Part shown: one piece after another, positions 1-41,742 of the stretch | Layout of the letters: every line of letters starts with the position of its first letter | Position numbering within the stretch: position 1 is the first letter of the stretch | Assembly: GCA_902765595.1 (NCBI GenBank) | Contig: CACXAQ010000023.1 | Location: forward strand, 1 to 41,742 | Direction of reading: 5' to 3' | From: Oscillospiraceae bacterium | GTDB lineage: Bacteria; Bacillota; Clostridia; Oscillospirales; Oscillospiraceae | Length of the DNA stretch: 41,742 nt | Made by a program: the position numbers and the translations under genes | The notes under the pieces: generated by a model | Told to the model about the DNA's origin: nothing | Databases searched by the model: none | The model's input: only the letters and a program-made list of their open reading frames with translations

Positions 1-951
<951 letters not shown>

Positions 952-967
952 AGCCTTATTGTTTTGG

Positions 968-997
968 AAAAAAGCTGCCCGAAAGGGCAGCTTTTTT
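968..997 (+). terminator. Rho-independent terminator after the ABC ATPase gene
   Basis: AGCTGCCC and GGGCAGCT pair around a GAAA tetraloop, flanked by six A on the left and six T on the right, so the stem can lengthen to 13 bp. It separates the ABC gene from the promoter of the peptidase gene that follows at once. Confidence 0.93.
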
Positions 998-1003
998 CCT
1001 GCA

Positions 1004-1033
1004 TTGACAGCTTTTTCGCAGTCGGGGTATAAT
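1004..1033 (+). promoter_or_regulatory. Sigma-A promoter of the S9 peptidase gene
   Basis: A perfect -35 TTGACA (1004-1009) and a perfect -10 TATAAT (1028-1033) are separated by 18 bp. Transcription would begin near 1040. An upstream in-frame ATG at 1032 lies inside the -10 box, which rules it out as the start codon. Confidence 0.9.
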
Positions 1034-1067
1034 GGAGCCGAAATACACCGAAACAGGAGGGTTCCCG

Positions 1068-3059
1068 ATGAAAGCCATCGAATGCAAAGAGATTCTCAGC
1101 TATCGCTTCCTCTCCAACGTGCGCTACGCCCCCGGCGGAAAGCGGGCGGCCTTTGTTGTCGCCACCGCCAACGAGGAGGAGAACTGCTACGAGCAGCGGC
1201 TCTGGCTCTATGAAGCCGGCGCCGTCCGCCAGCTCACCGACCTGGGGAAGGAGGGCCGCTTCGTCTGGCTGGACGAGGACCGGCTGCTGTTCCCGGCGGT
1301 GCGCTCCGCCAAAGAGAAAAAGCGCTCGGAGGCCCACGAGGAGTTCACCAGCTATTACGTGCTGGACCTGCGCGGGGGCGAGGCCCTGCCCCTCTTCACC
1401 CTGCCCTTTGCCGCCGGCCAGATCCGGGTGCTGGACGAGAAGCATTTCGCCGTCTCCGGCACGGTGGACAAGCGCCATCCGGAGCTCTACGCCGCCGATG
1501 ACGAGACCCGGGCCAAGGTGCAGAAGGAGCGGGAGGAGGACAAGGACTACGAGGTCTTTGACGAGCTGCCTTACTGGTTCAACGGCGCCGGGGTCACCAA
1601 CGGTCAGCGGGAGCGGCTCTTCCTGGTGAGCCTGGAACCGTTGACCGTGACGCCCGTGACGGAGCTTTCCGAGGAACTGCTTGGCTGCGCCGTCCTGGGG
1701 GATGAGGTCTTCTTCGCCGTGAACAGGCGGGCGCCGCGGCTGCCCCTGAAGGGCTTCACCCTCCGGGCCCGGAACTGGAAGACCGGGGAGACGAGAGACC
1801 TGGGCCAGCACCCGGAGCTGAGCTTTGCCGGGATGGAGGCCGTGGGCGACAAGCTCTGGCTCTCTGCCACCGAGGCCAGGCGCTACGGCCTCAACGAGAA
1901 CAGCTGGGTCTACACCGTGGACCCCGCCGACGGGAAGCTGACGCTGCTGCGGGCGGAGGAAACCAGCATGTATAACTCCGTGGGCAGCGACTGCCGCCTG
2001 GGGGGCGGCCGCCAGCATGTGCCCCAGGACGGGAGCCTGTACCACCTGACCACCCGGGAGGGGGACTGCCTGCTGTACCGGCTGGACGCTGACGGCCGCG
2101 ACACGCCCCTCATCACGAAGCCCGGCAGCATCGACGCCTTTGACCTCAGCGGGGACGAGGCCCTGCTCATCGCCCTCTACGACATGCGCCTGCAGGAGCT
2201 CTACCGGGCGGACCTGAAGACCGGGGAGATCAGCCGCGTCAGCTATTTTAACGACCAGACCCTGGCCGACCGCTATGTGGCCCGGCCCCAGCCCCTGAAC
2301 ATCTGCAGCGGGGGCACGGAGATCGGCGGCTGGGTGCTGCTGCCCAAGGACTTCGATCCGGAGAAGAAGTACCCCGCGGTCTTCGACATCCACGGCGGCC
2401 CCAAGACGGTCTACGGCCCGGTCTTCTACCACGAGATGCAGCTCTGGGCCGGCAAGGGCTATTTCGTCTTCTTCTGCAACCCCACCGGCAGCGACGGCCG
2501 GGACAATGAATTCATGGACATCCGGGGCAAATACGGCACCGTGGACTATGAAAACCTGATGGACTTTGCCGACGCGGTGCTGGAGGCTTATCCCCAGATC
2601 GACCGGGCCCGGGTCTGCGAGACCGGCGGCAGCTACGGCGGCTTCATGACCAACTGGATCATCGGCCACACGGACCGCTTCTGTTGCGCGGCCAGCCAGC
2701 GCTCCATCTCCAACTGGCTCAGCTTCTGGGGCACCAGCGACATCGGCTTCTACTTCGCCGCGGACCAGAACGCCGGGGACCTGTACGAGAGCCCGGAGAA
2801 GCTCTGGGCCCGCTCGCCTCTGGCCTACGCCAAAAATGTAAAGACGCCCACTCTCTTTATCCACTCGGACGAGGACTTCCGCTGCCCCCTGGAGCAGGGA
2901 TTGCAGATGTACGCGAGCCTGGTGGACCGGGGTGTGGAGGCCCGGCTCTGCCTCTTCCACGGGGAGAATCACGAGCTGAGCCGCTCCGGCAAGCCCAAGC
3001 ACCGCCTGCGCCGCCTGAAGGAGATCACCGACTGGTTCGAACAGCACGCGAAGGAGTAA
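1068..3059 (+). CDS. S9 family prolyl oligopeptidase / acylaminoacyl-peptidase
   Basis: This is a 663-residue serine peptidase of the prolyl-oligopeptidase clan, expected to be cytosolic because no signal peptide is seen. It would trim short peptides or N-acylated peptides. The N-terminal two thirds is beta-propeller-like with repeated WLD/LYRAD-type blades. The C-terminal third is an alpha/beta-hydrolase with the nucleophile elbow GGSYGG (Ser522), an acid in HSDEDFRCP (Asp603) and the histidine in GENHEL (His635). The start at 1068 is chosen because AGGAGG lies 7 bases upstream and because the longer alternative at 1032 would begin inside the promoter. Length matches the usual 640-690 residues. 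The gene has its own promoter and is not obviously in an operon with the AT-richer gene downstream. Exact specificity (dipeptidyl versus acylaminoacyl) is not decidable from sequence. Confidence 0.9.
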   Translation: MKAIECKEILSYRFLSNVRYAPGGKRAAFVVATANEEENCYEQRLWLYEAGAVRQLTDLGKEGRFVWLDEDRLLFPAVRSAKEKKRSEAHEEFTSYYVLDLRGGEALPLFTLPFAAGQIRVLDEKHFAVSGTVDKRHPELYAADDETRAKVQKEREEDKDYEVFDELPYWFNGAGVTNGQRERLFLVSLEPLTVTPVTELSEELLGCAVLGDEVFFAVNRRAPRLPLKGFTLRARNWKTGETRDLGQHPELSFAGMEAVGDKLWLSATEARRYGLNENSWVYTVDPADGKLTLLRAEETSMYNSVGSDCRLGGGRQHVPQDGSLYHLTTREGDCLLYRLDADGRDTPLITKPGSIDAFDLSGDEALLIALYDMRLQELYRADLKTGEISRVSYFNDQTLADRYVARPQPLNICSGGTEIGGWVLLPKDFDPEKKYPAVFDIHGGPKTVYGPVFYHEMQLWAGKGYFVFFCNPTGSDGRDNEFMDIRGKYGTVDYENLMDFADAVLEAYPQIDRARVCETGGSYGGFMTNWIIGHTDRFCCAASQRSISNWLSFWGTSDIGFYFAADQNAGDLYESPEKLWARSPLAYAKNVKTPTLFIHSDEDFRCPLEQGLQMYASLVDRGVEARLCLFHGENHELSRSGKPKHRLRRLKEITDWFEQHAKE

Positions 3060-3114
3060 ATAATTGCAGTTTGCAAGGGTACGGAAGGAAAAACCGATAT
3101 AGGAGGCTTGGTCT

Positions 3115-3966
3115 ATGGCGATTTTATTCTTTTCAGATATTTTGCAGAAGGTTGGTATTGATCCTGCAAAGGTAAAGCTGATTCGCCATGCGCTCACAGA
3201 CAAAAGATTCAAGGAATGTTTCGATAAACACATGGTGTATGAATACACCTGCCATCAGAAGGCCGGCTTCGGAAAAGGTTATGATTATTGGGCTGTTTTT
3301 ATCAGCGGTGCAGGGACTCTTGCCAAATTCTATGGCATCTATCAAGTTGGCCCCTCTGCTTCCGATCTGCCAAATATGGTACCACCAGGCCTTCCTGCAT
3401 GTGAGGCCAAAGAATATCGTGGTGAAAACGCACTCTTTTCCTTGAAACCCGTTGATGCGCTCAAGGAATACGAAGGAAAGCTAACGATTGATTGGGGCAA
3501 ATCTACGCGCATGTGGCACCAGAGGGGCATAACAGGAAAACCGGTTATCTCAATTCAGCCAGATGAGAGGAAAGTGTTTTCCGGGTTTGAGGATTTAGTG
3601 CTTTCATATGATGAGCTCAAAGAAATCGTCTACAACCCAGAAGTTTATGAGGCGTGGAAAGTTGCATTATCATCTGTTTATGCCATTTATTTGATCGTGG
3701 ATCGGGAGAGTGGAAAGCAGTATGTAGGCTCTGCTTACGGCAGCGGGGGACTATGGGACCGATGGTCCTGTTACATTGAAACACATCACGGAAACAATAA
3801 GAGGATGAGAGCCTTGCTCTGTGACTATCCCGATCGTTATCACAACTTTCAGTTCTCAATTTTGCAGATCCTTCCGAAGACGCTAACGGCGGATGAGGTT
3901 ATCGCCATTGAATCAAGATACAAGAAAAAATTGCTCAGCATTCAATTCGGGATGAACGATAATTGA
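3115..3966 (+). CDS. GIY-YIG nuclease family protein, probably horizontally acquired
   Basis: This 283-residue protein has a C-terminal GIY-YIG endonuclease domain (about residues 186-272). The two-strand signature reads VYAIYLIVD (188-196) and YVGSAYG (203-209), followed by the catalytic arginine in LWDRW (Arg216) and the metal-binding glutamate in IAIESRYKKKL (Glu266). The N-terminal 180 residues are not recognised and may recognise the target. The family cleaves DNA; a role in restriction, repair or mobile-element homing cannot be separated here. The start is supported by AGGAGG at 3101-3106. Base composition is visibly AT-richer and codon use differs from every neighbour, which suggests transfer. 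A 7-bp direct repeat ATAATTG flanks the gene (3060-3066 and 3959-3965). No partner methylase is present. Confidence 0.82.
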   Translation: MAILFFSDILQKVGIDPAKVKLIRHALTDKRFKECFDKHMVYEYTCHQKAGFGKGYDYWAVFISGAGTLAKFYGIYQVGPSASDLPNMVPPGLPACEAKEYRGENALFSLKPVDALKEYEGKLTIDWGKSTRMWHQRGITGKPVISIQPDERKVFSGFEDLVLSYDELKEIVYNPEVYEAWKVALSSVYAIYLIVDRESGKQYVGSAYGSGGLWDRWSCYIETHHGNNKRMRALLCDYPDRYHNFQFSILQILPKTLTADEVIAIESRYKKKLLSIQFGMNDN

Positions 3967-3983
3967 AAGCAGAATTTGCAGAC

Positions 3984-4017
3984 AGGACAGCCGCCCCGCA
4001 GGGCGGCTGTCCTTTTT
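3984..4017 (+). terminator. Rho-independent terminator after the GIY-YIG gene
   Basis: AGGACAGCCGCCC (3984-3996) pairs perfectly with GGGCGGCTGTCCT (4001-4013) across a CGCA loop, followed by a run of T. The stem also stands at the 3' end of the convergent ypeB gene but has no T tract in that direction. Confidence 0.92.
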
Positions 4018-4033
4018 CAAAATCGGAGCTGTT

Positions 4034-5308
4034 TCACACCTCGCGGCGGGGACCAAGGTTGATGCGAACCTGTTTGCCGGTCTCGGCGCTGACGCAGATC
4101 TCCACCTGCCGGCCCTCGGCGTCGGCGCCGGAGAAGACGTAGCAGGGGAGGGCCCTGCCGCCGGGGCTTTGCAGCAGCACCCGGCCGCTGTCCGTGACGC
4201 TCAGGTCCTCCGGGAGGGCGGTCTTCGCGGTCTCCTCGTCCACCGTCCAGCTCACCTCCACCGGCTCCGGGTCAAAATCCGCGGCGTCGAAGCTGTAGAG
4301 GGAGCCGTCGTCCAGGGCGATGGAAAGGCGCAGGGCGCTGTCCGAGCAGAGAGCCCCGTCCTGCTCCCGGACGAAGGAGAACCGGGCGATGCAGCCGCTT
4401 TGGCTCTGCTCCTGCAATCGCAGCTCCCCATAGCCCCGGGCCTGCAGAAAGTCCTCCGCCGCCCGCAGCGCCTCCTCGGCGCTCAGCTTCTCCTCATAGA
4501 CGATCCGGTCGCAGCTCATGCTCTCCACGCCGCCACGGCCCACGGAGAGGAAGCGGTCTCCCGCCCGGTAGCAGCGGCGGCCCTCGGTGCCCTCGAACTG
4601 GTATTCCATCTGCAGCTCCTCCGGGGCGACCCCGGCGAAGTCCGCCGCGGCGGTCAGCATCTCCCGCTCGGTCAGCAGCCCCCCGCTCTTCTTCTCCGGC
4701 TCGCCGCCGTATTTGCCGTCGTAGCGCAGCTCCAGGGGCGTAAAGTCCTTTTCATAGGCCAGCAGCTCCCCGCTGAGCTTGGCGTCGTTCTCCACGCCCA
4801 CGTTCCGCAGCCGCTTTTCCCGGCTGTCCATGGTGAGCTCCCGGCCGTTCAGGCCTTCCCGCAGCTCCAGGAGCCGGTGGGAGAAGTCCGCGGCGGTGGC
4901 CGCCATGGTCTTCAGGTCCTCCCGCTGCTCCCCGCTGAAGGGCTCGCCCCTGCCGCAGAGACTGTAGGCGTAGTCCCCGGCGGTGTTGAGAAAGGCGGAG
5001 AGCTGCTCCAGCTCCCAGGTGGAGAAGGGGAGGGTGGACATGGCGCTCTCCGCCGCGGCGGCGCAGGCGTAGGCCTCGCAGCAGATCCGGTCGCACATGT
5101 CACTGTCGGTGGCGTAGACGCTCTTGTCCAGCACCCCGGAGAGCCGCTCCACCGAACGCACCGTCTCCTCGAAGGCCAGGCTCGCGCTCTCGTTGGCGGT
5201 CCGCCGATACCAGCCCAGGCCCCACTGCCCCGCCCAGGCGTAGAGAGCCAGGGTCACCATGGCCACGCTCAAGTAAGACGCCAGAAGGATCTTGGTCTTT
5301 CGTTTCAT
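4034..5308 (-). CDS. ypeB: Germination protein YpeB-like
   Basis: This 424-residue protein resembles YpeB, the partner that stabilises and localises the spore-cortex lytic enzyme SleB. An N-terminal membrane anchor (about residues 5-25) is followed by a helical domain rich in Glu/Arg with the YpeB-like SMSTLPFSTWELEQLSAFLN region split across residues 100-125. The C-terminal half carries PepSY-like repeats (LLTEREMLTAAADF, SAEEALRAAEDFL). The start MKRKTK at 5308 is preferred over an upstream TTG/ATG because GAGGTG sits just upstream. That ribosome binding site lies in the 3' arm of a perfect hairpin (5317-5347), which may control translation. The gene follows gltX on the same strand with a 72-bp gap; the usual neighbour sleB is absent here. 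It implies a spore-forming ancestry. Confidence 0.83.
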   Translation of the reverse strand: MKRKTKILLASYLSVAMVTLALYAWAGQWGLGWYRRTANESASLAFEETVRSVERLSGVLDKSVYATDSDMCDRICCEAYACAAAAESAMSTLPFSTWELEQLSAFLNTAGDYAYSLCGRGEPFSGEQREDLKTMAATAADFSHRLLELREGLNGRELTMDSREKRLRNVGVENDAKLSGELLAYEKDFTPLELRYDGKYGGEPEKKSGGLLTEREMLTAAADFAGVAPEELQMEYQFEGTEGRRCYRAGDRFLSVGRGGVESMSCDRIVYEEKLSAEEALRAAEDFLQARGYGELRLQEQSQSGCIARFSFVREQDGALCSDSALRLSIALDDGSLYSFDAADFDPEPVEVSWTVDEETAKTALPEDLSVTDSGRVLLQSPGGRALPCYVFSGADAEGRQVEICVSAETGKQVRINLGPRREV

Positions 5309-5311
5309 AAA

Positions 5312-5352
5312 AAACACCTCTTTTGGGATAGGGTTTCCCAAAAGAGGCGTTT
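5312..5352 (-). promoter_or_regulatory. Terminator-like hairpin that buries the ypeB ribosome binding site
   Basis: Read on the minus strand, CCTCTTTTGGGA (5347-5336) and TCCCAAAAGAGG (5328-5317) form a perfect 12-bp stem with a 7-base loop. It is followed by TGTTTTTT and then immediately the ypeB ATG (5308-5306). The AGAGGTG ribosome binding site is formed by the 3' arm itself. The element may act as the gltX terminator, as an RNA gate on ypeB translation, or both. Confidence 0.75.
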
Positions 5353-5380
5353 GATACAATTCCGAATTCGAAATTATGAA

Positions 5381-6865
5381 TTATGACAGCTTTTTCAGCC
5401 CGATTTGCAGACGGCGCAGGGTCTCGTCCCGGCCCAGGATGCGGCAGATCTCCACCGCACCGCCGGGGGTGACGGCCTTGCCGGCGGCGGCGATGCGCAC
5501 CGGCCACATGACCTTGGCGTTCTTCACTTCCAGCTCCTCCGCCAGCTTCACCATGACCTCCAGGATGTGCTCGTCGTCCCAGCACGCAAGCTGCTCGAAG
5601 CGGGGGATCACCAGCTCCAGCATCTGGCGGGAGGAGGCCTCATCGGACTTGGACTTCTTGTGGACGAAGAGCTCCGTACCGTAGTCGGGCAGGGCGTCGA
5701 AGAAGTCCAGCTTCTCGGGGATCTCGGTCAGGACCTCGGTCCGCTGCTGCAGCAGGGCCGCGATGGCGGCGGCGTCGATGGCGGGATTCTTCACCGCCTG
5801 GCGGATCCAGGGCTCGGCCACCCGGGCAAAGTCCTCGGCGGACATGCGGCGGATGTACTCGGCGTTAAAGTAGCGCAGCTTCTCGATGTCGAAGATGGCG
5901 GGGGACTTGGAGATGCCGGCCATGTCGAAGGCGGCCTTCAGCTCGTCCATGGAGAAGATCTCCTGCTCGGCCTGCTCGCCCCGGGGGCTCCAGCCCAGCA
6001 GCGCCACATAGTTGAGCACCGCGTCGGTGAGATAGCCCTGGGCGATCAGATCCTCATAGGAGGGGTCGCCGTGGCGCTTGGACATCTTGTTGTGGGCGTC
6101 CCGCATGACGGGGGAGCAGTGGACGTATTTGGGGATCTCCCAGCCAAAGCCCTCGTACAGCAGGTTATACTTGGGGGCGGAGGACAGGTACTCGCTGCCG
6201 CGGACCACATGGGTGATGCCCATCAGGTGGTCGTCCACCACGTTTGCGAAATTGTAGGTGGGCAGCCCGTCCCGCTTCATCAGCACCTGGTCGTCCAGGG
6301 TGTTGTTCTCCACGGTGATGTCGCCGAAGATCTCGTCGTGGAAGGTGGTGCTGCCGGTCTCGGGGATCCGCTGGCGAATGACGAAAGGCTCTCCGGCGGC
6401 GGCCCGCCGGTCGGACTCTTCCCGGCTGAGGAAGCGGCAGGGATCGGCGGCCCGGTCAAAGTCGCCGGAATCCTCCTCGCTCTCGGTCTTCTCGCAGAAG
6501 CAGCGGTAGGCGTGGCCCCGCTCCATCAGAAGCTCCGCGTATTTGCCGTAGAAGGGACGGCGCTGGGTCTGCACATAGGGGCCCACGGGGCCGCCCAGGT
6601 CCGGACCCTCGTCGTGCTCCAGGTGGCACTCGGCCATGGTCTTGTAGATCACGTCCACCGCGCCCTCCACCAGGCGGCCCTGGTCGGTGTCCTCGATGCG
6701 CAGCAGGAACTTGCCGCCGTTGTGGCGGGCGATCAGATAGGTGTAAAGCGCCGTGCGCAGATTGCCCACGTGCATGTATCCGGTGGGGGAGGGGGCGAAG
6801 CGGGTGCGCACCTCGTTTTTGGGGATGCGCCGCTCCATTTCCTCAAACCAGCTCATATCCAGCAT
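5381..6865 (-). CDS. gltX: Glutamyl-tRNA synthetase
   Basis: This 494-residue class I synthetase charges tRNA-Glu (and possibly tRNA-Gln in organisms using GatCAB). The Rossmann-fold signatures are PSPTGYMHVGN (HIGH-type, residues 26-35) and KMSKRHGD (260-267). The Glu-binding DTD and VRGSEYLSSAP segments are present, and the C-terminal helical anticodon-binding domain has ELKAAFD and SKSPAIFDIEKLRYFN. Length matches the bacterial family. The start has AGGAGA about 9 bases upstream, and a consensus promoter lies 35 bases further up. No T-box leader is possible because the 5' untranslated region is only about 30 bases. Transcription diverges from trpS. Confidence 0.97.
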   Translation of the reverse strand: MLDMSWFEEMERRIPKNEVRTRFAPSPTGYMHVGNLRTALYTYLIARHNGGKFLLRIEDTDQGRLVEGAVDVIYKTMAECHLEHDEGPDLGGPVGPYVQTQRRPFYGKYAELLMERGHAYRCFCEKTESEEDSGDFDRAADPCRFLSREESDRRAAAGEPFVIRQRIPETGSTTFHDEIFGDITVENNTLDDQVLMKRDGLPTYNFANVVDDHLMGITHVVRGSEYLSSAPKYNLLYEGFGWEIPKYVHCSPVMRDAHNKMSKRHGDPSYEDLIAQGYLTDAVLNYVALLGWSPRGEQAEQEIFSMDELKAAFDMAGISKSPAIFDIEKLRYFNAEYIRRMSAEDFARVAEPWIRQAVKNPAIDAAAIAALLQQRTEVLTEIPEKLDFFDALPDYGTELFVHKKSKSDEASSRQMLELVIPRFEQLACWDDEHILEVMVKLAEELEVKNAKVMWPVRIAAAGKAVTPGGAVEICRILGRDETLRRLQIGLKKLS

Positions 6866-6899
6866 AAAAAAGGATCTCCTTCCTAGAATTTCGCCCCTT

Positions 6900-6928
6900 A
6901 TATTATTTTACATTTCCGCGCTTGTCAA
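6900..6928 (-). promoter_or_regulatory. Sigma-A promoter of gltX
   Basis: On the minus strand, TTGACA (6928-6923) and TAATAT (6905-6900) are spaced by 17 bp. Its -35 box overlaps the -35 box of the divergent trpS promoter. Confidence 0.85.
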
Positions 6929-6950
6929 GACGGAGTTCTTTTGGTAAAAT
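6922..6950 (+). promoter_or_regulatory. Sigma-A promoter of trpS
   Basis: TTGTCA (6922-6927) and TAAAAT (6945-6950) are spaced by 17 bp. The -35 hexamer lies on the palindrome CTTGTCAAG shared with the gltX promoter, so the two polymerases should exclude one another. Confidence 0.78.
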
Positions 6951-6992
6951 CAGATTTTGATAAAAGCATTTTTTGGATAAGGACGTGATTTC

Positions 6993-8015
6993 ATGGAAAA
7001 CACCGCAACTGCAAAGAAAGTCATGCTCTCGGGCATCAAGCCCACCGGCGATCTGACCCTGGGCTCCTATCTTGGTGCCATCAAGAACTGGGCCGAGCGG
7101 GCCGAGCAGTTTGACTGTTATTATTTCATGGCGGACCTCCATGCCCTGACCACCCGCAACGACCCTGTCCTGCTGCGGCGGCGGACGCTGGAGCAGCTGG
7201 CCCAGTACGTGGCCTGCGGTCTGGACCCGGAGAAGAACACCCTCTTTATCCAGAGCCATGTGCCCGCCCATGCGGAGCTGGGCTGGGTGCTCAACTGCTA
7301 CACCATGTTCGGCGAGCTGAGCCGCATGACCCAGTTCAAGGACAAGAGCCAGAAGAACGCCGACAACATCAACGGCGGTCTCTTCACCTACCCCTCCCTC
7401 ATGGCGGCGGACATCCTGATCTACCAGCCGGACTTCGTGCCGGTGGGTGAGGATCAGAAGCAGCACGTGGAGCTGACGAGGGACGTGGCCCAGCGCTTCA
7501 ACAATCTCTACGGCGAGACCTTCAAGATCCCCGAGCCCTTCGTGCCCAAGGTGGGCGCCCGGGTCATGGACCTGCTCAATCCCACCAGCAAGATGTCCAA
7601 GTCCGACGAAGTGGGCAGCGGCCGGGTCTGCCTGATGGACGACCCGGCGGACATCATGCGCAAGTTCAAGCGCGCCGTTACCGACTGCGACACCGAGCAC
7701 TGCGTCCGCTACGACCCCACGGAGAAGCCGGGGGTGGCGAATCTGATGAACATCTACGCCGCCGTCACCGGCAAGAGCTTTGCCGAGATCGAGCGGGAGT
7801 TCGACGGCCTGGGCTACGGCGCCTTCAAGCCTGCAGTGGGCGAGGCCGTGGTGGAGACCCTGCGGCCCATCCGGGAGGAGGCCCAGCGGATCATGAAGGA
7901 TAAGGCATATCTGGAAAATCTGTGTAAAACCGGTGCGGAGCGGGCATCCTATATCGCAAACAAGACCCTGCGCAAGGTCTACAAAAAGGTGGGGCTCGTC
8001 CCCGCCGTGCGCTGA
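6993..8015 (+). CDS. trpS: Tryptophanyl-tRNA synthetase
   Basis: This 340-residue class I synthetase charges tRNA-Trp. It has GIKPTGDLTLGSYLGA (HIGH-like, residues 14-29), the adenylate-binding VGEDQKQHVELTRD (151-164) and KMSKSD (200-205), in the family order and at normal length. The ribosome binding site AAGGACG lies about 8 bases before the ATG at 6993. Leader length from the predicted promoter is about 35 bases, too short for the T-box riboswitch that often controls trpS in Firmicutes. The next gene follows after 33 bases without a terminator, so the two are probably cotranscribed. Confidence 0.97.
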   Translation: MENTATAKKVMLSGIKPTGDLTLGSYLGAIKNWAERAEQFDCYYFMADLHALTTRNDPVLLRRRTLEQLAQYVACGLDPEKNTLFIQSHVPAHAELGWVLNCYTMFGELSRMTQFKDKSQKNADNINGGLFTYPSLMAADILIYQPDFVPVGEDQKQHVELTRDVAQRFNNLYGETFKIPEPFVPKVGARVMDLLNPTSKMSKSDEVGSGRVCLMDDPADIMRKFKRAVTDCDTEHCVRYDPTEKPGVANLMNIYAAVTGKSFAEIEREFDGLGYGAFKPAVGEAVVETLRPIREEAQRIMKDKAYLENLCKTGAERASYIANKTLRKVYKKVGLVPAVR

Positions 8016-8048
8016 GGGTCCACAAAAACAGAGAAGGAACGTTTTCCC

Positions 8049-9122
8049 ATGGATTTCTGGCTGAAAATGATTCTTGCGGCGGCAGTCGCCTTCGGCATCT
8101 CCTTTGCCATGACCCCGCCGGTCAAGGGCTTTGCCGAGCAGGTCGGCGCCATCGACGTGCCCAAGGAGGCGCGCCGGGTACACGACCACCCCATCCCCCG
8201 GATGGGCGGGCTGGCCATCTTCCTGGGCTTTATGCTGACGGCGCTGCTGTTCGTGCAGCTCAACACCCAGGTGACCGGCATCCTGATCGGCGCGATCATT
8301 ATCGCCGTCATGGGCGCGGTGGACGACATCGTCTCCCTCAACGCCTGGATCAAGCTGGCGGGGCAGATCGTGGCCGCCGTGGTGGCGATCCGCTGCGGCG
8401 TGATGTTCAGCTACATCACCAACCCCAACTTTCTCTCCGGCATTACCACCATTTCCATCGGCTGGCTCTCCGTTCCCCTGACCCTGCTGTGGATCATCGC
8501 CTGTACCAACGCCATGAACCTGATCGACGGGCTGGACGGGCTGGCGGTGGGGGTCGCCTCCATCAGCGCGCTGACCATGCTGGTGGTGTCGCTGATCGTA
8601 TCGGAGCCCACGGTCTCCCTGCTGCTGGCGGCGCTGACCGGCGCCTGCCTGGGCTTCATGCCCTTCAACCTGAACCCGGCCAAGATCTTCATGGGGGACG
8701 TGGGCTCCCAACTGCTGGGCTTCGTGCTGTCCACGGTGTCGATCCTGGGCCTGTTCAAGCTCCACGCGGTCATCACCTTCTTCGTGCCCCTGCTGGCGCT
8801 GGCCCTGCCCCTGGCGGACACCGCCTTCGCCTTCTTCCGCCGCATCCTGCGGGGGGAGAGCCCCTTCCACCCGGACCGGGGCCATCTGCACCATCGGCTG
8901 CTGGCCCTGGGCATGAGCCAGAAGCAGGTGGTGGCGGTGATGTACGGCGTCTCCGCCGTCCTGGGCCTGATCGCCGTGCTGCTGACCGGGAAGAGCCCGA
9001 TCCTGCGGGTAGTCTGCCTGGCGCTGGCCTTCGCGGTGTCCATCACGGTCTGGCTGTACGTGTTCCGCAAAAACCCGAACCTGCGCCTGCCCCATCACGG
9101 GGAAGAGGAAAAAGCAGAATAA
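8049..9122 (+). CDS. MraY/WecA/TagO-family undecaprenyl-phosphate sugar-1-phosphate transferase
   Basis: This 357-residue polytopic membrane enzyme transfers a sugar-1-phosphate, typically GlcNAc-1-P, from UDP to undecaprenyl phosphate. That is the first step of wall teichoic acid or other surface-glycan synthesis. Visible family motifs are PRMGGLAIFLGF, the metal-binding AVDDIVSLN, NAMNLIDGLDGLAVG, NPAKIFMGDVGSQ and the His-rich HPDRGHLHHRL near the C-terminus. The hydrophobic pattern fits about ten transmembrane helices. The His-rich loop favours the WecA/TagO branch over MraY. It sits downstream of trpS with no surface-polymer genes nearby, so the polymer served is unknown. Confidence 0.9.
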   Translation: MDFWLKMILAAAVAFGISFAMTPPVKGFAEQVGAIDVPKEARRVHDHPIPRMGGLAIFLGFMLTALLFVQLNTQVTGILIGAIIIAVMGAVDDIVSLNAWIKLAGQIVAAVVAIRCGVMFSYITNPNFLSGITTISIGWLSVPLTLLWIIACTNAMNLIDGLDGLAVGVASISALTMLVVSLIVSEPTVSLLLAALTGACLGFMPFNLNPAKIFMGDVGSQLLGFVLSTVSILGLFKLHAVITFFVPLLALALPLADTAFAFFRRILRGESPFHPDRGHLHHRLLALGMSQKQVVAVMYGVSAVLGLIAVLLTGKSPILRVVCLALAFAVSITVWLYVFRKNPNLRLPHHGEEEKAE

Positions 9123-9130
9123 AACTGGTC

Positions 9131-9156
9131 AAGGGGCCGTCGACAGACGGCCCCTT
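9131..9156. terminator. Hairpin between convergent genes
   Basis: AAGGGGCCGTC (9131-9141) and GACGGCCCCTT (9146-9156) form an 11-bp perfect stem with a GACA loop. It follows the glycosyltransferase gene and overlaps the stop codon of the convergent small gene. The tail is A-rich on the plus strand rather than T-rich, so its efficiency is uncertain. Confidence 0.65.
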
Positions 9157-9451
9157 ACAAAAACAGCATGGCGCCCAGAGTCACCAGCCAGTCCTGATCG
9201 CCGCTCTCCCGGTACAGCAGGTACAGGATCAGCAGCAAGAGCAGATCCTCCGTCTCCAGCTCGCCTACGCCGGAGAGCAGCCGCTGGAGCTGTACGGGGA
9301 GAGCGGCGCCATGGCCTGCGGGCGCGGAAGGGCGGCGGGGAGGCTCCCGGTGGGGCGCGCCATGAATCTCCGGCTGATGCAGCGCCGGGGGAGGGGACGG
9401 CTCCTCCACCCGGATCACGCGGCCGGTGTTCCCGTCATAGCGTTTCACCAT
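9155..9451 (-). CDS. Small protein of unknown function with a leucine-rich C-terminal segment
   Basis: This 98-residue product opens with MVKRYDGNTGRV, continues with a Pro/Arg/His-rich linker and ends with a strongly hydrophobic stretch (DLLLLLILYLLYRE and WLVTLGAMLFL), which could be a membrane segment or hairpin. I do not recognise a named family. Its start overlaps the 3' end of the preceding gene by 17 bases, which points to translational coupling and supports it being a real gene. It is the last of three small minus-strand genes that appear to form one transcript. Confidence 0.62.
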   Translation of the reverse strand: MVKRYDGNTGRVIRVEEPSPPPALHQPEIHGAPHREPPRRPSAPAGHGAALPVQLQRLLSGVGELETEDLLLLLILYLLYRESGDQDWLVTLGAMLFL

Positions 9452-9797
9452 TCCCCAGCTCCCCCATGGCGAGGCGGGCCAGCCGGGCCATCCGCGTCAG
9501 CTTCATGGCCCGGTCCAGCTTGCCTCTGCGTTTTTCCGAAAGATAGGGCTTCATGGCCTCCAGCAGCGCCCGCTTGTCGGCGTCGCCGCTCTGGCCCAGG
9601 AGACTGCCCAGCTTGCCCAGCAGGGCGTTTTCCCCGCCCTTGCCGCCCAGAGCCTCGGCAAGCCCCGGGAAATCCTCCGGCGGCGCCGCGCTCTCCTCGC
9701 CCCCGCCGCCCATGAGCGACTGGGCCAGGCTGCTGATGCGGGCCATCTGCTCCGGATCACCCAAAATGCTGTTGAGCCGATCCTCCAGCTCGCTCAT
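9435..9797 (-). CDS. Small hypothetical protein, second of a three-gene cluster
   Basis: This 120-residue protein has an N-terminal MSELEDRLNSILGDPEQMARISSLAQSLM region (split here as residues 1-14 and 15-29), a flexible Gly/Pro/Glu linker, and a basic helical C-terminus (EKRRGKLDRAMKLTRMARLARLAM). Start at 9797 is preferred over a GTG at 9806 because the G-rich ribosome binding site abuts that GTG. No enzyme motif or membrane span is seen. The pattern is familiar from small conserved clostridial proteins of unknown function, but I cannot name a family. The 15-base gap to the upstream 79-residue gene and the overlap with the downstream gene indicate an operon. Confidence 0.68.
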   Translation of the reverse strand: MSELEDRLNSILGDPEQMARISSLAQSLMGGGGEESAAPPEDFPGLAEALGGKGGENALLGKLGSLLGQSGDADKRALLEAMKPYLSEKRRGKLDRAMKLTRMARLARLAMGELGNGETL

Positions 9798-9811
9798 GGC
9801 GGTCACCCCCC

Positions 9812-10051
9812 TTATTTTTTCATCATCTTGCGGATGTTCTCCGCAAGCCGCTGCCCCTCGGCGGTGCTGAGCACACCCCGAAGGATCTGCTGCAGCGCGG
9901 CGCTGTCGCCGCCCTTGACGGCCTTTTCCACCGCCGCGGCGTCGATCATTTTGCCCAGCTTCTGCCCGTCGGCGGAGTCCGCCAGGGCGCGGATGCCCTG
10001 GGCCTTGCCGCTCTTTTTCAGCTCACGGGCCATGGCTTCCAGATCCTGCAT
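9812..10051 (-). CDS. Small helical hypothetical protein, first of a three-gene cluster
   Basis: This is a 79-residue, Ala/Lys-rich, predicted all-helical protein (MQDLEAMARELKKSG ... RLAENIRKMMKK). It has no membrane span or catalytic motif. TGAGGAA lies just upstream of the ATG at 10051. The composition (LADSADGQKLGKMID, ILRGVLSTAEGQRLAENI) shows two similar 'S-A-[DE]-G-Q-[KR]-L' turns, which may be an internal repeat and resembles a segment of the 120-residue neighbour. Function is unknown. It diverges from the phosphoesterase gene. Confidence 0.68.
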   Translation of the reverse strand: MQDLEAMARELKKSGKAQGIRALADSADGQKLGKMIDAAAVEKAVKGGDSAALQQILRGVLSTAEGQRLAENIRKMMKK

Positions 10052-10124
10052 GATTCCTCACGCCCCCATTCGCTCCATCTTATGCGCCGCCTGCCGAAAG
10101 CATGACAAAAAAGAGGTCTAAAGC

Positions 10125-10592
10125 ATGAATGCTGCCGTTTTTTCCGATACCCATTCCAACACCGCCCTGATGGTGGAGGCGGTGCGCCGCTTCCGGCCGG
10201 ATGTGATCATCCACCTGGGCGACCACGACCGGGACACCGCCATCCTCCGCCGGGAGTTTCCGGAGATCCCGCTGTACGGGGTCTGCGGCAACTGCGACAT
10301 GGCCTCTCAGGAGCCCACCTGGGACGTGGTGCCCCTTGGGCCGGTGAAGGCCTACATCACCCACGGCCACCTGCTGAATGTGCGCTGGGGCGTGGATTCC
10401 CTGGTATATGCCGCCCAGGAGCAGGGCTGCCGAATCGCCCTCTACGGCCATACCCATGAGGCGGATATCCAGGAGCTCGGCGGCGTGAAGGTGATGAACC
10501 CCGGCACCGCCGGCATGAGCCGCAAGCCCACCTGGGGCTGGATCCAGGTCTTTGACAACGGCGGCATCGCCATGGAGATCCGGCAGCTGTAA
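10125..10592 (+). CDS. YfcE/MJ0936-type metallophosphoesterase
   Basis: This 155-residue calcineurin-like phosphoesterase uses a dinuclear metal centre to cleave phosphodiesters or phosphomonoesters. All five blocks are present: SDTHSN (residues 7-12), HLGDHDRD (35-42), GNCD (near 65), the HGH in ITHGHLL and the GHTH in YGHTHEA. Length fits the minimal family. The physiological substrate is not known for most members. The gene is single and ends in a good terminator. Confidence 0.9.
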   Translation: MNAAVFSDTHSNTALMVEAVRRFRPDVIIHLGDHDRDTAILRREFPEIPLYGVCGNCDMASQEPTWDVVPLGPVKAYITHGHLLNVRWGVDSLVYAAQEQGCRIALYGHTHEADIQELGGVKVMNPGTAGMSRKPTWGWIQVFDNGGIAMEIRQL

Positions 10593-10608
10593 GCCGACAA
10601 AACATAAA

Positions 10609-10637
10609 GAAGCCCCTGCCATGCGGCAGGGGCTTTA
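10609..10637 (+). terminator. Terminator after the phosphoesterase gene
   Basis: AGCCCCTGCC (10611-10620) and GGCAGGGGCT (10625-10634) form a perfect stem around ATGC, followed by TTTAT. It may also serve the convergent DNA glycosylase gene. Confidence 0.85.
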
Positions 10638-10645
10638 TCATGCTT

Positions 10646-11281
10646 TTATTCCAGAATCCCCCGGGGGGCGTAGCGCCGGGGAACGGCGGACACACAGGGG
10701 TTTTCCTTCAGGAAAAAGCGCCAGAGCCGGTCCCGGTATACAGTGGCATAGTCGATGTTCACCCGGGGCGAGACGCAGATCCCGGCCTTTGGATAGTCCC
10801 GGTATTCCGCAATAAAGAGCTCCTCCCCGGTCAGGTCCAGGCCGTTCTGGGCCCGGGTGATGCCCAGAGCCTGGCAGAGCCTGCCCGGGCCGCTGCAGAG
10901 CAGCCGGGGATCGGCGGTGCCCCGCCGCGCTTCCATCAGCGCAAGCCCTTCCATCGGCTCCAGCGCCCGGATCAGCACCGCCTGGGGCTGCCCTATATCG
11001 GCAGTGACGGCGTTGAGGCAGCTGTGCATGCCGTAGATGCTGAAAACATAGGCATGGCCGGCGGGCCCGTACATGACCCGGGTCCGCTCTGTGGGGTGGC
11101 CGCCGTAGGAATGGGCGGCGTCGTCCAGCGGACCCTGATAGGCCTCCGTCTCCACGATCATCCCGGCGCAGAGCCCCTGCTCCGTCCGGCGGCACAGCAG
11201 CTTTCCCAGCAGACAGGGCGCCACCTCCGCGGCGTCCCGGGCGTAGAAGTCCCGGGGGAGAACGGTCCCGATGCGCTCCAT
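10646..11281 (-). CDS. 3-methyladenine DNA glycosylase (AAG/MPG family)
   Basis: This 211-residue base-excision repair enzyme removes alkylated purines and hypoxanthine from DNA. Recognisable blocks are LLGKLLCR, the catalytic ETEAY (Glu within VETEAYQGP, about residue 45), the DDAAHSYGG loop, RTRVMYGPAGHAYVF and the SGPGRLCQALGI segment near the C-terminus. Size matches bacterial members (190-215 residues). Its ATG overlaps the stop of the upstream M3-peptidase gene (ATGA arrangement at 11278-11283), so the two are translationally coupled on the minus strand. Confidence 0.93.
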   Translation of the reverse strand: MERIGTVLPRDFYARDAAEVAPCLLGKLLCRRTEQGLCAGMIVETEAYQGPLDDAAHSYGGHPTERTRVMYGPAGHAYVFSIYGMHSCLNAVTADIGQPQAVLIRALEPMEGLALMEARRGTADPRLLCSGPGRLCQALGITRAQNGLDLTGEELFIAEYRDYPKAGICVSPRVNIDYATVYRDRLWRFFLKENPCVSAVPRRYAPRGILE

Positions 11282-13095
11282 CAGGCGGCGTTCTCGATGG
11301 CCCCGTCCAGCAGGATCTCCCGCATGGTTTCGGCCACCTTTTCCAGCCGCCCCGGATCGAAGGGACTCTCCAGCCCGGCGTTCAGGGCGGTGTCCAGCAT
11401 ATCGGAGTAATCCCGGAACAGCATGTCCATGTACTTTTCAAAGCCGGCCCCGTCGCTCTCCCGCTCCAGCTGGAAAAGCTGCATCGCAATGTCGTGGGAC
11501 ACGGGGTAGGTGATCACATAGAAGGGCTGCTCAAAGAAGTGGGTGATGTCGATCCACATCATGCCGTACAGCGCCTCCAGACCGGGGATGCTGGCGCCGT
11601 AGTCCTGGGACAGCCGGAGGAAGAGCTGATTGACATAGTCCACGGTGAGCTGCTCCGGCTCGGCGGCGTAGAGCAGGTGCTCAAACTCCGCGTAGACGCC
11701 CTGCCCCACATACATCTCCAGGATGTCCAGCATCTTCATCTCGTAGAGGTTTTCCAGCTCCCGCTGGTTCAGCTCCCCGTCCAGGCGGGTGAGCATCAGC
11801 AGCTCCATAGCCTGGGAGAAGCACTCCGCCAGGTCGACGGTCTCATCGGCGCCGTAATTCAGAAAGCCGTCCAGATAGTGGCCGAACTCGTGGGAGAAGG
11901 TGGTGATGTCGCCAAGGCCGCCTTCCGCGTCCATGAACAGGAAGGGGACCTGATAGCTGGGCAGATAGGTCTGGAAGGACATTTTCGCCTTCAGCGGGTC
12001 GTAGGTGATGTCGTAGAGCCGGTACTGGACCATGAACTCATAGGTGTCCAGCACGTCGTCTCCCATGCTGCGCACGCCGTCGCGGAGGATGTCCTCCAGC
12101 CGCTGGGCGTCCAGCGACATGGGCTCCACCGTGGGCAGGTAGCCGTAGGGGGCCAGCTGCCGGTAGAGCGGCACGATGTTTTCCTTGATGCCCTGCAGAT
12201 ACTCCTCCGCCAGCTCCGGGCTGTAGTCCCGCTGAAAGTCGTGGTCAAAGGCCAGCTCCTCGTAGCTGGCGTAGCCGGCGTGGGCGGCCTGGAGCTGCCG
12301 GTTTTTGATCAGCTCGATGTAGACGGCCCCCAGCTTGGGGTTATACTGCTCGTAGTAGGAGAACACCAGATCGGCGTAGCGGCTGGAGGCGGGGTCAATT
12401 TCGTCCAGCGCGGAATAGAAGTCCACCTCTTGGCCGTCGGAGAGGGTGACGGCGGGATTGGCCACCAGCGCCCGATACTCCGCGATCAGGTTGCTCTCCT
12501 CCTGGAGCAGGGCCACCATCTCGTCGTCGTAGAAGGCCTGGGAGTCGTCGGCGTATTCCTCCGCAAAGCCCGGCCAGAAGTACTTCTCCTCCAGCTCCTG
12601 AGCCATGGGGGACATGCCGCAGCGGAAGTAGAGCTGCTCCATCAGCTGGCTCAGATCCGCGCTTTCCTCGTCCAGCCGGGCGTATTCATCGGCGTAGAAT
12701 TCATCGGTCATATCCTGGCAGGAGCGGATGAAGGCGATGGAGTACATGGTGGTATAAAGGTCGCAGTAATCGCTGCAGGCGTCCAGCAGCGGCTCCAGCT
12801 CGGTGAAGTCTGCCCCGCGGTCCAGCGCCTCGCCCACCGCGTCGATGTCCCGGCTCAGCTCCTCCAGATCCGGGCGCTCATAGGGCATCAGGTCGAAGGG
12901 GATCACGTCCAGCAGGCCCTCCCGCTCGGCAGTGGGGGGCACATAGGGCTTGGGGTCGGCTTCGGCCATGGGCTCTTCCGTTGGCCCGGCGGAGGGGGGC
13001 GGCGTGGGAACGGGGAGGCGGATCTTGTGGCCGCAGCCGCACAGCAGCGCCGCGCACAGCAGCAGCGAAAGCAGCGGGATCAGTTTCTTTTTCAT
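11281..13095 (-). CDS. M3-family (oligoendopeptidase F-like) metallopeptidase lipoprotein
   Basis: This 604-residue zinc peptidase is exported and lipid-anchored: MKKKLIPLLSLLLCAALLCGCG gives a signal peptide with an LLCGC lipobox (Cys about 20). The catalytic site is HEFGHYLDG (HExxH at about 402-406), with a third ligand expected in the Glu-containing segment DLAECFSQAMELLML some 25 residues later. The flanking FSHEFGHY and YPVSHDIAMQLFQ patterns match the M3 clan. The start at 13095 (GGAGGATC upstream) is preferred over 13137, which would put about 14 extra residues before the signal peptide. A TATACT -10 is visible upstream (13134-13129) but its -35 is poor. It probably degrades peptides outside the membrane. 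Confidence 0.88.
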   Translation of the reverse strand: MKKKLIPLLSLLLCAALLCGCGHKIRLPVPTPPPSAGPTEEPMAEADPKPYVPPTAEREGLLDVIPFDLMPYERPDLEELSRDIDAVGEALDRGADFTELEPLLDACSDYCDLYTTMYSIAFIRSCQDMTDEFYADEYARLDEESADLSQLMEQLYFRCGMSPMAQELEEKYFWPGFAEEYADDSQAFYDDEMVALLQEESNLIAEYRALVANPAVTLSDGQEVDFYSALDEIDPASSRYADLVFSYYEQYNPKLGAVYIELIKNRQLQAAHAGYASYEELAFDHDFQRDYSPELAEEYLQGIKENIVPLYRQLAPYGYLPTVEPMSLDAQRLEDILRDGVRSMGDDVLDTYEFMVQYRLYDITYDPLKAKMSFQTYLPSYQVPFLFMDAEGGLGDITTFSHEFGHYLDGFLNYGADETVDLAECFSQAMELLMLTRLDGELNQRELENLYEMKMLDILEMYVGQGVYAEFEHLLYAAEPEQLTVDYVNQLFLRLSQDYGASIPGLEALYGMMWIDITHFFEQPFYVITYPVSHDIAMQLFQLERESDGAGFEKYMDMLFRDYSDMLDTALNAGLESPFDPGRLEKVAETMREILLDGAIENAA

Positions 13096-13182
13096 GCAGA
13101 GATCCTCCGTAAAAAACCTTTTGCCAGAGTATAGCATGTTTTCGGGACGGTGAAAAGGGCTTGCAATCGGATTTTATTTTCC

Positions 13183-13352
13183 TTATACTAATACCTGATA
13201 AAAAGCTTTAGAAAGATTTCCGAGGCAGAATTGTGTCAGGCGAGGCGGCGGCTGCAGGTCATAATGGAGATATATGGCCAAGGCCGCCAACGAAGCATGG
13301 CGCAATTCTGACCGGAAAGAATCAAAGGGTTTTATTAGGTGTTAGTATTATA
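13183..13352. repeat. MITE-like element with long imperfect terminal inverted repeats
   Basis: The left arm begins TTATACTAATACCTGATAAA (13183-13202). The reverse complement of the right arm (13333-13352) begins TAATACTAACACCTAATAAA, with 17 of 20 positions identical. The pairing continues inward through TTTCCG and CAGAATTG for about 55 bases per arm. The centre contains GGCGGC and GCCGCC, allowing the whole unit to fold as one long hairpin. There is no coding capacity. It lies between the lipoprotein promoter region and the pyrophosphatase start. Confidence 0.78.
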
Positions 13353-13390
13353 CTGAGAGGGAACAAGTGTCCGTAAAAGGAGGAATGACC

Positions 13391-15001
13391 TTGAACGAGA
13401 TCTTTGTCACCGGCCACCGGAATCCGGATACCGACTCCATCGTGGCCTCCATGGCCTATGCCAATCTCCGCCATGCCCTGGGCGACCGGAACTACAAGGC
13501 CGTGCGGATCGGCGCCATCAACGACGAGACCCAGAAGCTGCTGGACCGCTTCGGCATCGAGCCGCCGCCGCTGGTAAAGAATATGCGCACCCAGGTCCGG
13601 GACCTGGATTTTGACCACCCCCCCGCCCTGGACCGCTCGGTGCCCATCAACCTGGCCTGGCGCACCCTCCATGAGGGCTCCCTGGCCTCCATCCCCATCG
13701 TGGATGAGGACAACCGCCTCTATGGCATGCTCTCCTCCGGCGACATCGCCACCCACGACATGCAGGCCATGTTTGAAAACCGCATCACGGACGTGCCGCT
13801 GTTTAACCTGCTGAGCGTGCTGGAGGGCACCCTGGTGAACGAATACGCCACCTCCGTCAGCTCCGTCTCGGGCGAGCTGTTTATCGCCCTGCCCCAGAAC
13901 TATGAGGACGCGGCCCTGACCAATCCCGGCAGCATCCTGATCTGCGGCAACCAGCCGGAGGTGATCCAGCGGGCCATTGACAGCGGCGTGGGCTGCCTCA
14001 TCATCTGCCGCTCGGACATCCGGCCCGAGTGGGTCAACTGCAGCGCCAACACTTGCATCATCTCCACCCCCCTCACCGCCCGGCGCGCCTCCCGGCTCAT
14101 TTACCTGGCCCTGCCGGTGGAGCGGGTCTGCGCCACCGAGAACATCACCGCCTTCCATCTGGACGACTATCTGGACGACGTGCGGGAGACCCTGCTGAAA
14201 AGCCGCTTCCGCGCCTACCCGGTGCTGGACGCGGACGAGCGGGTGGTGGGCACCCTGTCCCGCTTCCATCTGCTGCGTCCCCGGCGCAAGCAGGTGGTCC
14301 TGGTGGACCACAACGAGGCGGCCCAGTCGGTACCCGGCCTGGAGCAGGTGGACATCCTGGAGATCATCGACCACCATCGGCTTGCGGACATCCAGACCGG
14401 CCAGCCCATCCGGGTCCGGAACGAGCCAGTGGGCAGCACCAACACCATCCTGACGGGCATGTACCAGGAAAACGGCGTGGTGCCCTCGCCCAAGATCGCC
14501 GGGCTCATGGCCGGGGCCATCCTCTCCGACACGGTCATGTTCAAGTCTCCCACCTGCACCAAGCGGGACATCGCTATGGCCCAGCGGCTTGCCGGCATCG
14601 CCAATGTCTCGCTGGAGGAGCTGGGCAAGTCCCTCTTCTCCTTCGGCGGCGCGGAAAAGAGCGCGGAGGAGCTGTTCCGCACGGATTACAAGCAGTTCCA
14701 CATCTCGGGACAGAACCTGGCCGTCAGCCAGATCACCTGCGCCGATTCCCAGCAGCTGCTGGATCGCCGGGAGGAGTTTTTGGCCTTCATGCACGAGCTG
14801 CAGCGCAAGAACGACTTCGACATGGTCATCCTGATGATCACCGACGTGCTGCGGGAGGGCTCCCACCTGCTCTATATCGGCAGCGACGACACCATCCAGC
14901 AGGCCTTCTCCGTCACCCCCATGAACAATCAGGTCTTCCTGCCCGGGGTCATGTCCCGGAAAAAGCAGATCATCCCCATGCTCACCGCCCTCTGGGGCTG
15001 A
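13391..15001 (+). CDS. Manganese-dependent inorganic pyrophosphatase with CBS domains (family II CBS-PPase)
   Basis: This 536-residue protein belongs to the DHH superfamily and hydrolyses pyrophosphate in the cytosol. The N-terminal DHH signature GHRNPDTDS (about residues 8-16) is followed by a regulatory insert with two CBS motifs (SIPIVDEDNRLYGMLSSGDIA and AYPVLDADERVVGTLSRF) and an intervening DRTGG-like stretch. The catalytic VLVDHNEAAQSV and IIDHHRLAD come next, then the DHHA2 domain. Such inserts bind adenine nucleotides and gate activity. A TTG start at 13391 is chosen: AGGAGG (13378-13383) is 7 bases upstream, while the in-frame ATG at 13385 is only one base from the Shine-Dalgarno. 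A good terminator follows. Confidence 0.9.
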   Translation: MNEIFVTGHRNPDTDSIVASMAYANLRHALGDRNYKAVRIGAINDETQKLLDRFGIEPPPLVKNMRTQVRDLDFDHPPALDRSVPINLAWRTLHEGSLASIPIVDEDNRLYGMLSSGDIATHDMQAMFENRITDVPLFNLLSVLEGTLVNEYATSVSSVSGELFIALPQNYEDAALTNPGSILICGNQPEVIQRAIDSGVGCLIICRSDIRPEWVNCSANTCIISTPLTARRASRLIYLALPVERVCATENITAFHLDDYLDDVRETLLKSRFRAYPVLDADERVVGTLSRFHLLRPRRKQVVLVDHNEAAQSVPGLEQVDILEIIDHHRLADIQTGQPIRVRNEPVGSTNTILTGMYQENGVVPSPKIAGLMAGAILSDTVMFKSPTCTKRDIAMAQRLAGIANVSLEELGKSLFSFGGAEKSAEELFRTDYKQFHISGQNLAVSQITCADSQQLLDRREEFLAFMHELQRKNDFDMVILMITDVLREGSHLLYIGSDDTIQQAFSVTPMNNQVFLPGVMSRKKQIIPMLTALWG

Positions 15002-15011
15002 GAAAGCCAGG

Positions 15012-15048
15012 AAAAAGGCTTCGGAAGGTTTTCTTCCGAAGCCTTTTT
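15012..15048 (+). terminator. Terminator after the pyrophosphatase gene
   Basis: AAAAAGGCTTCGGAAG (15012-15027) pairs with CTTCCGAAGCCTTTTT (15033-15048) around a short GTTTT loop. It is a long, near-perfect stem with a T tract. Confidence 0.93.
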
Positions 15049-15049
15049 G

Positions 15050-15640
15050 CGCCCTCGCCTCCGCCCGCAGGATGCTCGCCTCCGTCTTCCGGATCTTCTC
15101 CAGCAGCTCCTTCCGCTCTTGCCCCCCTTGCCTAAAGGGGGGTGCCTCGGTGCCTGCACCGGGGCGGGGGGATTCCGTCTCCTTCGCCGTCTCTTTGGCG
15201 CCCCCTTCGGGGGTCTTGGGTCTGTCAGCGAAGCTGACGGAGGGGGGATTTTCCTTCGCCGCCGCCAGCGCCTCGGCGTTCTTGCCCCGGGCCTCCACGG
15301 TCATCAGCAGCTCCCGGTCGTCCGGCGGCTCATCCCACTCCTGATTTTGGTGTTGCTATTTTCGGAAGATGGGAGTAAATTGTTTTCAGAAGCGATGGGT
15401 GCCCCATTTAGCTCCCCTGTTTTGGGTTGAGTATCGGGCAACGTCGCTTCTATTGCGCGCTTTTGTTTCCTCGGATGTCCCGTATACTTCGATGCCGTCC
15501 TCACGTACGCCGACAAGGCTATACTTCGCCGCCCCGCCTTCTTTGGCGGGGCTTTTTTGCGCCCTCTCGGCCGCCTCGATCAAGCCCTTGTCCCAGAGCT
15601 CCACGAATCTCTCCAGCCGTTCCGTCTCCTCCTCGGCCAC
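15050..15640 (-). pseudogene. Decayed, probably phage-derived gene interrupted by a palindromic repeat
   Basis: The minus strand holds discontinuous coding remnants in different frames. One 84-residue piece (15640-15386) opens MAEEETERLERFVELW and contains AAKYSLVGVREDGIEVY, a phrase I associate with large phage morphogenesis or nuclease-fusion proteins. A frameshift follows, and a second piece resumes as DEPPDDRELLMTVEARGKNAEALAAAK (near 15332-15250) before running into a repeat (15116-15250) and ending as RKELLEKIRKTEASILRAEARA. No intact start-to-stop gene can be reconstructed. The phage link is from motif memory and is tentative. On the plus strand the GCCCCGCC/GGCGGGGC hairpin with six T at 15531-15558 looks like a terminator but lies inside this relic. 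Confidence 0.5.
15116..15250. repeat. Palindromic intergenic repeat (CCCC/GGGG family) inside the relic gene
   Basis: This C-rich/G-rich block begins TGCCCCCCTTGCCTAAAGGG and ends near GTCAGCGAAGCTGACGGAGG. It contains several nested hairpins (CCCCCTTCGGGGG; GTCAGCGAAGCTGAC). Its architecture resembles the repeats at 20676 and 35803. It splits the flanking relic coding sequence, which supports insertion. Confidence 0.6.
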
Positions 15641-15714
15641 GGCCCGGGCACGTTGAGAAAGGGGCAGGCCGGACGAACCGGAAGGATTTTTGTCAAGAGC
15701 TCTGCATTTTCCCC

Positions 15715-15743
15715 TTGAAAAAGGACCCGCGATGCGGTATTAT
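15715..15743 (+). promoter_or_regulatory. Sigma-A promoter of the V-ATPase operon
   Basis: TTGAAA (15715-15720) and TATTAT (15738-15743) are 17 bp apart, giving a leader of about 85 bases before the first V-ATPase gene. The leader contains the near-palindrome GCGGCGCCGGGAGACATCCCGC, but no known riboswitch is recognised. Confidence 0.8.
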
Positions 15744-15834
15744 TAGCTGTGGCAGTTTTGCGGCGCCGGGAGACATCCCGCGCGCCGATCCTACCAGACC
15801 CATGTGAAAAACCATAGGAAGAGGGGGTGTGCCA

Positions 15835-16149
15835 ATGTCATTGGAAGCGATCACGAGCGTGACGAAGGCGGAGCAGGAGGCGAAAGCCGCCGTCGCCGCC
15901 GCGCAGACCCAGGCCAAGCAGCTGCTGGCCGACGCCGAGGCAGCCGGGAAAGCCGCCCTGGAGGCGGCCCGCGCCAAAGCGGACAGCGAGCTGGAGCTGC
16001 TGCGGGTCAAGGCGGAGGAGAAGAGCAAGACCGACGCCGAGAATCTGACCCGGGACCTGGAGTCCGAGCAGCAGGCGCTGCGCCGGAAGGCGGAGGAAAA
16101 ACTGGACGCCGCGGCAGCGCTTATCGTGGAAAGGATAGTGAACGACTGA
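15835..16149 (+). CDS. ntpF: V/A-type ATPase peripheral-stalk subunit G/H (NtpF-like)
   Basis: This 104-residue, almost wholly coiled-coil protein (Ala/Glu/Lys/Gln-rich, e.g. KAEQEAKAAVAAAQTQAKQL) forms the peripheral stalk with subunit E and holds the catalytic head against rotation. Identification rests on position (first gene, directly before subunit I as in E. hirae ntpF), size and heptad pattern, because the sequence itself is low-complexity. ATG 15835 with AAGAGGGGG upstream is preferred over GTG 15829. One base separates its stop from the next ATG. Confidence 0.83.
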   Translation: MSLEAITSVTKAEQEAKAAVAAAQTQAKQLLADAEAAGKAALEAARAKADSELELLRVKAEEKSKTDAENLTRDLESEQQALRRKAEEKLDAAAALIVERIVND

Positions 16150-16150
16150 C

Positions 16151-18136
16151 ATGGCCATTTTACAAATGAAACGGCTGCGGCTGATGCTGGTCCGTTCCCA
16201 GAAGGAAGCGCTCCTGCGGGAGCTGGCGGGCCTGGGCTGCGTCCAGATCTCCGAGGTCGGGGACGAGCTGCGGGAACAGGAGGCCCAGGGCCTTCTCTCC
16301 CGGGAGAGCAGCGACCTGATGGCCCTCAAGGCCCGGCAGGCGAGCCTGGACCGGGCGGTGGAGCTGCTGAAGGTCTACGCCCCGACCAAGACCCCGCTTT
16401 TGAGCGCGAAGCCGGAGCTGGAGACCGAGGAGCTGCTGCGCGGCGCGGACGAGGAGACCGAGGCCCTTGCCGCCGGGATCGGCGAGCGGGAGGATCGGAT
16501 CCGCCGCATCAGCGCCGAGGAGAGCCGGCAGCGCAGCGTCATCGAGAGCCTGACGCCCTGGCAGGGCCTGGACCTGCCTCTGGAGACCGAGGGCACCGAG
16601 CGCAGCGCCCTGGTGCTGGGCTCCTTCAGCGCCCGGATCCCCCTCAGTGAGGTGGAGACCGCGCTGGCGGAAGCTGCCGAGGAGGCGGAGCTCTTCCCCG
16701 TGTCCCAGGACAAGTCCCAGCGCTACGTGCTGCTGCTGGCGGCCCGGGAACAGCTGGCCGCCGCCCAGGAATGCCTGCGCGGCTTCGGCTTCACCGCCGC
16801 GGCCCTGAACGGCATCACCGGCACCCCCGTTCAGGGGATCGAGACGGCGAGGCAGACCCTGAAGGACCTGGGGGAGGAGAAGCTGCGGCTGGCCAAGGAG
16901 ATCGCCGCCGAAGCGGCCCACCGGGACGAGCTGAAGCTGGCCTCCGACCGGCTCGGCACCCGCATCGCCATGGCGGAGGCCGAGGACCGGCTCTGCGGCA
17001 CCGACGCCGCCGTCGTTCTGGAGGGCTGGATGCCCGCGGAACGGGAAGAGGAGCTCCGGCAGGTCTTCGAGCGCTATGAATGCGCCTGGGAGACCAGCGA
17101 CCCCACCGAGGAGGAGTACCCGGAGGTCCCCGTCAAGCTCAAGAACAACAAGTTTTCCAACGCCCTGAACATGGTCACCAACATGTACAGCCTTCCGGCT
17201 TACGGTACGGTGGACCCCAACCCCATCATGGCCCCCTTCTTCATCCTGTTTTACGGGCTGATGATGGCGGACATGGGCTACGGCATCATCATGATCGCGG
17301 CGGCTTTGGTCGCCATGAAGAAGTTGAGGCCCCGGGGCGGCAGCCTGGCCTTCTGTCAGCTGCTGCTGTACGGCGGCATCTCCACCTTCGTGATGGGCGC
17401 CCTCACCGGCGGCTTCTTCGGCAATGCGCCCGAAGTGATCGCGGGGATGTTCGGCTCCAGCTGGAAGGGCCTGCCGGCCCTGTTCAGCCCGGTGCGGGAC
17501 AGCACCACGGTGCTTTACGGCGCCATGGTCCTGGGTGTGATCCATCTCAACGCCGGCATGGTGGTCTCCTTCCTGGAGAAGAAGAAAGCCGGGAAGCTTG
17601 CCGACGGGCTCTTTGAGGAGGGCCCCCTGTGGGTGATCCTGCTGGGCGGCATCCTGCTGGGTCTGGACCTGCTGGGCGTGGTCAAATCCTCCGCCCTGCA
17701 CGGCGCCGGGATCGGGATCCTGTGCGTGGGCGCGGTGCTTCTGCTCTTCGGGGCGGGGCGCCATGCCAAGGGCTTCGGCAAGGTGACGGCGGCCTTCAGC
17801 ATCATCTACAACACCCTGACCGGCTGGTTCGGCGATATTCTGAGCTACTCGCGTATCATGGCCCTGATGCTGGCCGGCGGCGTGGTGGCCCAGGTGTTCA
17901 ACACCATCGCGGCCATGCCCTCCCAGAACGGGGTCACGGTGTTCTCCGGCATTGTCTTTCTGATCATCTTCCTGATCGGCCACGCTCTGAACTTCGGCTT
18001 GAACCTGCTGGGCTGCTTCGTGCACGATTTGAGACTGCAGTGCCTGGAGTTCTTCGGCAAATTCTATCAGGACGGCGGCAAGCCCTTCGACCCCCTGCGC
18101 ATCCGCAGCAAGTACGCGGTGCCCAAGGAAGAGTAA
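16151..18136 (+). CDS. ntpI: V/A-type ATPase subunit I (a-subunit, NtpI)
   Basis: This 661-residue membrane subunit provides the ion half-channels against the K ring. The N-terminal half (1-340) is cytosolic and coiled-coil-rich. The C-terminal half has about seven to eight transmembrane helices, beginning after VDPNPIMAPFFILFYG, with the conserved MMADMGYG segment and LSYSRIMALMLAGGVVAQVFN, which holds the essential arginine for ion transfer. Length and topology match clostridial and enterococcal NtpI. The ATG at 16151 follows the previous stop by one base, so translation is coupled. A 115-base gap with a palindromic repeat separates it from subunit K. Confidence 0.95.
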   Translation: MAILQMKRLRLMLVRSQKEALLRELAGLGCVQISEVGDELREQEAQGLLSRESSDLMALKARQASLDRAVELLKVYAPTKTPLLSAKPELETEELLRGADEETEALAAGIGEREDRIRRISAEESRQRSVIESLTPWQGLDLPLETEGTERSALVLGSFSARIPLSEVETALAEAAEEAELFPVSQDKSQRYVLLLAAREQLAAAQECLRGFGFTAAALNGITGTPVQGIETARQTLKDLGEEKLRLAKEIAAEAAHRDELKLASDRLGTRIAMAEAEDRLCGTDAAVVLEGWMPAEREEELRQVFERYECAWETSDPTEEEYPEVPVKLKNNKFSNALNMVTNMYSLPAYGTVDPNPIMAPFFILFYGLMMADMGYGIIMIAAALVAMKKLRPRGGSLAFCQLLLYGGISTFVMGALTGGFFGNAPEVIAGMFGSSWKGLPALFSPVRDSTTVLYGAMVLGVIHLNAGMVVSFLEKKKAGKLADGLFEEGPLWVILLGGILLGLDLLGVVKSSALHGAGIGILCVGAVLLLFGAGRHAKGFGKVTAAFSIIYNTLTGWFGDILSYSRIMALMLAGGVVAQVFNTIAAMPSQNGVTVFSGIVFLIIFLIGHALNFGLNLLGCFVHDLRLQCLEFFGKFYQDGGKPFDPLRIRSKYAVPKEE

Positions 18137-18149
18137 GGGGCGGCCGGCA

Positions 18150-18210
18150 AGGGGTACACCCCCTCATCCGGCGCTGCGCGCCCCCTTCCCCCTCGGGGGA
18201 AGGCTGCAAG
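18150..18210. repeat. Palindromic repeat between the V-ATPase I and K genes
   Basis: The stretch reads as a CCCCCTCATCCGGCGCTGCG block followed by CCTTCCCCC/GGGGGAAGG (18184-18203), a nine-base perfect inverted repeat with almost no loop. This kind of unit is widespread between genes in Oscillospirales and Lachnospirales, from general knowledge. There is no coding capacity. It precedes the gene for the most abundant subunit. Confidence 0.72.
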
Positions 18211-18238
18211 GTAATTTTTTATTTCAAATAACACATAG

Positions 18239-18736
<498 letters not shown>

Positions 18737-18755
18737 GCACGGATAGGAGCAAGGC

Positions 18756-19343
18756 ATGAAAGGCACGGATAAAATCATCGCCCATATCCGCTCTGACGCG
18801 CAGACGCAGGTGGACGCGATCCTTGCTCAGGCCGAGCAGCAGTGCGCCGGGATCCGGAGCGAGTACGACAAGCAGGCCGCCGCGCTCTACGCGGAGCGGC
18901 TGCGCGCCGGCGTGAAGGAGACCCAGGATCGGGTGGACAGCGCCACGCGCATCGCCCGCATGGAAGGGCGCAAGGGCATGCTCTCCGCCAAGCAGGACAT
19001 GGTCGCCCGCAGCTTCGAGAAGGCGCAGGAGCAGATCGTCGCCCTGCCCGAGGAGCAGTATGTGGCCTTCCTGGCAAAGCTCGCCGCCAAGGCCGCCGTC
19101 ACCGGGGAAGAGGAGATCGTCCTCAATGCCCGGGACCGGCAGCGTCTGGGGGAAAAACTGGTCAAGGCGGCCAACGCCCGCCTGAAAAACGGACGGCTCC
19201 GCCTTTCCGAGGACACCGGCGATTTCGCCGGCGGGCTCATCCTGCGCCGCGGCAGCATCGAGGCCAACTGCACGGTGGAGCTGCTGGTGGAGCTGAGCCA
19301 GGGCGAGCTTTCCGCCAAGGTCGCTGAGCTTCTGTTTCAGTGA
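18756..19343 (+). CDS. ntpE: V/A-type ATPase peripheral-stalk subunit E (NtpE)
   Basis: This 195-residue protein has an N-terminal coiled coil (residues 1-95, e.g. DAILAQAEQQCAGIRSEYDK) and a compact C-terminal alpha/beta domain. The C-terminal domain carries the family phrase GGLILRRGSIEANCTVELLV, which docks on the catalytic head. It pairs with the G/H subunit. ATG 18756 has AGGAG upstream and the gene follows ntpK by 19 bases. Length is within the family range of 185-200. Confidence 0.92.
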   Translation: MKGTDKIIAHIRSDAQTQVDAILAQAEQQCAGIRSEYDKQAAALYAERLRAGVKETQDRVDSATRIARMEGRKGMLSAKQDMVARSFEKAQEQIVALPEEQYVAFLAKLAAKAAVTGEEEIVLNARDRQRLGEKLVKAANARLKNGRLRLSEDTGDFAGGLILRRGSIEANCTVELLVELSQGELSAKVAELLFQ

Positions 19344-19366
19344 CCCCGGAGTCGGGAGGGAAAACA

Positions 19367-20359
19367 TTGGCTACGAAAAGAGAAGCGTATCTGAGCCTGT
19401 CCGCCATGCTGCGCGCCCGGGAGCCCCGGCTCCTGAACGGGGAGCGGGCCCAGCGGATGCTGGACGCGGCCTCCTTTGAGGAAGCGGCCAAGCTCTTGAC
19501 CGACTGCGGCTACGGCGACATGTCCCAGATGAACGCAAATGAGATCGAGGCGGCCCTGACCCAGCGCCGCAGCCAGATCCTGGAGGAGCTGGACCGGCTG
19601 CTGCCGGACAAGGCCATCGCGGACCTGTTCCGCATGAAGTACGACACCCACAACGCCAAGGTCCTGCTGAAGGCCGAGGCCATGGGCACCGAGGGCGGCG
19701 CCCTCTACAGCCGCTCCGGCCGCATCCCGCCGGAGAAGCTGACGGCCGCCTACAACGAGGGGCGCTACAGCGAGCTGCCGGAGCTCTTCGGCAAGGCGCT
19801 GGAGGAGGCCAAGAACACCCTGGCCCGCACCGCGAATCCCCAGCTCTCGGACTTCATCCTGGACCGGGCGCTGTATCAGGAGATGCTGGCCGCGGCCGAG
19901 ACCGTGGGGAACCCCTTCCTCACGGGCTATGTGCGCCTGCAGATCGACAGCAGCAATCTCAAGAGCCTGGTGCGCACCATGCGCATGCGCAAGGACGCGG
20001 ACTTCCTGCGGGAGGTCCTGATCCCCGGCGGCAGCGTGGACGTGGACCGGCTCTCCGCCGCGGGGGACGCCGAGGGCATCAGCGCCCTCTTCGCCCACAG
20101 CCCCCTGGAGCAGGCGGCCGCCCGCGGGGCGGAGGCCCTCTCCGGAGGCGGCATGACCGCCTTCGAGCGGGCCTGCGACAACGCGGTGAACGGCTATTTG
20201 CGCCAGGCAAAGCTGGTCAGCTACGGGCCGGAGGCGCCGGTGGCCTATGTGGCCGCCGTGGAGAACGAGATCACTGCGGTCCGCATGATCCTGACGGGGC
20301 GGCTTGCCGGCATCGCGCCGGACACCATCCGGGAAAGGCTGCGTGAACTGTATGCTTAA
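19367..20359 (+). CDS. ntpC: V/A-type ATPase central subunit C (NtpC, d-subunit)
   Basis: This 330-residue, mainly helical, funnel-shaped subunit links the K ring to the central shaft (D/F). Family features are the three repeated helical bundles, LFRMKYDTHNAKVLLKAEAM and the LQIDSSNLKSLVRTMRMRKD region. A TTG start at 19367 is chosen because GGGAGGG ends 6 bases before it. The alternative GTG at 19340, which overlaps the ntpE stop, has no Shine-Dalgarno and adds residues unlike the family. The C-terminus overlaps the start of subunit F by 8 bases. The complex contains a single copy. Confidence 0.9.
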   Translation: MATKREAYLSLSAMLRAREPRLLNGERAQRMLDAASFEEAAKLLTDCGYGDMSQMNANEIEAALTQRRSQILEELDRLLPDKAIADLFRMKYDTHNAKVLLKAEAMGTEGGALYSRSGRIPPEKLTAAYNEGRYSELPELFGKALEEAKNTLARTANPQLSDFILDRALYQEMLAAAETVGNPFLTGYVRLQIDSSNLKSLVRTMRMRKDADFLREVLIPGGSVDVDRLSAAGDAEGISALFAHSPLEQAAARGAEALSGGGMTAFERACDNAVNGYLRQAKLVSYGPEAPVAYVAAVENEITAVRMILTGRLAGIAPDTIRERLRELYA

Positions 20360-20672
20360 AATCGCTGTAATCGGCGGGCGGGAGACCGTCATGGGCTTCA
20401 AGGCCCTGGGGCTGGAGACCTACCCTGCCGCATGCGCCCAGGAGGCGTCCCACATCCTGCGGACGCTCACCCGGGAACACGACGACTACGCCATCATTTA
20501 CATCGAGGAGAATCTCGCGGCGGAGATGAGCCACGAGATCGACCGATTCAAGGACAGCCCCACCCCGGCGATCATCCTGATCCCCGGCCGGGAGGGCTCC
20601 CTGGGCCTGGGGCAGAACGCCCTGCGCTCCGCGGTGGAGCGGGCCGTCGGCACCAATATCCTGGGCGATTGA
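20352..20672 (+). CDS. ntpG: V/A-type ATPase central-shaft subunit F (NtpG)
   Basis: This 106-residue Rossmann-like subunit sits at the head/shaft interface. MLKIAVIGGRETVMGFKALG and YAIIYIEENLAAE are typical, as is the proline-rich PAIILIPG strand and the C-terminal ALRSAVERAVGTNIL helix. The ATG at 20352 lies inside the last codons of ntpC, so translation is coupled. Size fits (95-110). A palindromic repeat starts 4 bases after the stop. Confidence 0.93.
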   Translation: MLKIAVIGGRETVMGFKALGLETYPAACAQEASHILRTLTREHDDYAIIYIEENLAAEMSHEIDRFKDSPTPAIILIPGREGSLGLGQNALRSAVERAVGTNILGD

Positions 20673-20675
20673 TTT

Positions 20676-20801
20676 GCCTCCCCTGTGGTAGGGGAGGTGC
20701 CCCGAAGGGGCGGAGGGGTTGTCGGGGACAGCGCCGACTGCCTGACAACGACCCCTCAGTCACGGCTTTGCCGTGACAGCTCCCCTTGGCAGGGGAGCCT
20801 A
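20676..20801. repeat. Palindromic repeat between the V-ATPase F and A genes
   Basis: The left hairpin is CCTCCCCT-GTGGT-AGGGGAGG (20677-20697) and the right hairpin is CTCCCCT-TGGC-AGGGGAG (20780-20797). Between them are GTCACGGCTTTGCCGTGAC and a GTTGTC/GACAAC stem. The outer hairpins are also inverted copies of one another. The right end matches the repeat at 35803-35953 (shared ACCCCTCAGTC and AGGGGAGCCTA). It supplies no protein. Confidence 0.8.
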
Positions 20802-20821
20802 AGATGAAAGGAAGGTTGCAA

Positions 20822-22591
20822 ATGAGCGGAACCATTACCAAAGTATCCGGCCCGCTGGTGGTGGCCGAGGGCCTGGCGGACGCCAACGTCTCCGACGTTG
20901 TGCGCGTGGGCTCTCAGCGCCTGATCGGCGAGATCCTGAATATGACCGGCGACCGGGCCCACATCCAGGTCTATGAGGAGACCTCCGGCCTCGGCCCCGG
21001 CGCAAACGTGGAGACCACCGGCATGCCCATGTCCGTGGAGCTTGGGCCCGGCATGCTGGACAACATCTACGACGGCATCCAGCGCCCCCTGCCCGAGATG
21101 CGCGCCCTCTCCGGCGACTGCATCACCCGCGGCATCGACGTGCCCTCCCTGAACCGGGAGAAGCAGTGGGACTTCGTGCCCGTGGCAAAGCCCGGCGACA
21201 AGCTCGTGGCCGGCGACGTGCTGGGCACCGTCCAGGAGACCAGCGCCATCCTCCACAAGATCATGGTGCCCTACGGCATCTCCGGCGAGGTCCTCAGCGT
21301 GGAGAGCGGCCTGCACGTGGTCACCGACGTGATCGCCACCATCCGGGACGAGAAGGGCAAGATCCATGAGCTGACCATGATCCAGCGCTGGCCCGTGCGT
21401 ATCGCCCGCCCCTACACCCGCAAGTATGTGCCCAGCCGCCCCATGAACAGCGGCCAGCGCATCATCGACACCCTGTTCCCCATCGCCAAGGGCGGCACCG
21501 CCGCCGTCCCCGGCCCCTTCGGCTCCGGCAAGACCGTGGTCCAGCACCAGCTGGCCAAGTGGTCTGACGTGGACATCGTCATCTACATCGGCTGCGGCGA
21601 GCGCGGCAACGAGATGACCGACGTTCTGATGGAGTTCCCCGAGCTGAAGGACCCCCGCAACGGCGAGCCTCTGATGAAGCGCACGGTGCTCATCGCCAAC
21701 ACCTCCGATATGCCCGTGGCGGCCCGCGAGGCCTCCATCTACACCGGCATCACCATCGCCGAGTACTTCCGCGACATGGGCTACGACGTGGCCGTTCTGG
21801 CTGACTCCACCTCCCGCTGGGCCGAGGCCCTGCGTGAGATGTCCGGCCGTCTGGAAGAGATGCCCGGCGAAGAGGGCTACCCCGCCTACCTTGCCTCCCG
21901 TCTGGCCCAGTTCTACGAACGGGCCGGCGTGGTGGAATGCCTGGGCCAGGACGAGCGCCAGGGCTCCGTCACCGCCATCGGCGCCGTGTCGCCTCCGGGC
22001 GGCGATATTTCCGAGCCCGTCTCCCAGGCCACCATGCGCATCGTCAAGGTGTTCTGGGCCCTGGACTCCTCTCTGGCCTACGCCCGTCACTTCCCGGCCA
22101 TCAACTGGCTGACCTCCTACTCGCTGTATCTGGACACCCTGGCCCCCTGGTACACCCAGCAGTTCGGCGAGGGTTACATGCAGAACCGTACCAAGGCCAT
22201 GCACATCCTCCAGGAGGAGAGCGAGCTGCAGGAGATCGTCCGCCTGGTGGGCCAGGACGCCCTGAGCCCTGCGGACCGTCTCACCATGGAGACCGCCAAG
22301 AGCATCCGGGAGGACTTCCTGCAGCAGAACGCTTTCGTGGACGAGGACGCCTATTCCTCCTACCGCAAGCAGTTCCGCCTGTTGGACATGGTCCTCCGCT
22401 TCGACAGCCTCTGCCGCGACGCGCTGCAGAAGGGCGCCGACATGGACAAGCTCTTCACCATCCCCGCCCGGGAGCGGATCGGCCGCGCCAAGATGGTGGA
22501 TGTGGCCCGGTTCGAGGAAGAGTACAGCGCCATCGAAGAGCAGATGAAGCGCGAGATCGAAGAAGTCATTGCCGGAGGTGAGGACGCATGA
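20822..22591 (+). CDS. ntpA: V/A-type ATPase catalytic subunit A (NtpA)
   Basis: This 589-residue subunit provides the catalytic nucleotide site. The N-terminal barrel ([16 protein letters not shown]) and the family-specific 'bulge' domain precede the P-loop [18 protein letters not shown] (Walker A about residues 235-243). The catalytic glutamate loop [13 protein letters not shown], the [24 protein letters not shown] region and the helical C-terminus follow. ATG 20822 has AAGGAAGG upstream; an earlier in-frame ATG at 20786 falls in the repeat. The stop overlaps the ATG of subunit B. Confidence 0.97.
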
Positions 22592-23917
22592 TCAAAGAGT
22601 ATAAAACCATCAAAGAGATCGCCAGCCCTCTGATGATCGTGGAGCACGTGGAAGGCGTCACCTACGACGAGCTGGGCGAGATCGAGCTGCCCAGCGGCGA
22701 GACCCGCCGCTGCAAGGTGCTGGAGGTGGAGGGCGACCGTGCCGTCGTCCAGCTCTTCGAATCCGCCCAGGGCATCAACCTGGCCGAAAGCAAGGTCCGC
22801 TTCCTGGGCCATCCCCAGCAGCTGGCCGTCTCCGAGGATATGCTGGGCCGCGTTTTCAACGGCATGGGCCAGCCCATCGACGGCGGCCCCGACATCCTGG
22901 CCGACGCCCACATGGACATCAACGGCCTGCCCATGAACCCCGCCGCCCGCGCCTACCCCGCGGAGTTCATCCAGACCGGCGTCTCCACCATTGACGGCCT
23001 GAACACCCTGGTCCGCGGCCAGAAGCTGCCCATCTTCTCCGGCTCCGGTCTGCCTCACGCGGCCCTGGCCGCCCAGATCGCCCGCCAGGCTAAGGTCCTG
23101 GGCGACAACGAGACCTTCGCCGTGGTCTTCGCCGCCATCGGCATCACCTTCGAGGAGTCCGAGTACTTCATCAACGACTTCCGCCGCACCGGCGCCATCG
23201 ACCGCACCGTGGTCTTCTCCAACCTGGCCAACGACCCCGCCGTGGAGCGTATCGCCACCCCCCGCGTGGCCCTGACCGCCGCCGAGTACCTGGCCTTTGA
23301 GAAGGACATGCAGGTCCTGGTCATCCTGACCGACATCACCAACTACGCCGAGGCCCTGCGCGAGGTCTCCGCCGCCAAGAAAGAGGTCCCCGGCCGCCGC
23401 GGCTATCCCGGCTACCTGTACACGGACCTGGCTACTCTGTATGAACGCGCCGGCCGCCGGCAGGGCAAGAAGGGCTCCATCACCATGATCCCCATCCTGA
23501 CCATGCCCGAGGACGACAAGACCCACCCCATCCCCGACCTGACCGGCTACATCACCGAGGCCGGTGGACGTGCTGCCTTCCCTGAGCCGTCTGAAGGATA
23601 AGGGCATCGGCGTGGGCAAGACCCGCGAGGACCACGCCGGCACCATGAACCAGCTCTTTGCCGCCTATTCCCGCGGCAAGGACGCCAAGGAGCTCATGAC
23701 CATCCTGGGCGAGGCCGCCCTCAGCGAGGACGACAAGCTCTTCGCCAAGTTTGCCGATGAGTTTGAGCGCCGCTACGTCTCCCAGGGCAACACCACCAAC
23801 CGCTCCATCCAGGAGACCCTGGATCTGGGCTGGGAGCTGCTGAAGATCCTGCCGCGCCGGGAGCTGAAGCGCATCAAGCCCGAGATGATCGAGAAGTACC
23901 TGCCCAAAGAGGAGTAA
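22588..23917 (+). CDS. ntpB: V/A-type ATPase regulatory subunit B (NtpB), reading frame broken near 23550
   Basis: This is the non-catalytic nucleotide-binding subunit that alternates with A. The first frame (22588-23601) is normal from [20 protein letters not shown] through [20 protein letters not shown] to [12 protein letters not shown]. The family's next 17 or so residues (GQI...PP) are absent, and homology resumes in the next frame at [20 protein letters not shown], continuing cleanly to YLPKEE at 23917. Four bases stand where about 51 are expected, a net loss of 47. Neither side shows further decay. It is either a fresh null mutation or an assembly error; a non-functional B subunit would disable the whole enzyme. 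Start overlaps the ntpA stop (ATGA). Confidence 0.88.
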
Positions 23918-23923
23918 GCTCTG

Positions 23924-23944
23924 GAGCCTCCCCACAGGGGAGCC
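23924..23944. repeat. Short palindrome between the V-ATPase B and D genes
   Basis: GCCTCCCC-ACA-GGGGAGCC forms a small hairpin that looks like a single end of the longer repeat at 20676-20801, possibly a deletion remnant or solo unit. Confidence 0.55.
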
Positions 23945-23971
23945 GAAAGAATGAAGGAGAGGTGAAACTTT

Positions 23972-24625
23972 TTGGCCAATACCGCGATTACCCCCACAAG
24001 AATGGTGCTCAACCAGCTGAAGGGCCGTCTGAAAACGGCGCGGAGGGGCCATAAGCTCCTGAAGGACAAGCGGGATGAGCTGATGCGTCAGTTCATGGAC
24101 GTGGTCCGCCGCAACAAGGAGCTGCGCACCAAGGTGGAAGAGGGGCTCACCGCCGCCTTTGCCTCCCAGCAGGTGGCCAGCGCCATCATGTCTCCCGAGA
24201 TGCTGGAGCAGGCTCTGCTCTACCCCCGGCAGAGCGTGGAGCTGGAGATGAGCTTCAAGAACATCATGAGCGTGAACGTCCCCCGCTACCGCTTCCAGAC
24301 CAAAAACAACGACCCCACGGAGATCTATCCCTACGGCTTCGCCCAGACCTCGGGCGAGCTGGACGACGCGCTGGAGAAGCTGGATCTGGTCTTCCGGGAC
24401 ATGCTGGAGCTGGCAGAGGTGGAAAAGACCATGCAGCTGCTGGCCGAGGAGATCGAGAAGACCCGGCGGCGCGTCAACGCCCTGGAGTACGTGATGATCC
24501 CGGAGCTGGAGGGCAACATCAAGTATATCTCCATGAAGCTGGAGGAGAACGAGAACGCCACCAAGGTCCGGCTCCTGAAGGTCAAGGAAATGGTCCTGCA
24601 GGACGCGCACCATTACAAACAGTGA
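23972..24625 (+). CDS. ntpD: V/A-type ATPase central-shaft subunit D (NtpD)
   Basis: This 217-residue subunit forms the rotating coiled-coil shaft. ITPTRMVLNQLKGRLKTARRGHKLLKDKRD-type sequence at the N-terminus (residues 6-35) and a long C-terminal helix with RRVNALEYVMIPELEGNIKYI are diagnostic. Translation starts at TTG 23972 with AAGGAGAGGTG 8 bases upstream; the next ATG would cut into the conserved PTRM motif. It is the last gene of the operon and ends in a strong terminator. Like subunit C, it is present once per complex and uses TTG. Confidence 0.93.
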   Translation: MANTAITPTRMVLNQLKGRLKTARRGHKLLKDKRDELMRQFMDVVRRNKELRTKVEEGLTAAFASQQVASAIMSPEMLEQALLYPRQSVELEMSFKNIMSVNVPRYRFQTKNNDPTEIYPYGFAQTSGELDDALEKLDLVFRDMLELAEVEKTMQLLAEEIEKTRRRVNALEYVMIPELEGNIKYISMKLEENENATKVRLLKVKEMVLQDAHHYKQ

Positions 24626-24667
24626 AAAAACGGGAAGTGAAAACCACGGTTTTCGCTTCCCGTTTTT
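24625..24667 (+). terminator. Terminator of the V-ATPase operon
   Basis: AAAAACGGGAAG-TGAAAACC pairs with GGTTTTCGCTTCCCGTTTTT, a stem of about 20 bp with one mismatch, followed by more T. It lies directly after the ntpD stop. Confidence 0.93.
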
Positions 24668-24670
24668 CCC

Positions 24671-25006
24671 TTTTTCGGGCGGCAGATTGCCGCCCCTGCG
24701 GCATTCCCGGGAGAGCGGGGATCGCCGCGTCGGGGTGCGCGGTGGCTCGGAATGACAGAGGCGGGCGGCCCTGCGGGGTGCCCGCCATGCCCGTAGGGGA
24801 GGGGCTTGCCCCTCCCGCGGGGACGCGGGTCTCAAAACAGAAAAGGCCCCGGGCGAATGCGCACACATCGGCATTCGCCCGGGGTCCTTTGGTTATCTGT
24901 GTGCCCGCCGCGGGAGGGAAGCCGCATCCGCCGCAGGCGGCGCGAGCCCGCTTCTCCCCGCGTGCGGGGAGGGCGGGAATGAGCGGCCGGAGCTTGCCGG
25001 ACGCCG
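24671..25006. repeat. Mosaic of GC-rich palindromes, no gene seen
   Basis: This 336-base stretch has no credible coding frame. It contains GGCGGCAGATTGCCGCC (about 24680), GGAGGGGCTTGCCCCTCC (about 24800), a long hairpin GGCCCCGGGCGAATGC/GCATTCGCCCGGGGTCC (24845-24886) with flanking A and T runs, and CTCCCCGCGTGCGGGGAG (about 24954). Several phrases are typical of dispersed clostridial intergenic repeats. It looks like nested insertions of small repeat units between two transcription units. Confidence 0.6.
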
Positions 25007-25045
25007 TAAAACAAAGCCCCGGAGCCGATCCTTCGGCTCCGGGGC
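25007..25045 (-). terminator. Terminator of the small P-loop protein gene
   Basis: Read on the minus strand, GCCCCGGAGCCGAA (25045-25032) and TCGGCTCCGGGGC (25028-25016) form a stem followed by TTTGTTTTA. It stands 19 bases after the stop of the gene at 25064-25477. Confidence 0.9.
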
Positions 25046-25063
25046 AGAAACGTTTCACACCGG

Positions 25064-25477
25064 TCAGATCTGGTATTTCAGCACACTCTCGGGCAGGGTG
25101 GCGGGGTCCGCGGAGAGGCTGATGACAAAGCTGATCTTCTCCTGCTCGGAGAACTTGTTCAGCCAGGTCAGGAAGTCCACCAGCGCGTCGGGGGACTTGT
25201 CGTTGACCAGCTTATAGAAGTTGTCGATAAAGAAATGGGTGATGTCGTAGTTGCCGGCATGGACGCCGCAGATCAGTCCCCGGAGGAACTCATAGCTGCC
25301 GATGTCGTAATTCCCCGCGTCGATCAGGCGGGCCTGATAGGGGATATCAAAGGTGAGCTTGCGCTCCTTCTCGATGCAGACCACGTCGCCGGTCTCTTCA
25401 TTGACGGCGTCGCGGACCATGTCCACCAGCTTCTTCGTCTTGCCGGATCCCTTGAGACCCATGATGAGTTGAACCAT
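25064..25477 (-). CDS. Small P-loop ATP-binding protein of unknown function
   Basis: This 137-residue protein starts MVQLIMGLKGSGKTKKLVDM, where GLKGSGKT is a clean Walker A motif. THFFIDNFYKLV near residue 85 may supply the Walker B aspartate, and SFVISLSADPATLPE is a sensor-like strand near the end. It is too short for most kinases and resembles small clostridial ATP-binding proteins without assigned function. ATG 25477 is preferred over a GTG at 25486 because AAGGAGAG runs up to that GTG. It stands alone with its own terminator and diverges from the dehydratase module. Nucleotide binding is a fair prediction; the role is unknown. Confidence 0.78.
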   Translation of the reverse strand: MVQLIMGLKGSGKTKKLVDMVRDAVNEETGDVVCIEKERKLTFDIPYQARLIDAGNYDIGSYEFLRGLICGVHAGNYDITHFFIDNFYKLVNDKSPDALVDFLTWLNKFSEQEKISFVISLSADPATLPESVLKYQI

Positions 25478-25697
25478 GTGGATCACTCTCCTTCATATTA
25501 TTTCACTTGTTGGTCAAAGCATACCATGAAAAGTGAAAAGGCGCAAGGGAAAAGAAGTGAACCTTCGGTAAATTTTCCGCGGGCTTTTTCAAAAAGCGCG
25601 GTTCTGACAGTTCCACCGGAGTGTCAGGGAGCCTTCGGCGTTGTGTACAAACAGAGGGGAAATAATTATACACTTCCCATAAAAATGTATCGATAAC
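25478..25697. other. Divergent intergenic region with two palindromes
   Basis: No gene is seen. It holds a hairpin CCGCGGGCTTTTTC/AAAAAGCGCGG (about 25577-25600), an operator-like inverted repeat CTGACA-N12-TGTCAG (25604-25627), and a weaker ATACAC/ATGTAT pair (about 25669-25689) close to the module-1 promoter. The sequence is AT-richer than the flanking genes. Confidence 0.45.
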
Positions 25698-25726
25698 TTG
25701 AATTTATCCGCCCAAATTGATAAAAT
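25698..25726 (+). promoter_or_regulatory. Sigma-A promoter of dehydratase module 1
   Basis: TTGAAT (25698-25703) and TAAAAT (25721-25726) are separated by 17 bp, giving a leader of about 45 bases before the ATG at 25779. Confidence 0.8.
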
Positions 25727-25778
25727 TATGGAGCATAAGTGTGCCCAACGGACCGAAAACAGTGAAAAGAGGGATTGA

Positions 25779-26978
25779 ATGAGAGACTTAAAGCATCTGC
25801 TCTATTTTGAAAACCTCCTGCAGGAAGCCAACAACGCGCTCATTGCCCAGGCCAAGGAGGAGGGCAAGGTCTGCGTCACCTACACCTGTGAGAACGTCCC
25901 CGAACCCCTGCTAAATCTGGATGGGGCCTTCTCCATCCGCCTGTTCGCCCCCCACACCGGCTCCATGGATATCGCCACTTACTACATGACGAACCTGCTG
26001 TGCGAGCCCAGCCGCGCCCTGCTGGAGCGGGCCATCGAGGGCGGCTTCAACTTCTCCGACTGCGTCATCACCCCCGACGGCTGCACCATGATGAACCGGG
26101 CCGTGGAGAACATGGAGCTGCTGCACACCATGGGGGAGGGCAACCCCAAGTTCTTCCATGAATACATGGAGATCGCCTTCAAAAACAGCGAGACGGACGT
26201 GAAGCTCTCGGTGCTGCAGTGCACCAACCACATCCTCAAGCCCCTGCATGAAAAGTACGGCATCGACATCTCCGACGCCGCCATCCGTGAGGCGGTGGAG
26301 CGGCACAACCGGATCTGCCGGGTGATCCGCGCCATCGGCGAGTACCGCAAGGGTGACAAGCCCCGAATCACCGGCTATGAATTCCATGTGCTGTGCCTGG
26401 CCACCTATGTCTGCCCCAAGCACCTGGTCCTGGACAAGCTGGAGGAGACCCTGGAGGAGCTGAAGACCCGCGAGCCCGACGACAAGCCCTGGCGCGCCAA
26501 GGTGCTGCTGGTGGGCTCCGAGGTGGACGATTCCGGCCTCATCAAGCTCATCGAGGAGCAGGGCGCCCTGGTCTGCTGCGACCGCTTCTGCTTCGGTTCC
26601 TTCCCCGGCCGCTGCGAGATCGTCCTGAACGACCAGGAGGACGCCCTGACCCAGGTCTGCCGCCATTACATCCAGCACTGCCAGTGCCCGCGCATGATGA
26701 GCATGGACAAGGTCTACGGCCGCAAGCAGTATGTGGCGGACCTGGCCAAGGAGTACGGCGCCGACGGCATTATCTACCAGCAGGTCAAGTTCTGCGACCC
26801 CTGGGCCTATGAGCGCACCCTGGGCTCGGCCATGCTGCAGCACGACTTCGGCTATCCGGTCCTTTCCGTTGACCGCCCGTACAACATCGCCTCCGCAGGC
26901 GGCCAGATGCGCACCCGTGTGCAGGCCTTCGTGGAGAGCATCGAGATCAAGAAGATCCAGAAAGGTGGGAAAGCATGA
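25779..26978 (+). CDS. 2-hydroxyacyl-CoA dehydratase / benzoyl-CoA reductase family subunit, HgdB/BcrC-like (module 1)
   Basis: This 399-residue subunit belongs to the family whose two-subunit enzymes carry a [4Fe-4S] cluster per subunit and perform radical dehydration or reduction of CoA esters. Three cysteines fit the cluster ligands: Cys37 in TYTCENVPEPLL, Cys102 in PDGCTMMNR and Cys339 in GIIYQQVKFCDPWAYE. The C-terminus GGQMRTRVQAFVES is the family's signature ending. Length is typical (about 370-430). AGAGGGA precedes the ATG. Its 3' end overlaps the partner gene by 4 bases. It is about half-identical by eye to the module-2 protein at 38113. The substrate cannot be inferred. Confidence 0.88.
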   Translation: MRDLKHLLYFENLLQEANNALIAQAKEEGKVCVTYTCENVPEPLLNLDGAFSIRLFAPHTGSMDIATYYMTNLLCEPSRALLERAIEGGFNFSDCVITPDGCTMMNRAVENMELLHTMGEGNPKFFHEYMEIAFKNSETDVKLSVLQCTNHILKPLHEKYGIDISDAAIREAVERHNRICRVIRAIGEYRKGDKPRITGYEFHVLCLATYVCPKHLVLDKLEETLEELKTREPDDKPWRAKVLLVGSEVDDSGLIKLIEEQGALVCCDRFCFGSFPGRCEIVLNDQEDALTQVCRHYIQHCQCPRMMSMDKVYGRKQYVADLAKEYGADGIIYQQVKFCDPWAYERTLGSAMLQHDFGYPVLSVDRPYNIASAGGQMRTRVQAFVESIEIKKIQKGGKA

Positions 26979-28461
26979 AGACGGTCGAGAAAGTGGTCAA
27001 TCCCGTCAAGCGCGCCGGCGAGCAGTCCCCCGGCAAGATCTATTCCGATAAGCTGAAGGTGCGCGCCCGCAGAGAGTGGCGCGGCGTGAAGGACACCTTC
27101 TATGATTACACCCGCTGGCTCTATCTGATGAGCGTGCTGGGCCGCTTCATCATCGTCCCCCGCAACGTGAAGGGCTTCTTCCGCTATCGCTGGATGATGA
27201 GCTATCTCTTCGTGCCCCACGGCATGGACAAGTTCACCGTGGGATTGCGGGATGAGGCGCTGCGCATCGCCCACACCTCCTTCAACTTCGTCATCGCCGA
27301 CGTGACCCAGGCCATCGCCAACTGCTTCCGGGGCGACCGCCGGGTGGGCAACGACAAGGCCTATTCCGACAAGTGCGTCATCACCGACGAGAACTCCATG
27401 GTCACCTTCATGATGGGCTTCGACAAGGAGAAGGTCCACACCATCCTGCGCGAAGTGCCCACCATGTTCGCCTCCAACATCTTCCACCAGTTCAACGTCA
27501 TGCACTATCTGGACACACCACCTGCGACGGCTCCCTCATGGGCAACGGCATCATCGCCAAGCGCCTGGAGCGGGAATACGGCATCCCCACCTTCCAGCTG
27601 GCCACGCCGCTGCGCCACAAGGAGCCGGACGTGCTGGACTATGCCGCCGATCAGATCAAGCAGGCCATCGCCTTTGTGGAGCAGCACACCGGCGAGAAGT
27701 GGGACTGGGACCGGTACTTTGCCGCCGCCAAGCGGGTCAACTACGCCACCAAGTGCCGCATCGCCCAGCTGGAGATCAACTCCACCCCCTATCCCCAGTT
27801 CTTCGGCGCCGCCTTCTCCCTGTATAACGACACCAACTACATGGGCAACTCCGGCCGCGACCCCAATTTCGTGGGCATCGACCGGAAGCTGCTGGAGCTG
27901 GCCGAGCAGGGCTACAAGGCCAAGCGCATGTATGCCAGGGAGTACCGCCACCGGGCCATCGTCTGGGGCGTGCAGCCCCAGTATGTCATCGACATGCTCT
28001 ACTGGATGGTCCAGTGCTGGGGCGTGATGCCGCTGGCCGACATGCTCTCCATCATCAACACCGACATGATCGCCGACGAGGACACCCCCGCCAACCGGGA
28101 GCAGGCCTATAAGGACATGGCCATGCTGAACATGGAGATGATCATGCGCAACCACACCCACGGTGGCTACAAGGTCCTTCTGAACGAGCTGTGGGAGCTG
28201 TGCGAGAAGATGAACGCCGACATCGTCATGATGTGGGAGCACATGTCCTGCAAGGCCCTCACCGGCATGCACGGCATGTTCGAGGAGCAGGCCCGCGAAC
28301 GGGGCATCCACATCATGTGGGTCTCCCACGACCTGTGCGATCCCCGCGTGTTCACCCGCAGCGCCATCCGCGACCAGGTGAGCAACTACATGCGCACCGT
28401 CATGCGCGAGGAGCCGCTGGATCCGTCCCTGGAGCATATCCCCGACGATGAGGCTTACTAA
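26975..28461 (+). CDS. Partner subunit of module 1, large 2-hydroxyacyl-CoA dehydratase-like protein, frame broken near 27515
   Basis: The partner of the preceding subunit would be about 530 residues once repaired. The first frame runs MKTVEKVVNPVK ... REWRGVKDTFYDYTR ... WMMSYLF to FNVMHYLDT. The second continues CDGSLMGNGIIAKRLEREYG to EEPLDPSLEHIPDDEAY at 28461. Comparison with the module-2 paralogue (YIDA ... CDAS) shows that about 38 codons are missing at the joint. Frame arithmetic requires a loss of 112 or 115 bases. The missing part includes the CPxC cysteines seen in the paralogue. The N-terminal 150 residues are not like HgdA and look specific to this subfamily. ATGA overlap with the upstream gene means coupled translation. 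Confidence 0.8.
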
Positions 28462-28476
28462 AAAAGGAGCGGCAAT

Positions 28477-28644
28477 ATGAAGAAATTGATGAAACTCCCC
28501 CTGATCCTGCTGGGGATCTGCCTGGGCTTCTTCGTGATCACCTTCACGGTCTATATCTTCAACCTGGACATGAAGGCGACCTCTCTGCTGGCGCCTCTGC
28601 TGGAGAAGTGGTACGACCATCTGGAGCACAACCAGTATCTTTGA
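28477..28644 (+). CDS. Small single-span membrane protein of module 1 (55 residues)
   Basis: It follows the partner subunit by 15 bases, with AAAAAGGAG upstream of the ATG. The protein opens MKKLMKLP, has one transmembrane helix (about residues 7-28, LILLGICLGFFVITFTVYIF) and a 27-residue tail with NLDMK, LAPLLEKWYDH and a His/Asn-rich end. The tail motif F-N-L-D-x-K-x(6)-L-x-P-L-L-E-K-x-Y-D is repeated in the module-2 small protein (40922-41140), at the same genomic position. I recognise no named family. Conservation of position and motif in both modules supports a real gene, possibly a membrane tether or electron-transfer scaffold for the dehydratase. That role is inference. Confidence 0.78.
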   Translation: MKKLMKLPLILLGICLGFFVITFTVYIFNLDMKATSLLAPLLEKWYDHLEHNQYL

Positions 28645-28646
28645 CA

Positions 28647-28691
28647 ACAGAAAGGCGCAGTCCTCTTGTCGAGGACTGCGCCTTTCTGTTT
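28647..28691 (+). terminator. Terminator of dehydratase module 1
   Basis: ACAGAAAGGCGCAGTCCTC (28647-28665) pairs without mismatch with GAGGACTGCGCCTTTCTGT (28671-28689) around TTGTC, a 19-bp perfect stem. It starts 3 bases after the small-protein stop, so the module ends here. A second small hairpin GGCGAAAAGC/GCTTTTCGCC follows at 28717-28742. Confidence 0.92.
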
Positions 28692-28780
28692 GAAGGGGGC
28701 ATACAGCCTGCTGCGCGGCGAAAAGCTTTTTCGCTTTTCGCCATCATGTAGTCATTATTCTGTTTGAAAGGAGAGAACGC

Positions 28781-29083
28781 ATGGGGAATCAAAAGCGCGT
28801 CGAACGCGTTGCCGGGATGGAGCGGGCCATGGACGCCGTCTCCGCCGCAACGGACACGCTGGAGCAGGCGCTCCGGCAGTGGGAAGGGGCGCAGCCGGAG
28901 CTGGAAGCGCTGCGGGCCTATTACGGCAGCCCCCAATGGCGGCGGGATCTTGATGCCGACGAGGCGGGAAAGCTCCCGCCGGAGCTGAAGCGGGGCGTCC
29001 TGTCCCAGGACGGGGTCTGGGAATTGCTGGACCGGGTCCGGGACCTGCGTCAGGAGCTGCGGCGCCTGGCGGAAAAAGAATGA
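28781..29083 (+). CDS. DUF4298 family protein
   Basis: This is a 100-residue, highly charged, mostly helical protein. RVERVAGMERAMDAV, LRAYYGSPQWRRDLDADEAG, LPPELKRGVLSQDGVWELL are the blocks I associate with DUF4298, a domain of unknown function in Firmicutes. No membrane segment or catalytic motif is seen. AAAGGAGAG lies 8 bases before the ATG. It stands alone between two terminators. Confidence 0.85.
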   Translation: MGNQKRVERVAGMERAMDAVSAATDTLEQALRQWEGAQPELEALRAYYGSPQWRRDLDADEAGKLPPELKRGVLSQDGVWELLDRVRDLRQELRRLAEKE

Positions 29084-29123
29084 AAAAGGACCGGCGTGAG
29101 GATGTTCTCACGCCGGTCCTTTT
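29084..29123. terminator. Bidirectional terminator between DUF4298 and pgi
   Basis: AAAAGGACCGGCGTGAG (29084-29100) and CTCACGCCGGTCCTTTT (29107-29123) form a perfect 17-bp stem with A and T runs on either side, suited to both convergent genes. Confidence 0.92.
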
Positions 29124-29131
29124 GATCGGCC

Positions 29132-30409
29132 TCAGACCGCGCCGGGCTTGCCCAGCATGCGGAACATGTTCTTCTTGTAGGCCTCCACGCCGGGCTGGTC
29201 AAAGGGATTGACGCCGGACATGTAGCCGGAGATGGCGCAGGCCACCTCAAAGAAGCAGACCAGGGCGGCAAAGCCCTCCTCATTGCGGGCGGGGGCCTCG
29301 ATCACCAGGTTGGGCACGCCCCCGGCCACATGGGCCTCCCGCACGGCGTCGGCCGCAATGCGGTTGATGTCGGACAGATCCTTGCCCACCAGGTAGTTGA
29401 GCCCGTCGGCGTTCTGCTCGTCATAGGGGAAGGGATATTCATTGCGGCTGCGGGAAAAGCGCACGATGGTCTCCATCATGTTCCGGGGACCGGCCTGGAT
29501 GAACTGACCCATGGAGTGCAGGTCCGCGGTGAATTCCACGCTGGCCGGGAAGATGCCCTTGCCGTCCTTGCCCTCGCTCTCGCCGAAGAGCTGCTTCCAC
29601 CACTCGCCCATGAAGCGGAAGCTGGGCTCATAGCAGCCCAGGATCTCGATGTCAAAGTTCTTGCCGTAAAGATGCTGCCGGGCGGCGGCATAACGCCAGG
29701 CGGGGTTCTCGGGGGAGCGCAGGTCCAGGGCGTTCAGCTCCGCGATGGCGGCGTCGATGACCAGGCGCACGTTGATGCCGGCCACGGCCATGGGCAGCAG
29801 GCCCACCGCGCTGAGCACGCTGAAGCGGCCGCCCACGTCGTCGGGCACCACAAAGCTCTCCCAGCCGTGGTCGTTGGCCAGGGACTTGAGAGCGCCGCGC
29901 TTTGCGTCGGTGGTGGCGAAGATGTGCTCGTCGGCCTTGTCGCCGTACTTCTTCTGCAGCAGCTCCCGGAAGATGCGGAAGGCGGCGGCGGGCTCCAGAG
30001 TGGTGCCGGACTTGGAGATCACGTTCACGTCAAAGTCCAGGTCGCCCAGCTGGGTCAGGGTGTCGCACAGCGCGTCGGCCGAGAGGGTGTTGCCCACGAA
30101 AAAGACCCGGGGGTCGTCCTTGCCGGGCACGGGCTTTAAGAGCTCGATGGCGCCGCGGGCGCCCAGATAGGACCCGCCGATGCCGATGACCACCAGGGCC
30201 TTGGAGCGGCTGCGGATGCGCTCGGCCGCGGCCACGATGCGGTCCAGCTCATTCTCCTTGATGTGCTGGGGAAGGCTGCCCCAGCCGGTGAAGTCGGCGC
30301 CCAGACCGGTGCCGCTGGAGAGCGTCTCGTGGGCCAGAGCGGCCAGCTTATAGTCAGGACCGGCGGCGGTAAAGAATTTCTTCGCGCCGGATAGATCAAC
30401 GTGTACCAT
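29132..30409 (-). CDS. pgi: Glucose-6-phosphate isomerase
   Basis: This 425-residue cytosolic glycolytic enzyme interconverts glucose-6-phosphate and fructose-6-phosphate. The SIS-domain phosphate-binding segments VIGIGGSYLGARGA (about residue 72) and VNVISKSGTTLEPAAAFRI (about 130), the catalytic glutamate region HSMGQFIQAG and the C-terminal REAHVAGGVPNLVIE are visible. It is on the short side of the Firmicutes form (about 430-450). ATG 30409 with AAGGAGG 4 bases upstream is preferred over 30427, which lies outside the Shine-Dalgarno window. Confidence 0.96.
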   Translation of the reverse strand: MVHVDLSGAKKFFTAAGPDYKLAALAHETLSSGTGLGADFTGWGSLPQHIKENELDRIVAAAERIRSRSKALVVIGIGGSYLGARGAIELLKPVPGKDDPRVFFVGNTLSADALCDTLTQLGDLDFDVNVISKSGTTLEPAAAFRIFRELLQKKYGDKADEHIFATTDAKRGALKSLANDHGWESFVVPDDVGGRFSVLSAVGLLPMAVAGINVRLVIDAAIAELNALDLRSPENPAWRYAAARQHLYGKNFDIEILGCYEPSFRFMGEWWKQLFGESEGKDGKGIFPASVEFTADLHSMGQFIQAGPRNMMETIVRFSRSRNEYPFPYDEQNADGLNYLVGKDLSDINRIAADAVREAHVAGGVPNLVIEAPARNEEGFAALVCFFEVACAISGYMSGVNPFDQPGVEAYKKNMFRMLGKPGAV

Positions 30410-30444
30410 GTTGCCTCCTTGATGCAAGAAAGATTTTCGGCAAC

Positions 30445-30472
30445 ATTATACCCTATTTTCCCGGGATTGCAA
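30445..30472 (-). promoter_or_regulatory. Sigma-A promoter of pgi
   Basis: On the minus strand, TTGCAA (30472-30467) and a perfect TATAAT (30450-30445) are separated by 16 bp, about 35 bases before the ATG. Confidence 0.82.
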
Positions 30473-30477
30473 GAGAA

Positions 30478-30508
30478 ACCGGTCCGCGTACCGAAAGGTG
30501 CGCAGACC
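30478..30508 (-). terminator. Weak terminator-like stem after dacF
   Basis: On the minus strand, GGTCTGCGCACC and GGTACGCGGACC pair imperfectly around TTTC just after the carboxypeptidase stop. A pyrimidine tract (GGTTTCTCTT) follows. The mismatches make it less certain than the others. Confidence 0.5.
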
Positions 30509-30515
30509 GCTTCCG

Positions 30516-31658
30516 TTACAGCCCGATCAGACTGCCCGCCAGCTTTTTGAAAAGGCCCCAGAAGCCGATGCGTGCCACGCTCGCTCCCGCCAGGATCGGC
30601 ACCTCCGCCACGGTCTCGCCCCCCAGCGTCACCGTCAGGGTGCCCACCTGCTGCCCCTTTGCCACCGGGGCGGAGAGCAGCTCCGGCAGGGACAGGGCGT
30701 ACTCCGCCGCGGCGCCGCCCTTGGGCACCAGGGCCCGGCTCTCTCCGCCGTAGGTCAGGGGGACGCAGGCCTGCTGCCCCATCTCCACCGGCAGCTCCGG
30801 CAGGTCCGCCTCCGGCCGCAGAGAGCAGAGGGAGAAGTTGGCAAAGGCATAGTTGAGGAGGGTGGTGGCGTCGGCGTTGCGGCTGTCGGCGGACTCTCCG
30901 TGCATGATGACCGCGATGAAGGCCACGCCCTCCCGCTCCGCCGTGGCGGCCAGACAGTACATGGCCTTGGAGGTGAAGCCGGTCTTGAGCCCGGTGCAGC
31001 CGGGATACCAGTACACCAGCTTGTTGGTGTTGGCCAGCTCGAAGCTCCCGCCCCGGATACTGTCCATCCAGATGGTGGTGTAGTCCTTGATGAGGGGGTG
31101 CTTCATCAGCTCCCGGGAGAGCAGGGCGACGTCCCTGGCGCTGGTATAGTGGTCCTCGTCGTCAAAGAGCCCCGTGCAGTTGGTAAAATGGGTGTTGACG
31201 AGGCCCAGCTCCTCCGCCCGGCGGTTCATCCGTTCCACGAAGAGCTCCTCCGTGCCGCTGAGATACTCGGCCATGGCCACGGCGCAGTCGTTGGCGGAGA
31301 CCACGGCGATGCATTTGAGCATTTCATCCACGCTCATCTGCTCGCCCTCCTCCAGATACACGCAGCTTCCCCCAAAGGAGGCGGCCCGCCGGCTGGCGGT
31401 CACCAGATCCTCCTTTCGGATCTTCCCGGCCTCCAGATCCTCCGTGATGAGCAGCAGGGTCATCACCTTGGTGACGCTGGCCGGCGTCATGCGCTCGTCC
31501 GCGTTTTTTTCGTACAGCACGGTCCCGGTCTCCTGCTCCATCAAAATGGCGGAGGGCGCTTCGATGGGCATGGCTCCGTCCCGCAGGGGCTCCCGCCCAA
31601 ACACGCGCCCCGGCAGCAGCGCGGCAAACAACAGCAGCATACAAAGCGTTCGTTTCAT
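30516..31658 (-). CDS. dacF: D-alanyl-D-alanine carboxypeptidase (DacF/PBP5 family)
   Basis: This 380-residue penicillin-binding protein trims pentapeptide side chains of peptidoglycan outside the membrane. A signal peptide (MKRTLCMLLLFAALLPGRVFG) is followed by the active-site SxxK in ASVTKVM, the SAND motif (SxN) and LKTGFTSKA (KTG). A C-terminal beta domain and an amphipathic terminal helix (IGFWGLFKKLAGSLIGL) would anchor it at the membrane surface. Spore-forming relatives use such enzymes in vegetative wall or cortex maturation; vegetative versus sporulation expression cannot be told from the promoter region. Confidence 0.93.
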   Translation of the reverse strand: MKRTLCMLLLFAALLPGRVFGREPLRDGAMPIEAPSAILMEQETGTVLYEKNADERMTPASVTKVMTLLLITEDLEAGKIRKEDLVTASRRAASFGGSCVYLEEGEQMSVDEMLKCIAVVSANDCAVAMAEYLSGTEELFVERMNRRAEELGLVNTHFTNCTGLFDDEDHYTSARDVALLSRELMKHPLIKDYTTIWMDSIRGGSFELANTNKLVYWYPGCTGLKTGFTSKAMYCLAATAEREGVAFIAVIMHGESADSRNADATTLLNYAFANFSLCSLRPEADLPELPVEMGQQACVPLTYGGESRALVPKGGAAAEYALSLPELLSAPVAKGQQVGTLTVTLGGETVAEVPILAGASVARIGFWGLFKKLAGSLIGL

Positions 31659-32067
31659 AGTCTCCTCCCGGTCTTCGGTTTTGTCACCAATTTATGCGCC
31701 GGGGCCGGGGAACATGAGCAGGCGGTGCGCTTCGACAGAGGTTGACAAAATTATTTATGCTTCGACAAAACAGCAGGAATGGGAAAGAGAAGGAGATGGG
31801 GAAAAAAGGGCGGGAATCCGGGGGTTTTAAACAGTTTCCACAGACTTTTCCACAAGGATCTTTCCCGCATTTTCGGAACTATTTGCCGAAAACAGTTTCC
31901 ATAACGGCAAAAAAGCGCCCATCGGAGAGAGCCCTTCCGCAGCCCGGGAACGGCGCGCGGGAGACCGGGAAGGAAAAATTCATAAATCCCGACTTGACGG
32001 GTGCCGGGGGCAATAGTAAAATATATTAAATATAAAGTGAGGCGCGCCTTTGTGAAGGAGGACGGAC
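31659..32067. other. Intergenic region rich in direct and inverted repeats
   Basis: No gene is seen in these 409 bases between divergent dacF and the permease gene. They contain GCTTCGACA twice (31729-31737 and 31759-31767), AAACAGTTTCCA twice (31829-31840 and 31890-31901, 61 bases apart), TTTTCCACA at 31846-31854 between them, and an inverted repeat TTTTCGG-N9-CCGAAAA (31870-31892). These are candidate regulator sites. The permease promoter lies at the right end. Confidence 0.5.
31994..32022 (+). promoter_or_regulatory. Sigma-A promoter of the AI-2E family permease gene
   Basis: TTGACG (31994-31999) and TAAAAT (32017-32022) are 17 bp apart. The ATG follows 45 bases downstream with AAGGAGG in between. 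Confidence 0.82.
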
Positions 32068-33357
32068 ATGAGACGGCAATTTCGCTGGGATAAAAAATAT
32101 CTCTATTGGGGGATCACGGCCTTTTGCGTGATCGCCTGCGCGATCCTGTTCTATATGGCGCTGCGTTTTCTGCCGGACCTGCGCAAGGCGATCGCGGACT
32201 TGTCCAGGATCCTCAGCCCCTTCATCTGGGGCTTTGTCATCACCTATCTGATCGCCCCGCTGATGAAGGTGCTGGAAAAGAAGGTCTTCGGCCCCTTCTG
32301 CCGCAGACTGTTCCGAAAGAATAAGAAGAGCGACGGGCGCAAGCTGGCCCGGGGCCTCTCGGTGGCGGTGGCGGAGCTGGTCCTGGTGGCGGTGCTGGTG
32401 GGCCTGGTCTCGCTGATCCTGCCGAACCTGGTGGCCAACATCATGAAGGTCATCGACAACCGGCAGATCTATTACGACGCCGTGACCAAGCTCATTGAGG
32501 ACTTCCAGATCTCCCACCCCCAGATCTACGACAATGTGGGCCAGACCCTCAACACCATCACCGGAGACATCAACTCCTGGGTAGAGCGGATGCTGCCCAA
32601 CGTGACCAACTATCTGGGCAGCTTTATGCAGAGCGCCTATGTGGTGGTGCGGGGCGTGTATAACCTGATCATCGGCATCGTGGTCTCCATCTACGTGCTG
32701 AGCGATCTGGAGCGCTTCACCGCCGCCCTCCGCCGCTGGATCTACAGCCTGTTCTCCCTGGAGACGGCGGAAAAGCTGCGGGAGGCCGTGGCCTTCACGG
32801 ACCGGACCTTCATGGGCTTCATCACCGGAAAGCTCCTGGATTCGGCCATCATCGGCCTGATCTGCTATATCGGCTGCGCGATCCTCCGCATCCCGGACGC
32901 GCTGCTGGTCAGCGCCATCGTCGGCATTACCAATATCATTCCCTTCTTCGGCCCCTTTATCGGCGCCGTGCCCTGCGCGTTCTTCATCCTGATGACCGAT
33001 CCCGTCAAGTGCCTGATCTTCATCGTCTTCGTCATCATCCTCCAGCAGATCGACGGCAATATCATCGGCCCGAAGATCTTGGGCAGCTCCATCGGCATCA
33101 CCGGCTTCTGGGTGCTCTTCGCCATCGTGGTGGGCGCCGGCCTCTTCGGCTTCGGCGGGATGCTGCTGGGCGTGCCGTTCTTCGTGGTGATCTATACCTT
33201 CGTCAACAGCCGGGTGGAGGCCAGATTAAAAAAGAGCGATCTCCCGGAGGAGACCGCTGCTTATCAGGATCTGGATCATATCGACCCGGTGACGCGCCAG
33301 CCGGTGAAAAAGGGCAGACCGGAGGAGAGCCCTGCCGGAGAGACACCTCAGGCGTGA
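32068..33357 (+). CDS. AI-2E family transporter (permease PerM/TqsA-like)
   Basis: This 429-residue polytopic membrane protein has seven to eight predicted helices. Landmarks are YWGITAFCVIACAILFYMA (first helix), the central amphipathic region with NVGQTLNTITGDINSWVERM, and the conserved C-terminal half IGLICYIGCAILRIPDALL ... GITNIIPFFGPFIGAVPCAF ... QQIDGNIIGPKILGSSIGI. Family members export varied small solutes or ions (some Na+/H+ antiport); the AI-2 name does not prove autoinducer transport. The C-terminal 60 residues are charged and cytosolic. Its 3' end overlaps the convergent desulfurase gene by 10 bases. Confidence 0.9.
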   Translation: MRRQFRWDKKYLYWGITAFCVIACAILFYMALRFLPDLRKAIADLSRILSPFIWGFVITYLIAPLMKVLEKKVFGPFCRRLFRKNKKSDGRKLARGLSVAVAELVLVAVLVGLVSLILPNLVANIMKVIDNRQIYYDAVTKLIEDFQISHPQIYDNVGQTLNTITGDINSWVERMLPNVTNYLGSFMQSAYVVVRGVYNLIIGIVVSIYVLSDLERFTAALRRWIYSLFSLETAEKLREAVAFTDRTFMGFITGKLLDSAIIGLICYIGCAILRIPDALLVSAIVGITNIIPFFGPFIGAVPCAFFILMTDPVKCLIFIVFVIILQQIDGNIIGPKILGSSIGITGFWVLFAIVVGAGLFGFGGMLLGVPFFVVIYTFVNSRVEARLKKSDLPEETAAYQDLDHIDPVTRQPVKKGRPEESPAGETPQA

Positions 33358-34478
33358 CGCAGACTCTCCCGGGCGTCCTTGAGCCCCCGGCACAGCGCGT
33401 CGATATCCTCCGGGCCGGTTTCCCGGGACAGGCCGATGCGGATGGCCCCGTCGATGGTCCTGGCATCCAGCCCGATCGCTTCCAGCACATGGCTCCGCCC
33501 GCCCTTTTTGCAGGCGGAGCTTTTTGATACATAGACTTCCCGGGCTTCCAGAAAGTTCATCAGCACCTCGCTGCGCCAGCCGGGCAGAGAGATGGAGAGG
33601 ATGTGGGGCGCGGCGGACTCCACCCAGCGCAGCTCCGGGATCTCCCGCTGCAGCCGGGCAAGGGCTTCCTCCTTCAGCGCGCGCATCCGGGCGATGTTCT
33701 CCGCCATCCCGGCCCTGCCCACCCGGCAGGCCTCGCCGAAGGCGGCGATCTGGGGCATGGCCTCGGTGCCGGCCCGGCGGCCGTCCTCCTGGCTGCCGCC
33801 CAGGATAAAGGGCTTGAGCCGCAGGCCGTTTCGGACGTAAAGGGCGCCCACGCCCTTGGGCGCGTGGATCTTGTGGCCGCTGACGCTGATGAGATCCGCC
33901 CCCAGGCTTTTGGCGGAGAAGGGGACCTTCAAAAAACCCTGGACCGCGTCGGTGTGCAGCAGGGCGGCGGAGCCAGCCTCCCTCAGGGCTTTGGCGATGG
34001 CGCCGATGTCCGTGACGCCGCCGGTCTCGTTGTTCACCAGCATCAGCGTCACCAGCACCGTGTCCTCCCGCAGGGCCTCCATCACGGCCTCCTTGGGGAT
34101 GGAGCCGTCGGCGGCGGGCCGCAGCCGGGTCACCTCAAAGCCCCGGCTCTCCAGCTCGTCCAGGCTCCTGCGCACCGCGTCGTGCTCCACCAGGGAGGAG
34201 ATCACGTGCTTTCCCCGGCGCTTCATGGCCTCCGCCCCGCCGAGAATGGCCCAGTTGTCGCTCTCGGAGCCGCAGGAGGTGAACACCAGCTCACCTGCCG
34301 CGCAGCCCAGGGCCTCGGCGGCCTGCTTCCGGCTCTTGTCCAGGAGCTTTTTGGCCTCCCGCCCCAGGGTATGGGTGGAACTGGGGTTTCCGTAGATATT
34401 CGTCATCGCCTCCAGGGCGGCCTGCGCCGCCTCCGGGCAGACCCGGGTGGTGGCGGAATTGTCCAGATAATGCTGCAT
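33348..34478 (-). CDS. Cysteine desulfurase (NifS/IscS-like)
   Basis: This 376-residue PLP enzyme mobilises sulfur from cysteine for Fe-S clusters or thiolated tRNA. YLDNSATTRVCPEA is the classic N-terminus. The histidine of SLVEHDAVRRS, HTDAVQGF and the PLP-lysine motif SVSGHKIHAPKGVGALY follow, with the persulfide-forming cysteine in VSKSSACKKG near residue 325. ATG 34478 is preferred over a TTG at 34496, because AGAGGGA lies 7 bases upstream of the ATG. It is divergent from mtaB, a sulfur-using tRNA methylthiotransferase, with only 29 bases between the two starts, which suggests a shared sulfur-transfer role. Confidence 0.93.
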   Translation of the reverse strand: MQHYLDNSATTRVCPEAAQAALEAMTNIYGNPSSTHTLGREAKKLLDKSRKQAAEALGCAAGELVFTSCGSESDNWAILGGAEAMKRRGKHVISSLVEHDAVRRSLDELESRGFEVTRLRPAADGSIPKEAVMEALREDTVLVTLMLVNNETGGVTDIGAIAKALREAGSAALLHTDAVQGFLKVPFSAKSLGADLISVSGHKIHAPKGVGALYVRNGLRLKPFILGGSQEDGRRAGTEAMPQIAAFGEACRVGRAGMAENIARMRALKEEALARLQREIPELRWVESAAPHILSISLPGWRSEVLMNFLEAREVYVSKSSACKKGGRSHVLEAIGLDARTIDGAIRIGLSRETGPEDIDALCRGLKDARESLRHA

Positions 34479-34507
34479 ATTCAGTCCCTCTCGCAAGGAG
34501 ATTTTTT

Positions 34508-35788
34508 ATGAGATACATTATATCCACTCTCGGCTGCAAGGTCAACCAGTTTGAGACCCAGGCCATGGAGGCCCGGCTCCAGGAGCACGGGCATCTGCCC
34601 GCCGCCCCCGGCGAGATGGCGGACGCGGTGATCGTCAACACCTGCGCCGTCACCGCCGAGAGCGGGCGCAAATCCCGCCAGACCATCCGCCGCCTGCGGG
34701 ACGAAAACCCCGGCGCGGTGGTGGCGGTCTGCGGCTGCTACGCCCAGCTGAGCCCCGAGGACGCCGAGGAGATCGGCGCCGGCGTGCTTTTCGGCGCCGC
34801 TGACCGGATGGACTTCGTGGCGGCGGTGGAGAAGGCCGTGGCGGAGGGGGAGCGGACCCGGCGCATCGACGAGCCCTTCCTGCGCCGGAGCCTGGAAAAG
34901 CTGCCCGCGGGGGCCATGGACGGCCGCACCCGGGCCATGCTGAAGATCCAGGACGGCTGCGTCAACTTCTGCACCTACTGCATCATCCCCTACACCCGGG
35001 GCCGCCTGCGGAGCCTGCCTCTGGCCGACGCCGCCGCCGAGACGGCGCGCATCCGGCAGGAGGGCTACCGGGAGCTGGTGCTCACCGGCATCGAGGTGGC
35101 CTCCTATGGGGTGGACCTGCCGGGCAGACCCGGCCTTGCCGACGTGATCGAGGCGGTGGCGGCCGAGGCGGGGGACATGCGCATCCGCCTGGGTTCCCTG
35201 GAGCCCACGGTGATCACCGAGGATTTCTGCCGCCGCACCGCGGCCACCGGCAAGCTCTGCCGGCACTTCCACCTGTCCCTCCAGTCCGGCTGCGACCGGA
35301 CCCTGAAAGCCATGAACCGCAAATATGACACCGCCTTCTTCTACGAGCGGACGGCGCTGCTGCGCCGGTATTTCCCCGGCTGCGCCCTGACCTGCGACCT
35401 GATCACCGGCTTTCCCGGGGAGACCGAGACCGACCAGGCGGAGACCATGGCCTTTATCGAGAAGTGCGCCTTTTCGGATATGCACATCTTCCCCTATTCC
35501 CGCCGCCCCGGCACCCCGGCGGACGCCATGCCGGAGCAGTGCACCAACGCGGTGAAGGCGCGGCGGGCCCACGAGGCCCAGGCGACGGCGGAGCGGATGC
35601 ACCGGGCTTTCCTGGAGGAGAGCGTGGGGCAGATCCTTCCGGTGCTCTTCGAGACCGCGGAGGGCGGCAGCGTGGGCCACAGCGACACCTACCTGCTGGT
35701 AAAGGTGCCGGAGGAAAACCTGCAGGGCCAGCTCCGGCAGGTGCGCATCACCGGCGTGGACGGGGACCGGCTCCAGGGAGAAATATGA
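34508..35788 (+). CDS. mtaB: tRNA t6A37 methylthiotransferase MtaB
   Basis: This 426-residue radical-SAM enzyme converts t6A37 to ms2t6A37 in tRNAs decoding ANN codons. The N-terminal MTTase domain has STLGCKVNQFETQ with the first cluster cysteine, NTCAVTAESGRKSRQ and VCGCYAQLSPED. The radical SAM motif is CVNFCTYCIIPYTRGRLRS (CxxxCxxC). GLxxCDLITGFPGE and SDMHIFPYSRRPGTPA are typical, and a TRAM-like end follows. The gene starts 29 bases from the divergent desulfurase gene with AAGGAG upstream. The wording STLGCKVNQ separates MtaB from MiaB. Confidence 0.95.
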   Translation: MRYIISTLGCKVNQFETQAMEARLQEHGHLPAAPGEMADAVIVNTCAVTAESGRKSRQTIRRLRDENPGAVVAVCGCYAQLSPEDAEEIGAGVLFGAADRMDFVAAVEKAVAEGERTRRIDEPFLRRSLEKLPAGAMDGRTRAMLKIQDGCVNFCTYCIIPYTRGRLRSLPLADAAAETARIRQEGYRELVLTGIEVASYGVDLPGRPGLADVIEAVAAEAGDMRIRLGSLEPTVITEDFCRRTAATGKLCRHFHLSLQSGCDRTLKAMNRKYDTAFFYERTALLRRYFPGCALTCDLITGFPGETETDQAETMAFIEKCAFSDMHIFPYSRRPGTPADAMPEQCTNAVKARRAHEAQATAERMHRAFLEESVGQILPVLFETAEGGSVGHSDTYLLVKVPEENLQGQLRQVRITGVDGDRLQGEI

Positions 35789-35802
35789 GGTGACACAGGC
35801 AT

Positions 35803-35953
35803 GCCTCCTCCTGTGGGGGAGGCGCCGAGCAAAGCGAGGCGGTAGGGGATATGCCCTTCATTTACCAGCGCCCCGCCGGAAGCATATGGTTGACCAACGG
35901 TACCCCTCAGTCTGGCCTGACGGCCAGCCAGCTACCCTTAGGCAGGGGAGCCT
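35803..35953. repeat. Palindromic intergenic repeat upstream of the nucleosidase-like gene
   Basis: It begins GCCTCCTCCTGTGGGGGAGG and ends CTACCCTTAGGCAGGGGAGC. The right half (ACCCCTCAGTC ... CAGCT ... GGCAGGGGAGCCTA) matches the repeat at 20676-20801, while the centre differs (ATATGC/GCATAT pair, GTCTGGCCTGACGGCCAG). It is the second full copy of this family in the window. Confidence 0.75.
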
Positions 35954-35971
35954 ATAAGGAAGGAGATCAAA

Positions 35972-36649
35972 ATGAAAAAGATCGGCATGCTGGTGGCGGT
36001 GGAGATGGACGCGGTGCTGCGCCGTTACGGCACGGCGGAGCGGGTGGAGACACGCCACGGCTTTGAGATGCACCAGTACAACATGAACGGTTACGAGCTC
36101 TATGTGCTGCGCTCCGGCGCAGGGGAGATCGCCGCCGCCGCTGCCGCCCAGATGCTCATCGACCGCTATGAGGTGGAGATGATCGTGAACTTCGGCGTGG
36201 TGGGCGGCCTCACCGAGGAGATGGCCCAGACCAAAACCTGCGTGGTGGAGCGGGTGGTCCACTATGACTTTGACACCACCGCCTATGATAAATGCCTGCC
36301 CGGACAGTACATGGGCTACCCGGACGAGTACCTGCGCCCCAGCCCCGTCCTGATCGACAAGGCCGTGACCCTCTTCCCGGAGCTCAGGCGCGTCACCTGC
36401 GCCTCCGGGGACAAGTTCGTGGACGGCCGGGAAGCCAAGAGCGCCCTGCATGAGCGCTGGGGCGCGGACATCTGCGAGATGGAGGCCGCCGCCGTGGTGC
36501 TGACCTGTGACCGGAGCGGGGTGCCCTGTCTGCTCATCAAGACCGTGTCCGACGGTCTGACCCAGGGGGGAGAGGACTTCGGCACCGCCCTGGGGCACAC
36601 CTCCGCCCTGTGCCTGGAGGTGGCGGACCGGATCATCCGGGAACTGTAA
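35972..36649 (+). CDS. MTA/SAH nucleosidase-like nucleoside phosphorylase superfamily protein
   Basis: This 225-residue protein has the PNP/UDP phosphorylase fold. MKKIGMLVAVEMDAVLRRYG opens it like MTA/SAH nucleosidases. IVNFGVVGGL replaces the usual NxGxAGG phosphate/ribose loop. ASGDKFVDG, ICEMEAAAVV (the substrate-binding E-M-E) and the catalytic Asp in KTVSDG match the nucleosidase branch. It would hydrolyse 5'-methylthioadenosine or S-adenosylhomocysteine, or a related purine nucleoside. The loop substitution leaves specificity open, so no symbol is given. AAGGAGATC is upstream; alaX-like follows after 15 bases. Confidence 0.82.
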   Translation: MKKIGMLVAVEMDAVLRRYGTAERVETRHGFEMHQYNMNGYELYVLRSGAGEIAAAAAAQMLIDRYEVEMIVNFGVVGGLTEEMAQTKTCVVERVVHYDFDTTAYDKCLPGQYMGYPDEYLRPSPVLIDKAVTLFPELRRVTCASGDKFVDGREAKSALHERWGADICEMEAAAVVLTCDRSGVPCLLIKTVSDGLTQGGEDFGTALGHTSALCLEVADRIIREL

Positions 36650-36664
36650 GAGGGGAGACACAAC

Positions 36665-37819
36665 ATGACCGAGAAACTCTATTATCTGGACAGCCACCTG
36701 CGGGAATTCACCGCTGTCGTGCGCTCCTGCGAGGAGCAGAAGGGCGGCTGGGCGGTCACCCTGGACCGGACCGCCTTTTTCCCCGAGGGCGGCGGCCAGC
36801 CGGCCGACACCGGCACCATCGGGGACGCCCGGGTGCTGGACGTGCACGAAAAGAACGGCCGAATCCTCCACAGCGTGGACCGGCCCCTGACCGCGGGGGA
36901 GAGCTATCCCTGCGCCCTGGACTGGGAGCAGCGGCTCCGCCGGATGCAGAACCACTCCGGCGAGCACGTCGTCTCCGGCCTCATCTACCGGGAGCACGGC
37001 TTTGACAATGTGGGCTTTCATATGGGGGCCGACTGTATGACCATGGACTACTCGGGCGAGCTGAGCTGGGAAGAGCTGATGCGCATCGAGCAGCTGGCCA
37101 ATGAGACGGTGCGGGCGGACCTGCCCCTGCACATCTGGTTTCCCGAGGGGGAGGAGCTGGCCCGGCTCATTTACCGCAGCAAGCTGGACCTGACCGAGAA
37201 CGTGCGCATCGTGGAGATCCCGGGGGTGGACCGCTGCGCCTGCTGCGCGCCCCATGTGGACCGGACCGGCGAGGTGGGCCTCATCAAGATCCTCACGGCC
37301 GAGCGGCACCGGGGCGGCGTGCGCATCACGGCCCTCTGCGGCATGGACGCCGTGGAGGAGGCCCGCCGCCGGCAGGAGAGCGTTACGGCCATCTCCGGCC
37401 TTCTCAGCGTCAAGCGGGACCAGGTGGTCCCGGCGGTGGAGCGGCAGCTGGAGCAGCAGGCCCGGCAGAAGGAGCGCGTCGCCCAGCTGGGGCTGGAGCT
37501 GGCCCGGCTGCGGGCGGAGAGCATGGCGCCCACCGAGGGGAACCTGGCGGTCTTCGACAGCGTGCTGGACGAGCCGGCCCTGCGGGAGCTGGTGAACCTG
37601 CTGATGGACAAATGCGCTGTGGCGGCGGCCTTCTCCGGCAGCGACAGCGAGGGCTGGCGCTACATCATCGGCAGCCGGACCGTGGACCTGCGCGCAAAGG
37701 CCCGGGCCCTCAACGCCGGCATCGGCGGACGGGGCGGCGGCAGCCCCGAGATGATCCAGGGACGGGCAGGTTTCGACGCCGAGACCATCCGCGTCTTCCT
37801 CCGGGATTGGAGGCCCTAA
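36665..37819 (+). CDS. Alanyl-tRNA editing protein, AlaX-L type with DHHA1 domain
   Basis: This 384-residue free-standing editing protein hydrolyses Ser- or Gly-mischarged tRNA-Ala. RTAFFPEGGGQPADTG and the zinc site HSGEHVVSGLIY (HxxxH) with CACCAPHVDRTGEVG (CxxxH) form the editing domain homologous to AlaRS. A central coiled coil (QLEQQARQKERVAQLGLELA) leads to a C-terminal DHHA1 domain with GGRGGGSPEMIQG. Length fits the long AlaX class. It follows the nucleosidase-like gene in the same direction and ends in a strong terminator. Confidence 0.93.
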   Translation: MTEKLYYLDSHLREFTAVVRSCEEQKGGWAVTLDRTAFFPEGGGQPADTGTIGDARVLDVHEKNGRILHSVDRPLTAGESYPCALDWEQRLRRMQNHSGEHVVSGLIYREHGFDNVGFHMGADCMTMDYSGELSWEELMRIEQLANETVRADLPLHIWFPEGEELARLIYRSKLDLTENVRIVEIPGVDRCACCAPHVDRTGEVGLIKILTAERHRGGVRITALCGMDAVEEARRRQESVTAISGLLSVKRDQVVPAVERQLEQQARQKERVAQLGLELARLRAESMAPTEGNLAVFDSVLDEPALRELVNLLMDKCAVAAAFSGSDSEGWRYIIGSRTVDLRAKARALNAGIGGRGGGSPEMIQGRAGFDAETIRVFLRDWRP

Positions 37820-37833
37820 AAGAGCATAAGCAT

Positions 37834-37878
37834 CGCCGGGATCCGGAGGCTGTTTGCCCCGGATCCCGGCGTTTTTTT
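37834..37878 (+). terminator. Terminator after the alanyl-tRNA editing gene
   Basis: CGCCGGGATCCGG (37834-37846) pairs with CCGGATCCCGGCG (37859-37871), followed by seven T. Confidence 0.93.
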
Positions 37879-37938
37879 GCCTATGCACGGGGCCGCCAAA
37901 ATCTTGGCCGGAAATTTGTGCAGTATTGCTATTTTTTA

Positions 37939-37963
37939 GACAAACGAAAAATGTTTGTATAAC
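37939..37963. promoter_or_regulatory. Operator-like palindrome upstream of dehydratase module 2
   Basis: GACAAACG-AAAAA-TGTTTGTATAAC contains ACAAAC/GTTTGT arms (37941-37946 and 37953-37958), about 55 bases upstream of the module-2 -35 box. It is a possible repressor or activator site; no known consensus is claimed. Confidence 0.4.
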
Positions 37964-38013
37964 AAAATCGGCTGTTTTGGGAACTTTTCCGGCAGCATTT
38001 CGGGAAATTAAAT

Positions 38014-38042
38014 TTGACAATGTTCTGACGCTTCGATATAAT
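38014..38042 (+). promoter_or_regulatory. Perfect sigma-A promoter of dehydratase module 2
   Basis: TTGACA (38014-38019) and TATAAT (38037-38042) match consensus at all twelve positions with a 17-bp spacer. The leader of about 65 bases contains GGGCACAGA/TCTGCGCCC (38057-38082), a hairpin with one mismatch just before the ribosome binding site. Confidence 0.92.
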
Positions 38043-38112
38043 ACCAAGCGTGAAAGTGGGCACAGATGCCTTTCTGCGCCCAAAAACAGGAAAGAAATTG
38101 GGAGGGTTATCT

Positions 38113-39324
38113 GTGAGAGATCTCAAACATCTGATCTACTTTGAGAATCTGCTTCAGGAGGCCAACAACGACCTGGTCAAACAGGCCAAAGCCGAGGGTA
38201 AGCGCGCCATCGGCTACACCTGCTACTTCATGCCTGAGGTACTTCTCGACCTGCCCGGCTGCTTCTCCGTCCGTCTGAGAGCGCCGCGCTGCACTTCCCC
38301 CGACATCGCCACCTATTACCTGTCCGGCCGTGTCTGCCACTATGCCCGCTCCCTGATGGAGCGTGCCCTGGAGGGCGGATACAACTTCCTGGACGCCCAG
38401 ATGGCCACCGAGACCTGCACCGCCACCTGCCGCTTCCAGGAGCACCTGCAGCAGAAGCACCTGGACTCTGTCGACGACATGCGCATCATCGACAATGACG
38501 ACTTCTTCTGCGAGTTCACCGACATCCCGTTCAAAAACAACGAGAACAGCTATGCCCACTTCGAGACCCAGCTGCGCGCCCACGTGCTGGCGCCCCTGCA
38601 CGAGCACTTCGGCATCGACGTGTCCGACGAGGCGATCCTGAAGGCCATCGAGCAGCACAACGAGGTCTGCCGCCTCATCAACGAGATCGGCGACTACCGC
38701 AAGCTGGATAACCCCACCATCACCGGTTATGAGTTCCACGTGATCCAGCTGGTGAGCCTGGTCTGCCCCAAGGAGCTGATCCTGCCCTACCTGCGGGAGA
38801 CTGCCGAAGAGATGAAGACCCGCGAGCCCGACGACAAGAAGAACTTCCGCTGCAAGGTGGTTCTGGCCGGCTCCGAGAACGACGACCCCGACTTCACCAA
38901 GCTGATCGAGAGCTGCGGCGCCCTGGTCGTGTGCGACCGCTTCTGCTACGGCGCGGTGGAGAGCCGCGTCCCCATCGTGGTGGAGGAGGGCAAGAGCCCC
39001 CTGCGCGCCATTGCCGAGCACTACCTGAAGACCTCCAACTGCCCGCGCTTCATGCCCCAGGACGAGATGCGCGCCCGCAAGCAGAGGATCGCGAACCTGG
39101 CCAAGGAGTATCATGCCGACGGCGTGATCCTGGCCTCCAACAAGTTCTGCGAGTACTGGAGCTATGAGCGCGTCATCGACACCTTCATCCTCAAGCGCGA
39201 CTTCGGCCTGCCTGTCTGCTCCATCGAGAAGGAGTACATCAACTCCGCCTCCGGCCAGCTGCGCACCCGTTTCCAGGCCTTCGTCGAGAGTGTTGAGATC
39301 AAACACATCCAGGAGGGAAAGTAA
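38113..39324 (+). CDS. 2-hydroxyacyl-CoA dehydratase / benzoyl-CoA reductase family subunit, HgdB/BcrC-like (module 2)
   Basis: This 403-residue paralogue of the protein at 25779 keeps the same cysteines: Cys37 in GYTCYFMPEVLL, Cys102 in ETCTATC and Cys346 in ASNKFCEYWSYE. The same signature ending, SGQLRTRFQAFVES, is present. Start is GTG 38113 with GGGAGGG 6 bases upstream; the upstream in-frame GTG at 38050 falls 8 bases after the -10 box. Both paralogues begin MRDLKHLxYFENLLQEAN, so duplication covers the full gene. Codon use is strongly biased and the promoter is perfect, so high expression is likely. The partner gene follows after one base. Confidence 0.9.
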   Translation: MRDLKHLIYFENLLQEANNDLVKQAKAEGKRAIGYTCYFMPEVLLDLPGCFSVRLRAPRCTSPDIATYYLSGRVCHYARSLMERALEGGYNFLDAQMATETCTATCRFQEHLQQKHLDSVDDMRIIDNDDFFCEFTDIPFKNNENSYAHFETQLRAHVLAPLHEHFGIDVSDEAILKAIEQHNEVCRLINEIGDYRKLDNPTITGYEFHVIQLVSLVCPKELILPYLRETAEEMKTREPDDKKNFRCKVVLAGSENDDPDFTKLIESCGALVVCDRFCYGAVESRVPIVVEEGKSPLRAIAEHYLKTSNCPRFMPQDEMRARKQRIANLAKEYHADGVILASNKFCEYWSYERVIDTFILKRDFGLPVCSIEKEYINSASGQLRTRFQAFVESVEIKHIQEGK

Positions 39325-39325
39325 G

Positions 39326-40906
39326 ATGGCTAACAAAATCACAAAAGCACTGAAGGATTTCTGGTACGGCAAGCCTCACACCGCTGAGGAAGGCGGCCGC
39401 CGCCTGGGTGAGCTGTATGAGGACAAGACCGGCCTTCTCAAGCACAGAGAGTGGCGCGGCGTCAAGGACACCATGTACTACATGTACATGATCTGGGGCT
39501 ACAACTACCTCCACATGGTCACCGATATCCTCAAGTACTCCAATAACCCCATCGATTTCTTGAAGGGTACCTGGCGCTACCGCTGGATGGGCCAGACCTA
39601 CCTTCCCGTTATCCACTGGTTCGAGCGCGGCCTGCAGGGCATGCGGGGCGAGGCTCTGGCGGCCTCCGCCTGGCACTACCGCGCCATGGTCAGCGCCTCC
39701 ATTCAGCAGATCTGCAACTTCTTCAACGCCGACACCCGGCTCCACGGCGGCAAGGAGAACGAAGCCTACCGGACCAGCATGTATGCCAACGAGACCACCT
39801 GCGGCACCCTGTTCTATCCCTGGATGGACGCCGGCTACCGCTACATCCCGGTGGAGATGATCCCCTACTTCGTCACCTGCCACGTGAACAGCCACACCGT
39901 GCTCAACTACATCGACGCCGTCCAGTCCATCGGCCTGCCCGGCGACCCCTGTGCCAGGCCGAGGCCGGCATCTTCGTGCAGGACGACGTTCCCGATTCCG
40001 CTCCCTTCCTCATCACCTGCAACGAGGCCTGCGACGCTTCCGTCTCCACCTCCACCCTGCAGGACTGGTTCTTCAACAAGCCCCTCTTTGCCCTGCCCAT
40101 CCCCATGCAGTTTGACGACCCCCTGGTCAAGAAGTACTGCATGAACGAGATCGAGGCGTGCTGGAAGTTCATCGAGAAGCAGACCGGTGTTCCCTTCAAC
40201 TGGGAATCCATGGTCAAGCGCCTGGAGAAGCAGAACAAGCTCCAGCGCGACGAATGGGAGAAGTGGGAAGTCGCCGGCAAGACCGATTACTACCCGGTCA
40301 ACGGCGTTGCCCAGGCTCTGTTCCGCATCTTCTCCACCCAGTACGGCATCCAGGGCGACTTCTGGGATGAGGCCAGCGAGAAGGTCAAGAAGATCATGTA
40401 CAAGTGCGTACAGAGTCATCGCCTGGTCCTGTGCTCCGCTGTACTTCTCCAACTGGTGCACCTGGGCCTACAACTGCTGGGGCCTGAACTGCATCATCAA
40501 CATGGACTCCCTCATGTTCGACATGGAGATCCGCACCGACTCCTACGAGAACATGCTGGAAGACGTAGCCACCTACCACATGTGGGCGCCCATGCGCCGC
40601 ATGGCCGTCGGCGGCATGCACCACATCTTCGAGCTGTGGGAGTACATGGAGAAGTTCAACTGCGACATGGTCGCCATGTACGACCAGCTCCAGTGCAAGG
40701 GCATGCAGGGCGTCCACGGTCTGTTTGAGGACGAGTTCCGCAAGAGAAACGTGAACGCTTTCTGGATCCCCCACGCGCTGCCTGACTGCCGCACCGTGTC
40801 CCGCGCCGAGATCCGCCGCCAGATCAACGACTACATGACCACCGTCATGCACGAAGAGCCGCTGGATCCCTCGCTGCTGGACTTCGACGATTCCATGACC
40901 TGGTAA
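39326..40906 (+). CDS. Partner subunit of module 2, large 2-hydroxyacyl-CoA dehydratase-like protein, frame broken near 39952 and 40403
   Basis: The paralogue of 26975-28461 would be about 530 residues if repaired. It shares REWRGVKDT, WRYRWM, a CDxS segment and the ending HEEPLDPSL. Segment 1 runs to SIGLPGDPC, segment 2 begins CQAEAGIFVQDDVPDSAPF and runs to KIMYK, segment 3 begins AYRVIAWSCAPLYFSNW and runs to 40906. The first break fits loss of one copy of a CCCCTGT tandem pair (7 bases). The second fits loss of one GC unit from a GCGCG run (2 bases) or a 1-base insertion. Cys-rich stretches (PGDPC, CQAE, LITCNEACDAS) may bind an Fe-S cluster. Both breaks are in strongly conserved sequence, so sequencing or assembly error is possible. 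Confidence 0.8.
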
Positions 40907-40921
40907 GAGGAGGATCACAAA

Positions 40922-41140
40922 ATGAAAAAAATCAAGTGCCGCATCGTCAAGTTCTGCCTGAAGTTCCTGGGCATTTTCCTGCTGGCGAACATCGCGCTCT
41001 TCGTCGTCTTCTTCTTCGACCTGGACGGCAAGCTCATGTTCAACGTGGTGGAGCCCTTCCTGAAGAAGCACTACGACAACATGCCGCGCAAGGACACCCT
41101 GAAGGAAGCCTATGACATGGGCAAGTTCCCCAAGTACTGA
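40922..41140 (+). CDS. Small single-span membrane protein of module 2 (72 residues)
   Basis: It lies 15 bases after the partner subunit, exactly as in module 1, with AGAGGAGG before the ATG. A basic N-terminus (MKKIKCRIVKFCLKF) is followed by one transmembrane helix (about residues 14-33, ending ALFVVFFF) and a soluble tail with DLDGK, VVEPFLKKHYDNMPRKD and EAYDMGKFPKY. The tail motif F-[ND]-L-D-x-K ... P-[LF]-L-[EK]-K-x-Y-D matches the 55-residue protein at 28477. The N-in, C-out orientation is suggested by the positive-inside rule. No known family is recognised; a membrane anchor or partner of the dehydratase is inferred from linkage only. Confidence 0.85.
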   Translation: MKKIKCRIVKFCLKFLGIFLLANIALFVVFFFDLDGKLMFNVVEPFLKKHYDNMPRKDTLKEAYDMGKFPKY

Positions 41141-41175
41141 TTCGAAAATAGAAATAATTGGAGGCTAAACAGCAA

Positions 41176-41742
41176 ATGAAGTATTTCGGCGGTTGTGACG
41201 TAGGATCCACCTACACGAAGGCAGTCATTCTGGACGAGAACGGCAAGATGGTTGCCGATACCACCATTCGCAGCAAGATCAATTCCGAGCAGAGCGCCAT
41301 CGCGGCGATGGACGAGGTTCTGAGCAAGGTCGGGCTGAAGAGCAGCAAGGACCTGGAGTACCTGATCGGCACGGGCTACGGCCGCAACAAGGTTCCCTTT
41401 GCCGACGAGAACATCTCCGAGATCAGCTGCCACGCCATGGGCGTGCACGTGGTGCGCTGCCGGTACCGGCCGCTTCTTTGAGGCCATGGCCCGCAGCTTT
41501 GAGCTGAGCCTGCCGGAGTTCAGCAAGCTGTCCCTGACGGCGAAGAACGTGATCCCCATCACGGCTCAGTGCACGGTGTTTGCCGAGTCCGAGGTCATCA
41601 CCCTGGTGGGCGAAGGCAAGGCCACCGATGAGATCGCCGCCGGTATCGAGATGGCGGTTGCCAAGCGCTGCTTCGTCATGGCGAAGAAGGCCGGCGCCAC
41701 GGACAGCATCACGCTGACGGGCGGCTGCGCGAAGAACGACGG
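41176..41742 (+). CDS. BadF/BadG/HgdC-type acyl-CoA dehydratase activase, frame broken near 41453 and cut by window end
   Basis: This ASKHA-fold ATPase family uses ATP and a [4Fe-4S] cluster at its dimer interface to inject an electron into the dehydratase. MKYFGGCDVGSTYTKAVILD gives the phosphate-1 loop, and GTGYGRNKVPFADENISEIS leads into CHAMG, holding one of the two cluster cysteines. After HVV the family's DIGGQD-containing stretch (roughly 35 codons) is missing. Homology resumes one frame over at CAAGTGRFFEAMARSFEL, with the second cysteine, and continues to the window end. TTGGAGG lies upstream of ATG 41176. The gene follows the module-2 small protein by 35 bases without a terminator. 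Confidence 0.85.

Follow-up and report, generated by a model that had tools for sequence, protein, structure and literature searches.

The window (the whole stretch of DNA analysed, 41,742 nucleotides from an Oscillospiraceae bacterium) contains two homologous three-gene modules, which are best read as a variant with three subunits that is new to the family of benzoyl-CoA reductases and double-cubane proteins. Each module encodes two large subunits, here termed subunit 1 and the partner, and a tiny membrane protein, and this unit is conserved among relatives. We infer the types of cluster, the coupling to ATP and the anchoring to the membrane, such that each module would be the catalytic core of a membrane-tethered, ATP-driven two-cluster reductase; whatever the substrate, we give this a probability of roughly two in three. 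A membrane subunit would then have been added to a family in which the ATP-driven enzymes attain very low redox potentials.

In the proposed mechanism, an activase common to the modules would use ATP hydrolysis to push single low-potential electrons into an [8Fe-9S] double cubane in subunit 1, which would hand them on to the partner's aqua-[4Fe-4S] cluster. The partner would hydrogenate a hard-to-reduce substrate via hydrogen-atom and electron transfer, the mechanism proposed for class I benzoyl-CoA reductase, while the single-helix tiny protein, as a dedicated third subunit, would hold the otherwise soluble pair at the membrane, near a hydrophobic substrate or product.

Organisation of the modules

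Both modules (25779-28644 and 38113-41140) are on the forward strand, with the genes for subunit 1, the partner and the tiny protein in that order, and have a gap of 15 bases before the tiny gene (28462-28476 and 40907-40921). Module 1 begins with a BzdN/DCCP-like subunit 1 of 399 aa (25779..26978; PF06050, 272 bits), which belongs to ortholog group A. Its partner is in two pieces: a 5' piece carrying the motifs REWRGVKDT and FRYRWM (26975..27514), where homology stops although the frame continues to 28027, and a 3' piece in another frame (27515..28461; PF06050, 102 bits). The 55 aa single-helix membrane protein that follows (28477..28644) was matched by the tiny-family profile in a search of its own genome (E = 1.1e-26), and scans of Pfam and NCBIfam gave no match to it. 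In module 2, subunit 1 is again BzdN/DCCP-like (38113..39324; 403 aa, GTG start; PF06050, 302 bits) but of ortholog group D, clustering with the D copies of B316 and Su6 with a support of 99 in a tree of 64 of the 112 subunit 1 rows made by a quick method. The partner here comprises a first piece with REWRGVKDT and WRYRWM (39326..39955), a middle piece in another frame (39958..40404; PF06050, 52 bits for 39976-40400) and a last piece that regains the first frame (40406..40906), and is followed by a tiny single-helix membrane protein of 72 aa (40922..41140; tiny-family profile, E = 1.2e-21). Both large subunits thus exceed the curated PF06050 (HGD-D) cut-off of 28.4 bits in both modules, with the last piece of the second partner just under it at 28.1 bits. 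Downstream is the start of a BadF/BadG-type activase (41176..41742; PF01869), broken and cut by the contig end.

The initial annotation's account of a shared gene order, equal gaps and homology at all three positions is borne out by these coordinates and by the identity between the two copies of subunit 1 (53%) and of the tiny protein (36%). Of the two motifs it ascribed to the partner, REWRGVKDT is indeed in both copies, but WRYRWM is peculiar to module 2; likewise, the activase it placed beside the modules is present after module 2, but not as an intact gene.

Neither partner is the single open frame that had been supposed. The first switches frame at 27514/27515, a junction at which locus L171 (93-95% identical in DNA) carries 112 nt more; the second switches near 39955 and again near 40405; and the activase lacks 104 nt near 41451 relative to locus L101. 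The losses of around 100 nt in the first partner and the activase, together with the overlap of the last 99 bases of the contig with two others (C31 and C10), indicate that the breaks in all three genes are probably assembly artefacts; the activase is a repeat in this genome. A programmed frameshift, raised by the breakage of both paralogs, is disfavoured by the same observations and by the intact single-frame partners that are the rule in relatives and that this genome, too, carries on contigs C25 and C19. The partner genes and activase may, alternatively, be real pseudogenes.

Features of the large subunits

Three cysteines had originally been noted in subunit 1 (37/102/339 and 37/102/346), but there are six (module 1, C37/75/102/271/303/339; module 2, C37/75/102/278/310/346), and they fill every one of the six alignment columns through which BzdN holds its [8Fe-9S] double cubane. 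Each is kept in 111 or 112 of 112 subunit 1 rows (two of them from the window itself), the sole exception being a row truncated by the end of its contig. Structure models, all of single chains, agree in that module 1 subunit 1 best matched BzdN (8s02_B, E = 2.3e-22), then DCCP and then HadC. Judged by its sequence, subunit 1 is of the double-cubane/BzdN type, which makes a stoichiometric ATP-driven reductase likelier than a dehydratase-like enzyme; of the radical system with an activase first suggested, the central idea of a conserved three-part unit stands.

Alignment of the partner with MbdO shows that it retains the three BzdO-type [4Fe-4S] cysteines, which none of 128 rows lacks, and its predicted fold matches HadB best, as well as BzdO and MbdO. 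Compared with the BzdO type, it has about 87 extra residues before the first cluster cysteine, and S214 occupies the place of the catalytic His131 of BzdO (Cys+3), with serine in at least 97% of rows. The active-site chemistry may therefore differ from that of BzdO, and the substitution counts to some extent against a reductase. That the partner's N-terminal helices insert into the membrane was considered, but is not supported on average: their mean 17-residue hydrophobicity peak is 0.95, although single sequences reach 1.8.

Distribution and candidate substrates

In a gyrB tree of 66 of the 79 Butyrivibrio genomes, including 21 of the 28 that are positive for the modules, 20 of these 21 fall within the clade of B. 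proteoclasticus B316, a stearate-forming species; Su6 presumably also forms stearate. Strains that carry modules include FCS014, NC2007, XPD2006, VCB2006, MC2021 and Su6; other members of the clade have none. Unsaturated lipids are thereby weakly indicated as the substrate class, and the concentration around B316 makes the hydrogenation of unsaturated fatty acids, such as vaccenate to stearate, the leading candidate, albeit a tentative one. To our knowledge, no gene has been reported for this step, which ends rumen biohydrogenation and helps set the saturation of ruminant milk and meat fat. A search of the open-licence literature found no paper on 2-hydroxyacyl-CoA dehydratase and Butyrivibrio, and none among the matches listed connects 2-hydroxyglutaryl-CoA dehydratase, benzoyl-CoA reductase or the double cubane to either B. 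proteoclasticus or biohydrogenation. More speculatively phrased, the modules might constitute a novel kind of ATP-driven alkene hydrogenase, anchored to the membrane and acting there on isolated fatty-acid double bonds, including that of vaccenate, with paralogs divided by double-bond position or chain type and one activase common to them. Were this true, they would be the first gene candidate for the conversion of vaccenic to stearic acid in ruminants, and the old open question of the last rumen hydrogenation step would become testable in cultured strains.

There is, however, an appreciable chance, short of even, that the same reductase acts on something other than a fatty acid, whether another hydrophobic compound from plant feed or the host (phytol, terpenoids, sterols or bile pigments) or a small molecule like those tried with DCCP. 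The correlation with B. proteoclasticus is compatible with any trait of that clade, a genome can carry several paralogs (between 1 and 10 matches in each of 15 genomes), and beside module C of B316 is an OYE flavoprotein whose nearest models are those of bilirubin reductase (365 bits) and BaiCD (364 bits), with both scores under the cut-off. The B316 locus as a whole comprises a CooC-like gene, modules C and D, an activase, a CdhC-like gene and this OYE-like gene.

Conservation of the tiny membrane gene

A small membrane ORF downstream of the partner, the third component of the unit as first annotated, recurs behind 118 of 128 distinct full-length partners, so that the loss of the third gene in relatives, one of the two outcomes that would have refuted the initial annotation, is seen at one locus alone. 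Eight of the other ten are at the end of a locus and one has a tiny gene farther off, leaving only L023 as a pair of subunit 1 and partner with no tiny gene, a case that does speak against tethering. The helix of the tiny protein is strongly hydrophobic, with a mean 17-residue peak of 2.5, and the protein also has a conserved NLDxK...KHYD part. Although the first profile was built from ORFs picked by position, the searches of whole Butyrivibrio and own-family genomes were position-free, with a query that holds 13 position-picked proteins. These found the tiny protein and the partner in the identical 28 of 79 Butyrivibrio genomes, in most of which the tiny gene has two or three copies, matching the number of partners; among 150 genomes of the bacterium's own family, it was in the same 13 as the partner, plus one marginal match. 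The source genome itself has five tiny genes and five modules. Both the adjacency and the genomic co-occurrence rule out a chance ORF. In a phylum-wide sample of 398 genomes the partner was found in the source genome alone; hence it is rare, and this sample was of no use for tabulating the third gene. The tiny protein could serve as a short marker gene for spotting such bacteria in metagenomes.

Gene neighbourhood

Neighbours were counted in 80 named loci, which are the best 80 of 471 matches to one query and are skewed towards ortholog group A. An activase lies beside or within the unit in 12 of these, with none in the stretch examined for 68, and a large NAD/FAD/Fe-S oxidoreductase is near the module in 28, but not in the stretch examined for 52. 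Such an oxidoreductase would fit a stoichiometric demand for electrons; where it or the activase is missing, the donor or activase must act from elsewhere in the genome. Two genomes, CAG:103 and G109, gave no TIGR00241 activase at E 1e-20, which weighs against the tethered reductase but which we tentatively attribute to assembly gaps at a repeat.

Proteins resembling those of metallocentre maturation also occur near the 80 loci (HypA in 21, a CooC-like ATPase in 9 and a CdhC-like protein in 10), as might be expected if the tiny protein were not a subunit but a factor that helps the clusters to mature or to be inserted into the membrane. This is unlikely: a helper could be common to the modules, as the activase is, yet each module has a tiny gene of its own, five for five in the source genome, and for most Butyrivibrio genomes the copy number follows that of the partner.

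Comparison with characterised systems

Class I benzoyl-CoA reductases, BzdNO(PQ) and MbdONPQ (PDB 8s02, 9g87 and 9gai), resemble the modules in their two homologous subunits of the same folds, with six [8Fe-9S] cysteines in one and three [4Fe-4S] cysteines in the other, and in a BadF/BadG-type activase. They differ in lacking the membrane subunit and the extra partner residues, and in having His131 in place of serine. An aromatic CoA ester as the substrate, with a membrane subunit merely added to such a ring reductase, is nonetheless improbable. Subunit 1 scores no higher than 90 bits, whereas the BzdN equivalog has a cut-off of 454, the best NCBIfam match of the partner pieces in the window is 20 bits against 449 (BzdO), and both subunits are hundreds of bits below the BcrB and BcrC cut-offs; by these scores the partner belongs to none of the models of known dehydratases and reductases, so that the other outcome that would have refuted the initial annotation, a partner squarely within a characterised dehydratase clade, did not arise either. 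Furthermore, no gene of the benzoate pathway or other aromatic degradation was seen among ten neighbours scanned, and a soluble CoA ester would make a membrane anchor needless.

The best NCBIfam match of subunit 1 is the DCCP model NF040772, whose cut-off of 350 bits exceeds the scores of both copies (124 and 140 bits). DCCP (PDB 6eno and 7yyl) has the same six-cysteine double-cubane pattern, but is a homodimer with one double cubane per chain (PMC11971306), whereas the modules encode a heteromer, the partner of which keeps three family cysteines rather than six, and a membrane protein besides.

(R)-2-hydroxyisocaproyl-CoA dehydratase, HadBC (PDB 3o3m), shares the fold and two-subunit plan, HadC aligning with subunit 1 and HadB with the partner. 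We know of no membrane subunit of HadBC. An ordinary 2-hydroxyacyl-CoA dehydratase of the HgdAB, FldBC or HadBC type, needing electrons only catalytically and with the tiny gene incidental, is very improbable, although it belongs to the same superfamily, as HadC lacks cysteine in the columns of C37 and C271, subunit 1 scores 77 and 74 bits against the HadC cut-off of 700, and the tiny gene is too consistently retained to be incidental.

The oxidoreductase neighbour, of about 925 aa, has an NAD/FAD core and 4Fe-4S clusters according to a domain scan, and six N-terminal cysteines were seen by eye in the copies of L087, L023 and L052. In this architecture, and in often having a HypA neighbour, it may resemble IsrA, a putative isoprene reductase from Acetobacterium wieringae described as having an NAD/FAD core, 4Fe-4S clusters, six N-terminal cysteines and a neighbouring HypA (PMC10134865); the isr operon is without an HGD-D module. 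A regular expression for the cysteine-rich motif of IsrA matched 2 of the 28 loci, and the three copies above are additional to these. The OYE flavoprotein, used as a query, matched 27 of the 80 named loci, but nearly all were weak cross-matches to the IsrA-like gene and were consequently not counted.

Conservation of the three-gene unit

The two modules of the window, at 25779-28644 and 38113-41140, each consist of genes for subunit 1, a large partner and a tiny membrane protein; gene order is the same in both, as is the 15-base gap ahead of the tiny gene, just as the initial annotation had described. Across the loci collected there were 128 distinct full-length partners, 118 of which have a tiny gene within 2.2 kb downstream: at less than 100 nt in 88 cases, at 100-350 nt in eight and farther away in 22, several of the last having an activase gene in between. 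Eight of the ten partners with no tiny gene in this interval meet the end of the locus within 1.5 kb; at locus L053 the tiny gene lies 3.3 kb downstream, and at L023 none was found anywhere in the 17.5-kb locus. Subunit 1 is upstream of the partner in 110 of the 128.

A profile built from 13 tiny proteins, searched over whole genomes irrespective of position, matched exactly the partner-bearing genomes (28 of 79) in the genus of Butyrivibrio Su6. Among 150 sampled genomes of the bacterium's own family the partner profile matched 14, one of which (G003) had weaker matches only (best E-value 2.3e-29, in frames of 431-448 aa) that look like another kind of HGD-D protein; the tiny profile matched the other 13, gave no match in G003 and was marginal in one further genome (G062, E-value 6.6e-6). 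The three-subunit system is real and conserved: the initial annotation's proposal of a three-part unit stood on checking, the related modules not generally lacking the third gene and the partners not falling inside a characterised dehydratase clade. No published description of it was found in the open-licence literature searched.

In a scan of named genomes covering the best 80 of 471 relatives, 31 of the 80 loci have ruminant or horse gut in the title, 26 bear RUG, RUI, SIG or SUG codes, which we take to denote rumen or gut collections, 11 are from Butyrivibrio without a stated source and 12 are others, including CAG:103, presumably from the human gut.

Composition of the subunits

The tiny proteins (116 sequences) share a core motif, F-x-x-Y-x-x-N-L-D-x-K, in which K is present in 100%, D and L in 98%, Y in 96%, F in 95% and N in 94%, followed by a further D in 94%. 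They are hydrophobic enough to cross a membrane, and the two from the window matched no Pfam or NCBIfam model at an E-value of 0.001.

According to the available part of PMC11971306, the [8Fe-9S] double cubane of the benzoyl-CoA reductase subunit BzdN (8s02_B) is ligated by Cys36, 73, 100, 263, 293 and 327. All six align opposite cysteines in the subunit 1 profile, the columns being filled in 111, 111, 111, 112, 112 and 112 of 112 rows; the single row missing some of them, L036, starts at a contig edge. The three family cysteines originally counted are thus corrected to six in double-cubane columns, whereas the dehydratase subunit HadC has none in two of these, those of C37 and C271. The predicted structure of the module 1 protein (pLDDT 84.5) has BzdN as its closest fold (E-value 2.3e-22, TM 0.84), followed by the double-cubane cluster protein DCCP and then HadC, and subunit 1 falls below equivalog cut-offs (best 140 bits, against 350).

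In the partner, C182, C211 and C453 (L018 numbering) are kept in all 128 rows, at the positions of three [4Fe-4S] ligands in an alignment with MbdO. The predicted structure of the L018 partner (pLDDT 82.3, pTM 0.86) matched the dehydratase subunit HadB best, then BzdO and MbdO. In BzdO the first ligand is Cys95; that of the partner lies about 87 residues further on. Serine (S214) replaces the catalytic His131 of BzdO (Cys128+3). The extra N-terminal part, which contains the near-invariant REW and YRW motifs, has predicted helices at 30-51, 54-62, 64-79 and 85-112, and is on average too little hydrophobic to cross a membrane. Pieces of the window partners score 20 bits against an equivalog cut-off of 449. 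The system is therefore a distinct branch within the BCR/HAD/DCCP family and has a third subunit. Its reaction type is also corrected, an ATP-driven reductase being more likely than a dehydratase-like enzyme.

Neighbouring genes and a proposed mechanism

In Butyrivibrio proteoclasticus B316 two modules, of the C and D types, are divergent. One side comprises a CooC-like ATPase gene, the subunit 1, partner, activase and tiny genes, and genes for a CdhC-like protein and a flavoprotein of the OYE/BaiCD kind; on the other, the subunit 1, partner and tiny genes are accompanied by one for a small His-rich protein. The last, found after D-type tiny genes (L158 1007-1288 and L159 15750-15986, both on the forward strand), has no Pfam or NCBIfam match. 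The CdhC-like protein, of around 245 aa (L159 6529-7254, reverse; L016 523-1263, forward; L020 2479-3228, reverse), is related to part of CdhC, the acetyl-CoA synthase beta subunit, and follows the activase and tiny gene in C-type modules.

An NAD/FAD/Fe-S oxidoreductase of about 925 aa was matched in 28 of the 80 named loci (the best 80 of 471), alongside HypA in 21, activase in 12, CdhC-like proteins in 10 and CooC-like proteins in nine. It has six N-terminal cysteines in the three copies read, and its architecture resembles that of the putative isoprene reductase IsrA, by comparison with the description in the available part of PMC10134865 rather than with the IsrA sequence. The proximity of an electron donor is in keeping with a reductase that consumes electrons stoichiometrically. 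The relatives of HypA, CooC and CdhC hint at nickel or cluster maturation. Divergent from the module on contig C19, L014 907-3653 (reverse strand) encodes an AMP-binding protein resembling fatty-acid ligases, a carrier protein of the phosphopantetheine type and a 309-aa protein.

In the mechanism we propose, a donor flavoprotein or ferredoxin would pass electrons to the activase, which would transfer them, driven by ATP, into the double cubane of subunit 1; from there they would move on to an aqua-[4Fe-4S] cluster of the partner, from which the substrate would receive both a hydrogen atom and a second electron. The early steps are modelled on the BzdNO scheme, as given in the available part of its publication; the membrane anchor is not taken from it, and we infer that the tiny helix may keep the pair at the membrane.

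Distribution in Butyrivibrio and a candidate substrate

Cultured Butyrivibrio with the unit include FCS014, MC2021, NC2007, Su6, VCB2006, XPD2006 and CB08. In the available part of PMC8627218, which covers the first six of these strains, a 40-marker tree puts all six in the B. proteoclasticus group, but 16S puts MC2021 and VCB2006 elsewhere. B316 (G170) itself carries modules C and D. A gyrB tree covers 66 of these 79 Butyrivibrio genomes, 21 of them unit-positive. Twenty of the positives fall with B316 in a group of 36 genomes set off by a strongly supported branch (100/99); the exception, G186, has a gyrB branch that is long and odd. Sixteen genomes of the B316 clade are without the unit, 12 of them forming one branch. 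Presence requires seven changes on this tree, against a shuffle mean of 18.1, with none of 500 shuffles as low.

B. proteoclasticus reduces through to stearate and the B. fibrisolvens cluster ends at vaccenate, most ruminal biohydrogenating bacteria being uncultured, according to the available parts of PMC2914790, PMC4901502, PMC3305423 and PMC2836310. An isolated double bond in a fatty acid would be a suitable target for a membrane-tethered, low-potential reductase. We put the probability of this tentative reading at roughly 0.3, because the correlation is within a single clade, any other trait of which would fit equally.

Paralogous modules and their disruption

A subunit 1 tree, made by a quick method from 64 of the 112 rows, places module 1 in group A (27 rows, SH-aLRT 100), module 2 in group D (eight rows, support 99) with B316 and Su6, and the C19 copy in group B (five rows), the C-type copies forming a fourth group (21 rows). 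The modules are therefore parallel systems of long standing rather than the product of a recent duplication. L023 (9557-10200) has the sole intact group A partner with downstream room yet no tiny gene found.

Partner matches number from one to ten per genome in 15 genomes reached via named loci, some being pieces; the 1.9-Mb CAG:103 genome has ten, at least two of which are pieces of one gene on its contig C46. As B316, Su6 and MC2021 have one stand-alone activase each and, at another place, a tandem pair within a single frame of about 1420 aa, the activase serves more than one module. No TIGR00241 activase was found at an E-value of 1e-20 in CAG:103 or G109, which counts against the reading proposed here unless it reflects an assembly gap.

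Subunit 1 is unbroken in both window modules (399 aa and 403 aa; PF06050 scores of 272 bits in module 1 and 302 bits in module 2), and neither partner is a single open frame. Partner 1 switches frame at 27514/27515, a junction at which L171, a relative with 93-95% DNA identity (genome of record RUG180), is 112 nt longer; partner 2 switches near 39955 and returns near 40405. Compared with L101, the activase after module 2 is missing 104 nt, and it is truncated where the contig stops. Contigs C31 (L016) and C10 (L017) both start with the final 99 bases of the window (41644-41742), so the activase is a repeat in this genome, inside which the contig ends; beyond the overlap, C31 carries the activase end, a further tiny gene and a CdhC-like gene. 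We read the breaks in the partners and activase, short of proof, as assembly damage.

The genome bin (61 contigs, 2.14 Mb, completeness 84%), in which the window is contig C23, has intact partners on contigs C25 and C19. On C24 the partner is cut by the contig end and subunit 1 is broken too, so damaged or cut modules make up three of five. The genome holds five tiny genes: two in the window and one each on C25, C19 and C31. The C24 subunit 1 (L015 3123-4208) switches frame near its 3' end.
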